The notes under the pieces are model-generated. The model saw only the letters and a list, made by a program, of their open reading frames with translations. It had not been told where the DNA came from and made no database searches. Below, piece after piece: positions 1-64,000 of a stretch of DNA of 64,000 nucleotides (position 1 is the first letter of the stretch; the number at the start of each line of letters is the position of its first letter). Source of the stretch: Sarcomyxa edulis (Eukaryota; Basidiomycota; Agaricomycetes; Agaricales; Mycenaceae); the NCBI GenBank assembly GCA_009761415.1, contig QUOL01000020.1, positions 186,001 through 250,000 of the forward strand, in the 5' to 3' direction. A program made the translations under genes and the position numbers.

Positions 1-3000
1 CAGACACCCTAAGTGGTATATAGGTGTCATATTCGGACCTTTTTCGTTATGATGGAACTTGTTCCGATAGCTAAAGAACTTGAGACGGCGAGGGCAAGCC
101 CTATATACTTGTCTTCGACCATTGGTAATTTTTTTGGTATGCCTGTTCGTGAGGCGGGTATGGATGGCCACAGGCCTGAGAGATTTACACCGATGCACTG
201 GCAGCGAGATGGGTAGGCTGTGGTACCAGTGTAGCCGCAGTCTATTTACGCCACGTGCGATCAGACGCATGGCATCTCGTCAGTCACCTGCTCAAGCGCT
301 CAAGTTGGTCGAAACATCTTCAAGTTCAGGTAGACACGAAATCTCAGGATAAAAATCTGTTGTTTCTCTCAGAAAGCTGCTGTTGTTTAACTCGTGAAGA
401 TAAAACCCAAGTCAAGCGCGACACTGCGCTGCGGATAGGACGAATAAGCCTGAGGAAACAATCTGAAGCTTGAAGTCGGAAGGCCCCAAGAAAGCGCAAA
501 AGTAAGGTTGCTGAATAAGTCCACTTCCCCCGCTCATCTATGAGAGACTTCGGCCACGTGAACATGCGAGATCAACTATAGGACGGAGTCAGTGAACGCC
601 CGCGAGGTCTTCAATATAATGTGCGACGGTAGGACCGATTGAATCCGAAAGTTTGTTTGAGGCTTAGAGGAGAAGACTGGCTTTTCGATATCAGCTGGAT
701 AAATGTCGGATGGCCTCTGTTGAATTGAAAAGAGAGAAGGTTAAAGGCAGAGACCTATAGGACGAATATTACCTGGAGGAAGATGTAGAATAGAGTCATC
801 GACAGTGTGTCCTTGTCCAGTGTATTCTCCAGTCATACGATCGACGGGAACAAGGGGAGACCGAGAAACAAGATGAAAGTTGGATTCTCAGGCTCCGAAA
901 GGAATAGTAATGATATGAGGACTTTAGAGAGCTTGATGGATGCAGTTCAGTTAATGAACACAACTCTTCATCCCATCATACGCCATGAAATGCGGATTAG
1001 AACCAAGGCTGGCAAGTCTTGCAGTGACAGTCTTGTCTTGTGAGGCTTGACCAAAGGACGAGGCGTCGCTGTGCCGATAGGATTTTTGACAATGGATTCA
1101 GTATATATATACATAACCTACAGATTCCGGATGCTAAGAGGAAAGACCAATCTTATGAGTAAGCCTGTATTGAGGGGCCGATACATAAAATCTTTCGAGT
1201 GCTCACTTGGAAAGCAGAATCAGGAGGGGGGTCGACGTTCGATCATGCAGAGCCACGAGCCTCTGTAGATGATGCTAGCAGATCTCCAGGATGTCGAGTG
1301 CTTTGATCGACAACTCTACTGCTTTACCACGGGAAGCAAAGCTTGTGTTATAGGGCATGCCTTTAACCATATAATCCACGAGGCCTATCGACATCCATGG
1401 ACGCTTGATCAGAGGGTTATCCTTAAGACGCACCGACTCAAGATGATACGCAAGCTTTCACAGGGACTCGTGCCAGTCTATGAAACGAAAAAGAAGCCTG
1501 CCCCAAGCCAGTCACCATGTACGGATTGCCAGGTCGGATTCGCCAGGTCCTTCAGAATACCAAGAAGATACGAGGATGAGTAGCCAGTGAATTTTTGAAT
1601 ATGATCTGCCCGTGAGATCACGGAAAGGACTTGCAAGATAATCGCATGAGTAGCATTCCATGTCGGCTGCATAGGAGAGCATTTTCAGGGCTCAAGGACC
1701 AGAAATCGAAGGCAATATTGGTGAGCATAGCTGGGAGAGAGACCATCAGCCTGGCGGTACAGATCACTGATCACCGTCGGGATGAGCCGAAAACTCGCGT
1801 GTCGATCGAGTCCGTCACTTCTCTCCCAACAACCTCCGACTCCTGGAACTTGAACTCACCCCGATGCATATGGCCCCCATGGCTGAGCCATCCCCAGACT
1901 CTACCCAAAAATACCCAAATGATTCTATCTATCTGGCCAGATTCGGAGCTACTTACCTCTCAGTGCTCACTGATGACTGCCCCCGTTGCTCTCGCTGACT
2001 TCTAACGTACAGACTCGGCGTCTACGCCTCGTGGTTCCAGGTGCCATCTGATGCCATGTTGGTGTCATGCTGGTACCGTGTTGTTCTTCGTCTACCTATC
2101 CGAGTTCAGTCTATTTGCTTAGGGAGATCCGGATAACGTGTAGCTTTCCTCCGATTTTCTCACCTTTCCGTCCTAGTTCGACTTCGCTGTTGCCGCATTG
2201 CGAACTCTATACACTGTCTAGAGCTCCCCAAATTTGCGTGGCTCCCGTATCTGTTCCAGTACGCCACTATGTTATCATCGGTCTAAACCCCCTTGACAGA
2301 AATTTTACGACAAACGGACTGGTCCGCAAACCTCCACATAAGTACGCGGCGCTTGCTGTTATCTAATTCTCGACGCCCTCCTGATTCCTCGGTATGTAAC
2401 TTCTATCGTGCCGCAAATGTTAATCAATCCCCGCTAACCTTTGGCTTTGCCGTTCTAAAGATATCTCGGCCAAAGCTACGCGACGAGATTGGTGAAGTCA
2501 GTTGACTCGAGCGAAGTCATTGTCTGTGAAAAAGTGTATGAAGACGAGCTGATCGCACTTTGTGGCACTCCAACCTTCTATTTCGTCCGGGCGTGGTCTA
2601 TGTTTGCCATGCTCTGTTCTTGGTTCTTGACCCACCGCACTGAAGTAATTCATCGGCTTTACTGATGACTCAAGGGCTTCGGTTCAGACCGCTACGAACG
2701 CATGAAGATGCAAGTCTCGGCCTGTGAAGTAAAGTATCCCTCGTGGCCAAATCATGTCCGAGTCATTGGGTTATAAAGACAGACTGTGCGACGTCTGCAC
2801 TCTCTTTCCTTCCTACAGGTTGCATGAGGCCCGTTGACCACTCTCCGCGAATCTCGAATCTCGACGGATGACCACTATGGCTTATACCCCCGGGTCCTCT
2901 TCGTACACCCATCGCTCAACCAGATCATCTTCATCTGGAGATGTTTCTTTCGCTTCACCTTCCATAGTCGGAGGGCAGTTCGCATTCGCGAGAATACAAG

Positions 3001-3710
3001 GAGATATATGTCTGGTTCAAGGCATGTTTTCCCTTCTATTCTAATGGATTAAAGATTTGATTACAAGCGTTCCAATCATGATAGTACTGGGCTCTTTGCT
3101 TGCCTCGATCGACGTCAAGATATTTCGCCACGAATTTATTACCATTTTTCGATTATCCCACAGCGAAACTCTATCATTCTCGGACATCCGTATCTTGGAA
3201 CCGATCGACGAGCACCTCATCAAATATGAGGAGGAAAATGATACAGCGTTTCTCGCAAAAGAAGTAATGGAGAGATTGCGAAAGTTGACGGATCGGCGGG
3301 GGTCCACGCAGAGCAGACGATCATCAATCGCGATGAGCCGAAGAAACTGACTCGTGTGGTGGGCCTTGACGGCGGTACATCATGGAATGATGTGATGATA
3401 GAGACAAGTACAAGGAAGTGATATTTGGTGATTCTCGAGTCGAGCATTTCATGTATTTCTAACACGCGCAGATATATCACTTATCCTTGTCATATCTCCA
3501 TCAGTTTCAGCTTCAATCGTAGGGAAATAAATCGGACATCCAGAAAAGATAGATAACGGACAAGACGGCATACGCCCGCGGATGTCTTTAGACTTTTGCT
3601 CGGCTCGTTCGAACCAGCGCACGATTCTTCGCCCTTTATCTTTTGAATGCCCATCCTACGCTTTTGAAACTTGCTTTCCATCCCTCTCAACCCTTACCAG
3701 AGATACTATC
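1..3710. other. no convincing gene; possible short exons near 2.9-3.3 kb
   Basis: I find no recognisable protein family on either strand. Reading frames are short and broken. A plus-strand stretch from about 2877 opens with a Ser/Thr-rich peptide (MAYTPGSSSYTHRST) and could be joined to sequence near 3055-3230 by a roughly 33-bp intron, but the splice sites are poor. Treat the stretch as intergenic or decayed DNA that may hold the upstream region of the permease gene at 3711. Confidence 0.3.
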
Positions 3711-5741
3711 ATGGACGAAGAGAAGGACACAGCAATAGCCCCTATCGTTGATATACCCGTCGATACAGATGAATCTCCTACCAGATTAGACAAAATCACT
3801 GACTTTCTCATGGGCTGGGGAATTGAGACCCATGGAATCACACCGATATGGCCTGAATCGCGCGTCGATACTCGACTTTACCAGATGTTCATGGTATGGT
3901 TCTCTGCCAATATGAATATTCTATCGTATGTGAAAATTTTCTGTCGGGCCATTGATGCTAAACTGTAACCTGCTACTTCAGTTTCGGCACAGGGACCATT
4001 GGACCTTTCTTTTACTCCCTGGGTATGAGAGATGCTATGGTCATCGTTGTGATGATGGATCTAATGTGAGTATCCATCATGTACCCTACTTGCCTTGTTG
4101 TTGATCATAGTACCGTCCAGCTTCTGTGTCGTACCAGCTTACTTGTACGGGTATAATGGCATCAGCGAGTCTTTTCCTCTGACCCTTCTCGAACATGTGC
4201 AGCGCTGTATTCGGACCTAAACTGGGAACACGTAGTATGGTACAATCGCGGTTCTCCTGGGGTAAAATTCGTTCTATCATCAATCTCAGTGCTGTTATTG
4301 ATATTGACGACACCCCAGTTTGTACGGTTCAATCATCCCAAGCACTCTTAACGTCATATCCTCGCAAGGTTACCTCATCATCAACTGCATCATCGGCGGA
4401 CAGACACTTGCTAGCGTATCTGAACACTTGAACGATACTGTCGGGATAGTCATTATAAGCATGGTTTCACTTCTGGTAAGTGCGACTCTGATGTATATGA
4501 CTTCAGTCTCTCAAATAGCTTCTTAGGTCACTTTTTGTGGGTACAAGGTGGTTCATTGGTCATTTGACTTATTACCACTGCTCTGGGGCACTTCCTAATT
4601 TCTTTTAGGTACGAAACCATGTCCTGGGTCCCAAACGTCATCACGTTCTTCGTGATGCTCGTAGTTGGAGGAAAACACTTGGGCCATGAGTCTCCGATGG
4701 CTGCACCGACACCGGCAAGCCTGATATCCTTTGCATCTACTGTTGCATCGGCTGTCTTGACCTGGTGTACAATGACTGCGGATTATGGTGTATACCACGA
4801 CGCAAAAGCTTCTAGGCACGTCATTTCCCATAGAGACCACTGCGATGAGTACTGAAACGTCGAGGTCAATCAGCATGAGAACATTTCTTTACTCCTACTT
4901 AGGGTTCTTCACCTCCACCGTAAACCACTTTCCGTTTATTCCGTCGTGTCTTACAATCCAGACAATCTTGTTTTGATAGGTCACTGGGAACATGTTGGGA
5001 GTGGCTTTTGCCGCAACCGCTCGATCGATACCTTCTTGGCAAACTGGCAGCCAAAATGGAAACAACCTCGGGGGGCTCATTTCTGCAATCCTCGCACCCA
5101 CTGCCGGTTTTGGTAAATTTCTTACTGTCATCCTTGCCCTTACTTTGCCTAGTGCATGCGCGCCCACCATGTACTCATTCGGCACCAGTCTCATGGCAGT
5201 CTCGCCTTTCTTCGCCAAGGTCCCGAGATATGTCTATCTGATAGTTTCAGAAGTCATGTGGGTTTTTCGTTTCTTGGGTGGTTTGTCTCTGAGATAATTT
5301 CTCAGATTAATTCCGGTAGCAGTGGTAGGAGCTACTCGATTCTACGGAACTTTCGTCAACATCCTCAGTAAGCAAGTCGAACTAACATCTCAAGATCTCC
5401 TGCTAATTCGCAGTTCAATGGTAGGTATCATCGGGTACTGGTCTTCATCCTTCGCGGCCATCGTTCTTGTGGAACACTTCATCTTTCGTAAGAATGACTT
5501 CCAATTGTACAACGTGCAAGATTGGAACAACGCCAAACGACTACCACCATCCGCGCCAGCCATGTTAGCATTCTTTGGGTCCTTTGCTGTCATCATCCCT
5601 TCCATGTCTCAGGTCTGGTATGTTGAACCGATTGCTCGAGCTGGGACGGGAGATATAGGACTGTTTGTGGGCTTCGTGGTTGCAGGGTTATTGTATATCA
5701 TCTTCCGGAAACTTCTAGAAACCAAAATGCGGTATTATTGA
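3711..5741 (+). CDS. purine-cytosine permease (NCS1 family, Fcy2-like)
   Basis: Predicted plasma-membrane symporter importing purines and cytosine with protons. About ten exons separated by short GT..AG introns give a polytopic protein of roughly 490 residues. It opens with an acidic tail and the NCS1 signature GWGIETHGITPI, followed by WFSANMNILS and FGTGTIGPFFYSLGMRDA. Downstream are FGPKLGTRSMVQSRFSWG, NCIIGGQTLASVSEHLNDT, ATARSIPSWQTGSQNGNNLG and a final transmembrane block ending FRKLLETKMRYY. These segments follow the order expected for fungal Fcy2/Fcy21 permeases. I chose the ATG at 3711 (MDEEKDTA) because an acidic start is typical; an in-frame ATG at 3582 would add 43 atypical residues. 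No inactivating change is seen. It is tail-to-tail with the ABC exporter gene, about 270 bp away. Substrate preference within the family cannot be told from sequence alone. Confidence 0.9.
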
Positions 5742-6013
5742 CTCAATAGTACCGTCGATTGGGCGTATGTGCGTGCCGTCCTGCCAGACCCCTTGCGACA
5801 TTCCACGATGCACGATTCTTCTATGAAGTCTCGTCCACCGCTGCTACTTCGACAACCGCGACGACCACCAACATCACGATAATGAAACGCAGCAATATCC
5901 AAAAGAATTGCAAGATTGTCTCGGTGTTGGTGTTGAGATTGCACAAAGTCATGGTATGTTCAATACAATGTTCCATAGCCATAGCAAGGTGATCTCGCTG
6001 AAATAACCAGACA

Positions 6014-9000
6014 TTATTTGGATGCTGTCCTGACCTCTGCCATTGCACACAGTGCCTCTTTATCTTCTGACTCATCTACCAGAGATCGCAATTTGCCGTT
6101 CTCATTTTTGAGGAGCTCTTTCGGACTATCAAATTCGACCTGGGTGAGGAAGTCAATGCGTAGAAACACTGCTTTGAGAAAGCTAAACTTACAATACGCC
6201 CAGCATCGAGGACCATCTTGATACGATAGATCTTCCATCAGTTTTCAATCTTCATGGTTTACGACCAGTAAACGCTTACGATCTTATCCGCGTCCATGAT
6301 CGTCTGCAGTCGATGGGCAACAGTGATCAGGGTCACATCTCCGCCGAGCTCATTGCGGAGAGACGACTGGATGATAGTGTCAGTTTTATAGTCTACACGA
6401 AGGAAGTGCGTCAGTCACAAAATCGGCACAATTCCTGATAGTGGTACCAATTGCGGACGTAGCTTGTGAGGTTGGAACTACAATCAACACGGGACTCTCC
6501 ACGAAGTCAGAAAATTGACAGACCTTCGTCCAGAATCAATAGCTTGCTGCCTCGTACCAGAGCTCTAGCAAGAGCTATTATTTGACGCTGACCCACGGAT
6601 ATATTATTTCCTCCGCTTGCAATGGAGCTATCTAATGTTATTCTTCCCTCGTCGGTCTCGTTCTGGAGAGAGAAAAGGCCCGCTGCACGCAGTGCATCAT
6701 TCAAACTTGCGTCTTCATACTGGTTGAAGGGATCCAAGTTTTGCCTTAGTGTCCCGCTCAAGAGTTCCGGCTATGATACTCAGTGAGACATCACACCGAC
6801 CGAAAGAAGATGGCAAGCCTACAACTTGAGGTATCTGGACAATAGGGTCAGAAAGATAGTATGTGCCAAGCTGAATTATACGCACAATGGTAATATTTGA
6901 TCTCAACGCATCTAGATTGAGCGAGGCAGTAGAAAGACCATCGTAATATACCGCTCCGTCAGTTAATATACATCGCAATAAGGATAGAGTCAACGAGCTC
7001 TGATTAGGATCAGAACGAGCGAAACAGACCAGTGAGCACAGGAACGTACCTTCCCTGATCCAGTGCGTCCCACTGATCATCGTGTTAGCGGGTTGCACAT
7101 GCTTAAGGAATCATAGCCATACCGACGCCGACACGGTCACCAGACTTGATGTGGAATGATATATCGTGTAGCACCTTGGGACCATTCTACGATGCAATGA
7201 GTGCACGAATGGCTTTTCGACTACCGTGAAACACGTACCAATGAGTACCGAGCGGACAAGTTCTCAACACGGATGTCGCCACTAGCAGGCCAGTAAGCCG
7301 GTGGTTCTCCACCCTCAGTAGGTTTGTCTTCTTGTTCGATGCAGATATAACCTTGAATACGTTCCAGACTAAGAGATAAATAAGGTGAACAACTCTTTGA
7401 TCAACGTACTGCACAACACATACCTATTGGCTACGTTGAACGGTAGAAAATAAACTCGAAAAAGACATGGAATAGTACGAAGACACATACCTTGGACCTC
7501 AAACTCGTTCATACATCTTACCCACAAAAGAATCATCCCGGAGAATCCGACTACGCAAAAGGTCAGATCCGAACGTAAGAATAAACATGGACGCCGTGAC
7601 TCACCCGCCATGTTCAAGGAAAACCCAGTATTAGACGCAGATTGAGATTGACTATATACTAGGTATGCCGCCAACGCAGCGGAGAACAATCCACCAAGGG
7701 CATCAATTCGCACACATATCCAACTAAGATACAAAGATGGTGAATGATGAACAAAAGCGGTGGAGAACGAAGGCTCACCGATTCAGATTGTAGTATGTCC
7801 TTGCAGCTCTGGTATATCGGTTTATACGAACGAGTGATTCGGTAGTAAACGCCTCTTGTGCGCCGTAGGCCCGGATACTCGCTTCGAGGAAATGAGAGGA
7901 ATAAGTAATCTGGAAACTGAAACCAGAAACTAGAAGGAAACGGACTTAGGCCAACGATGGCTGCTCCAAAGCTAAAATGAGATTCAGATCGGAGTAGATT
8001 AGAGGGTGAGAGTTGATAGACTCACTAGCCAAGAACGGGAGCCTTTGCGTTAGACATCTCGCGTTTCACCGAGAGCTGAGCTTTGATATACACTTGCCCA
8101 CATATAGCTCCCAGGATGAAGATTATTATACCAGGAATCAAGAATATAGGCGTCATGAGTACGATAGCCCCTAGTGGAATGATCATGGCTACAGTGAGTT
8201 CTACCACCCCTGTGAATCGTTGAGAGAGCGGTCCATCGACAGCCCCGATGTCTTGCGTGCACCTCGCAATGATGCGGGAGATTGGTGTCGTGTCAAGCCA
8301 CCTGGAGGTTGGATTGAGAGGCGTGAAGATATCGAGGAAAGTTTCTGCTCACCTTAACGTTGTTCCAAGTACAGATTCTACAAGCTGTCTATGAATATTT
8401 CTGGACGCTCTCAAGCTTCCGAAGACGTAGACCACATATACAGAACAATATACAATGATGGAAATTAATAGAATGCCCGCTAGATGGAGGTGGAGATCAA
8501 GAATAGACCAGGCATCGTGAGGAAACTAAACGAACTGTAGACTGTGACATAGCTGCCAGGACTAGCTCAGCGGAAGTAAGGCGAGATAGAAAGACTTTGA
8601 CTCACAAGCTGATAGCAATTTCGTACGTTTCATGTGTCTCGTATTGGGAAGCCCAGTATCCTAAGAACCATGTCTGGCCAACATTTACCAATTCGTTGAG
8701 AATCAGGCCTCCGATGAAAGCACCAAAGAACAAAATAGGATGTTCTCCGCATAGAGCAGAGAGGTAAAGTTTGAACGCTGACCAGCTGATGTGGCCTTCT
8801 TCGATCTCCTCGGCCAATATCAATTTTCCATCACTCGTGAAGTCCTCGACAGTGGGAGGGTCCAACTCGGTTTCCATCTTGTCAAGGACTATCTGCTCCT
8901 TACTGATTTTAGTTGCCAGTGTGCGATCCTTTGCAATAACATCAGAAACAGTTCCTTTACTGGATATGGTACCGTCAGAATCGAGGGACACTATAAAATG

Positions 9001-12000
9001 AGCGATAGGCTGGACCATAGCCACATTGTGAGTCTAGCATCGGGACTATTCGATCAGCCATGCGAGTAGCTACGAAGAGGGAGAACGTACGACCAACAAG
9101 ATAGTCCGACCCTGGACCAGATCCCCGGAGAGACACTTTTTGATGATCCATTTAGCGGTATGAATATCCAAAGCAGCGAACACATCATCCAGAAGGAGAA
9201 TTTCTGCAGAGGAATATATCGCTCGTGCAAGAGTGATGCGCGCCTACTTCGTGTTAGTGTGACGAGATTGGCATTTAGGGTCAAAACACTACCTTCTGGC
9301 CACCAGATAGCGTCAAACCCTTCTCGCCAACTTCTGTCCGGTCCCCAGCCTCGAACATGGTAAAGTCCCGCTCAAGGCAACATTGATAGACAACTGATAC
9401 AACATAATAAGATCTCAGAAGGTGACGCCGGTTAGAATTTCAGCGTACCTTTCTTATATCGTGCCTCGTCGTATGATGAACCAAAGAGGATGTTGTCCTG
9501 GAATATATTAATAAAACCAATAGAAGCATGACAATAGAATGAATGGTCGACGAACCCTGAGAGTCTCGTTTTGTACCCAAGACTCCTGAGCAGCATACGC
9601 AATGCCACCCCCTCGCGGGAGATTGAACCACGACTCGGAGTCTGGACCACAAGGAATGAAATGCATTTCTCCTGATTGAAGTGTTAGTAGAAACGAGTAT
9701 CTACATAGTCGACACTTGAACACACCTAGCAATGCCATCAACACCGACGTCTTGCCGGATCCTGTAGGACCGATGATCAAATTGATCGACTTTTGTTGGA
9801 ACAACAGCTCCTCTTCGATCTTTAGACGGAAAGTCTTCCGAGAAGGAGTCACCGACCCATCGGCATCGTTTGACCACGAAAAGGACGCGTTGCGGAATCC
9901 AACGACATCTCGATCAACCAGAGTGGAATCAGTGAACAAATCGACAACATCTTCCTTATCTGAATATGTATCCAGGAGTTCCGTCTCACGGATACGACAT
10001 CACGTCAGCGCGACAAGGAGAGGGAGACAAGAAGGCAGGACACACGTTATGAAGAAAGTCGTTGACTCGATCGAGTGAGACTTTGGCTTGGACAGAAGTT
10101 GAGATGCTATAGAAAGCCATATAAAGTTGGCCCCGCAAAAGGTCGAAAACGGACATTGAACTGAATACTTTCGAGGCACTAAGTTCTTGTTTCATAATGA
10201 CCGTCTACAAAATACCGGTCAGTTCTCTGTGTAGATCATAGATATATATAGATACCGACGTAGGTGGTGAACGTTACGATCATCGTAGCAACTGGTATGA
10301 TGGAGCTATATCGAGGAAGGAATGCTATCGGTTGAGAGAATGCAACAATTGCCAAGGGACGCCCTCACTCACTTGAAACTTCCGTTGATCAGGTCCAGAA
10401 TTTGACGGCGCCAAATCCAAACGAGCTCTTCTTCTCGCTTCTCTTCAATCTTCTTGTTCATCTTCCTCTCCCATCCGAATAATTTGACCATTTTCAAGAC
10501 ATTCATAGTCTCCGTGAAAGTTTGAACCCTGGCATCCGTCTTCTTCATACGCTCCCTCTGAACTCCTTGTATCATGTTTGCAACATAGCCCGGGATGGGA
10601 AACAAAAGGAGCAACATGCCCAATCCTACGAAAGCAGCCCAACCGAGCACAACGTATAGGAAAATGATACAAAGCACGATCTGCAAAGGGACATATAACA
10701 ATATGAACAGGAAATGTCGACCCTCTGTGATGTTGCTCAAATCGGTAGTGACGAGATTGTTAATTTTCCCGAGTAAATTGTCTGACGACGGTAGTTCTTG
10801 ACCCTTTGGTGCAGGCTTGGGGGAAGAAGACTTGGAAGATTCTTGCGTCCCTTTACTCGATGCGCTGGTAGAGCTGGAGTGTAAAGTCTCGTTGACAGAG
10901 CGAGAGTGCAATGAGCCATCTCCAGACTGAAGCGTCTCGTCCCTGCTGCTTGACGAGGAACCCATGTCATTGGCAGTTGAGTCATCAATGGTAAGATCGG
11001 CAAATTCGTCATCCGGGGTAGATGGAGCAGACGAATCAGAGGTCGTCGAACTTGTCACTTCTGCCTTGATTCGGATTCGGAGAGAGTGTTCGAAAACGAG
11101 TTGGGCGATCAGCGCTTCTATACGAACGAGAGTTCGCGACTTGACAAGTCAGGTCAACGTCTATCGTCAAGCTAAAAGCAAGAAGATACACTTACAGCAA
11201 GGTATATGTACCACTGCATCGTGATTGAGACGATCGTGGGACCCAAAAAGAGCCAAATGATCCAAAACCAAGGTCGAGTGACAGCGCCTTCGCCTTTATT
11301 TTCCATATAACTACAAGACAAAAATTGATAGGATAGAAGCTAGTGCGAAGCAGTTGACTCACTTGAGCAAGCGATTGACACCTAAAGGACTAGCGAATCC
11401 CACTATGACATTGATGATGATCATGCAAGCAAGACCAATATATTCCCATCGAAACACATATAATAGACCGAAAAAAATGTGTCGTTTGCTGGGGTTTCTT
11501 CCCGCAATTCTACACGACGGATCCAGATGCTGGACGAGGGTAGGCTGAGTGACAGATCAGAAGGGGATATGAGTTTCGAGACATACAGGGAATGCAGTCC
11601 TTTTCAGATTCTCCGCAGCGTCATAATCAGCCAGGGGAGGAAATTGATCATGGGAAAGGTGAGGGACACGATATGCTCGGGCAATGGTAGAGTCAAGGAA
11701 GAAATACAGTATCAACGAGACAAGCGATGCCACTTGTTCTGGAGCCGGTGTCGATTTCTGCACTGTAAGTCAATGATGGATTCTCACAATGAAAGAAGAC
11801 AATGAGTACCTTTTCGTCGATAGGGACATACACTCTAGGAATGAAGAGTGGGACCACAACACTCGTAATGGATAGCACAGAAAGTTTTGCCCACAGGATC
11901 CACCTTTCCTTCATGTCCATGGGCGACTTGACAAACGTGGTGATAGGATATATGTCACGATAAACATACACTCCTGACGAGACCAACAAGACAACCATGA

Positions 12001-12697
12001 GATGACGCGTGACAAGTTTGCTCCAGCGAGGTTTCGCAGACACCGAGATAAGGGCTAGAAGGCTGGTGTACAACTGCAAAATAGTTCAGTACGCACATCA
12101 GGAAATTGAGCTGAATGCGTACATATGTCATACAGATTGCAGCCTGGAGCCATTCTTCGATTGAAAACGCAAGAGAGGGTTGCTTCTCGTTCTTGCGCTT
12201 CTTTTCCCACTTCCCAGCGATACCGATATTGGTGGTTTTGCTGATTTTGTCAATAACAAGCGAAGTAACGGACAGACCTAATAGAGCTAAACACCCTAGA
12301 AGTCTGGTGACTTTATAAGCAAAGATCGTGGGCCCGCCGTGTTGCGAAATGTGTTCTTTGAACTTTAGGACGACACCCGTTGCTGGAATGGCAGTTGTTT
12401 GCTCAACAGACGGCTCAGACGGCTCAGACGGCGGAGATAGGCGATGACTGATCTTCCGAAGTAGTTTCGAGAGTAGTATGATCTGAAGAGTCAGTATGAG
12501 CGCAGATGCTGCGGCTGCATACGCTGGGATCATGAGCGTGTCGGACCAGAGGCTGATGAAGTATTGTGAGCTAAAACGACGAAAAGAAACACCAGAATCA
12601 CGCACAGCGCCTCCGCCTTTTCCTCCTCCACTGGTATGTTTGCAAAGATGGTCCCGCTAGTTCCGTTCCAAGTCATCACGACCTGCGAATTCGCCAT
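6014..12697 (-). CDS. ABCC/MRP-type ABC transporter (full-length exporter)
   Basis: Predicted ATP-driven exporter of conjugated or amphipathic compounds, vacuolar or plasma-membrane. It is read through many 45-60 bp introns. The order is an N-terminal hydrophobic region (12.6-11.2 kb), membrane domain 1 (11.1-10.0 kb, with a Ser-rich insertion beginning [17 protein letters not shown]), nucleotide-binding domain 1, membrane domain 2 (8.7-7.4 kb) and nucleotide-binding domain 2. NBD1 has Walker [10 protein letters not shown], signature LSGGQK and Walker B ILLLDD. NBD2 has Walker A GRTGSGKSS (split by an intron), signature ISVGQRQ, Walker B LLILDEATSAID and H-loop [13 protein letters not shown]. 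The C-terminus is EFDSPKELL... ending at 6014. The start at 12697 ([12 protein letters not shown]) joins in frame to the next exon by a 35-bp intron; this first exon is the least certain part. The NBD1/NBD2 asymmetry is normal for ABCC proteins. No inactivating lesion is seen. Confidence 0.88.
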
Positions 12698-13077
12698 GCT
12701 TCGGATGATACTTGGTCGCTGCCAAAACGATATCTTGAAGTGAGAAAAGCCCTAGGTGTAACTCGATTGTGATATGTTCGTGCCCCGTGGTTGTTGTCGT
12801 CGAGGGTATCTGGAAGACAAGTCGGTGCTAATATTAGACTTTGAACGTTGATTGACAATGAGGGCCGATTGACCTGGTTGTTTGTGCTGTACATCTGTCA
12901 TCAATGTTGTCGAAAGAGGACGACATAACGCGTCACGCTTGAGCTTCGATAAGAATTGATGATCAGAGACTCTTGAGGTGTGAGCTTCAGCTTGAGAGAG
13001 CTCGCGAACAGATTCCACATGGTCCACCCCATCCACAGAGTAGCAGAGGGAGATGTAACTGACAAATCGATAGTGTC

Positions 13078-13720
13078 TTACAAGTCTGCCACAACTTTCT
13101 CCTCCCATTTATCGCCTAAACACAATTTCCAGAGTTCTCCAAGCTCACTTTTCACCTCCGCACTCACGTCTTCCCAATCCTCCTCAACGTCGTCAATGTC
13201 AGCAATATCAAAGCGGTCCCCAGCCCAATTTCCCCTATGCATGTCCCTGGACCAAGCAATCCTTGATGCGACTAGGCTTCCAAAAGACATTCCCTTGATC
13301 GTCCAAGGTGCAGGGCCGATATCGCCTGGTTTCAATGCGAGCTTGTCGGCACGCACGTAGACCTTTTTCGAGAGGTTACGAAGTATCCAAGGAGAACCTA
13401 GTTCAGAGTGATAACGAATGGTGTGCCAGCGCGTCCATGGACGAACTTTGGACATGTAGAACTGGCAGTTGCACACGTCTCTGACATCGTACGGATCCAG
13501 GCGCCAGCATTCCATCATTTCATGAAGTTGAAGCGAGAAGGTGGTGGTTTGTGTGTGAATACGTCGCAGAAAGCGTCAAAGAGATTACTACCGGGTTCAA
13601 CATGATCAAGTCCGTGTTCCTTGAGCTCTGCATCGGTTTACATCCTTTCCGGAAGATCGTTTGCGTAGTCCCCAAGCAGATGATGCGGTTGCTTGCCCAA
13701 TTCTCTCGCATGCGTTAAGG
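13078..13720 (-). pseudogene. frameshifted fragment of a basidiomycete-specific protein family
   Basis: The segment resembles the C-terminal part of a protein family common in basidiomycetes, recognised from WILRNLSKKVYVRADKLAL and RGNWAGDRFDI near the end. No biochemical function is assigned to it. Upstream, the expected conserved stretch (SNRIICLG then DYANDLPE) falls in two frames separated at a run of four G near 13671, and a TAA follows shortly after. A second frame change occurs near 13520, where RFNFMK ends and MMECWRLDPYDV begins in another frame. Three breaks in 640 bp argue for a decayed copy. An unrecognised short intron or a homopolymer sequencing error could explain one of them, but hardly all. 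Confidence 0.5.
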
Positions 13721-13805
13721 GACTAGTAAGACTACGACGCGTAAGAGATAATCGGTAATGGAAGATTGAAGATGTTAGGCCAATTCTTGAGTGAGTATTG
13801 CACGG

Positions 13806-13925
13806 TCAGACCGTAGAAAATATCGTTTCCCGTCGCGTCGCAGGCAAATCCGAAATCGCAGGAGGGAAGCCTTGAAGGTGTTTCGCGGTGGCGGTGCTCG
13901 GAAGCGATCGCCCGACCCGCGCCCT
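13806..13925 (+). repeat. dispersed GC-rich repeat, copy 1 (direct copy at 43086)
   Basis: Diverged direct repeat of about 120 bp. Shared blocks include TTCCCGTCGCG, GCGGTGGCGGTGC, TCGGAAGCGATC and CCCGACCCGCGCCC in the same order in both copies. A shorter match (GGTGGCGGTGCTTCGGAA) lies near 63424. It is probably part of a mobile element whose ends I cannot define. Confidence 0.55.
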
Positions 13926-13935
13926 ACCCCCACCC

Positions 13936-14002
13936 CCGATTAGAGTAGGGAGCGACGCGGTTCATTTTCAACTCGCGACTCGCGGTGTCACACTCAAGTC
14001 AC
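13936..14002 (+). repeat. dispersed repeat, inverted copy at 50842-50917
   Basis: The block GAGCGACGCGGTTCATTTTC followed by AACTCGCGACTCGCGGTGTC is repeated almost exactly in reverse complement near 50.9 kb. The flanks then diverge. This is likely the end of a short transposon family. Confidence 0.55.
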
Positions 14003-14175
14003 ACGTCTCCTCGCACCACACTCCTAGTAAATGCTCTATCGAGCATGCACCCTATCAACAGGTCAGGGTTTGACAACATGAGACTCACTTATAGGGCTCG
14101 CTAAAGTAAATTGCCTACCCAGAATATGTTCATTTAACGTCCAGGCCTCTCAATAAGCTCAACAACAAAAATCCC

Positions 14176-15794
14176 TTATGCCATTGCATCCGACATCATA
14201 GAAAACACTTTCCAAGCATTTCTGAATGAGATCTCGGGGGAACCAATGGACCGAAAAACATCCTCAGCAATGACAGCAAACTCTTCACTAACCCAAGCAA
14301 AATGATCATCCCGAGGACCGACCTCTTCCGTCAAATACTCTCGTGCACTGTCAACAGCCTCTTGGGACACCCGGATGCGACAGTCGAGGCCCCCATGCAG
14401 CCCTGGGTGCTCAAAGGCATCAACTGGAATATGACCCGAGGGCATATTCTTGTCCGGTTGAGTGCGAACGCGATGTTGGTTCCACCAGGTGCGAAACTCA
14501 TCGAGTTCTTTCTGGACAAGGGTAGGGAAGATCCAGTTGAAAAGATCCCTGGAGCGCAGCCCGTTTAGTATGCAACCTGGACATAATTCGAGACGACGTA
14601 CTTATGATACGAGATGATAGGATTGAAAATATGATCTTTCTTGCCTTTGAGTATGTTGTCTTTGAGATTATGGCCGGTCTTCATCCGAAGCCAACGCCAA
14701 AAGCCTTCGATAATGGTATTGTTGACACTCTTGAGAATGACGTAGTCTGGATAGGTATCGATGTCGATGTCCGGTGCAAAGAGATTTCTATGTCCCATCA
14801 GTCTCCTCCGTGATGTTGCAAAAAGATGGTCATGCTTACCGAAAAGTAGCTTGAATGGCATATTGCCAGCCGATTTCTGATCCCTTGTCTGTCGTCATCT
14901 GCACAGGTACAGCTGAAAGTAACATCAGAATCCAAATGGACATGTCCTGCATAAATCTTGCATACCTCCCATCTCCTGAACAAAGTCCAGAAACAAATGG
15001 CTGATTGTGCCCGGCGTACGTGCATCTGGGACCACACGAAGTAAAAAGAGATAATCGGACCACTTGTCCTTATAAGCATATATCGGCAAGCCAATTTCAC
15101 CCATTTGAAGAGCTTGGTGAGAAAGTTTCTCGTGGCCATCTGCAGACACCTCGTGAAACGGACCGATAGACGATAAGGCGACACGCTTGAGAACATTTTT
15201 TTTTTGTCCAGGAAATCGTTCCGCAAAACCATCAGGAAATTCTTCATGCATTATCTGCCGCACCGTGTCCCTGTGAGAATATCAGCATATCAACTCACTG
15301 CCACACCAAGAGCTGAAAAGTCGAGACGAACGCACCTGGGAATTTGCAGACCCTTGTTCTTCAATTTTCCTTTGACGAAGGTGGGCCCGTTACCCTGAGT
15401 CACATCCTTCTCTACTTCATCGATAACCGCTTGTCTGGATACCTCTATGGGTGGTGGATGTCTCACTGAAGGTATATTGAACTGCTGTTCGAGTTTTCCT
15501 AGTTTTGTGGTTCTGAAATTCGGACTGATCAGCTAGTTCAGAAAATCAGAATGGATCATATTGCACCCAATAGCAAGCTGGTAATCTATTTGAAGTCTCG
15601 AGAGTCTCTCGCTACGAGAATATCCACGCTCTGCGTATTTCAGAAGTGTTGCTTTGAGAACGTCATCTGGTGGATCTGAAATATTAGATCATTTCAGTGA
15701 GTTTGACTTCTACCAAACTCATACCCCGCATTGAATGCTATAATCACTTACAGTTTTTCTGGCCATAGCCATTATTTCCCTTAGGGTTAGGCAT
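14176..15794 (-). CDS. integrase-core (DDE-type) domain protein
   Basis: Member of a large basidiomycete family with a retroviral-integrase-like core, usually tied to mobile DNA. Spliced exons give the N-terminus MPNPKGNNGYGQKN, a helical region (LLKYAERGYSRSERLSRLQ), then GNGPTFVKGKLKNKGLQIPR and FPDGFAERFPGQKK. The core follows: GPFHEVSADGHEKL (first acidic residue), a second acidic segment TTDKGSE, and NNTIIEGFWRWLRMKTG (glutamate). The conserved tail includes WWNQHRVRTQPDKNMPSGH and EYLTEEVGPRDDHFAWVS. The order and length match the family, and candidate catalytic acidic residues are present. I see no terminal repeats, so it may be a solo or domesticated copy. The start at 15794 and the stop at 14176 are clear; the four or five introns between are approximate. 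Confidence 0.75.
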
Positions 15795-16438
15795 CTTGCT
15801 ATGTAGACAGTGCGAAGGCGAGACTGAATAAATGCTTGTTCAAGTTCAACTTACGAAGCGGGTCGGTTCAAGTTCAAATTACTCGTAATGTCCCGATAAC
15901 GCGTATCAGTCTTAGGTTTCACTGCGCTCCAGCTGGACCCTATGACCTGATATTGTGCCGAGCTCCTTTGGCATTCCGTCGCCCTAATTACACTCTATCG
16001 AACTCCAATCTTATGAGGGTATAAAGCCTCAACCTCCGACCACCAGAACAACACGGTACACCTCTCTCCCTATCTCCATTCTTCTCATGGCTTCCACTCC
16101 AGAGCATCAGGGAAAACCTAAACCTGAATATATCTGAAACTTCAGTATATATCATCAAATACTCGAGAATATTCAGCTTTTTCTGACAAATATTCAAGAT
16201 CCAGAAAACTCAGATTTTTCGACCAATCTAGCAGCCCCCCTAAAATCTGGCATGCTATTTCAAGCTTTTCTAGATTTTTCATGCTTTTCTGTGCTTTTTC
16301 CCATGAATTCTGACAGCTTTTCCAAAGGTTTCCAGAAATATCTGCATATTTACTTCTAAAATCTCAGGTATTGAGAACCAGATGGATTGGCAAAACTAAT
16401 ATCTAATACAGCACTAAAAAAAATAACATAATACAAAA

Positions 16439-16870
16439 AAGAGGCAGGAGAAGGTGAAAAGAGGTGGGGGGAGGTGATAGGGGAGGTCAAAGAAGGTGAA
16501 CAGAGGATCAAGGAGGTGGGGGGAGGTGATAGAAGGTGAAAGGAGGTAAGGGAAGGTGAAAAGAGGTAAGGGGAGATGAAAAGAGGGTCAAAGGAGGTGA
16601 GGGGAGGTAAAAAGAGGTGGGGGAATATGGAAGGAGGGTCAAAGGAGGTGGGGAGAGATAAAAAAGGGTCAAAGGAGGTGGGGGGAGGTGAAATGAGGTG
16701 GAGAGAGATGATAGAAGGTGACAGGAGGTGAGGGGAGATGAAAAGAGGTAGGGGGAAATGATAGAAGGTTAAAGGAGGTGGGGGGAGGTGACAAGAGGTG
16801 GGGGAAGGTGACAAGAGGTGGGGGGAGGTAGAAAAAGGGTTAAAGGAGATGGGGAGGTGACAAGAGGTGG
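16439..16870 (+). repeat. purine-rich degenerate tandem repeat
   Basis: About 430 bp of tandem units of roughly 15-20 bp built on AGGTGGGGGGAGGTGAAA with many variants. One strand is almost pure purine. Such tracts can form triplex or quadruplex structures in principle. Confidence 0.85.
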
Positions 16871-17216
16871 AGGTGACAACATATCTTTCTTCCCTTTTCC
16901 TTCCTCTGAGCTCTCCATCTCCTGAATGACTGGCAGTATCTACAAGCAGAATATATCAGCAGAGCAGAAGAGAAAAAGAAATATACCAACAGCAGCAAAA
17001 ATTACAGCAGGATTGCCATGTCACCAATTGCTGTGCTCCAGCTTCTTCATAGAGCGGATTAGTAAGCCAAAAGGCCTGTGTTGGGTGTGTAGATGATAAA
17101 ATATGAGTAAGGAAGTGAAGGAGAAAAGAGGGAGGAGGAAGAAAGGAAGAAGGGAGGGAGGAGGGAGGAGGGAGGGAGGAAGAAAGGTGATGAGCTGGCA
17201 GCCAAGTTCGCTTTCA

Positions 17217-17257
17217 GTGTGACGTGACATCATCACATGTGTAATGTCACGTCACAC
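17217..17257. repeat. short palindrome with TGACGTGA cores
   Basis: Perfect 14-bp arms (GTGTGACGTGACAT and its complement) are separated by 13 bp. It lies about 20 bp outside the left end of the large transposon. The arms contain a CRE-like TGACGTGA motif. It may be a hairpin or a remnant of another element. Confidence 0.6.
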
Positions 17258-17278
17258 AGAGAGCGATTTTTTCTCAGT

Positions 17279-17747
17279 CACTGCGGGCACCAGGGGATCT
17301 TTCCTGGGAAAGATGGGCAAAAAAACACGTCATATGTTTCTAAGCCCATCTTTCCGAGGGAAAATAATACATGTTTCTGGAGAAAAGATATGAAAAAAAT
17401 CATCCCTCTTATGTACATGTTTCTGACGGAAAAATGACTTATTTTCCACTTATTTTCCTGCCAGGAACAGCCAAGAAAAAGAAAAAATCTGTCTGATATC
17501 TTTCCGCACGAAACATGAGAACTGTTTCTGGCTATTTTTCTGTAGGAAAAAGGACACATCTCACTAACTAATCTTTCTTCTCGTAAAATATATTATTTTT
17601 TGGACCTATTCCCGGTGTAAGATTTTGATAAAATGAATAATCTTTCCGAAGAAAGATTTCCAGGAAAGATTGAGCGTGTCGCTCAGCGACACGATGAGCG
17701 CGTACTCATCGCGCGCTCAGCACAGAGGTTGACACGCTCACTTGGAA
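17279..17747 (+). repeat. left terminal inverted repeat of the large transposon
   Basis: This copy is uninterrupted. Its inner 80 bp form an imperfect palindrome around GAGCGTGTC and GACACGCTC. Position 17691-17699 (ACGATGAGC) is the unoccupied version of the site where the 1,113-bp element sits in the right copy. Confidence 0.85.
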
Positions 17748-17950
17748 CGGACCATATTGGCGTCATCAGCAAGATCACATTTTGCAAGGTGCGGATAGAT
17801 GTTGGGACCAAGCTGCCTTAGATCGAGATGAGAGGTGTTCCAGCGAGCTCGGACTGTAGTCTGTTCATGTCGGTGTGGAGCAATATAGTCATTACTTGTT
17901 CTGCTTTTAGATTAGATATGTATCCTTTCAACCGGGGAACCCCCTCGCGC

Positions 17951-19374
17951 TCAACTGACTTCCTGCACTGGGAGGACTTCAGTGATTAGTAGGATGCAAA
18001 GTAGGCGAGGCTGTTGAAGGTCACCTTGACAATAGATAGATATGGCGAGTGTGGTCCCTCCGTTAGGAATTGTCACGGTTATAGGCATGGTATTGATGGT
18101 CTCGTCGGAGCCAGAATCGCCACGTACCGCACACAGTTCAGGTGGCACAATGGTGTAATCTGCCGAAATACACAGTCCATGCTCGGGTTTGTAGTACCTG
18201 CGGATATCGTACTGGATGATCCTCCGAGCAAATTCGAGGTCGGACTGGGATGGGTCGAATTCCCTTCGTTCTGTATTGGGCAATTGGATAAGGGTGAATT
18301 CAACTAATAAGTAAGTGTATTGCGTGCCTTTGCGTCGTGACCGTAAATCCTTGCAACGCTGACGATGGTCTTTCCATACCTCAATTTGACATTCGCTGCT
18401 GCAAAAGCAGCCCTCCTGGCACCCTGAACAGTAAGGGAACTTGTGTCGAATATCACGACGACAGCACTATCATCAGGAAATCATCAGTCAGTTGCATTAA
18501 GGGGTAAAGCCAATCTCACAGCATTGTTATCACACTGCCTCACAATGTCAGTGCCAGCTATAGCGAGACGTTCTACGAGTTTGGATTCGAATTGGACCCA
18601 TGCCTCACTAGAGCGACGGAGTCCATCGAAGTGACCGCGGAAAAAGCCCTTCGCCAACTTATCCACCTCTCTCTTGACTTCTCGCAAGACAGACAGATAG
18701 ATTGTATGCTTTTGGATTATCTTCAAAATATGATGAAAGTCGTTCCTGAGATCCGCCATAGTCTCTTCGTCGATGCGGCCTGGTACGTCGAGCAATGTAA
18801 AAGAACTCAACAAAGCACGCAGGAGGCCAGCCCTGAGGGAGAGCACAATGGCTGATATCCCGTCCGTTCCCTCTATATGACGAAGCAGATATTTCAAGAT
18901 GGAAAGCGTGGTCGTGACCATCAGGATACAGGCTTCTTCTCCGTCGACGTGGTCATGTACTTGACGAACCGCAGAATGTGCATGATACAGGACCCGTGTA
19001 ACAACGTGGAGGGAGGAGTGAAAGATGAGATAGCAAGAAAAAGAGGGGTCCATAGAGTCGAACAGCTCGGCCAATATCATGCTGTACGATAGGTGGGACA
19101 TACGCAGATCTGGATCAAGAATCCGTCGTCGCAACTCTGCGAGGAACGCTATGGCGAGCTGCTCCCGCGATATGTGAACCCAGTCACAAATCTTCTCTAC
19201 TACCCAGTCAAATTTCTTGCCGTTGATGAGGACTTCTTGCTGAACCCCTGCAAGTAAAGCAGCTGCGGTAGGATCAACAAAATCTCTGAAGCTGGTCGTG
19301 ACTGCATTTCTATACCACAGACGGGCGGTAATTGGCAAGCAATCACGGAGAATGAGGGAATGGATGATGTTTCT

Positions 19375-19408
<34 letters not shown>

Positions 19409-19932
19409 CTATCACTATAGAAGCAGGTATGGATGAAGTCCAGGATGATAGTGAAGATCAGATGGCGTTGGTCCAGAGTTAGGCATGTACGAGCGGAGGA
19501 GGTCGTGCACTTCGAGTGAAGATAGTTGAGCCATTGGACAATGTCGGGCCATTTGGATACCATGAGGTCAAAAAGTTTCTTTCGATTCTGGCGTAAATCT
19601 AGTGGCACCAGGTCAGCGTCCGACAAACGCAGAAGTTGACCCATTGCTGCCCTGAGCTGATTTAGGGTCATGAGTGTGTGCCAAATGCGAGACGAGAGGC
19701 GAGGGTTGGACGTTGAAGTGCAATCTATATCGCCAGAAACAAGGCCCTCCATCATACACGAGACAGATTCGTAAGAAAGGTCGAAAGCCGCATCAGGAGG
19801 GGAGATGAGATGACCGAAATCATGAATTGCAGTCAGACCGTCGGCAACAGAAAGTATGGGAAACCACACAAGGCCCGCATCGGCCGTCATCTGGGTAGTG
19901 TTTTCTAGTGATGTCGATGGCTCGAGGGGCAT
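17951..19932 (-). CDS. MYND-finger protein of unknown function
   Basis: A long helical N-terminal region of about 480 residues (MPLEPSTSLENTTQMTADAG..., later RHLIFTIILDFIHTCFY and LRDCLPITARLWYRNAV) is followed by a C-terminal MYND zinc finger read across short introns. The finger is HKFPYCSGCQEGCFCSSECQ then WKDHRQRCKD, with the Cys/His spacing intact. This architecture is a large expanded family in Agaricomycetes. MYND fingers mediate protein-protein contacts; no enzymatic activity is suggested. A hexanucleotide repeat at 19375-19412 encodes a run of Asp-Thr. The ATG at 19932 is favoured, though an in-frame ATG at 19986 is possible. It is the first gene inside the left end of the large transposon and runs opposite to the transposase. 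It looks intact apart from uncertain intron edges. Confidence 0.65.
19375..19412 (+). repeat. GGTGTC hexanucleotide microsatellite within the MYND gene
   Basis: Five to six tandem copies encode alternating Asp-Thr on the minus strand without breaking the frame. Confidence 0.85.
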
Positions 19933-20439
19933 TGGCGGGAGGTAGTGGTGATAATGGAAGAGGTGGAAGTACAGACAAAGAGACAAAGGGGAGCGTGTCG
20001 ATCATGTGACCGGAGCCTCAAAATTCTAGTTTCATCCGACACGCTTCTCGTCGCAGCCTGCACCCAAGTATTCCTTGACTTGTATGCCGAAACTCGTCGC
20101 TCCACAGGACTAACAGCTCACCACAGGTTCTGTAACCTTCTTGAGATTCTGAGCAACGATGATACACAAGATTTCCACCACATAGATGATATTACCCTCT
20201 ACCAGTCTTGTGTCAACAAGGTGGCAATAGAACTAAATGAGCAACCGTTGTCGGGACAAACGGTGGCGCGAGAACATCCTTGGTATGCGCAGCTCAAAAG
20301 TCTTCAGTTACAGGTGTCAGATGGAGATTGTCGAATACGGGCTGTTCTCGATACCGGTCTATGACCATACAAAGACCGTCAGTACATACAGACACCTCAC
20401 CAGTCCGCTAACACATCGATGTACGGCGTTCCAACACAG

Positions 20440-21278
20440 TCAAAGTCTCCCGGTCTTTAACGCGCCGTCGACAACGAGGGAAGCTGGAGTAAATACATTG
20501 AATACGACGATGATGTCCCGCTGGAGATGCAGAACGACGGATGGGTTATGGATGTGTTCATGAATGAGGTTATCGATGTAGGAGGTGCCTTGAACAATGG
20601 TGTTGTCTTGCTGAGCACGAACCTTTGTACATTTTGGTACGCCGGATGCCAAAAGGGAGATAAACGACGGAAGGGATCTTGATGTTGTCCCATAATGACG
20701 TGTCTCGACGATGTTAAAGAGGAAGCGTTGATGTTACAGAGAAGGTATTCGATAGGTCTTTGAAGGATACATGCGCCGAGGGACTTCATTGGACTCGATA
20801 CTTTCTGCGGCGCAGAGGGAATCCTAGAAAGTATATAGTCTAAGCAAGAATTGAAGCAAGATCATTGAAAGCACACCTTAAACCAGACTTCAAATTGGGA
20901 ACACAACATGAGGATGAAAGAGACGCTCCAGCCTTTAGTTGATGTTCAAGACACTCGGGCGCTAAGAGTTGTTCGGTCTCATCGAGAGGGTATGGGCAGG
21001 AAACGCTAGAAGACGCCTCAAAGACCAACTTCAGGTTATCGAGAGTTGCAAACAATAGATAGCCACAAAGGAGGCAGGTGGTTGGCCAAAGTAGAGAGGG
21101 AGTTCTGTAGCAAACGCGCTATGGGTGTATAATCGAGACTCTTCTTGACAAGCCAAAGACTTTCGTCCGAGCGTGGATATGGGTCTGTGCGTAAGCCTGA
21201 TAGATTAGGCTGATGGGTTGACTGAGTAGCAGCGTAGACGCAGAAAGTCGATATGGCAAAGGTGAGTGCTGGTAGCAA
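20440..21278 (-). CDS. possible small secreted or hypothetical protein
   Basis: Weak call. The 5' frame starts MLPALTFAISTFCVYAATQ, which looks like a signal peptide. A following frame contains paired cysteines (SVSCPYPLDETEQLL and SSSCCVPNLKSGLRC). A last frame reads DNLIHEHIHNPSVVLHLQRD and ends at 20440. The three pieces lie in order on the minus strand but in different frames, and I cannot find a clean set of splice sites joining them. It may be a real short gene or a relic. No family is recognised. Confidence 0.3.
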
Positions 21279-21542
21279 GTAAGTACCCCAAGTTTAACTT
21301 GCCTGACACCATCAAGAGCGTGTGGCGTGTGGCAGTGCAGTCACGCTCGCAAACGCGTTCAGAATCAAAGCGCGTCTAGAGCGCGTCTGCCGGTCTCTTG
21401 GTTCTCGCATCTCAAGCTCATTATGATGTCCATTTCTCAAAACCAGACGGGTCATACTAGTGAAGATAGGATATTACAAAAAGTCAAGTCCAGGGCTTCA
21501 ATTCCAAGTAGCGCAGAACACTGCAAGCGGAAGATCTGATGT

Positions 21543-23302
21543 CTAAGCCTCAGGTTCGGGTTCGTTGAGGGCTTGGTAGGCTGCATAAGAAACCTCCACA
21601 ACCTGAGAAGTAAGGCAATTGAGACAGATACTCGGATTTGACATCAATAATCAATACTTACGTGAACCAGAACCACCGACCATTGTGGAAATGATACCCA
21701 TAATAGAACCAAGATCAAAAGAACTGTCTGTCGATCGATAGTCCTTGTAGGAGCGGCAGCCTCTTCTTGCGCTTGCAGAAAGGTCACGGCACTACGCCCA
21801 AGAGGAACCTATAATTTTGAGTGAATATTTGAACATCGAGAATGCAAGTCTCGACACACCTTTTCCCAGACGCATATCTTTCCGTCACGGCTTGTTGATC
21901 CAGTGGCAATCAAATTTAGAGAGCGGTTCTGAGCTTTAAAACACTGGTTGCAAATTTGAGAAAGGTGTGCATTGGTGACAAAGTAGAAAGACGTACAGTA
22001 ACCGCTTGTATGGGGGTGCGGTCTGAGAAGATAGTCAACAATGCAAACGAAGTAAATTGGCATCGAGGCACGCACCAGAATCCTGCTGCAATTTCTGGAC
22101 GACATTGCCTGTGTCAGCCTCAAACAAGTACACTTTCCCGTGGTCACTACCACAGACAACGAGCTCATCGTTGTCTATAAATGCACATTGCTTGATCTTC
22201 CTCTTAGTGGACAGCATCGAATACGTTCTCAATGGTATTTCTTGAGGAAATTCGTAGAGATCGAATTCGCCGGTGGTCAGATTATTGACCAGAAGCTTCG
22301 TCCAATTCCTGGAGAGAACAGCTTCACCACTGCAAAAAAAAAGTATGAGAGCTTTCCAAACGAAGCAATTAATAAGACTTGCATTCCTCCTTGGAGTTGC
22401 TTCCTCCACTCGATGCTGTTATCTGCAACACGGTATGATATCCTATGACGAATTAGCCTTTGGAATACATAGTAAAGCATTGAACAAAGCACTCACATTT
22501 CGCTAGTTTGCAGATTGTGCACGAGTAGATGATCGTTTGTCTCGCCATAAAACTGGATTCCACGGGGAATATGTACCATCTTGATAGTCCAGAACGGGAC
22601 TAAGACTGGTCCTGGCTCGAACGTTAATGGCGTGAAGAAAATTGTACTTGCTGGTGCGACGTACTTGAGGATTGAAACTTAACGGTGTAGATCTTGAGAT
22701 ATCCTGAATGGCTGGCTGTAGCTAGACGATGGTTCAGCGCATCATACGTCATACCCTCAACAGCATCGTCCATGGGAAACGCGGACATGGTGGTTGCGGA
22801 TGCACTGTCTAGGCGCTGCGGCAAAGTCAGTGTTGCTCGATGTCTTCCGAAAGGATACACGCACTCCAAAATCTCTTGAAACCTGGGCGAATCCAATGGT
22901 CCCTCTTCCGCCGCCAATACATATGAATGTTCTTTCAGTCGGAACAATCGGGGGCACAGAATTGACCCATAAAAGACAAGTTATCTGTCCCCACTTTCCG
23001 ATAGGATGTTGCAGCTCTTGCATGCACTTTGAGGCCGCAACCTCCCAGACACGCAATTTACCATCGTCACCTGAAGATGCATGGATCATCAGCGAGAAGA
23101 AAGCATTCCGAGTCAATATTACCTCCACCAACGACAAATTTCCCATCCTTTGAGAAGAGTATTGCGTTCGTAGGCCCTTCGGCGCCATTGAGTTCTGCGA
23201 GTAAGCGATATTGAGACTTTGCGGAATCTGCGGGTCAGCCAAGTATCGAGGCATGTATGATAGTACATCTCTCACCTCCATATGTTGGTTTGGATTGTCC
23301 AA
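21543..23302 (-). CDS. WD40-repeat protein with a C-terminal membrane anchor
   Basis: Beta-propeller repeats are visible across several exons: LLAELNGAEGPTNAILFSKD then DDGKLRVWEVAASKCMQEL, then TFICIGGGRGTIGFAQVS, MTYDALNHRLATASHSGYLK, and CGSDHGKVYLFEADTGNVVQ. A final repeat (SLNLIATGSTSRDGKICVWE) is followed by a hydrophobic helix (VLLILVLLWVSFPQW) and a short acidic tail ending at 21543. This layout matches a WD40 family that is strongly expanded in Agaricomycetes. The function is unknown and it is probably a membrane-tethered scaffold. The N-terminus is uncertain; exon sequence may extend to about 23450, just beside the AAGAACGG-type repeats. A possible frame change near 22890 is either an unrecognised intron or damage. 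It lies inside the large transposon. Confidence 0.6.
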
Positions 23303-23479
23303 GGTGTGATAATGAGGGAGTGGTGACCACGGTATTCCTTTTATCGCTCACGTACTTTGGGGGTCTGGCAAATATCGCTACACAAAGGGGTGAAAGAGAA
23401 ATTAATGCAGGTAAAGCAGAGAACAAAGGGAGAGACCAAGCAATGACGATACTAGGAGACAAAGAGAGCATGCTAAGGT

Positions 23480-23800
23480 TGGTATAAAGCATGGACAATG
23501 AATGACAGACAGTAGACAAAGGATGGAGATGGACGAACAAAGGATGAGCAAGAAATTGACAAAGAACGGACAAAGAACGGACAAAAAATGAGCGAGAGAC
23601 GGACAAAGAACGGACAAAGAACGGACAAAGAATGAGCGAGAGACAGACAAAGAATGGACAAAGACTGGACAAGAGACGGACAAAGGACAGACAAAGACTG
23701 AGCGAAGGACGGACAAAGGACGGACAAAGGCTGAACAAACAAAGAATAGGCAAAGGACACGTAAAGGATGGAGGATCAGAGGATGGGCAAAGAAAGGAAC
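23480..23800 (+). repeat. degenerate tandem repeat (ACAAAGAACGG-type units)
   Basis: About 320 bp of 11-22 bp units such as GGACAAAGAACGGACAAAG and GAGCGAGAGACGGACAAAG. The Ser/Leu/Pro-rich frames on the opposite strand come from the repeat and are not genes. Confidence 0.85.
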
Positions 23801-23872
23801 TGACCTGATCTTGACAAATCTCTTCGGATCCATAAATTGAAGATCTTGAATTGACATCGACACGAATCGACC

Positions 23873-24521
23873 ATGCCTGCATACATCAGAGCGCCTCTTC
23901 CCCTCATCTCAACGCGCATGTCGTTCTGCCTGGAGCCGACTAGGACTCCCGAAATTGCGCTCCGAATGGAGTTCACCGACGCATTCCTTTGTCAGAACCC
24001 GACAAGCGATGTGGACCAGGAACTCGAGCGAGACAGAACTGACACTTTTGAGCGCATCGAAACGAGCTCCGAAAAGATAGCTAAACCCCCTGGGGAGCCT
24101 GGCAGGCCTAATTCAGGGGGCTACTGCTTGGAGACAAAGATGTTGGCGAACGGATGGTCCAAGTCAACTTATGATAAGATATGTGTGAGCATTCCACTTG
24201 ATTTGAGATATTCGAACTACTGACCTCACAATTTCATGCACAGGCCCAAGTACACGACGAGGCCGAAGACAAATTGGAGAAGGCCGTAAGTTTTCGCAGC
24301 CAGGATCAGGACAAGATTGCCGAGATCTGCAATGTTGTGAGTAAGAACACGTCCTGCGATGTCTATAATCACTCACTCCCGAACAGCTGCAGACTAGTTG
24401 GGATCTCTTGGAAGAATACGAGAACTGTTGGCCAGTACGCGACATGTTGAAGCTGCATTTGAAGTACACATCCGAATCGGCTCGAGCCTCCAAGATTAAG
24501 GTTGTAGGCAGACGCAAGTGA
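23873..24521 (+). CDS. hypothetical coiled-coil protein
   Basis: Three exons join cleanly in phase 0: GT..AG introns follow STYDKIC and precede AQVHDEAEDKLEKA, then follow EICNV and precede LQTSWDLLEEYENCWP. The product is about 200 residues, highly charged and helical, ending LHLKYTSESARASKIKVVGR-RK at 24521. The ENCWPVRDMLKLHLKYTS segment resembles a recurring motif in small uncharacterised basidiomycete proteins. No catalytic domain is seen. The start could be 23873 or the in-frame ATG at 23918. It is the only clear plus-strand cargo gene in the left half of the large transposon. Confidence 0.55.
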
Positions 24522-24737
24522 TGGCTGAACATGAGGGGGAAATCATAGCTTACTAGTAGATACAGTGTCGGGTGACAAAGTTTATTGGGGTGGACAAACG
24601 TAACTCGAATCGAATTGCCATGGACATGTTTGCATACCGTTACTACTCATTTGAAGTATAAACATCTGAAAGTAATTTGCGTCGTCTCATCAGTGATTTG
24701 GTCGTGTTTCAAGCGGGAAGAAAAAGCAGATTCGTAC

Positions 24738-25661
24738 CTACACAGCCTGGCGTTTCAATTCGAAAAAGGCTTTCCAGGTAGATACACGATTCCTCCCCCT
24801 CAATTCTTCGTCCACCTCTTGACCAACACCCTCTTCCAAAGCGAGTATCCTGATCGTTCTGGCTAGATCGGTCAACCTCTTGACCTCTTGGGGTGGGACT
24901 GGAATGCTGGCACGACACATAGGGCATGTTGGGTTCCATTTGAGACCGATTCGACGGAAGAATTGGAGTGTGAGGGGATCATACGGAGGTGACATGTCAG
25001 ACAGAAATTGACCGGGACGAGACCTAATGACAGTGTGTAACTGAGTCTCAAAATGGGCCTGCAACGCCTCTTCCGAGAAGATATGGCCGCAGGAAAGACT
25101 ACAAATATGATTAGGGGAACATTAGCGCAATTGGAGGGGAGGGGGTTGGATGCACTAACACAAAAACCTTGAGAGACGAGGTATACAATACGTCACATGT
25201 CATTGTATCTTCAAGTGCGATAGACACCTTGGAAATTGCATCTTTCAAACGAGTAACTTCTGCACGCAGAGCCTCTAGCTGGCGTTCAATTAGCCGTATA
25301 TCGCGAGCATGGAGTGGCATGTTAGCGAACCTCTGCAACCCGTTCCCCCTCCGCCTGTGAAATATCCTGAATAGAACACAGGTAAGTACGAAGGAGAGAC
25401 AACATCGATAGATGCACGCACTTCTTTTAAACCGCGGATCTTTTTGGACATGTCTATGCGAGTGACAAAAGACCCATCATTGGCCTCTACCGACAACGTA
25501 CGGGGGATTTCAGATGATTTTATGTAGACTATATCGTCGTCGTCGTCGTCGTCGTCGGGGATAGCGCATTGGGACGCGGAGTCGAAATGTCCAGGTCGAT
25601 GGGTTTCTGTTGTGTCATTGATAGCAAACGACGTTGGAGCTGAATGGTACAAGAATGACAT
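24738..25661 (-). CDS. degenerate RING-like protein, paralog A
   Basis: Exon 1 encodes MSFLYHSAPTSFAINDTTET, an acidic run (eight Asp from a GTC/GAC microsatellite), then DIVYIKSSEIPRTLSVEAND and RIDMSKKIRGLKEV. A coiled-coil exon follows (QLEALRAEVTRLKDAISKVS). Then comes a RING-like region: TCDVLYTSSLKVF, SLSCGHIFSEEALQAHF, NPTCPMCRASIPVPPQEV. The last Cys pair and the CGH are present. The first expected C-x-x-C has only one Cys and the usual FC has become FS, so zinc cross-bracing is doubtful. The paralog at 32133-33036 shares the same exon layout and the same changes. If functional it would be a protein-binding module rather than a normal E3 ligase; that is inference. Confidence 0.55.
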
Positions 25662-25773
25662 GGTGTAGTGGCGGGAGTCCATACAAAAGGATGGGAGCTT
25701 TTAAGCAAGTCCAAGACAAAGGCATAAGTAGCGCACAAAGGGAATTTATGTTCACGTGATGGCTTGATAATCA

Positions 25774-26402
25774 TCAGGGTGGATGTAATCCGGGACTACC
25801 ATTAGCAGGATGTCTTCCCTTCAAACAGTGTGTGCCAAAGGACGGCGCGTCGACACATGACGACGAGAACCGCGCACAGTCCTTCAAAGTGATAATACCC
25901 TTGACTGTGTCCGAGAAGAGGTTGCAGTAAGTACAAAAGAGTGTGGAGGGATGATCAGTCTCTGTCTTGGACAAGTTGGGCGTTTGTGATTCCGAGGGTA
26001 GTTCAGCAGGCGTACTAGTGGTGCTCTGAGCACGTAGAGCTGAAGCCTCGCCCCTTCTCCTGGCCATTTGTCTGCTGCCGAGATGAGAATCGAGATCCAA
26101 GTTATACTCCAAAGGTCGAGGCCGTCGATGTCTATGCCAGAATTTACCTACACAAGAGGGTAAGGACACGGTACAAGACGAACCAGTCCAGGAGCACATA
26201 CCACAGATACCACACTGAGACTTGTCTCTGAGTGGGCCCTTCTTCCAATCGCGATATTTTCGAACCTGAACTTGCCCACTAGACCCAGTTCTCTGGCGTT
26301 AGTCTCGGCGAACTCTCCAGGAGACACGGTAACATTGTTGATAACCCACTCAAACTGGTCTTCGAGTCTGATCGAACCAACGATGATATCCAGCTGTATA
26401 GC
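25774..26402 (-). pseudogene. SNF5/SMARCB1-like C-terminal fragment
   Basis: The opening segment, AIQLDIIVGSIRLEDQFEW followed by VSPGEFAETNARELGL, matches the second repeat of the SNF5 domain found in SWI/SNF and RSC chromatin-remodelling subunits. No first SNF5 repeat or N-terminus lies upstream; instead the APC4 relic ends directly beside it. After ARELGL the frame changes and a basic region follows (KYRDWKKGPLRDKSQCGICG, then HRRPRPLEYNLDLDSHLGSR). It is therefore truncated at the 5' side and probably internally deleted. It is intron-containing, so it was acquired or duplicated as DNA, not through an mRNA copy. The family assignment is fairly secure; that it is non-functional is inferred from the missing half. 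Confidence 0.6.
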
Positions 26403-26448
26403 CTATTTATTTATCAGTAATGGATGGACGATGAGGATAAGATAGCGC

Positions 26449-29123
26449 TCACTTCGATCTTTCATCGTCGAAGATTTCCGCCTCTAGGAGCTCGAGATCA
26501 ACCTTAGTTCCTTCTTCCCCGGCGATACAACACTCAAGAAGCGCAATACCGACATTGAGAGAGGTAAATTTGACACCTCTGCACCATCGTATTCGAACCA
26601 AACATACTGTTTCAATAAAGGTCATCGATCAGTCTATTGGCTGAGTTTACAGTGCAGAACTCACGGAAGGACCGAGGGCCCGAAGGCACATGCACAGCGA
26701 GATACTGATAGAAGTTGCCGTTTGACTCGAATCCGGGTCTATGGGTTTCCAGGGAATCTACCAAACTCACCTCGTTCTCATCTTTGATGATCCGCTCCCG
26801 GATAGAGAGACGATCATTTGATTCAGAAATCAGCCTTGCGCTGGCCTGCTGGTTTGCCAATGAATCGCGTCCAAACGAAACTACGGCGGAGCAAGACGCG
26901 GCGGCAGATGCACGGACGAACACTCGTTGGATTAATATTGCCAATTCTTGGGTCAATGCGTCGAGGTTCCTGCCCAGATGTGATGAATCTTTTTGTCCGA
27001 TATTCTACAATTTAATATCAATTAATAAGGATGTAGCACTTCAATTCATGCGCGTTTAAGAGGAGCCTACTGCTTTCCACGCCATTTGCACGAAATTAGA
27101 AGACACATTTCGTGCGTGCTCGACGGCAGAATGAACGTCGCGGTGATCCTCGGGGACGCCCAAATCATCCGGGTTGAAATGAGGGACTGGACCCATAAAC
27201 TACTTATCGATCGAACTGACGACAAGTCCAGATATGAAATAATTGTTTACTTCCAGTATATCGTGTCGCGGGATTGGAGTTGTGTCATTGGTGGGATTGA
27301 CAATTGTTGTCTCTGTGGGCAAAAACTGTTATTATCAGAAGCAAAACGATACAACAAGGCCGCCTATTACCTTAGCGAAACCACAAGATAAACTCCTGGA
27401 AACGAACAAGTTCTCGACGAGAAACAGCAGCCAACCAGGAGGCCATAACAATCGCTCGTTTCACATGATCGACGCACTTGGCAGTATCTTCCAACGAGAG
27501 CTCAAAGGAAGCATACGGGGGCCTTGGGAAAAAATGAGGGGTAGAAAAGTATACAACAGACCAAACGACACTCACAACTGAGACCATCCGCGGATTTCCT
27601 CCAATACTAGATGCAGGCGTTGACAAGCAGGTGCTATTCTCTTCTCTGCCAAGTCTCTCAATTTGATGAGAGCTTCTGAGACGGTAGTTTCCCAGTGTTG
27701 GATACCCTAGCCGTGGTGTCAGTCTCAACCTTCTCGTACACGAAGTTCGCGCCACCTACTCTCTCGCTCATTTGCTCCGCACTCCCTAGAGAATCATGAA
27801 GGGGCTCTGTGGATCTTCCCGTGACTAAAAGACGAGTAAGGTCTAAGACAGGCACAATGTCATCCTCTGAAACGGACGAAACATTAGCTGGAAGCATTGG
27901 ATACGAGAATTTGACAATCACACACGTTCAAAGTGATCCCTCTGCTTCTCTTCCAGGGCTCGCACCCATTTAGGCCCTAGTTCTCGGGCGCCACTGAAAA
28001 TTTCGGAGCCAAACCAGATATCGCGCATGTCTTTCGTCGCGAACCTTGCGTGTTCCAAGCAAGGATAACTCGACGAGGGTAGGTAGCAGGTCAGTAGCAG
28101 CATTGCCCTTATCAATCGAAAGTTTTGGATGAGCAAAGAATATCGGCCGGGTCGAATCTTTGAATAATGACGTCGTTGAGAGGTCAGACTTCGGTGAGAT
28201 AGCTCCAAGGGGGAAGCTTCCGTCGAGGAAACAATGAATAGACCCAACGTCGTAGTTCGTGTCGTCGGCTTCGTCCACGAGCTCTGCCGGACCATTGGAT
28301 TGGAATCGGCCCTGCGACGAGCTGATCGAAGCTGCCAGAAGGTCTGGATGCAGGGCAGGCCAGGATTCGATAACGTCTGGCACCGATGACTTAGGTGTTG
28401 CGCGTGTTTGAGAGCCTTGGAAAGCGAATAGATCGGTTGCGCTACATGAAACATTCAGCCTTCTGCCGAGCCACAATTCGAGACATCACTACGGACGTTA
28501 GTTTTTGGCGGTCTTCCTGCAGGTTATCCAAGAGGGGCAGCGTTTTCAGTATCGAGTGAGCGGAGCCTGTCTATCAGAGGGGTCTATGTGAGTCTCGAAC
28601 GATATAAATAATAGAAAGACCGACGGACAATGATGTTATTTCTCTTGAATATATCTGGAATAGAATTGAGTGTCTGTTTTTTCTCCTGCTGCAACCACCA
28701 TATGGCGGCGATGTGGCCTGAAGTTCCATCAGCGCCGAGAGGAGTCACTGTCAATGAACGCTCCTCCCGTCCATCTTGGACAGAATGCAATGTGATACGA
28801 GGAGGGTCGTGGGCCACAGCGATACTCTGTCCTAGAACGCCGCATCTAAGCAATGTGAGGATATAATGAAAAGTCTGATGCACGTACCATCCGGACTCCA
28901 AGCCAAACCAACAATCTGTTCACTGCTACTCTTGTCTGCATCCATATCAACTTCCCAAGTTTTTGGTCTCTGCATTTTTCCACAGGCTCATTCTGTCTTG
29001 GCCAACAAGCCGAGATATGAGGACGACGAGATCCTTGTCCGGACAGCATGATGCAGATGCTGAGAGACGAGAGGCTGATGGCAGCTGTGATACTGCAAGT
29101 GAGGCGAAAGCATTGGTCTCCAT
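26449..29123 (-). pseudogene. anaphase-promoting complex subunit 4 (APC4)-like, frameshifted
   Basis: Exons in order resemble APC4, a scaffold of the anaphase-promoting ubiquitin ligase. The N-terminal WD40 part reads SRLSASACCPDKDLVVLISR, then QIVGLAWSPDG, then SIAVAHDPPRITLHSVQDG. The helical middle has LLVTGRSTEPLHDSLGSAEQ and KRIAPACQRLHLVLEEIRGW. The late part has NPTNDTTPIPRHDILEVNNY and GPVPHFNPDDLGVPEDH, ending near LLEAEIFDDE. In exon 1, SLWK and MQRPKTWEVD are in different frames at a run of five A near 28975, so an ATG-initiated product stops early. The C-terminus is abruptly replaced by the SNF5-like piece at 26.4 kb. It looks like a captured, damaged copy. A single-base sequencing error could explain the first lesion but not the missing tail. 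Confidence 0.6.
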
Positions 29124-29449
29124 GCGTTCCAGAAATGTCAGTGCAGGCTAGTGATCTAAGTAGTAAAATTCAGTCAGCGTAGTTAAGCGTCAAATTCGTG
29201 CGCGTCGTTGCCACTCTGGTAGACTGGCTTGGTGGGACAGTATGGTTAGAGGGGCATAAGCGAGAGGGTCTTCAGCTTAAGCTGGGAGAGAAGGCGCTAG
29301 CTGGGCGCTATATAGGACGCGACTGAGTAGTAGATGTAAAAGTTCGCGACGTCCAGATTTGACTCTAGAAAATAAAAGTCACGTGTAAATTCAGGCGCGA
29401 GGGCTAAAAGTCTACCCCAGCACAAAGTCTACGCGATACAGAGCTGGTT

Positions 29450-31631
29450 CTACTTCCCCTTGCGCTTCCCAACTTTCTTCTTGCCCATGCCACCAACCGC
29501 GTCACTCTTCTTTGCTCATACACCTTCAGTACGACCCCCACAACCCCCAAGCCCACCACTAGCCTTCTGCCCTAGATCTCTATCGAATGCACCGCCTGTC
29601 CGAGCAGTCACCTTCCGAGCCGACTTCTTCCCCTTCCCCTTCGACGGCTTCACAACCCGTCTTTCTAACACCCCAATCTTGTTTGGACGTGCCGACTTCT
29701 TCGCCAAACGGATAGCGGCATTCAAGGCCTTTGTGTCGCCCATCTCCTCGTCTTCCTCTCTAGCCATTTTTCGTCTCTTCAATTTGCGTGAGAGCCCGGA
29801 GAATCTATCTCGTTTAGGCTGTATGGATACCGATTCGTTAGTTGATGTAACAAGATAATGGCTGTTATTGGTCGGGCAAAGCTCCAGAAGACTAACCTTG
29901 TTATCTTCGTCGTCCTTCTTTTTCTGTTTACCTTTAGCTGCAGCGTCAAAGCCCGCTTCATATTGCTCTTTGCTTACACCTAAACACGAACGAGAAGTCA
30001 ATAGTCGTTCTGTCCTAGAAGAATTGTTTCGTTGGACTTACTTTCAGCATTGAGCTTTTCTTTGCCAGTTTGGAACCACGTCCGTGCAGGTCTTGACTAT
30101 ATCTCCGCCTCGTGCTCAATCATATTCTGTCCCTTCTTCAGCTCCATCTCGGCTTTCCGGAACTACAATGAATCAACGGTAATAAGATTAATAAAAGAAA
30201 GCCAAAACGATATCAATCAGACAATAAATGGAAAGGGAAAAAGACTTGCGTGTTTTTCTTCCTTTTCTTCCTTGAGGATCTCTGATACTTCATCCTTCAT
30301 GGCCTCGAGTTTCTCGACCCATTTCGCGATGGCTTCTGGCGGTACGATACGATGCCTGATCTTGTCTTCCCCAGAACCGTGCTTGATCGCAGCCTTGAGC
30401 ATTTTTCGATCTGCCTCACCTACTAAGGTTACCGATCTGGATTATGATATGTCGTTAAGTTTCTATCGAGCGGGCTAGAATGAGGAGTGCGGCATCTTTA
30501 CCTTCCCTTCTTCCCAGCGCGAGCGGTTCTTCCTACTCTGTGCAGATACTGCGCTAGTTGTCCTGGCATGTCGTAATTGACCGTTTCGATACCCTTGATA
30601 TCCAGACCGCAAGACGCCAAGTCAGTAGCCAACAGATAGTCGACAGAACCGTCCCGAAACATCTGAAGAGCTTTGAGACGCTGCAAGAGAGTGTAGATCG
30701 TGAGTATCGTGGTATGAAGACTCTCAGAAATAGTAACGAACCTGTTCTTGGGACAAATCTTCATGCAATTCCTCACACTTCATCCCAAGCAAAGTGAACA
30801 TGATCCGCATCTGATGCGCAAGCTTCTTGCTACGCAGAAACACGATAACATTTGTTTTGAAGGTCCTTTTGCATAACGCTACGAGGAGAGCTGATCGTTC
30901 CTCCTCTTTACCAGCTTTGACGCGAACAAATTCCTGGACCAAGCCACGCGCCGTACTCCGTTTCGGGTCCACAAATATCCTTACTGGTTTGTTAAGAGAC
31001 ATTTTAACGAGTTCATCGACGGAGTCTGTCATTGTGGCTGAAAACAGCATGGTCTGTCGGGAAACTGGGCAGGATTTGATAATCTCGGCCAACTCGTCTG
31101 CTGCGCAGGGCGACCTCCTGCGACTTTACAGACAACCCACTAGCAATTCCCATGTGAGCAAAGAGACGAGACGAATAGAGTGATTATAGTTGACATACCC
31201 ACAATAAGGCAGAACCGAATATTGGTATGGGCAGCCAATTTAGTGTCAACGTCAAAACACTGGACGGCCAACTCTCGAGTGGGCACAAGAACAAGACAAC
31301 GCGTTGCAGCGGCTTTGGTACCCTTTTCTCGGCACAATAGGCGTTCAATCATAGGAATTGTGAATGCGGCAGTTTTTCCGGAACCAGTTACAGCACCTCC
31401 AACAACATCCTTACCTAGAAGAGCGACAGGGATGGTAGCAGCTTGAATTGGGGTAGGTTGGTGAAAGCCCAACGTCGTAATAGCCTTGAGAATGGGTCGT
31501 GAGAGGTTCATAGTGAGGAAGGAGGAATGGGCTTTGGAAGAAGTAACATCATCGGCGAAGAAAGCCGCTTTGCGAGCTTTCTCTGCTTGTGTTTCTGGCT
31601 CACTTTCGTCGGATGATGAGGCGTCAGACAT
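29450..31631 (-). pseudogene. DRS1/DDX27-type DEAD-box RNA helicase, broken copy
   Basis: Drs1-like helicases act in large ribosomal subunit assembly in the nucleolus. Present here are the Q motif ([20 protein letters not shown]), motif [12 protein letters not shown], motif Ia VPTRELAVQ, motif III LFSATM, motif IV VFLRSKKLAHQM and motif [17 protein letters not shown]. Near 31100 the frame runs from GLSVKSQEVALR straight to ADELAEIIKS. About 40 residues with TPGR and the catalytic DEAD motif are missing, and the junction is out of frame. Motif V reads [10 protein letters not shown] instead of ASRGLD. One residue is lost in [12 protein letters not shown] at 29516 precedes the conserved in-frame tail SDAVGGMGKKKVGKRKGK ending at 29450. 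The long acidic N-terminus of Drs1 is also absent. The copy cannot be a working helicase. Confidence 0.78.
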
Positions 31632-31661
31632 ATCACCTTCTTCTGAACGACCGGCAAAATT

Positions 31662-31681
31662 ACTGACGAAGCTTCGTCAGT
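31662..31681. repeat. 20-bp perfect palindrome upstream of the helicase relic
   Basis: ACTGACGAAGCTTCGTCAGT is its own reverse complement. It sits about 30 bp upstream of the first ATG of the helicase-like copy. It may be chance or a protein-binding site. Confidence 0.5.
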
Positions 31682-32132
31682 TTTTTGTGCCAAAGATAGA
31701 ACTCCAGCCAAACAGAGGCCAAAGTCCGCCGCGGGCTCGAATTCAGTCTCCGACACTCTCCCAGAGGTAGCGCGTGACACATTGCGAGCAGGTATGTCTT
31801 GTGGTATTATTTGCCCCAAACACATTTTGGATAAGTTATGAGCACGTATATAGGCCCATTGGGGTCCCTTAAGTATACCTGCCCACTCAGAATTCATTCA
31901 TTTATGGTCCAATTAATGTAGGAAAATTCATAAATATAATGGTTGAGATGTCACACATGTGACGCAGCCAAATTTGGCCACAGTCCCCGAAAGATATCGC
32001 CGCAAGTCGAGGACCTGTATTTCAGCCGTATATACTAGATCTCTACTATGTATGTACCGAATATCTACGGGGAATACAACTTGTATACACCAAATATATA
32101 CCCGAAAATATACATAGAACTCTTCAATGCAC

Positions 32133-33036
32133 CTACACTTTGCGTCGTAGCGTAAAAAATTCCTCCCACTGACCAAGATTGCTCTTCGTCAGCTCGTCAT
32201 TCAGATCTACGCCCATATCCTCGGCAGTAAGCTCCCGGATCGTTCTTGCTAATTCCGTCAGCTTCCTGACTTCTCTAGGCGGGACTGGAACGCGTTTATG
32301 GCAAGTAGGGCATGTTGGGTCCCATTGAATATGCCGTCGATGCATATGCTGGAGTGCATCCGAAGTATAAGGTGGATGTCGCATAGCCACCTGAATTCGA
32401 GGATTATGTTCGACAACGGACCTCAAATTGGCAACAAATTGGTCTTGAAGCGCCTTCTGTGAGAAGACATGACCACAAGAGAGACTGCAACTACAAGTCA
32501 GAGTGTGGCTTTAGAAACTACGAGAGAGTAAATGCACGGACATAAACACTTTGTGGGTCGAAGCATGCAATGTGTCGCATGTCATAGCGTTCTCGGTGGC
32601 AACAACCATCTGGGCAATGACATCTCTCAAACGCGCAGCTTCGTTACGTAGAGCGTCGACCTAACATTCATTCAATTGTTAGCCATAAACATAATAGCGA
32701 GTTGCTTATACCTCTTTCGCTTTTTCCCTCTCTATCTTCAGCAGTTTCTAGATGGAAATCACTTGAGCACAAAACATATAGAGATGATCAAGATGAACAC
32801 ACTCTTTCTAGCCCACGAATCTGGCATAGCATCTCCATGCGAGAGATAGGAAGCCCTTCATCGGTCTCCACAGATGATGCCACGGGAACATCAGTTGAGT
32901 CTATGATGATGATGTCGTCTTCATCGGAGGGAGCGTAGTGCGACGTGGAGGAGTCATTACCGAGTCGAGGAAAGTTTGTCTGGTCGTTGGACGGAGTATC
33001 AAGGAAAGCTGTAGCTGAATGGATCGTGAAAGACAT
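32133..33036 (-). CDS. degenerate RING-like protein, paralog B
   Basis: This has the same architecture as the gene at 24738-25661. An N-terminal exon begins MSFTIHSATAFLDTPSND and contains SDEDDIIIIDSTDVPVASSV and MLCQIRGLERV. Next is a coiled-coil exon (VDALRNEAARLRDVIAQMVV), then TCDTLHASTHKVF, SLSCGHVFSQKALQDQF and DPTCPTCHKRVPVPPREV. The C-terminus (LTELARTIRELTAEDMG...) also aligns with paralog A. The same RING Cys positions are absent in both. The pair flanks the SNF5/APC4/DRS1 relics, about 7 kb apart and in the same orientation. The start ATG at 33036 is chosen to match paralog A. Confidence 0.55.
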
Positions 33037-34660
33037 GGTATAGTGTAAGGAATGAAAGACATAGAAACGGAAATGTTTAAAAGGCATTTTGCAAACAAAG
33101 GCGACCTTTCGGTCACATGTTTTTTGTCATCAAGATTGGTATCACGCACAATATAATGACGTCCGACATTATTTTAATGATCAGAGTGTTGAAACAGACG
33201 AGTAAAATTGGGCAAGAAAGGCAATAATTAGGTTAACAACAAGCGTGGCAAACTCACTGATAGATTGCCTTTACCGTCCTTTCAGCCCGAGTGCATTGCA
33301 AATGAAATGTGGCCTGTCAACGGGGCTAAAGAACGATCACAGATGGCGGGTGGATAACGAGGCTAATCTGTGGGGATGGCGTTGGATATCTGTCAGTTTG
33401 GCTAAGAATGAGATCATTCGTACTTGGCCACAGGGTTAGTCACTTGGTACAGCGGGAATTTAGGTGGTCCGTACTTTCAGTGCCGACCTCCAGTTCCACG
33501 GCGTAAAATAGGACGTAAACAGAGTCCTCTGCAGTGATGGCAACAAGGGAAACGATCCCAGACCAAAACACGTCCTTTGCCTCACGATTTCACCCCGTCT
33601 CCCAATCCCAGAACATGACGGCTACGCGAAGGAGATACCAATTTGTTGCGCCGTGCAAGAGCAGTGTGAGGTGACATATTTGTCGTCGCCGACGATGGTC
33701 ACGAAATGGCCGTTCGGAGACTCGGAGTGTATGAGGGAAGATGCAACGAAGACGTCACGCGTGAAACTCGTTTAAACTGGAAGAGATTCTGGACTCACTC
33801 TATTTCCCTACAGTATTGATGCTACTCGCTGAGAACAGCAAGGGAACGGGTTCATGCGGGCATGTTGACTGATCCAATTGCGACTTGAGGACATCAAGCT
33901 AACTAATAGTCTTGTTCAATCTAGAAGAAAGAGGTACATCTCAGTCATTTCAGAGTGAAGTCAAAGAAGACGCACGTCTCTTGCTCAATCTTATTCTGAA
34001 GAGTGCTCGTCCGGACGGTCTTGATATCTTCGCCGCCATGCCTCCATGGATCGGTTTGCTCGTGTCTCCTGATTGGGACGGTCGCCCATTCTGTAGCATT
34101 CTGTGATTTTGGAAGAAGACCTGAAAAGGTAGGATGTCAGTTTTGTACTTCTAGAAACATAACCCAAGCGCAAACCATACAGAACAATGAAAGCAGTGAC
34201 GCAGAGTAGCAGATCGAGATAACAGTCGACGCAGGACAGCGTGACGTCACACTCCGACCCGCTCAGTCGCTCAAGCATCGGCGATCGCCGCTCACTCAAG
34301 CTGCACTCGCCCTCACCAACAAGTCTGCTTCCTAGTAATTTATTAGATTCTCAACTATGGAGCCACGCTCGACGCTCATCTAGGTTTTTTATTTTCCCTC
34401 CTATCTGCCAATCCATTGTATCTATAGGTTCGTTGTGTTCAATAATCAAACTACTCAACGTCTTGTGGACCTGATGATTTAGACCACCCTAGCCCGCATT
34501 ACTCATCACAATCCTTGCTCCTTGTCAATGTATCTATTCGTGAAGTAGATCCCTGCTCCTCATCCTGTATGGAAGACCATATCTCCCCGTGGAATCACAA
34601 AACGACCGTGATTCATACTTGCAATGAGTCTGTTATGAACGATATGTGAGCTCTTCCAAT
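33037..34660. other. mostly non-coding; possible minus-strand gene relic at 33.4-34.1 kb
   Basis: Short minus-strand segments look coding but do not join into one frame: TEWATVPIRRHEQTDPWRHG near 34.06 kb, HFVTIVGDDKYVTSHCSCTA near 33.7 kb, and SGIVSLVAITAEDSVYVLFY near 33.5 kb. I do not recognise the family. They may be exons of a decayed cargo gene. The rest shows nothing identifiable. Confidence 0.25.
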
Positions 34661-35041
34661 TCATGCCCACGACTTGCAAATAACACACCTTCGAACTGCA
34701 AAATCAGCCAAACGACAATCACCGCTCCGGAAACTCACTAGTTCTGCCTTCAGTCCCTTTCGCATGATCACGACATCACCTTTCCAGGCAGTCCCCATTT
34801 TCTTGAGCGATTTGTTTGACGGTAGGCGAGAATGGTTTTTGAGAAATATGTAGAATTGTGTCTGACGTCCTCGGGAAACAACAGTGACAACTTTGTCGTG
34901 GATATGGGGTTGAATTCGGTGATCAGCCATAAGAAGGTCTAGCCGCGGGGAACGGCCGCTATCATTGCATTCTGTGTGGATTCCCTTGACCACTGGCTTA
35001 CAAGCCGACGCGGGATATAAACGACCATTTAATCTCTTCAC
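34661..35041 (-). CDS. small basic hypothetical protein
   Basis: The frame includes KRLNGRLYPASACKPVVKGI, MADHRIQPHIHDKVVTVVSR and GRQTQFYIFLKNHSRLPSNK, then MGTAWKGDVVIMRKG. The LPSNKSL...WKGDVVIMRKG part resembles a motif in uncharacterised basidiomycete proteins. A 44-bp GT..AG intron may follow KAELV, in which case the C-terminus would be EGVLFASRGHELEELTYRS rather than the uninterrupted reading. The start is uncertain (35041 or the internal MADHRI). No function can be given. It lies between the cargo relics and the transposon's own two genes. Confidence 0.4.
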   Translation of the reverse strand: MKRLNGRLYPASACKPVVKGIHTECNDSGRSPRLDLLMADHRIQPHIHDKVVTVVSRGRQTQFYIFLKNHSRLPSNKSLKKMGTAWKGDVVIMRKGLKAELVSFRSGDCRLADFAVRRCVICKSWA

Positions 35042-35430
35042 GGTGTCCTGTACCAGCCTATCAGAATTCGTGCTCCAGATTCTGATTATAAACTTACCCT
35101 AGTGGTGACATGGAAGGGTGTCGATGATAGCGATGATACCATTGAGTGCACAGTTCGGGATGTTGGGTGGGATTGTTGGAAGATATCAACCACGTATTTA
35201 CAGTAAGTTTTCTCTACGCATCTTTGCCGATATCTTCAACCCCTTTGTCCTTCCTGCTTGAATGCACGCCGCCTTTGTGACGTTGTGCGTTCCATGTGCC
35301 ATGTGGCCGTGCAACTACATATGCTGATTCCCTTTGTCCTTTGTCCTCTCTTTGTATAATCTCCAGAAACCCCGCTAACCACATACTTTAAGAGCAAAAC
35401 CCCTTCGTTATTATTTCCTCTCGTCTATCT

Positions 35431-38400
35431 ATGTCTATGTTTACATTCAAGAGTCTTTTTTCTGCTCCCTCAGGCTCCCATGGGACGGTGGATGCTAACG
35501 AGGAGACGAGCGACGTGACAGATACTCCTATTCCAGGACAATTCGACCCGGCACCCACTCACGTCAATCCTATCTTCCTGCAGGACAAGAGTGTTTCGCG
35601 CCAACCTGCGCCAACTCCCAATGCCATGACTCCTCAAGGACTCCCAATTGGCCATGCTCCTGTCAATCAAGTTACGACGCGTCCTTTTGAGTTCACGCCT
35701 ACTGTTACCACCACCACTACCACTGCTGACCCTTCGGCCTCGCTGCACCAGTCCGGCAGGCCTCGCGTTCTCGGACGCCGGCGTCACGCAGACCTGGACA
35801 GACTACCAGCGCCATCTCAAGATGGATCTGTATCTGGTGCTCATGACTCTCAATCACAATCCCAGTCCCAGTCTCGTCATGCTGGTGATCACTCCGACGC
35901 TGCCTCACCAGACAAATCAATTCGGTCCAAGACATCCAAACGGCAACTCAGTACGTCAGATGAAAAAGCCGAGGATGAGGCGAGTCACTTTCTGATTCTC
36001 TTCGAATCAATACTCACACATGTTGCAGACCCTCGCGCTGCCTAAGAACAAAGTTCGTGTTGTCTCACCTACATCTATGGTTAGTACAGACTATATAACC
36101 GACCTTGAGAATATAGTAAGCATGCAACGACATCGTTCAACCTCAATTTCTATGCTCAAATCTGTTTTAGAGACACAGGCTTGAGGATGATCTCGCTCGG
36201 GTGGTCCACGAACAGCAGTCATCAGAGGAACGGTTGGTTGCAGAGAAGAAGGCGTTAGAAGAGAAAGTGGCACGCCTATTGGAACAAAAAGAGGAGGAGT
36301 TCGCGCAGATGCAGGAATTGGCTCGTCGAGATCGAGAAATTGCAGTTAGTGAGGCCATGAAGGTTCGGGAGGGCGAATTTCTAGAGGAGATGCATGCACA
36401 CGTTGCTTCAGCGCGCGCAGAGGCGGATCAGGCGATAGCTCGAGAGAGAGCGGAAGTTGGACTTGAACGTCAGCGCCTCCAGGTATGTTCTCCTAATTGA
36501 CTAACTCTCTCCAAAACATATCACGTTCATTGCCGTTACAGCATCAGAACGATGCTAGAGTCTCAGAAGCTTACAAAGAGGCGGAGTTGAAGTACAATGA
36601 GTCGATGTCTCGAGCAATAAACGAAATAGAGCTCGCGCGTCGCAAAGCTGAAGTACGTCGTATGTTGGTCAATTGATGTCATATATCCTCAACTGACAGC
36701 TCAACAATGATCTTAGGCCGAGAAAGATCAAGAGATAGCCAAGCTCAGGCAAGAGTATTACGATGTTGTCAATTCGACAATGATAGAGCCCGGAATAGAG
36801 GCTTTGGAAGCACAAGCCTTGATACCTCAAGAAGCTCCTAGCTCCCAGACACAAACCGGTACAGCAATGAATGCCGATAACCCAGCGATGGACGTCGACA
36901 TACTTACTAATGAGTCTGTCAAAGATCCAATGGTAAGCCCTAATCGCATGTCCGCTGATGTTGTTATTCATCATATACATATCATAGGTCCTGCGTTACA
37001 TTCAACGGCGCGATGGAGGAAAATCAAAGCCGTTAAATGCATGGTTGAATCGAGTTAAGTCTGATCGTTGTATGCGTCATCGACCCAATTCACTGATTTT
37101 CATCCAGTTACCTCAAATGAGAGACAAACCGATCCATCCGCCCATGAAAGTTCCCGTACCTAGAGCCGGCAATCCAGCGCTGAACGAGATAGCTTATATG
37201 CCGAGAGACACCACACCAGACAGTGGTCCAGCGTCCACCCCAATCCTTCCCGTATCTGAGCACGCCTCTGGACCATTGCTTGATCCATCAGCCTCTTCAG
37301 ACTCTGAGTTACCCAGTGGTCCTTTGAATGAGCCTCCTCCGTCCGAACATGAACACAGAGACCCAGGGTCTACTCCACTCACCTCTGATCGCCCTTCTAA
37401 CTCAACCCCTGCACCCATGACATCCTCCTCACCATCATCCAATCCTTCGGTGTCGTCTTTTCCACCTGATAACAACCAATATTCCTCGCCACCTCCAATT
37501 GGGGGTGATGCATCGGATGCTCCACCACGTTGGGCTCAATCTCTTATCGGTACAGTTCAAGATTTACGCGCTCTTGTCGAGGGCCTTGATCAGCGGAATG
37601 TCACCCAAAGGTCTCGTTCCCGTCAAACCCGCGGGGAAGCAGGTATATTCCGTGTTAAGCATGAGCCTAAATATCGTGACACTGAGCGAATCGAGATGAT
37701 GGTGCGTTTACCAATTCCAATGTTTGATCAGCATCTCTGATAATCGGTGAATATCCAGAATATGGTCCGAAAGAAAATGCAGGCTCTGTTTGGTATCAAG
37801 ACTGATGCCGAAATAGCTGCTGCTGTTATGAAGGGTTCCTCAGCGTCCGATGAGGATGTTGCACATTGGATGGCAGATGGCTCTATATCCCCTTCGCTTT
37901 ACCCCATAAATCCTTATTGGAATGACCTTCAATCCCCGTGGAACGATAAGCTCGCAGACCTCTTTGTGGCAGAGCTCACCACCAATTCCACACTGGATAA
38001 GGTTGCTGTCAAGAATCATTTTTTGGACCGATTGGGGACACTCAGAAAACAGCTCGCTGCCAAAGTAACTCTAGGATCCCAGGAGTACGATGCAAAAAAG
38101 CAGATGGAACGTGCTAATAACCGACGCAGAACGCGTCGACAAGCTGTGAGCATGCTTCTTAACCCTTTTCATCAGGAATACTGACCAGTTATTCTCAGAG
38201 GTTCGATACCCGCGTTCTTATTGCGAATGAATTGGCTAGAGCAAACGGCGACAAGCTTGACCCTGTCTGGCTTGCCATTCACGCTATGGTAGACAGCTTG
38301 GGAATCGACGGTATGAGCACCGACTGCAGCGGTGATGAACAAAGGTTTCCAGCTACTGTCATCCCTAAGGACTGGCGCAGCCGGGACGTCATCGATGTCT

Positions 38401-38654
38401 TAGAGCATATCGATCGAAACTACAATCATCTGAATGGCCTCGGTAAATTACGACCGGGATCATCACCGCACACTCGGCAACGCCTTCTGAATACCCCGGT
38501 CAGCACACGAAGGGCACTTGCAAGCTTGCCTATCAATTTCTACAACCGTGTCTGGTATGATAGCCTCACGGACACAGAGAAACGATGGCTTGATGCTAAA
38601 CCTGCGGTGACATTACCCCGAGTCGTGAAGGAAATGGTTGGAGTGGCATTGTAG
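35431..38654 (+). CDS. coiled-coil partner protein of a Tnp2-type transposon
   Basis: An eight- or nine-exon gene gives about 850 residues. The N-terminus is Ser/Pro/Thr-rich (MSMFTFKSLFSAPSGSHGTV). A long coiled coil follows (EKKALEEKVARLLEQKEEEF, later VHEQQSSEERL and INEIELARRKAE), then a disordered Ser/Pro region (37.2-37.5 kb). The C-terminal domain is globular: MVRKKMQALFGIKTDAEIAA, WNDLQSPWNDKLADLFVAEL, then FDTRVLIANELARANGDKLD. Genes of this type sit next to Tnp2 transposases in many Agaricomycete genomes. By analogy with the two-gene logic of En/Spm it might bind the subterminal repeats or regulate the transposase; that role is inference. It ends about 240 bp upstream of the transposase ATG, on the same strand. 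No lesion is seen. Confidence 0.65.
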
Positions 38655-38893
38655 AGTACCTTTACCATATGCGTCTTCGAAATCTCTTGTAATATAATCG
38701 TTGTATTGGAGTTGACGTAGCAGGTACTTATGAATATAAGTATCCGTGAATGTCATACTCTTTCGGTATGCTGTGGGTCTTCTCGGATGTCTACGGCCTT
38801 CAGAAAAAATAGTCATACACAAGCCCCTCAAGGTCACGGTCTTATCGATCGTCTTTGAAGTTCGAACGATCGACATCCTACTTTGAGCTTACT

Positions 38894-41800
38894 ATGGACA
38901 GAGCAGAAAAGGCCTACACCTGCAACTGCACCGTGCATAATTGCAATCAGTATATTGATCCCAAAACAAATCTCAAACCAGGCGGGCGTCCAGTCACACA
39001 ACGCACACTTCGACAACACAACTCGGACGAACTGAAGTCTCAAAAGGCGCAGGAGGCAGAAGAGATCAGAAGGCGGGCTCTCAAACAACGGGATGAAGAT
39101 CTAGTCAGGGCAGTGGAGAGGCTAGACCTAGGAAGTGAGACAGTTCCTCCCTACGAGACTAGAATCCAGGAGAACTCGAGGATCGACCGCGTCAAGCGTA
39201 TGGTCTCCGCAATCAGCGTCATCGCAGATCAGATCTCTGCACTTCGCAAAAACCTGGACGTATTTCCATCATCGTCTTCATCGTCCCCCGAGATGCTCTT
39301 CTCTAGACTGGACAAGATCGCAGATTACATCGATACAGGTGTCAGGTTGAAGGTGGACCTCGATTTAGTGAAGAAAAGGACCAAGACTTCGACAGCCTTG
39401 GCTCTTCATAGAGAGACACTTATTGAGCTCAGTGCCTTTCTGAAGGAGGCACATAGTATCCAGCAACGACTGAAAGAAGAACAACAATATCGGGCTGAGG
39501 CAGCATCAGATCCTAACTCGTACCCATCTGGTGAGTTTTCGTCGCAACCTAGCATTATACGGCGACTGAATTATGTCTTAGACCATCATTTCAATCCGAT
39601 CCTGGCACACGTTGCTCCAATTGTACAGGTCGCCATTCTTATGATTGTCGCTTGCAGTGTCATTCTTCGACTACCTAGACGGGGATGCTCTTGGCTTCTC
39701 AGTATGACGCGCTTTCTTATCCAAAGTGTTGTTCTAGCAATGTACGAGGACATCGGCAAGGCCCCTGTGTATCTACGGCTCATACTTAGCCAATTCCCCG
39801 CGGACGTCCGTAATCCTACCGCAGAATTCGATCTGGAGGCAAAATTCACAATCTTCGCTGTTTGTTCATCCTGTCATCAGACCCACGCGCCATCGATACT
39901 CGGCTCTATTCCTATATATCCCCAGCGCTGTAATTATCGGAAATATAGTGGAGGTTCTCGATGTGGGGACCTACTCGTACGCCCAAAAGAGATAGGCGGT
40001 CAGACACTTTATATTCCAATCAAGTCATACATTGTCTTCAATTTCAAAGACTGGATGGCTGCTTTGCTAGCAAGACCTGGTTTTGAGGAAATGATGGATA
40101 ATTCTTGGAAGGATCTAGATCGTCCAAAAGATGCAAAGATGTCGAGCGTATTTCATGGTTCGGTTTTGCAGGATTTTAAGGGCCCCGATGGTGAAACACA
40201 TTTCGGGAAAGGTGGAGAACAAGGTCGCTACGCTTTCTGCATGGGATTCGATTTCTTCAATCCCCTCACCAATAAGCAGGCGGGAAAGAAGGCCTCTGTC
40301 GGACTCGTAGCCTTAGGATGTTTGAACCTTCCCATCGAAATTCGGTATAAACCGGAGAATATGTTCCTTGCCGCTATAATCCCTGGACCTCATGAGCCGC
40401 CACTAGACAGAACCAACCCATACCTCGCTCCTATTGTTGACTTCTTCGTAAACTTCTGGAGTCCTGGAATACGCTTTACGAAAACCTGGAACTTCCCATT
40501 TGGGCGACTCGTTCTTTGCGCCCTGATCTTGATCATTTGTGACCTATTGGCGGCAAATAAAGTGGGATGTTCGGCTTCTCATAATTCGAATCGCTTTTGC
40601 GGGAGATGCTGGTTCAACAAGGCTACAGGTCAGGGGTTGGCAGATTTCGATCACCAGTCATGGAAAAGGCGGACCAATGAAGATTGGCGCTTTCACGCTG
40701 AAAATTACAGGAACGCTACAAAGGCAACGCAAGCACAGCAAGCCTTCGCTGCGTCAGGTCTACGATGGTCAGAATTGCTTCGACTTCCCTATTTTGATCC
40801 GACCCGTTTCATTGTTGTCGACCCGATGCATAACCTGTTGCTAGGACTAATGAGGAGCCACTTTGTAGACATTCTTGGATATGAGCTGAAAGAAGAGGTC
40901 GTACTCTTGGAACTTCCGATCGACATCTCAACAAATGACCCCAATAATCCACTTCCAACCGATCCGAAATTGGCTGCAGAAGTCACTTCTATCATCGATC
41001 GTCTCCAACGACACATTGAGCCGGATGATGTCCAAAAGGTCAAAAAGTTCCTTGCAAATCGTCATCTTGGGCCATTGAAATATGTCGCCAAAGGTGTAGC
41101 ATGCCCCGGATGGGATCAAAAACCCACAAAAGCGGGAATTGCAGAGAAGCTCACGGCTTGGGTACGTGCCCGTGCTCGAAAATCACTGATTCTATTCACC
41201 TATGTGTATTCTAGAGGATAGCAAAATTGAAACCAAAGCATATGCCTCCTCAGGCTGGTTCGGTTTTCACAGCCAAGGAATTGCAAGAGTTGTGGAATGA
41301 TATGCAAGAAATTATTACACCGTCGTGGTTGACGTCGGTGCCTCCACAAATAGGTGTTGCCGGCGGAACCCCAAAGGCAGACGAATGGCGCGCTTTGGGA
41401 TCAACCTATCTACCCATCGCTCTAGCAAAGTTATGGGGAAATCCCGATTCCAACAATTCCCGGTCTATACGTCGTGCTGAATTCCTAAACCTCACATTCA
41501 TGTTTCTCTCTGCAGTTGATGCTGTGATGTCTCAAGAAGTCTCGACAGCCAATGCTGATGTGTTTCTTTCGTACATGGAACAATATCGCACCGAACTCCG
41601 GCGATTGCTTCCAGACTACATATATACACGACCGAATTATCACGTCTCTTTGCACATCGCGGAATTCCTTTCCATGTTCGGCCCTGTCTATAGCTGGTGG
41701 ACCTACCCCTTTGAACGGACGATAGGAATGCTTCAACGAATCTCTACCAACTATAAACCCGGTATGTCATTTTATAAGATCGCTAGTAGTTGCTTTCTCA

Positions 41801-41995
41801 TCATTAACAATTATTCACTTATACAGGCGAGTACGAAGGAACTATTGGACGCTCGTGGCACAGAGCTTGTAATTTCAGGGCCCTCTTTTCGAAGGATAAC
41901 CCCCGTTGCCCGGATGCAGTCCGCAAGTGTGCCCAAATGTTTTCACGCCTGATCTCCCTAAAGGTTCGGAACATCTTACTCGCGGAGAAGGTCTA

Positions 41996-42030
<35 letters not shown>

Positions 42031-42638
42031 GGAACCTCGACATTGACACAGGAATTTTCACCCGTTCTACGAACCCCCGTCCTTCCAACATCACTTCCGA
42101 CTTGTATGACACACTAAAGGCGTATTCCGGACTGCTCTCAGAGCACAATATACACCACACTCCACATCAAGCGTACTTTCTGAGCCATTTGACTGTCAAT
42201 GGCATTCGATATACAACACGGGCTAGGCACGAAGGAAACAGCAATATTCTTGTTGTCGGAGAAAACGATGAAGACGTCCCGGTTTCGATCGAACAGATTT
42301 TGCGATTTCCAGGCCATTCTGATGCTTGGGTGTTGGTTCGTGCTCATAGAGACGTGTCGGTGAAAAACGATCCGTTCCGCAATTTCCCCCTGCTTCGAGC
42401 AAAGCTGTACAGTCCATTGCTTCACGATGTCCTAGAGCTGGTTCATTCGTCTGCATTAGAGATACACTTCGCAAAGCACACATTCATCTGGGAAGGACAA
42501 CAAGTGTCAGCCATTATATCCTTGTCCAGAGTACGTGGCAACTCCCCGATATCTATTTTTTGTGAAGTAGAACTGAACTTGTGTTTACAGATCCTATTGG
42601 TTTCCGAGACTGGTTCATCGGAGATTCTGGAACTTTAG
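38894..42638 (+). CDS. Tnp2-family (Transposase_21) CACTA transposase
   Basis: The largest frame runs 38894-41162, with introns at 41163-41213 and near 41761-41824. The N-terminus has a Cys/His cluster (CNCTVHNCNQYIDPK). The central region has the Tnp2 hallmarks: IPIYPQRCNYRKYSGGSRCG, EQGRYAFCMGFDFFNPLTNK, ASVGLVALGCLNLPIEIRYK, ENMFLAAIIPGPHEPPLD, LVLCALILIICDLLAANK, FCGRCWFNKATG, and FDPTRFIVVDPMHNLLLG with a conserved Asp. The second half includes NYHVSLHIAEFLSMFGPVYS and WWTYPFERTIGMLQRI. The C-terminus includes an Asp-rich run from a GAC microsatellite and ends SETGSSEILEL. The order matches intact Agaricomycete homologs and no premature stop is seen, so it may be functional. The start at 38894 follows an in-frame region lacking an upstream ATG. 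It cuts and moves CACTA-ended DNA by family function. Confidence 0.82.
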
Positions 42639-45092
42639 CGTGTACTCCTCTTTCTGTGCCTCCAAATTCTTCGCCAGTGTAATTACTGATCTCGCCGTTC
42701 TGATTCACTTGATTAAAGCTTCGTACTTTGTGAGGATTCGGAATATAAGTATAAGATCATAGCCTACACGATGATACGAATGCGTGCATTGGCTAACGCA
42801 AGGCGTGCCTCGTAGATCCTGTACAAGAAACATACTATCAGAACCTATACTTGTTGCATACTAAGTGCAAACTATGCAGTATCAATCGATGCATAATAGC
42901 GCTGGTGCATGATGTTCGGAGGGAGCACCTACACCATTTGTGCTCGAGGGTGCGGGGTGGGGTGGCAGTGCCAGTGCCAAAAAAGTCAAAAGTCCCAGAC
43001 TCGACTGTGACTCAACCAAGATTTCCTAAGCTAGATTAAATAGACAATCTCATTTATGTATACTAGGATAGAGTCTACGCGGTGTCAGACCTTAGAGAAA
43101 ATTCGTTCCCGTCGCGGGAGGCCGACGTCGAGGAGGGAGGAGGGAGGCGCGGGATTTTGCGGTGGCGGTGCCTCGGAAGCGATCCCGGCACCCGACCCGC
43201 GCCCGATCCTGGTAAATCATCGGTACTAAGTTATCTAATCTGCTTTTGATGCACGTTTCGCCTCCAACCGCGCCACTCCTCCCAAGAACAAGTCTCGCTC
43301 GAGAGCACCCTCCTATCACAACCGCTTTCTCTATTATCAGACTGCCGACACAACTCATAGCGTCGATCAGAGACAAGACTTTCCCGCCGTTCCTACGATC
43401 GATTTCAGGCCCATCTCGCGAACTCACTTTGATCATGCCAATGATCAAAACAAACACTTTGTTCGCAAAGGTATTTCTCTTCTTCACTCGTTTGTTTGTT
43501 GATTATCAGTCACCCATCTTTACCCGAATCTCGTCAAAGCCGCTCTCAATTCCCGCTCGACTCCTAGGCAAAAATTCACCCGCCACTATCCAACAAATCC
43601 ATGAAATGTCTATGGACGTATACGATGACGCGTCCGCAAGAAGAACGAAAAGCTGGGGAACGCATATCACCCCATCATCGCCCGTATCGACTAATATCGA
43701 AATTGACGTACCATACGTGCAGAAGTTCATCCAAATGAATCGGATACTGTCAGTAGAGATCTGAGTCCGAGGTGTCCTTTGATTGGGTTGAGTGGTCGGT
43801 CGAAGAATGTGTATGATGATGCGGGACTGATGTTTCCTCAGGGTAGAAGTGGCGATGAGTATCGAGACAGGTATGGCCGGTCATCTGTGCAGTCTGACAA
43901 ATCGGCTAGGGCGACGAGAATTAGTGCGAGGATGATGCGGGAGAATGCAAGGGCGATGATCAGGGGAAGGGAGTATGAGTTCAAGATCGCTGCTATGCAG
44001 ACTCAGATCAGTACTATGCAGAGAAACTTTGGGGATTCGTAGGAACTAGAGGGAAGGAGAGTTTGGGGTTAGGCGAACGGAGGAGTACTTACCTGATTTG
44101 AGACGGGTGAGTGATATTTTCTGATGTAATGGCATGTCTAATACTCTGCATCAGCGTTGAAGGTCTGACGCTTGCCGTCTTATTCTCGAACTGGACCTCG
44201 AATAATCACATTCCAGCCAACAGATAGACTTAGGGACACGATATCGCGACTCAGAGTACTCTATGAGGAAGAGCGAAAGGGCTCGATGTATCGTTCGTTC
44301 TCTTCAATGACTTCCGAGATCATGTCCTGGGGATCGAACGGGCATTCCTTGAGACGCTCTTCCCCGACAAGTCCAGCCATCCAACTCAGAACTCAGATCG
44401 CCTACTTACTAACACGGATGCTTTCGACTCAAAGAGGTCATGAATCCTGGAAGAGACGTTGGTCGCGACGGTTTTGCTTTCTCTGTCACCCTCGGCATAA
44501 GTGGTAGTGCTCAAGCTGCCATCAACGCCCATCGAATCTCTGGAATAGATCCTCGGAGTCGGTCGCCTCAATACCAGCACGCATTCATAATCACAAGCGA
44601 CGCGCGCACCGCCGAATAGAACTGGTTGTTCCCTCTCATTGTAGGGCGCAGAGGAGGCTTTCAAAGTCAGCGCGGACGTCCGTAACAAGTGCGTAGTTCA
44701 GTCTTTGCCAGTTTCTTCTATTGACCGTTTCGCGATGTCACTGCTAGATGGATAGGTGACTATTTCATCTACACGACCGCCTCTCGACACGTAAGCTTTA
44801 CTCTCAATTTCCACATGTCTGGTGACCCTGCCTTGCAGACCCATCTTTGTCCTGGGCTGTATACACCAATGTCATCTGGCCAACAAAGACCCCCACGTTT
44901 CTAGCCAAGTAGCAGACAGCTGTCCTCCGAGACGACATGGAATCTACTAGTACTGCCGAAATGCTCCCCATCATTCTTCCGAACGATCGAGGTTGCTCGA
45001 TTCCTCGAAAGTCGAGGCGAGTACGGTCATCAACCGACACTGACCACAAATCTCTCTTCAGTGAGAGTTTCTTGAAAGCTTGTGACCTATGG
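42639..45092. other. region between the transposase and the right terminal repeat; no firm gene
   Basis: The direct repeat copy at 43086-43205 lies here. Two plus-strand frames (43246-43764 and 43779-44042) both contain a VYDDA motif; the second reads RISARMMRENARAMIRGREY. They might be exons of one unrecognised short gene. The rest (44.1-45.0 kb) shows nothing I can support. Confidence 0.35.
43086..43205 (+). repeat. dispersed GC-rich repeat, copy 2 (direct copy at 13806)
   Basis: See the copy at 13806-13925. This one contains GGAGGAGGGAGG where the first copy differs, and ends GACCCGCGCCC before the sequences diverge. Confidence 0.55.
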
Positions 45093-45143
45093 TTCCAAGT
45101 GAGCGTGTCAACAATCTCTGTGCTGAGCGCGCGATGAGTACGC

Positions 45144-45152
45144 GCTCATCGT
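45144..45152 (+). repeat. 9-bp target-site duplication, left copy (GCTCATCGT)
   Basis: Paired with 46266-46274. The unoccupied single copy is at 17691-17699 on the opposite strand. Confidence 0.8.
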
Positions 45153-46265
45153 TAGTCTCGTTCCCATCCGTTACAGGGTAGGATCTCTCGCTGCGCTCGA
45201 GTAGGAGAGGCCGGTAAACCGGCGCGGCGGAGTTTAAAGTCGGAGTCAAAAAACATGAAAAAAACGCGCGTAGGATCCTACCCTATAACGTCTGGTGCAG
45301 TTGAACCGTAAGGGGTGGGCTCGAGTCACGCTCTCAAAATCTCATATCTTTCTCACTCTCTGGCAACACCTCTGGTCCCAAATCTTTTCTATATCATCCC
45401 AGATGTGCACCCTCGACCCACTGCTGCTTTCCCTTGTTCTTTTGCGCGCATTGACACGTATAATCTCCCTTGTCACGCTCGCAGAGCTCCTTTTCGGTAA
45501 TTTCATCCCTGGGCCCTCAATAGTGGCGTCGTATCCCTCAGATATTGCACTGTATTTCTTGGATATTCTACTCATAACCTTACAGCTTACTCGCGAACTC
45601 CAAACGTGGCCGTAATGGACGAATTCGGCTTTCCAGCACCTTCGAGGTCTCTTAAGCCTCGTCCGCCAAATTTCTTCGACAATACGGTTGCGGGCACCCA
45701 GGTTTTGACGTTAAACTATTCACATGAGAACTGAGAACGTTTTCCGTTCATCTGGCGCTGTCTGGAGACGTGGGGGAGGATGTGCAGAGGATGTGCACAG
45801 TGAGTCTGCCACTACAATCCCCATGTTTTGTCTGTCACCTCGAAATCTTACTTTCTAAACATCCTATCGTGGTCTCATAACATTCATAGTCATATTCAAC
45901 ATCCAATCTCTCCATCCAGTCCAGATCCACCCTTCGACACCTGCATACCCTGTCTTGCTCCTTCGGCTCCTTATCACTCTGTTGGCAAAAGTTTCTTTTC
46001 GTGAGAGGTGTCTATTTGAGATATATACATGTCTAGGTTTATTACACATGGATTTTCAGGGCCCAATACATGTTCCTACTCTCCTGTGTAGAAGTTGGAT
46101 AATTATGGTCAATGTGACTGAGTGTGACCTTGCGTTACTTCGTGACTCGAGCCCACCCCTTGCGGTTCAAATGCACCAGATGTTTGGGTGTGGTATCCTC
46201 CGCGCGTTTTTTTCATGTTTTTTGACTCCGCTCGGCCACACCCGAAACATCTGGAACCGAGATTA
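45153..46265. mobile_element. non-autonomous MULE-like element (1,113 bp)
   Basis: The ends are TAGTCTCG and, in reverse complement, TAATCTCG, and long imperfect terminal inverted repeats extend about 150 bp inward. The best conserved part is GTCAAAAAACATGAAAAAAA followed by CGCGCG, and AACCGTAAGGGGTGGGCTCG against AACCGCAAGGGGTGGGCTCG on the other side. Target duplications of 9 bp flank it. Long inverted repeats with 9-bp duplications are the pattern of Mutator-like elements. The interior has no transposase, only short frames, so movement would need enzyme from elsewhere. The repeats have diverged by several bases. Confidence 0.7.
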
Positions 46266-46689
46266 GCTCATCGTGTCGCTGAGCGACACGCTCAATCTTT
46301 CCTGGAAATCTTTCTTCGGAAAGATTATTCATTTTATCAAAAACTTACACCGGGAATAGGTCTAAAAAATAATATATTTTACGAGAAGAAAGATTAGTTA
46401 GTGAGATGTGTCCTTTTTCCTACAGAAAAATAGCCAGAAACAGTTCTCATGTTTCGTGCGGAAAGATATCAGACAGATTTTTTCTTTTTCTTGGCTGTTC
46501 CTGGCAGGAAAATAAGTGGAAAATAAGTCATTTTTCCGTCAGAAACATGTACATAAGAGGGATGATTTTTTTCATATCTTTTCTCCAGAAACATGTATTA
46601 TTTTCCCTCGGAAAGATGGGCTTAGAAACATATGACGTGTTTTTTTGCCCATCTTTCCCAGGAAAGATCCCCTGGTGCCCGCAGTGAGT

Positions 46690-48525
46690 CCAAAAAGTGA
46701 TTGTCTGCCTTAGGGCCATATCATCTAGAACTTCTTCTTGCCTCTTTTTACATACATTTCCAATGATAGTCTCTGATGTTTTGTGCTTGTATAATAGCCA
46801 CATGGAACCAAAATTCTGTGAAATAAACTGTGCTGCTGGAAAAGCATGATCTATCCCTATAAACTTGCATTTTATCTGATATATCTTGATACATTACTTT
46901 GACTGAAATTCAAATATTGAAAAAGTGAGATATCTTGTGAAATCTCTGTAAGATATCTTGAGAGATCCTTCACTCAAGATTCAGACAAGTGAAAAGTTCA
47001 GATATCTTGGGGAAATCAAAGAAAAATCACCGAAATCACAAGATCTTCAAGATTTTGAGATTTTTCTGAAATATTCTGATTTAGGTTTTCCCTGATGAAC
47101 TCCATCCTTTCCCTCTAGATACTCCCACTTCACCATAGCTCACCATGTCCGATGGTTCAAGTTTACAGAAAACGGTTTCTTCGAGCACATCCGATCGCGC
47201 TTTGGTCACGCAGAGCTGTTAGACACTCCAATTCTAGGTGTATCCCCACCCCCAGCCCTAGTAAGTAAGTATATCACTTTTCAGGAAATTGTATAGTATC
47301 TAACTCTGTATAATGCTGTGTAGCCGCTGTCTCCGGACCCAACTTCCCATTGTCAAACCTGGCCCACACTTCCCTTCCTTTTGATGCTTCCCTCGAAGCA
47401 ACGGGAAACGAGACGAGGCAAAGGGGAACGAGCTGAGGCAACGCGAACGAAACGAGACGACGGGGAACGAAGCCAGGCGATGGGAAATGATACGAGGCAA
47501 TGGAGAGCAATACAAAGGGACGGGGAGGGATACGAAGGGACAGGGAACAATGTGAGGGGACGGGGAATGATGTGAGGGGACGGGGAACGATGTGAGGGGA
47601 CGGGGAGGGATCCAAGGGGACAGGGAGCAATATAAGGCGACGGGAAGCGATACAATGGGACGGGGAACGGTGCGAGGGGACGGGGAGCGATGCAAGGCAA
47701 CGGGAGCGATACGAGGCAATGGGAGCGATACGAGGCAACGGAGAGCGATGCGAGGCAACGAGAAATGAAGCGAGGCAACAGGGAACGATACGAGCTGAGA
47801 TGGTGAAAGTTGGGGACTGTGCCGGTGAGTCGTGTTGTGGTGTAGTGTATATGTTCTGTACAAGTATGCATAGTAGCCTTCTCGAATACAAATCATTTGG
47901 AAGTTTAATGGTATTATTAGTAAGTGTACAATACAGGTATTAATGTCTAATGTTTAACAGATCTACAGCAAATCTATGGAGGTCTACGGAGATCTACAGA
48001 GAACCCTGTAGAAGTAGGCCTTTTTGCCGGAGTCATTCATAGAGACTAGGGCAACCTATGCAGCTCTATAAACCCAAGGACCCATACCATGGGATCTTTG
48101 GGTCTATGGCTCTCTACGGAGATCTCTATAGATCTTCGTAGGGGTATACTAGTTTGCTGATGTTGGGAGCGGTGCTAAAGAATGGGTCGGTTCGCTTCAT
48201 TTGCCCGGTGATTATTTTCCCCACCCATTTGTTCCGAAGCTACGAGTCTGACAGCCGTCAAAGATTTAAAGGAGCATATAGTCAAACAGATAAACGTTGA
48301 ATGGCAACGACATCGAGATGTCCCTCTTCTTCCGTGAGCTTCACTTTGATCTTTACTTCAGCCAGTCAACTAAACTTTACACGGTCACAGTGATGAAGTC
48401 AGCATCCGTTAGCACGACAATCAAACCCTTCAACCCAATACATCTACACTTACATTACAGGAATTCTACGATTTCTATACCCAGCCAAGAATGGCAGCAA
48501 GCTTCCCCAATTCTATTCCTCCGGT
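46690..48525. other. gene-free stretch with tandem and inverted repeats
   Basis: Sequence just right of the large transposon (46850-47110) is A/T-rich with recurring AAGATATCTTG-like motifs. From 47380 to 47800 a tandem array is found. From 47960 to 48150 there are several facing copies of CTACGGAGATCT. The stretch 48300-48525 may hold 5' exons of the alpha-kinase gene. Confidence 0.5.
47380..47800 (+). repeat. degenerate tandem repeat (GACGGGGAACGATGYGAGG-type units)
   Basis: About 420 bp of roughly 19-bp units. The long Pro/Ser/Leu-rich minus-strand frames that span it exist because the unit has few stops; they are not genes. Confidence 0.85.
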
Positions 48526-49778
48526 ATGGAAAAGCTTAGTCAAGAAGCGGACACCTCTTCTTTGTATCAATTTCTATATCGATATGTCTGCGGTAAGCAA
48601 CGATTCACTGTTGTTGTTGTTGACCCAAGCTCTGAAGTGTGTTTTCATCAGTGGACCAAGCGGTCTGAGGTCCCAACAGAGAATGACAATCCTTCAATGA
48701 TCCGTTCCAGCGTTGCTGGCAGAAGAGCAAGCATGAGGGCGAAACGATCACTTCCTGACAGTGATAACGACGACGATGCGGATGAAGACTCTTCCCGGAA
48801 ACGCACAAGAACTATCACGAGCATCACTAACACGTTGAGTTCCGAGTTTAGACTGTCGAACCGTTCTGAACCCTCGCAGATACATACGCGATCTCAAGTA
48901 ACATTACACAAGATCATTTGCACCATCAACCCTACCACTGGGGAAACTGAATTTGAGGACACGGCCAGCACCATCACAGGACACATCCGAGATAACTCAT
49001 TCAGTTGTGGAAGAATGAAGCACGCATATACTGTGAGCACCTACGCCATGTCAATTTGTGAGTAACTAGCTTACACTTTCTAGCTGACCACTCAGGATGG
49101 CAAGCAACTCGTTGCGAAACGGTTTTTTCGCCTAACCGATGAAAGCGAATCCGACGCCACCGCAGACACCAATTTCGACTTCAATTTCAAATCTTCCAAC
49201 GTATCGGTGCTCGATAACAAGAGGGAAGTTCAGGCCGAGTTGTCTAGACTTGTAATTGGCCAGTGGTTCCTGAACGCCTTCTTCAGACATGCCCGTGGCT
49301 GCGGCGTCGAAGTCGACACTAGTAAGGAAACATATATACTCTCTTCAGACCTACTGACTGCATCTATCTTCAGGTATCTCTTTTGCCAAGGCCTACTTAG
49401 GGCTGGAGATCAATACCCCCAGTATTGCTTCCGGCGTCGTCGATATCAATAATCCAGAAGGTTTGACCTGGCTCATTGAAGGACAACGGCCCATGTCAGT
49501 CATTCGGTACAGCGGCACTCTGGCTCATCCAACCCAACGGAACGATCTTCGGAGCTTGACGATATTCGCTTTTGCCCATTTCGTTTACGGACATAGCAAT
49601 AGCACTTTAATCTTCGCGGATATCCAAGGTATGTCAAATTAGTCTGTCTTAGTTATTATTTTGTACGGTTACTCAAGATTACTCGGACTCCCTTCTCTAT
49701 CGGTAGGCACTCCTACTCAAGTAAAGGGAAAGGATGGTCTCATTCTCTTCGATGTGATGACGCACACTGTCGACGGGT
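48526..49778 (+). pseudogene. alpha-kinase (MHCK/EF2K-type) family gene, truncated at the 3' end
   Basis: The N-terminal part contains MEKLSQEADTSSLYQFLYRY and an acidic stretch. The kinase region follows across introns: SCGRMKHAYT, DGKQLVAKRFFRL (the VAKRF lysine), VIGQWFLNAFFRHARG, SIASGVVDINNPEGLTWLIE, SVIRYSGTLAHP, SLTIFAFAHFVYGHSNSTLI, FADIQGTP, and GKDGLILFDVMTHTVDG. This is the fungal alpha-kinase family, serine/threonine kinases unrelated to ordinary kinases. After THTVDG the expected Gly-rich GDFG-like tail is missing. The sequence instead enters G-rich DNA with LTR-like features at about 49.78 kb. The start is uncertain, as exons upstream of 48526 are likely. The kinase is probably inactive without its last segment; that is inference. 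Confidence 0.62.
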
Positions 49779-51024
49779 ATGTCAGACAAGGGGGCTCCGG
49801 ACCTGGAATCCCGGACATCACGTGGAGGGGGGGAGGGGGTGCCCGAGGCCAATATTTTTTTTTTCGACCACCCGAGGAAAAATACCAATAACGCGCCGTA
49901 GGCGTCTTGGTGATGAAATATGTATGTATTAGCCAAGAAAACATTCAAACTAATCTTTAAGACCTTCATCGGGGCATTTATATCCTGTACTCAACCATTT
50001 TTTTCTGTAAGCAACCTGCTCGAATTCGGATGACCGCAATTTGATGTGAACATGCACTCAAGCTCATTGAATGTGATTTAACTATATGTTATGCATATTT
50101 TTTATATACATAAACATTAAATTGAAGGAGGGTTCGGGAGCCATGAGCCGTCCTCGAGACTCAGCGAAGCCACTCATAAGATGAGTTGAAGATGAGTGTG
50201 AGAGGTGTTTGGGAGATGATGTGGGCAGCTCATGATGTGGAGAGGAGGATGAGTTGAGTGTACATATATATATGGGTATTGTGAAGCACAGTGTGGTTCT
50301 ATACTGTGTGCAAGATATACTCGATGGTTGTGTTCAAGTTGTGTCGAACTTCAGTCGAAGACGCGCGGCGTGACTGTGTCACCATATGTGACAAAAGGTA
50401 CTTCGGCTTCTCGGATGGGTCATGTGCACCTTCCTAATCGGGAATTATATTCCCGCGGGGGAGGGAGGGAGGGGTCGCTCGAGGCCAGAAAAAATTTATT
50501 CGACGTGATGTCATATTTTCCATTTGGTGGACCCCCTTGAAGCTACCTCTCGCACTGTGCGGCGCTCCTCACAGACCCTTGTTAACGAAGACTACCAAAG
50601 TGATGGCGATGACAACGACGAGTTTATCGAGGGAAGTCAAATTGAGGATTGAATATTGGCTTCTCAAATTCGAGTTGGGTGACCGTAGTTTTTTTGCTCT
50701 CTACCTATTCAAATCTACAACTATATTAGCATCTCAGGTGCTCTAATCATCGTTCATTCATAGCTATACATCTGATAAATCCTTCTAATACTTCCTCGAC
50801 CGATACTTACTGGTCCTTTGTCGAGCATGTGACGTTGCTGAGCTGTGACTTACTGTGACACCGCGAGTCGCGAGTTGAAAATGAACCGCGTCGCTCCCGC
50901 CTACTCTACCCGATTCTGATATACTTAGACTCGCTGATGTCGGTTCAATCCTAGAAGCAAAAAATGGGCGTACAGAAAGGACGCATCAGGTTACATCTAC
51001 AAATGCATCTATGGATGCCCTATC
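49779..51024. other. A/T-rich insertion-like stretch, possible solo LTR; no gene
   Basis: Two diverged G-rich blocks (49820-49880 and 50450-50515), each followed by CGAGGCC and a run of T or A, lie about 630 bp apart in the same orientation. Between them is TATATATATGGG with downstream sequence resembling LTR transcription starts. The region directly abuts the truncated alpha-kinase. The inverted repeat copy at 50842-50917 is also here. A short frame at 50541-50653 (RRSSQTLVNEDYQSDGDDND) may be an orphan exon. Confidence 0.35.
50842..50917 (-). repeat. dispersed repeat, inverted copy of 13936-14002
   Basis: The block GACACCGCGAGTCGCGAGTT, followed by GAAAATGAACCGCGTCGCTC, is the reverse complement of the left copy. 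The flanks diverge. Confidence 0.55.
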
Positions 51025-53461
51025 TCAAAAATTGTCTCTTCCTTTGGCGGTCTCATTTGCCCAGACACTGACACTCTTCTCTGAGCATCTGAATTCGGCC
51101 CAGCCATCGTCGCCAATGACTACTTCGCCTGAGAAATAAGACAATATTCAGTAAAAATATTCACCGCTCCCTGAAGGCAGCCCACATACCTTGGTGCCAA
51201 CCAAGTATATCGGTCCATTTCTCTCCGGCGTGTTCCTACAAAAGACTCAATCAGAACAGACACAATGGAGCCACGGCTATAATATGAGACCCACACTGCC
51301 AACTTCCATGCGTTTGAACCTAAGGACAGCAAAGGAGTAAGGTCAGATATATATGCTCATTAGGTGCTCTTGAGAATGTAACATACCCTTCTGCACCGTT
51401 ACAAATAACAACCGCACATCCATCATGTACTTCATCACCCATCCTTACCCACCTATCCAATATCCAGTATCAGAGCAATGTGATGGAAGAAAAGCAAAGA
51501 AAACGACGCACCCAACACAGTTCGGATGATCCCAATAGTCTCTGAGTTCTCCATACGCGAACAATTTTCGCGCCTTGATGAGATCACTCAATTGGGAGAC
51601 AGCTTGTTGGGGATTATCTCCTCCTGTTCCGTAGAGATCGCCCCAGAATACGCAACTAGACGAGATTATAAGTGAATATGCGGCGTCGAGTGAAGTGCGG
51701 AACACGTACGGATATCCATCAGGACGGAGGAGAATCAGGGCATACGCTAATGGTTTGAACGACGGAGGAACCCAACTCTCCAAAGCTTGACCGGGTTGCT
51801 ATTCACCGAAAGAAAGCAACAGAGCATCTCGTGCTTGAGTGGCATTTCTTTAAAAGGACAGAACAGGGTTTCTTACCGTACTATCAAGAGAGCTATCAAT
51901 ACACGAGAAGAGACAGATAGCCAAATCACACTCAACTCGTGATTATCGACTAAAGTGACAGCATCGATGGGTCTTTTCTGGACGACGGTATCGTCCCAAA
52001 TCTGGCGCATGTCATAATCTTGGCCTCGTTCACCGGCTTCTTTGAAGTTGTAGTGTAGTGGTGCATCGAAAACACTAAACTAGTGACAGAGACAACAAGG
52101 AGTCAGCAACAAGATGAAGAACAAAAACACATAAAGAGATAAATATCTGAACCTGAGTTCCGAGTCCATCCAAATAAGATTCCAGATCTTGGACCGAGTC
52201 CTTCCAGAACTCGCCTACAGCAAACATCTTGGGCATATCGGTACCAGCGCGGACCTCCTGTACGAAATCCGAGATGAAACTTTTGTCGATATGCTGTTAA
52301 TCGAAAGCAACATCAGAACGGAAGATAAAATCACGAAGTTATGAGCGAGAGAAAATCAAAGAACCTTGACAGCGTCAAAACGAAATCCAGCTGCACCGAT
52401 CTCGTGTATGATCCACTTACCCCACTCGATGATATCAGCCCGTGCATCGGGGTGTTTATGGTCGATATCTGCTCCCACTGTAAGTCGAATACGTACCAGT
52501 CAGTCAAATCCCGACGAAAGAGGAGCAAGTGAAATAGAAATCGTACTCAGATAATCGTAATTCTTATTTTCTCCGTCGACACCTTCAGCCCATGACTTCC
52601 CATCTCCGTGAATCCTGAAGATAGCGCTCTTTCCCCCGTCATTATTGTAGTCCACTCCGGTAAAGTGGTTGAAGCTCCATTTGAGGTCAGAATACTATAA
52701 GCATCCGTAAGTCTGATAAAACAATTCGACGAGACTACATTACTCACTTTGTCACCGCGTCCTGGAAAATCGAAACCAGTCCATCCCTAACAAGTATAGC
52801 TGTAAGATAGAGCTCGTAGATGGGATTTGCACACATACATACCTCAATATCATAAAGGTCAGAAACCTCTTGAGTCCGATCGTTATTATCGACTTCAACT
52901 GCGGCAAAGCGCTCTGCTCTATCCGCTCCGAATCTGGTCATGTCAAGTCAAGACTCGTAAGAATAATTCGAGAGAAATTGGCACGAAGACACGTACCTAT
53001 GATTCAGGACAGCATCAACATACGAAACGATACCGACGTCTTTCGCTTTCTTGATAGCAGCGATCAACTCTTCTTTGGTTCCCCAGTTGGTTCTGACTCC
53101 GCCTTTCTGGTCGAACTCGCCGAGATCGTATAAGTCGTAGACGTCGTATCCTACGCTTTCCTGTCCAGAGGCTTTGGTTGGTGCTGTGTCAACGGTGATG
53201 CGTGAGTATATGGACGGAAAATAGTGGTGTGATCTGCGTACGAGGAAGCCAGAGTGCCGTTATGCCTATGTCGGCGAGCTCAGAAGCCAATCCCTCTATC
53301 TTGTTCCAATGTACTCCTCCACCCTCGACATACCATTCGAATGCTTGCAGCTGCAAAAATAAACGCGTAAATCATCAGGACGATGTGGATACTTAGACAG
53401 TACGAACCAACGTATAGTTCTGATTTTTGCTGGAATATTCAGCATTTGCATCACTGGACAT
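51025..53461 (-). CDS. GH13 alpha-amylase (intracellular type)
   Basis: Hydrolyses internal alpha-1,4 bonds of starch or glycogen. It opens MSSDANAEYSSKNQNYT with no signal peptide, so a cytosolic or cell-wall glucan role is likely rather than secretion. The barrel reads LQAFEWYVEGGGVHWNKI, DIGITALWLPP, SVGYDVYDLYDLGEFDQKGG, then the four conserved regions: DAVLNHR (I), GFRFDAVK with the nucleophile Asp (II), AVGEFW with the acid/base Glu (III), and VDNHD (IV). Region IV is completed only after splicing a 16-bp micro-exon near 51900. GWTGFDFPGRGDKYSDL lies between I and II. The C-terminal domain ends WANETAKGRDNF at 51025. It has about a dozen short introns. It resembles bacterial-type GH13_5 enzymes common in basidiomycetes. 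No lesion is seen. Confidence 0.85.
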
Positions 53462-54863
53462 GATGTATGATTTGGAAAGAGGGAAGGTGATGTGGTTTTG
53501 GTGCAACGAGTACTTGAAATCCTGGCAGATATATACTCGGCACGGATAAGGACTCGACTCTAGATCTAATCCGGGGTTGATTGGAAATACATGACGTCGT
53601 GCCCTGCTCTTCTTTCTTGCTCCATCTTCGTGTGTTTCGGTTGCGTGTAAGAATGAAGATGACGAAGAGATGGAGAGAGATGGTGGCGGATGGAGAGATC
53701 AAGAAGAGATGCTATTCTGGGGAAGGGCATCCCTGTGGCACGGTCGCGAGGTCCGCGCGCGTCGCGACGCGTCGATATAGTATGACGGTTCCTTTGTACA
53801 AAAAATAATTTCCGCGCGCTCTCTGTTCTTAACCGCGCGCGAGACAATGGCGCGCGCGCGCGCGAACATCTCAAAGAGAAAAAATAGAGTATATTGGAGA
53901 TAGTGTACATAAGACTAGTATTACCTGTCCAGAGACTGGATTCAGACAAGCCATCACAATCTTTCCCAAACAACTTTGCAAGAATGTGGGAGCAGTCCCA
54001 GTCCAGAGCCACAGACGGAGACCAAGACGATAGATGGCGAAGGTGCGAGTTGATGGGTCGTCGAGCTTTGGTGAGTTTCCAAGATGCGCAGTCGCCGATT
54101 TGCAGTGCGTGCTCGGAAGTGATGTCCTCGAGTGGTTTACAGAGTGAGGCACGTAATGCAGGCTCGACATACTCCATGATATCGTACTGCTTCGTTAGTT
54201 AGAGCTGGAGAACGGGCGTGAAATCCTCGGGGAGTGGTAAATTTTGGTTACGGTCTCAATGCGGACAGCGGATCGGAAATCGGAAGTGTTGAGGTGTCAC
54301 GGAAGATCCCGCCTCTTGGGTGTCGGGGTCGGAGTCAGTCGGACATCGAAAACGATCCCGAGATCATCGAACTCGAAGCTCCGGGACTTATAAAATCAAT
54401 GGGGACCGGCAACCCCTGCCAAATTTAAACTCCGACACCTGCAGTAAAACATGGTAGACACAATTTTATCCGTGTAAACTCAGTTTAAGATATAGTGAAG
54501 GTAGAAAATATACTGGCAATGCCCTTCTAAAAAGATCCTTGGGAGTGAAATTTCCGAATTTTACTTGTTCAAACTTCCCCTGCTCGATCTTGGTGGCTCG
54601 GCGATCAGTGTTAATGCTTATCGACCTTTAGAAAAAAAATTGGTCCCAAGAATCTTCCTGAATTAGACCAAATTGCATATACCGAAGGTTGTTTGAGTCG
54701 CATATGAGGTGTACCATCTCACGACGATTTCACTCGAAGATAGTAAAGACCTCTTACCTTAAAAGGAAATTTATCGCGATCGAGCGCAGAGGCGCATTAA
54801 ATTTCAAATGGAAAGGTTGAGTGACCGTGGTGACATGTCTCTCTCTCTCTTGATGCTACACCA
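53462..54863. other. intergenic; relic of a minus-strand gene cut by a CG-rich repeat
   Basis: A minus-strand frame starting at 54177 (MEYVEPALRASLCKPLEDIT, then HLSSWSPSVALDWDCSHILA) looks coding for about 100 residues. It runs into the CGCGCG repeat at 53864 and stops making sense. I do not recognise the family. Nothing else is seen. Confidence 0.3.
53776..53864 (+). repeat. CG-rich element end, inverted copy at 63583
   Basis: The sequence runs ATGACGGTTCCTTTGTACAA, then AAAAATAATTTCCGCGCGCT, then CTGTTCTTAACCGCGCGCG and a (CG)n tract. The reverse complement recurs at 63583-63670 with few differences. These two could be termini of a larger (about 9.9 kb) inserted unit or two solo copies. 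Confidence 0.65.
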
Positions 54864-55148
54864 ATGGCCCGTGGCCGGTCTAGGCTTCAGCGTGCTCACA
54901 GTCTAAGAAACTTACAACCTATCAATTATCCAGTGCGCAACAAGGAAAACATCGATCCCAATTGGGCCGGCATCACTTCTCAGCTCCAAGATCGAGTCTC
55001 TACATCTGAACGTGCACTGAGGGAAGCATCCCGCAGAGCTGACAACAATGCTCGGAAACTCCACAACAAGACGCGAGAGGCCAATCGCGCCAAAGCTGCA
55101 CATGACCGTCTTCGTCTCGAGAGAACGCGAATGCAGGCCGCGCTGTGA
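54864..55148 (+). CDS. N-terminal exon of the large transposon-associated gene
   Basis: It encodes MARGRSRLQRAHSLRNLQPI, then RNKENIDPNWAGI and a coiled coil (RVSTSERALREASRRADNNA), ending MQAAL at a TGA. In the related Agaricomycete family a similar KEN-type start and coiled coil lead into the region found here from 56.8 kb. The stop at 55146-55148 and 1.7 kb of unrelated sequence separate the two, so the gene is either broken here or has an unusually large intron. Confidence 0.45.
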   Translation: MARGRSRLQRAHSLRNLQPINYPVRNKENIDPNWAGITSQLQDRVSTSERALREASRRADNNARKLHNKTREANRAKAAHDRLRLERTRMQAAL

Positions 55149-56810
55149 GGATGCCAGCATCCCCAGCCAAGGAATCGACAACTATACAACAACCTACTCT
55201 TATGCGACTCCCCAGACATAGCTAACTACAGAGATACTGGTGGTATTACCACAAACGACTTACTTTTCGAATGACCGGACACTGAAAGACACCAAGTACT
55301 CACTACTTGACGGTTCCTCTCCGAAAGCGGCCTCTTCATCCACTCACGAAATGCTAACCCGCCTTCGGTCACGTCTCAGAACGTTTCGGAATACTTGAAA
55401 TCACACACGAACAACTTCTCCGAAGGAAATCTACCGCCAGAACCCAATTCCCTATCGTCGTTTCACCTGACCGAAAGCCCAATATACTCGATCACCTCTC
55501 CGCAGCCCCCTAGATCCTTCGGACAGATCCCAAATCGTTTTAGCGGGCTCCCTTTCACCTCTAGAAGACCTCATCGAGAGATACTTCACCGACAAAACAT
55601 CGCCACCAGTCGACATACCGCCAACGTGATGCTTGCTGCCCTGAGCTGTTCTTCCTATCAAATCGGACATATTCCCTTTACATTGCGATCTCAATTCACA
55701 CCTTTCCATGCATCTGGACGCCTCGTTAAGACCTCCGTCCACCCTGACCAAGTGGTGCTATGGAATATTCTTCCCTCTGTGTTTATCACATGACACAGCA
55801 CTTGTAAGCGAGGTATCGCCCGCTAGCAAAGACACTACAGGTCTCCGCCTAGCAACCCACATCAAATTCACTCTTCTCGGACAACTTTGGCCGTCGCATC
55901 TTGGAAAAATCTATCGGAAGCTCCCCATCATCCTGCTCACTCGGACATGTTTCATCCCTTCACAAATTCACCTTGCAACGCTTTCAGAAAACACCTCAGG
56001 CCCTAACCTTTCACACTGAGCGAGGTTCGGACACATCAAAACCAATACCGGATCTGTTTCATCATTGGAGATCTCGGGGACCTTGGGATGGCACTCGGGG
56101 TGAAGAATTAGGCAAGGACAGGGAAGGAATTCATATATAAAGTAGGATAGGATACGGAGAACGGTAGATAGAACCAGTGTGGACGTGAACCAGAGGAACA
56201 TACCCGAATCGACCAACTACCCAGTCACTCTCTATAGGAATTCTATCTCTTTCTCATACTTCTGAAACCGAGACAAGGAAACGATTACAGGAGTCGGTCA
56301 AACAAAGAGAAAAAGACTTGATTCAGCCGGCAGTACCACTCTCGGAAACAAAGGGAGCTCTCCGAAATCAGTTCAGAGCTGTCCGAAACCCTCGAAGCTC
56401 TCCGAAATCAGTTCAGAACTGTCCGAAACCTTCGATAGCTCTCCGAAGACGTTTTATAGCTATACAAAGCATCGGTCAGCTCACCGAAAGCTGTCCGAGG
56501 CCTTCGTAGGTTCTCCAAGAACGAACTTATAGCTGTCCGAAGCCCTCGATAGCTCTCCAAAGACGTTTATAAGCTGTCCAAAGCATCGGTCAGCTCTCCG
56601 ATAGCTGTCCGAAGCCCTCAACGAACCTACAAGTCCGAAGCTTTCCTTACACCTCATCATCTCATACCCACCTCGCCACTGTTTTACGAACACATTATCC
56701 AAATACAAGTCACTGGGCATTAGGATTTCTCGCTACGTAAAATCCCCTCCGAGAAAACGTCACCTTACCCCCTAGAGGCGAACTACAGTTAGGAGTCTAG
56801 CCCATCTACT
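55149..56810. other. non-coding interruption with CTCTCCGAA/CTGTCCGAA repeats
   Basis: No long frame is shared with the flanking gene. From 56340 to 56640 there are many copies of AGCTGTCCGAA, AGCTCTCCGAA and close variants, several of them as parts of roughly 60-bp duplicated blocks. It is probably inserted or decayed sequence inside the transposon-associated gene. Confidence 0.5.
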
Positions 56811-59118
56811 CCTAGCGCCGCAGTCCTCATCACAGCGCGCTCTGCTAAGCGAAGACGCGAGTTGAGGACAGTGAAGGGGGATATGAGGGACCATTTCTTG
56901 AAGGAGAAGGGTGTGGTGACAGAAAGAGCTCGGGAGATGGTCAGAGAGCTCTTGGTAAACCAGGTTCCAGTGGATAAGATCGATGATGTTATTCATATTG
57001 TTGGAAATGGAATCGGAGTCAACATAAAGGACAGAATAAGCCCTCGGACAGCAGGACGGATCATGCAAGAGGCTGGTGTGGCAGCAAAGATGCAAATTGT
57101 CTATGAGGTCGAAGCTGCCAAAGGTAAGGATTAGCGGCAATGTTCTTCGCAATTATGGGGCTATCACTTACAAGCCATGATCAGGATGTGTCCCTAGTAA
57201 TGATGGAACAATGATCAAACACAATACATACGAAGCTCAGCACTTAACCGTTTCAGCTCCAACGTACAAGTCGAGCGTGTCATCCACTCACCGTGACAAA
57301 TCCAATGCCACTACACAGGCAAGCCCCACTATTGCAACTTCTTCGAATCCGAGCACACGTCTGTGTGGAATCAAATCTGCACCCAATCATACGAGTGAGA
57401 CACAATTGAAGGGATGGAAAGAGCTGCGAGACGAGATTTACGCAACGTACAACGATAGCCCCCTTGGTCGCAGTGCTCCCGCGAATGCTCTTGCATTTGC
57501 TGCGTACATCTTGGGACTTGGGTCAGACCATGCGGAAGATCAGAAGAAGCTAGCTCGCCTTATAGCAGAATGGAAACGATTCTGCACGCAGGCTCTTCAC
57601 GGCGAGCAGCTTTTGCAAAAAACTGCCCTCGGAGAGCTACTCCCATATGTGTGGGAGGAGAACGAGCGCAAAATAAAGGATGCAGGAGGTCAGGCAGCCT
57701 GGGATATGCTCTCTGATGAGGAAAAGGACCGAAGAGACCGCGAGGCCTACAACCGGCTATGTGTTCAGTTCGGCGAGAAGGCATGGGCAGCATTATCCGA
57801 TGACAAACGACGCAAAGCCCAACTCTTTGTATGGGCTGGGTGTTGCATGCACAAGGAGATGAACTCGGTGAAGGGAGGAGCAAAGGCAATGTCCGAGTTT
57901 TGGGAAAAGGCTGGTTTGTATGGTCCAATCAAACTAATGAACCGCGACAATGCTGCTGCTGCTGCTACTGGCCCATCGAAAGCTCGGGATAATGCTCTTG
58001 AAGCCTCTCGCGGGGAAGCTGTGAAATTAACGAGCTTGGCAGGTGCCCTTTTCCACCACAAAGATGACAAGAAGGGTCAGCAAGACACGTACCGCATATA
58101 TTTTGAACGCAACCTCGGTTATTCGGTCTGTTTCCCGGGGACGAGCAGTACACGTTTCCAGTCGCATTGCGAAGCTGCAGGCAAGCTCCTAGTCCATCTT
58201 CCTTTTTACCTTGATTTCCTTCTCCTTGTGCGCGATAAAAAGGAGAGTCGCACCTTCAACCACATGGAGATGAACGTATTCGACGGCCTCAAAGACATTC
58301 CAACACTCACGGAGTTAGCGGTTCTTGCTTTATATTTGCAGGCAATTAGCCATCCATATATGTGTGTCGTTCGTGGATCGGGTGACCGACGGATAAACGC
58401 ACTTGAGCTTGGTCCCCTACATGAAAAGGTCAAAAAGCATTGCCAAACTATCATTTCAAAGCCAGACCTTCTTCTTGGACCAGACGCCTCGTTTGAGACG
58501 GGGTCACTGGATGGAAAATCATGGGAAAGGCCGGATATCTTCTACGCAGTCCAGACAATGATGAGCTCCTTGCCTCACCTAAAACCTTGTCTTGTGGCAT
58601 TCTTTGAAGGTGCCCTCGAGACGTGGGAGCGGTTTACCACAGAGTTCGAGGCCGGAGGGGTCATTTCGGGAATGACCCAGGAGGAGAAGAATCGGGTATG
58701 GATACCAGCAACCAATGATGCCAATGAGGGTGCACTTGGGAGTTTGCGGTTGTCATTCCGTCGAGCTCCTCGCATGAGTCTCAGCCAGCACAATGCACGA
58801 GCGATGTACAAGACTAATCAAACGCGAGACTTCATGAATGCCGTCCTAACGCCGGCAGACAAATTGTATCTCCGTTCGGAGGCTCGTCGGGTCGATTCTT
58901 CTGGACTAGAAAGACAGCGACGAGAAAAACAAGCAGAAAACGACCAGAGGGAAGCTGAGGAAGCGAGGGCCAAGGTTGCAGAAAGACAACAGAAAATAGA
59001 TGCTCGAGAGGCAGAATTAGACCAGGTGATACCGCTGTTGGATGTTGCCCAGCTCAAGTCATCAGGGGAAAAGCTCAAAGTCTCGGATATCGTCCTCCAG
59101 ATCAATTGGCATCGACGG

Positions 59119-59125
59119 CACGACA
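59119..59125 (+). repeat. 7-bp target-site duplication (CACGACA), left copy
   Basis: The right copy is 60136-60142. Collapsing the two restores the reading frame of the interrupted gene exactly. Confidence 0.8.
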
Positions 59126-59380
59126 CATTAATGCCAGCTAGTATAGTATTACTTTTCCCCACATGTGTGGTAAAAGTGAAGTGTATAAAATGCCACAAAA
59201 TAGTACTTCATTTGAAGTATTGCTTTTTTTACTTTATACTTGACTGAAACTGAAGTAAAAGGGCTAGTATTACTATACTTTTCAATTACTACCAATCACT
59301 TTCAATGAAGTATTACTTGGTTTTTACTATAGTTTTACTTTATAGTAAAGTAAAACTATCAAAAACAAGTGTTTTCATGG

Positions 59381-59455
59381 GGAATTGAACCAAAGACTTT
59401 ACATTATATAAGCAATTCTCTACATCACTTACCACTACACTATAAGTGCTTAAAC
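59381..59455 (-). repeat. tRNA-like sequence in the left arm
   Basis: On the minus strand: TATAGTGTAGTGGTAAGTGA (A-box-like) and, about 40 bp on, GGTTCAATTCC (B-box). The TpsiC-loop consensus is good, but the stems pair only partly and the acceptor stem is not convincing. Probably a tRNA-derived relic, not a working tRNA. Confidence 0.55.
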
Positions 59456-59520
59456 AAATTATGATCATGGTGGATTATATACCACCTCTAAACTAGGATC
59501 AAACATATAATTAGGACACT

Positions 59521-59560
59521 CCAGGTTAGGGTAAGCAGCTTGCTGCTTACCCTAACCTGG
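59521..59560. repeat. 40-bp near-perfect palindrome
   Basis: Arms CCAGGTTAGGGTAAGCAGC and its exact complement are separated by only two bases (TT). The arm contains a telomere-like TTAGGG. Confidence 0.9.
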
Positions 59561-59594
59561 ACTAAGTATGTGTTAATGACTAGGATGTTAGCAG

Positions 59595-59755
59595 TTAGGG
59601 TTAGAGTTAAGGTTAGGTTAGGGTTATGGTTAGAATAGGATCATAAATAAGAAAAAAACCAGAATTAATAAGGTTAGGAGGTTAGGGTCAAAGGTTAGGT
59701 GGTTAGGGTTAGGTGGTTAGGGTTAGGTTAGTTAGGGTTAGGGTTGTTGCGTAGA
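59595..59755 (+). repeat. interstitial telomere-like TTAGGG array
   Basis: About 160 bp with many TTAGGG and TTAGG(T) units, such as GGTTAGGGTTAGGTGGTTAG, interrupted by an A-rich gap. TTAGGG is the common telomere repeat of basidiomycetes. The array lies in the middle of the 1,010-bp element. Confidence 0.85.
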
Positions 59756-59840
59756 GATTAAGATATATTTAAGTAATTTAATTGATGATAAACCAATTTG
59801 ATGCTAGGTATATATTCCCTTATAATTAATATATGTTTAA

Positions 59841-59930
59841 GCTTCTATAGTGTAGTGGTAATGAATAGTATTGTTAGTTTAGTTTATGTAATTGTAAGTC
59901 ACATGTTCAGGTTCAATTCCTACCTAGTGC
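59841..59930 (+). repeat. tRNA-like sequence in the right arm
   Basis: TATAGTGTAGTGGTAATGAA (A-box-like) and GGTTCAATTCC (B-box) lie in mirror orientation to the copy at 59381-59455. The spacing between boxes is about 50 bp. Stem pairing is incomplete. Confidence 0.55.
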
Positions 59931-60336
59931 AGTTCTTTTTAATTTTCTCAAGTAATACTACAGTATTACTTCAATTGAAGTTGACCACAAGCTAAGTAAA
60001 ACATAATAGTAATACTTTTGTTTTACTAAACTGAAAAGTAATACTACAGTTGAAGTACTATTTTGTGGCATTTTATACACTTCACTTTTACCACACATGT
60101 GGGGAAAAGTAATACTATATTAGCTGGCATGACTCCACGACAAGAACATTCCTGCGAAGACCCTCATTGCACATATGAAGAAACAGGATAAATTAACACA
60201 GCTTATTATAGCTGTTGAACGATATAATAGGACTCCACCTACATTGTCAGCAGACCCCACAACGTCTGCTCTTGCAACGACTCCTCGGGCTGCCATGGAT
60301 TGGGAGGAACTCGAGGATGCGGAGATGGATTATTGA

Positions 60337-61509
60337 TGCTAATTAATCACTTTTAGGGTGATTTAGATTTTACAGCAGTATATTTCGCTTACCAGTCTAT
60401 ACTAACTACTAGTAGAGTCTAACTATCATTTGAGGATTTGATGATGTGTTGCGTTGGGAGATTTAACTCGAGTGCGAAGGACGATCGAGAGGTGGTCGGG
60501 CGTCTCGGAGAAGATACCTGCCAAAAAGGGAAATACCATTTTTCTGACCACAAATTTCTGGCGGGCGCTGCCGGTCCCCAAAATCAATGTGAAAGTGTGA
60601 AAGGCTATATTGAATACTATATGTTACTACTAGTACTACGTCTCAAGGTGCGACTCTTGAATACTACCAGCTAAAAGAATGACTCGCTAACTTTTGCTCA
60701 CTTGAATAGGGACTTGGACCCAGAGCTCGAGCACACAAGTCGGACCTCTCAAAACCGATATCTCGCGCAACGCCCAACGTGAAGACGATTCAGATGTCAC
60801 CGTTGACTTGATCTCACCCATGGACAATCGTGACGATGGCTCGGCGACGGCAAGTGCAAACTCACCCATTTACGACGGTGAGTGATTATCACTCTTTTGT
60901 CTCGAAGTTCTATTCATTGTATGAAATTTAGGTCCTCTCTTCTTGAGATTGACGCTGATTCTGAGCACTCGGACGTTGGTGCCAACTAGCAAAGTCTCAG
61001 CCTTTCGGAAGCCACTGGCAGCAGCACATCTGGCATCCCAAATGCCTCTTCCTCCGATGCCTCAGCCTCTGCAACAACCTCGACTTCCAACTCTGTTTTG
61101 GACACTGCGATTATCGATATCGAACCCCATTTCAGGCTCTGTCCTTACAACGGCTTCATCTTCCGGCATCCATTCCCTCTCAATCGGCACCAGTCCCGGT
61201 CTTGCTTCAATCTTCTTGTCCGAGTCCAGCTCCGCGTTCATCGAAATCGGTCCACGGAAACGACCTCTTCGACCTGCAATATGGCTCAGATATTGTCCTT
61301 TCCGATCTAGGTCACCCTGAATCAATCCGTGGAAGATTTGTATTTGACAACATCTTTAGCCTTTGCATAGTTCCATACGTGCCCCCTTGACTCGACATAC
61401 ATGCACTTAGACTTCATAAATGTGTATAGTTCCCAATTTTTTTTTCGATGTTTCCTTTCCATAGAATATTCTTATCAGAGAAATGCCATCTAGTGCTGCT
61501 TGCAGCTGG
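60337..61509. other. intergenic; possible relic of a Ser-rich gene at 60.7-61.3 kb
   Basis: A plus-strand frame (VGPLKTDISRNAQREDDSDV, then a GTGAGT..TTAG intron, then PLFLEIDADSEHSDVGAN) meets a TAG. It continues in frame as QSLSLSEATGSSTSGI and a Ser/Ala/Thr-rich tract. One C-to-T change would account for the stop. No family is recognised. Confidence 0.3.
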
Positions 61510-61514
61510 TCTCC

Positions 61515-61665
61515 TGTGAGGTTAGGATTCTGTGGGCTGCGCGGACGTTCTGCCACCCGGTAAATAGTTACAAATACGTTTCGGCTATCTTCGAGCCTCG
61601 CCAGCTCATCGTCTCTGTTTGTTCTACAACCAATCTATTCGTGTTCGGGATTCCTCTTTTCTAAA
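61515..61665 (+). repeat. left LTR
   Basis: 151 bp, matching the right LTR base for base by eye. Confidence 0.9.
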
Positions 61666-61680
61666 GGTTATGGGCCCTGG
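61666..61680 (+). promoter_or_regulatory. putative primer-binding site (half-tRNA type)
   Basis: GGTTATGGGCCCTGG begins at the first base after the left LTR. From general knowledge of initiator tRNA-Met, the expected complement of its anticodon arm is close to GGTTATGAGCCCTG, one base different. The match is from memory and should be checked against this genome's tRNA. Confidence 0.5.
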
Positions 61681-61887
61681 TCTTCTCATCTGAGTCTTAT
61701 CTGTGCTTATCTGTGATTTCTTCTACTCGGGTTGAACTAACGCGCTCGCTTCGAAAAGCTTGAGCTTGCGTTGTGCTCCCCACCAATATCGTTAACATCC
61801 GGCAAAAGATCCCATCTATTCGCTAATACCATTCAACTGTCAACACTCTTTATATATCCCAAACTATTCTTATCATTCTCTGCTATC

Positions 61888-63021
61888 ATGTCTAATGCCG
61901 GTTTCTCAGTAATCTATGGCAGCATCTCCAAATTCGATGGAACTAACTGGTTCTCCTTCAAAAAGGATGTTCAGGCATACTTGGCGTTGGAGGCACTTTG
62001 GGACATTGTTGAAGGGACAGAGAAAGTGCCATCAGACACGACTGAGGTTCAGGCATGGACTAGGAAGGACATTCGCGCGTACTCCCTCATTTATTTCTTA
62101 ATCGACTCTGACTTTCGAGAGACTATTGCCGAAACTAATTCGGGATCGAAGGCATGGTCACTTCTTATTCAGGAATATCAAAAGGACACATCCGCTACGC
62201 GTCTGGCGCTCCGTAACCAGTTCTACTCCATTCGCCATGATCCTGCCAAGCCAATTGGAGTTTTCCTCGGATCTGTCCAGTCCACCGTTCGTCAACTCAA
62301 TGATATTGGTCATAAGCCTACCGACTCTGAAATCTGCGACATTATTCTCCTCCGACTCCATCCTTCTTTCACCACTGTTCGTTCCGCTATCGTCGCTCGT
62401 GAAAAAGCTCTCAAACTTGCTGATCTTATCGCAATGGTAAAGGAGTATGAGGGCAATGAGAATGTGGTGAAGAAGGCTGAGGGGGAGGGGAAGTTAGAGG
62501 TGAAGCAGGAGGTGAAGGCTGAAGAGAATGAGGCAATGTACGCCAGGGATAGAGGGAAGGGACGAGGTGAACATAGAGAGCGGGATTTTGATTGGGGGAA
62601 TACAATGGAAAGGGAAGGGGTCTGCTTCCGATGTGGACGTCCGAACCACCAAGCTGCGAGGTGTGTTGCGGATATGCCCAAAGAGGTGAAGGAAAGGATT
62701 CTTCATGCAGGTATCGCGACTGTGGAAGACGACGACGACGATCTTAGTCTTCCTAACGTGGCGTTCTTTGTCGATGACGTCAACACCAACATTACTGTTG
62801 GGACCGTTGGGCTCGACGACATGTCCAATCACTCTTCTTCTGGCCTTACCGGTGTTTCGAACTCACCCAAGTCAGACGTAGGTTTCGGGAATCAGGGGGT
62901 GTATGATGCTGAAAGGATTGAGGGGGTGCAGGGAACAAGGGGGTGCAATCCGAAGAGAGGGAAGCTGAGGTCTAGGCGAGGTCGCAAGCGTGAGGAAGAA
63001 GATAGGTCATTTTACATTTGA
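61888..63021 (+). CDS. Copia-type Gag polyprotein (UBN2-like domain plus zinc knuckle)
   Basis: Structural protein of the retroelement particle, 377 residues. It starts MSNAGFSVIYGSISKFDGTN with the Copia gag feature FDGTNWFSFKKDV. A helical UBN2-type capsid region follows (TNSGSKAWSLLIQEYQKD, RLALRNQFYSIRHDP, LNDIGHKPTDSEICDIILLR), then a basic linker and one CCHC zinc knuckle CFRCGRPNHQAARC with the spacing C-x2-C-x4-H-x4-C. After the knuckle an acidic segment and FFVDDVNTNI precede a basic tail; no protease Asp-Ser/Thr-Gly motif follows. The ATG at 61888 is preferred because the peptide upstream of it does not look like Gag. The reading frame is intact. Confidence 0.85.
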   Translation: MSNAGFSVIYGSISKFDGTNWFSFKKDVQAYLALEALWDIVEGTEKVPSDTTEVQAWTRKDIRAYSLIYFLIDSDFRETIAETNSGSKAWSLLIQEYQKDTSATRLALRNQFYSIRHDPAKPIGVFLGSVQSTVRQLNDIGHKPTDSEICDIILLRLHPSFTTVRSAIVAREKALKLADLIAMVKEYEGNENVVKKAEGEGKLEVKQEVKAEENEAMYARDRGKGRGEHRERDFDWGNTMEREGVCFRCGRPNHQAARCVADMPKEVKERILHAGIATVEDDDDDLSLPNVAFFVDDVNTNITVGTVGLDDMSNHSSSGLTGVSNSPKSDVGFGNQGVYDAERIEGVQGTRGCNPKRGKLRSRRGRKREEEDRSFYI

Positions 63022-63041
63022 CAATCCGCGCAGAGGGGGTG

Positions 63042-63192
63042 TGTGAGGTTAGGATTCTGTGGGCTGCGCGGACGTTCTGCCACCCGGTAAATAGTTACAA
63101 ATACGTTTCGGCTATCTTCGAGCCTCGCCAGCTCATCGTCTCTGTTTGTTCTACAACCAATCTATTCGTGTTCGGGATTCCTCTTTTCTAAA
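63042..63192 (+). repeat. right LTR
   Basis: 151 bp, preceded by a purine run and followed by the TCTCC duplication. Confidence 0.9.
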
Positions 63193-63197
63193 TCTCC

Positions 63198-64000
63198 TTC
63201 GAGCACGACGTTAACAGCCGAGCCTTCAGGCAACCTTGAGCGATTTGGCACTGGGAGTGAGACTCTGGGCCAACTCTGGGCTCGATAAACATTTACTAAG
63301 CTAAGACTAAGACATGTCTATATATTTGCATGCTCAGATACACTTTCTGTGTGGTCAGGCCATACAGAAACCCCTCCCCCGTTACAGAAGCCCATGTCGA
63401 CGACGAGGCGGTGCGAAGCTTGTCGGTGGCGGTGCTTCGGAATTGCCCGCCAGAAAAACTCGTATCGAGTGATCTTGGAGGCCAATTTGAGGCAGTCTCA
63501 AGGCAGTCTGAGTTGTCTTCAGGGATCTAAGCAGATAATTGGTACCAGACTTGCCTGTGATGCAGTTTTGTAGTGATTCTCCTGGCGCGCGCGCGCCATC
63601 GTCTCGCGCGCGGGTAAGAACAGAGAGAGCGCGGAAATTATTTTTTGTACAAAGGAACCGTCATAGTATAGTATCCTCGAAAGCAGAGTTCAAACGTTCA
63701 AAGCAGAGATGACATTCAACAAGATAGCTAGCGAAGAGACGGAGACGGAGACGATGCTACATACAAACTGACGGGATATAGTACTAGATATATGGATATG
63801 GATATGGGTTCGCGTGGTATAAACTACTTACTACGATAAATCAAGACGAGAGTACGGACAATAATAAATGTACGAGTAGCGGAGTTAGAGCAGGGGGTCG
63901 GATAGCGGGCGATAAACTAAAACAAAACAAAACGACAAGCAAGTTATGCGATACGTCCGAGGGGGCGATGGGGAGGTCTTCGTTCTTGAGAACATTTTTT
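63198..64000. other. no gene seen; contains the second CG-rich repeat end
   Basis: The stretch holds a short match to the 13.8-kb repeat near 63424 and the CG-rich inverted copy at 63583-63670. The last 300 bp are A/G-rich with no coding signal. Confidence 0.5.
63583..63670 (-). repeat. CG-rich element end, inverted copy of 53776-53864
   Basis: It reads GGCGCGCGCGCGCCATCGTC, then GGGTAAGAACAGAGAGAGCG, then AATTATTTTTTGTACAAAGG and AACCGTCAT. It is the reverse complement of the copy at 53.8 kb with a few substitutions and indels. Confidence 0.65.

Follow-up and report, generated by a model that had tools for sequence, protein, structure and literature searches.

This work indicated that a 29,408-bp interval of the Sarcomyxa edulis genome (17279-46686), bounded by CACTG...CAGTG, is a giant CACTA-type insertion, and very probably one CACTA (EnSpm) DNA transposon of autonomous build, which combines its own core genes with captured host DNA. 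One insertion with a 3-bp duplication was observed, together with a second full-length element in which, as in the first, the transposase frame is open and selected. Coordinates refer to the window, that is, the whole stretch of 64,000 nt that was analysed (assembly GCA_009761415.1, contig QUOL01000020.1, positions 186,001-250,000, forward strand), unless another contig (C1, C4 and so on) is named. CACTA/EnSpm elements are characterised by CACTA or CACTG ends, 3-bp target-site duplications, subterminal repeats and a Tnp2-type transposase.

Ends, target site and insertion as a unit

16104..17278, + strand: left flank, in a duplication without the element on C40
17276..17278: left target-site duplication, AGT
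17279..17731, + strand: left terminal inverted repeat, starting with CACTG, with ATCTTTCC/TGTTTCT motifs
45112..45152, - strand: inner part of the right repeat, separated by a nested insertion
45153..46265: nested 1,113-bp element in the right repeat, with a 9-bp target duplication, GCTCATCGT
46266..46686, - strand: outer 421 bp of the right terminal inverted repeat
46687..46689: right target-site duplication, AGT (present once at the empty site on C40)
46690..47097, + strand: right flank, same C40 duplication

The end sequence of this element type is CACTGCGGGCACC. A preliminary description of the window had reported near-identical inverted repeats of about 420 bp with AGT outside both, and direct comparison bore this out, with 2 mismatches in 421 bp between arms 17279-17699 and 46266-46686, and AGT at 17276-17278 and 46687-46689. 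Its longer figure of about 470 bp was also in line with our data: the right repeat resumes beyond the nested insertion at 45112-45152 (41 bp, 98%) and continues to about 45092 with small gaps, so that the terminal repeat measures at least 453 bp, or about 470 bp with gaps. The repeated motifs noticed inside the arms were indeed in excess, ATCTTTCC occurring 6 times in the 453-bp left arm, both strands counted, against a shuffle mean of 0.05 (6 reached in 0 of 500 shuffles). In the left arm of the second element, the same motif was found 3 times (0 of 500 shuffles), and the top 8-mer there was within chance, being reached by 33 of 200 shuffles.

That the whole interval is one unit, as had been proposed along with a search for an empty site with one AGT, was supported by such a site in the same genome and by another complete element that shares these ends. 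At C40:1387101-1388718, the flanks are duplicated as a contiguous 1,618-bp match that carries one AGT and lacks the element; since this locus reads through with one AGT, the interval 17279-46686 was inserted as a unit. The genome also contains single ends (C4, C20), as a reader might point out who saw here a pair of unconnected short elements, or of solo ends, opposed by chance 29 kb apart around ordinary host genes. Such a chance pair is hardly credible and was rejected, because the junction of both outer flanks with one AGT on C40 already contradicts it and because homologous genes are enclosed by a second facing pair of ends. It is also very unlikely that the C40 site is an excision product rather than an unoccupied duplicate: it does differ by one substitution and a gap of 2 bp where a T-rich stretch immediately precedes the AGT, but it holds a single AGT, the difference sits before that AGT in a run of T, and the interval moved as one unit under either reading.

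With 0 or 1 mismatch, the end motif occurs at six places in the genome, namely the four ends of the two elements, a remnant on C4 and a fragment on C20. The C4 end was counted as a remnant because a nearby search for a partner repeat gave no good one, only weak scattered matches. A stand-alone 470-bp repeat, named earlier as the case that would speak against a single unit, was looked for and not found among these six places; a stand-alone 470-bp element was thus rejected, four of the six being element ends and the rest the C4 remnant and the C20 fragment.

A second complete element

The search for further copies of the CACTG end, suggested in the preliminary description, led to a full element of 32,077 bp in the same genome (el2, C12:123839-155915), with the same CACTG...CAGTG ends in inverted orientation as at 17279 and 46686, likewise bordered by AGT on either side. 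Its transposase, homologous to that of the window element, lies in an inverted block, and it has the additional core genes as well; its ends are only 77-79% identical to those of the window element, and it carries different host pieces. To the left it is bordered by a repeat whose copies on C23 and C13 run on after AGT with TAATCCCC, and to the right by another repeat (C9). With a different repeat on each side, el2 does not qualify as a clean single insertion; it may be a recombinant element, or its target may be truncated.

Transposase

35512..42626, + strand: Tnp2-family transposase gene, 17-exon model of 2,023 codons, main frame 38813-41221

The Tnp2-family transposase announced between the ends was recovered, with a PF02992 (Tnp2) match (E 4.7e-6) of 26.4 bits, slightly below the curated cut-off of 28.6, and with PF02992 present in 28 of the 28 listed database relatives. 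Its frame in el2 contains no stop across 2,018 codon pairs. CACTA/EnSpm transposases have a DDE triad with C(2)C and H-H motifs. An alignment of 11 transposase sequences shows D480, D577, C596, H673 and H683 without variation and C599 almost so, and a candidate for the final catalytic E, placed by eye only, lies in the next exon. The structural model was poor (pLDDT 59), and the profile gave 12 matches against solved structures, the best (E 0.15) at chance level. Against bacterial and archaeal contigs, 23 pattern matches yielded 0 confirmed relatives. A putative TnpA-like binder of the subterminal repeats could be provided by the extended N-terminal portion of the transposase model or by one of the core genes.

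Core genes shared by the two elements

18341..19800, - strand: core MYND-like protein (model; open frames 17954-18466 and 18487-20001)
21549..23222, - strand: core WD40 protein (10-exon model)
23870..24485, + strand: core orphan frame 1 (model score within the antisense-shadow range; fixed-frame test positive)
24849..25275, - strand: core RING-like protein A
32226..32955, - strand: core RING-like protein B, paralog of A
34682..35068, - strand: core orphan frame 2

Both elements share a core made of the transposase, the WD40, MYND-like and two RING-like proteins and two orphan frames, close copies of which were found in the two elements only, apart from one short stretch in the C4 remnant. The gene names of the preliminary description fared unevenly. 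WD40 was clear (E 6e-14, above cut-off) and a helicase piece was present (see below), MYND (18.4 bits, cut-off 22.7) and RING (about 17 bits, cut-off 27.9) were weak matches under their cut-offs, APC4 proved to be a side match of the WD40 protein, and no SNF5 family was found among the element proteins scanned, a subset of the frames. All 14 genome matches of the WD40 protein lie within the two elements, and none of 3,721 candidate relatives reached E <= 0.001. For RING-like B, 1 of 11 matches lies outside the elements and is weak (E 5e-4), and the 505-residue MYND-like frame has one relative, sharing 75% identity across 62% of the query, among 7,999 candidates scored.

In the seven single-exon core tests, just one of the six frames was stop-free in both elements, with third-position changes in the majority, and the repeat arm had no such pattern. 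One of eight fixed-frame core stretches lacked a clear frame (WD40 22665-23070, which spans an intron), and in the WD40 exon 22076-22329 frame +2 was similar in substitution pattern but contained stops. Model-based dN/dS values err on the low side, antisense shadow models likewise giving 0.17-0.19. Judged from these sequence comparisons, the core genes show purifying selection since the two elements diverged; as to their role, one may guess at the regulation of transposition or resistance to host silencing.

The non-transposase genes might all be passive host captures, present in both elements only through a shared capturing ancestor. MYND-like paralogs elsewhere in the genome (25-29% identity) would fit this, as would the pS between elements, which is 0.58 for the MYND-like gene versus 0.35 for the transposase, so that parts of the elements are not all of one history. 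We nevertheless consider passive capture rather unlikely, since the core frames remain open with an excess of third-position change since divergence, the WD40 gene has no other match in the genome and RING-like B only that weak one, and the captured helicase is broken, in contrast to the core. A retained and selected core is the reading that we prefer.

Captured host DNA

25941..26459: two segments from a locus on C36, 84-85%, the 873 bp of source between them being omitted
26461..31643: copied from host C1:2846433-2851834, 96-98%; includes a helicase gene that is truncated, with 131 bp missing
31644..32104: copy of C36:223785-224282 and C7:429213-429710 sequence, 84-85%
43282..44156: two older copied pieces from a locus on C36, 74-77%

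Copied host DNA accounts for about one quarter of the element, including 5.2 kb from C1. The earlier view of a host-like cargo captured in the Pack-CACTA style holds for this quarter, the WD40, MYND-like and RING-like genes belonging instead to the selected shared core. The helicase piece matches PF00270 (DEAD; 74.8 bits); the copied gene lacks its DEAD-box segment, and the donor gene on C1 is intact. Retro-capture was rejected, because the 131 bp absent from the C1 copy fall inside the donor coding frame and because, on our own reading of the frames, an intron-like stretch of the donor is retained in the copy.

From a mechanistic point of view, host DNA would be taken up piecewise at the DNA level, most likely through gap repair with template switching after excision, which we infer from the blunt joins and the skipped source segments. 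In Arabidopsis, Pack-CACTA elements are described as acquiring host pieces by aberrant excision of closely spaced elements (PMC13317346, available portion). Such an origin is doubtful here: that model takes up the DNA between neighbouring elements, whereas the C36, C1 and C36/C7 pieces abut at distances of 0-2 bp, and 873 bp were skipped in the copying of one source, which suggests a serial process of copying. Alongside gap repair, the Tnp2-type transposase would recognise the CACTG ends and subterminal repeats, excise the element and reinsert it at AGT with duplication of 3 bp, in a presumed cut-and-paste reaction. The element would retain the WD40, MYND-like, two RING-like and probably the two orphan proteins as its own genes, and captured pieces would decay while the core would not.

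Relation to known elements

Gene capture by CACTA elements has been described mostly in plants and mostly as fragments, and the term Pack-CACTA designates non-autonomous elements with no transposase of their own. Here, host fragments do lie within the ends, but so does an open transposase gene. Pack-CACTA and other plant CACTA elements likewise enclose host gene pieces (PMC13317346, PMC8978399, available portions); the present element differs in encoding a transposase and in retaining a set of genes, and exceeds the 16.5-kb element of PMC8978399. Tgmt*, a 20.5-kb soybean CACTA, is similarly large and putatively autonomous, with a Tnp2 domain, a 3-bp duplication and subterminal repeats, but has 13-bp inverted repeats and asymmetric subterminal regions, and no comparable accessory set is mentioned in the available part of that report (PMC2613891).

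Among fungi, CNIRT6 of Cryptococcus neoformans shares the CACTG ends, 3-bp duplications and CACTA-type transposase, but is about 7.5 kb long with short, 24-bp inverted repeats, and the portion of the source at hand mentions no cargo (PMC12810828). Fungal EnSpm/Plavaka elements, as far as the available text describes them, combine a CMC-type element with an extra gene, EnSpm having CAC..GTG ends and 3-bp duplications; that gene, unlike those found here, encodes a TET/JBP dioxygenase (PMC12730594), a family with no match in general family scans of a subset of the element's proteins. Starships, with which the present element was not classed, resemble it as giant units in which the mobilising enzyme is conserved and the cargo variable, but use a tyrosine-recombinase captain instead of a Tnp2-type transposase with long inverted repeats (PMC12134995, PMC13066641, available portions), and a general scan gave no such captain among the Pfam matches of the scanned element proteins. 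No fungal giant CACTA with such a gene set was found in the open-access literature searched, parts of which were accessible.

It is possible, rather than probable, that these elements represent a Tnp2 counterpart of Starships, that is, a giant autonomous CACTA lineage with a selected, fixed accessory set (for example anti-silencing) and a fast-changing part made of host genes from any chromosome. The presence in one genome of two giant elements that are related, of an empty site and of intact donor loci allows kept and picked-up DNA to be separated. If the accessory set were general, these would be giant cargo-carrying transposons that an ordinary enzyme of the cut-and-paste type mobilises, and what the WD40, MYND and RING proteins do would become a testable question on the persistence of large elements.

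Nested insertion

The element nested in the right repeat has a 98% copy at C39:1312642-1313755, with a separate 9-bp duplication; judging by the length of this duplication, we take it to be MULE-like.

Insertion of the Element as One Unit

The genome (35.6 Mb in 40 contigs, denoted C; the window is C13:186001-250000), presumably that of a fungus and probably of a basidiomycete, to judge from its gene content and the structure of its genes, was searched with a query in which 400 bp from each flank of the 29,408-bp CACTA-type element at 17279-46686 (el1) were fused with a single AGT. Bases 1-802 of this query matched C40:1387909-1388712 unbroken (98%), and with longer flanks the match extended from window position 16104 across the junction to position 47097 (1,618 bp, 96%). 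The aligned site has a single AGT and no element; the T-rich run directly before the AGT differs by one substitution and a 2-bp gap. This empty site, paralogous and not allelic, is of the kind that the preliminary description had proposed to look for. As it carries one AGT and no element, it shows that 17279-46686 was inserted whole, with a 3-bp target duplication, in line with the earlier view of the whole interval as a single unit.

AGT stands immediately external to each end, and the inverted repeats lie where they had been placed initially (17279-17699 and 46266-46686), with 2 mismatches in 421 bp. The right repeat resumes at 45112-45152, past a nested insertion (45153-46265; 1,113 bp; 9-bp target duplication GCTCATCGT); without this insert, the repeat measures at least 453 bp, or about 470 bp if small gaps are allowed. 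A copy of the insert at C39:1312642-1313755 has its own 9-bp duplication, CAAAGCGTC. In view of the duplications at both sites and of the 98% identity between copies, the insert is apparently a young, non-autonomous element, which we take to be MULE-like from its 9-bp duplications. Minisatellite-like repeats adjoin the left end of el1 (16448-16829, 10-bp register) and also occur within it (23533-23763, 11-bp register).

A Second Element and Other Copies of the End

Searching the same genome for further CACTG ends, a check also suggested at the outset, revealed a second facing pair at C12:123839-155915 (el2), which spans 32,077 bp and is bordered by AGT at either end; C4 and C20 hold a remnant and a fragment, respectively. 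The el2 arms are 99.6% identical to each other across 479 aligned bp but only 77-79% identical to those of el1, which means that each element's arms have been kept alike. CACTGCGGGCACCNGG was found with 0 or 1 mismatch at six places, namely the four ends of el1 and el2, the C4 remnant and the C20 fragment; with 2 mismatches allowed, the 34 matches were not in excess of the 31 in a reversed control. The 3 bp external to the C20 end are ACT (AGT on the opposite strand), and those external to the C4 end are ATA.

At C4:104081-109968, an element end and a short piece of core sequence lie about 5.7 kb apart, the latter (C4:104081-104230) matching 147 bp in the region of the plus-strand orphan at 75%; the frames between them resemble what is presumably a myosin-type chitin synthase gene. 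The flanks of el2 (C12:123439-123838 and C12:155919-156318) are different dispersed repeats, with AGT at each junction, and such unlike flanks could possibly reflect a recombinant element or a rearrangement.

Shared Core and Selection

Nucleotide and translated comparison of el1 and el2 revealed common blocks in the same order, the transposase block (34533-42659, 8.1 kb, 83%) being inverted in el2 relative to el1.

Core genes common to el1 and el2 (comparative models), with model score and codons in the stretch passing the fixed-frame test
MYND-like gene: score 90; 368 codons
WD40 gene: score 114; exon, 84 codons
Plus-strand orphan: score 57; 102 codons
RING-like A and B: scores 42, 41; 83 codons each
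Minus-strand orphan: score 71; 127 codons
Transposase: score 741; exon, 526 codons

Model-based dN/dS of the core genes was 0.12-0.29, values biased by the choice of models in part for synonymous change. Antisense shadow models within the transposase indeed scored 57 and 31, with dN/dS of 0.19 and 0.17; the transposase, WD40, MYND-like and minus-strand orphan models scored above these shadows, whereas the plus-strand orphan and RING-like models did not. Because of this bias and overlap, a fixed-frame test covering all six frames was applied to the repeat arm and to eight stretches of the core. In seven of the eight, exactly one frame was stop-free in both elements, with differences concentrated at third positions (positions 1/2/3: for instance 30/17/132 for the transposase and 101/72/158 for the MYND-like gene, with the weakest excess, 9/12/20, in RING-like B). 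The eighth, WD40 22665-23070, which crosses a model intron, gave no clear frame in this test, and the repeat arm had neither an open frame nor a third-position excess (33/29/31).

All 14 genomic matches of the WD40 protein fell within el1 and el2, as did 10 of 11 for RING-like B (the other on C15, E 5e-4); for the 505-residue MYND-like frame, 7 of 10 lay outside the elements, at 25-29% identity. Between elements, pS was 0.58 for the MYND-like gene versus 0.35 for the transposase, and this greater divergence suggests that core parts may have been exchanged between lineages.

Transposase

PF02992 matched the 802-residue transposase frame at 26.4 bits, below the cut-off of 28.6. Among 7,988 candidates scored, at least 28 relatives were found at E <= 0.001, all carrying PF02992, the best of those listed sharing 68% identity over 61% of the query. 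D480, D577, C596, H673 and H683 were invariant in an 11-sequence alignment, and C599 nearly so; a C(2)C and an H-H motif are among the features that PMC12730594 gives for this clade. The candidate last catalytic E is encoded in the following exon (codon at 41713), outside the alignment. In a low-confidence model (pLDDT 59), D480 lay within a strand and D577 just past a later strand of a mixed strand-helix unit, a placement weakly suggestive of that expected for RNase H-like enzymes. More distant Tnp2 relatives, two at 31%, occur elsewhere in the genome.

Captured Host DNA and Proposed Order of Events

Composition of the two elements (boundaries set by hand)
el1: 15.5 kb common with el2; 7.1 kb host-locus copies; 1.1 kb in the nested element; 0.9 kb in the repeat arms; 1.2 kb in further repeats or relics; 3.6 kb unassigned
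el2: 15.2 kb shared with el1; 10.3 kb with copies elsewhere in the genome; 5.6 kb unassigned

The largest captured piece of el1 (26461-31643) is a copy of C1:2846433-2851834 (96-98%), a locus holding a DEAD-box helicase gene; the name DRS1 comes from the preliminary description. The copy starts within the gene and lacks the 131 bp encoding the DEAD motif, and as these are coding and not intron, copying at the DNA level is indicated. Adjoining it are two stretches that come from a single C36 locus, the 873 bp between them in the source having been skipped, and a piece present at both C36 and C7; these neighbouring captured pieces are separated by 0-2 bp. The captures of el2 differ from those of el1 and include pieces from C38, C15, C7 and others; the C15 piece holds a frame with a UBA domain, of which other contigs carry additional copies, and some el2 pieces may be dispersed repeats. 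The stretch of 5 kb common to C15:216205-221634 and C12:127173-131813 (75-87%) contains this frame; incomplete copies of the stretch lie on C21, C29, C38 and C2, in two cases close to the end of a contig.

A synonymous divergence of about 0.46 in the transposase model would place the split of the two elements far back in time; the C1 capture, 1-4% from its source, would be recent. Insertion of el1 probably postdates the duplication that produced the C40 copy (2-4%), and the nested element presumably came after the arms had reached their present form.

Comparison with Known Elements

In the features tested, el1 conforms to the CACTA type and would work like such an element; its catalytic triad is traced in part, the last E being a candidate. 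From the partial descriptions available, CNIRT6 of Cryptococcus resembles el1 in its CACTG ends and 3-bp duplications but differs in size (about 7.5 kb) and in its 24-bp repeats (PMC12810828), while soybean Tgmt* measures 20.5 kb with 13-bp repeats (PMC2613891) and a Chenopodium element 16.5 kb (PMC8978399). Compared with these elements as described there, el1 stands out as an apparently new form of CACTA element: it is large, has long, matched arms and combines a transposase, a kept gene set and recent captures. In the accessible portions of other sources, a review on giant eukaryotic transposons mentions CACTA once in the text (PMC6431247), a TET/JBP gene can be part of EnSpm and Plavaka elements in fungi (PMC12730594), and Starships are reported in the basidiomycete Tremella (PMC13066641).

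Elsewhere in the window, a 688-residue open frame at 57181-59247 had no Pfam match, and a Copia-type gag (PF14223) lies in the right part, at 61741-63021.
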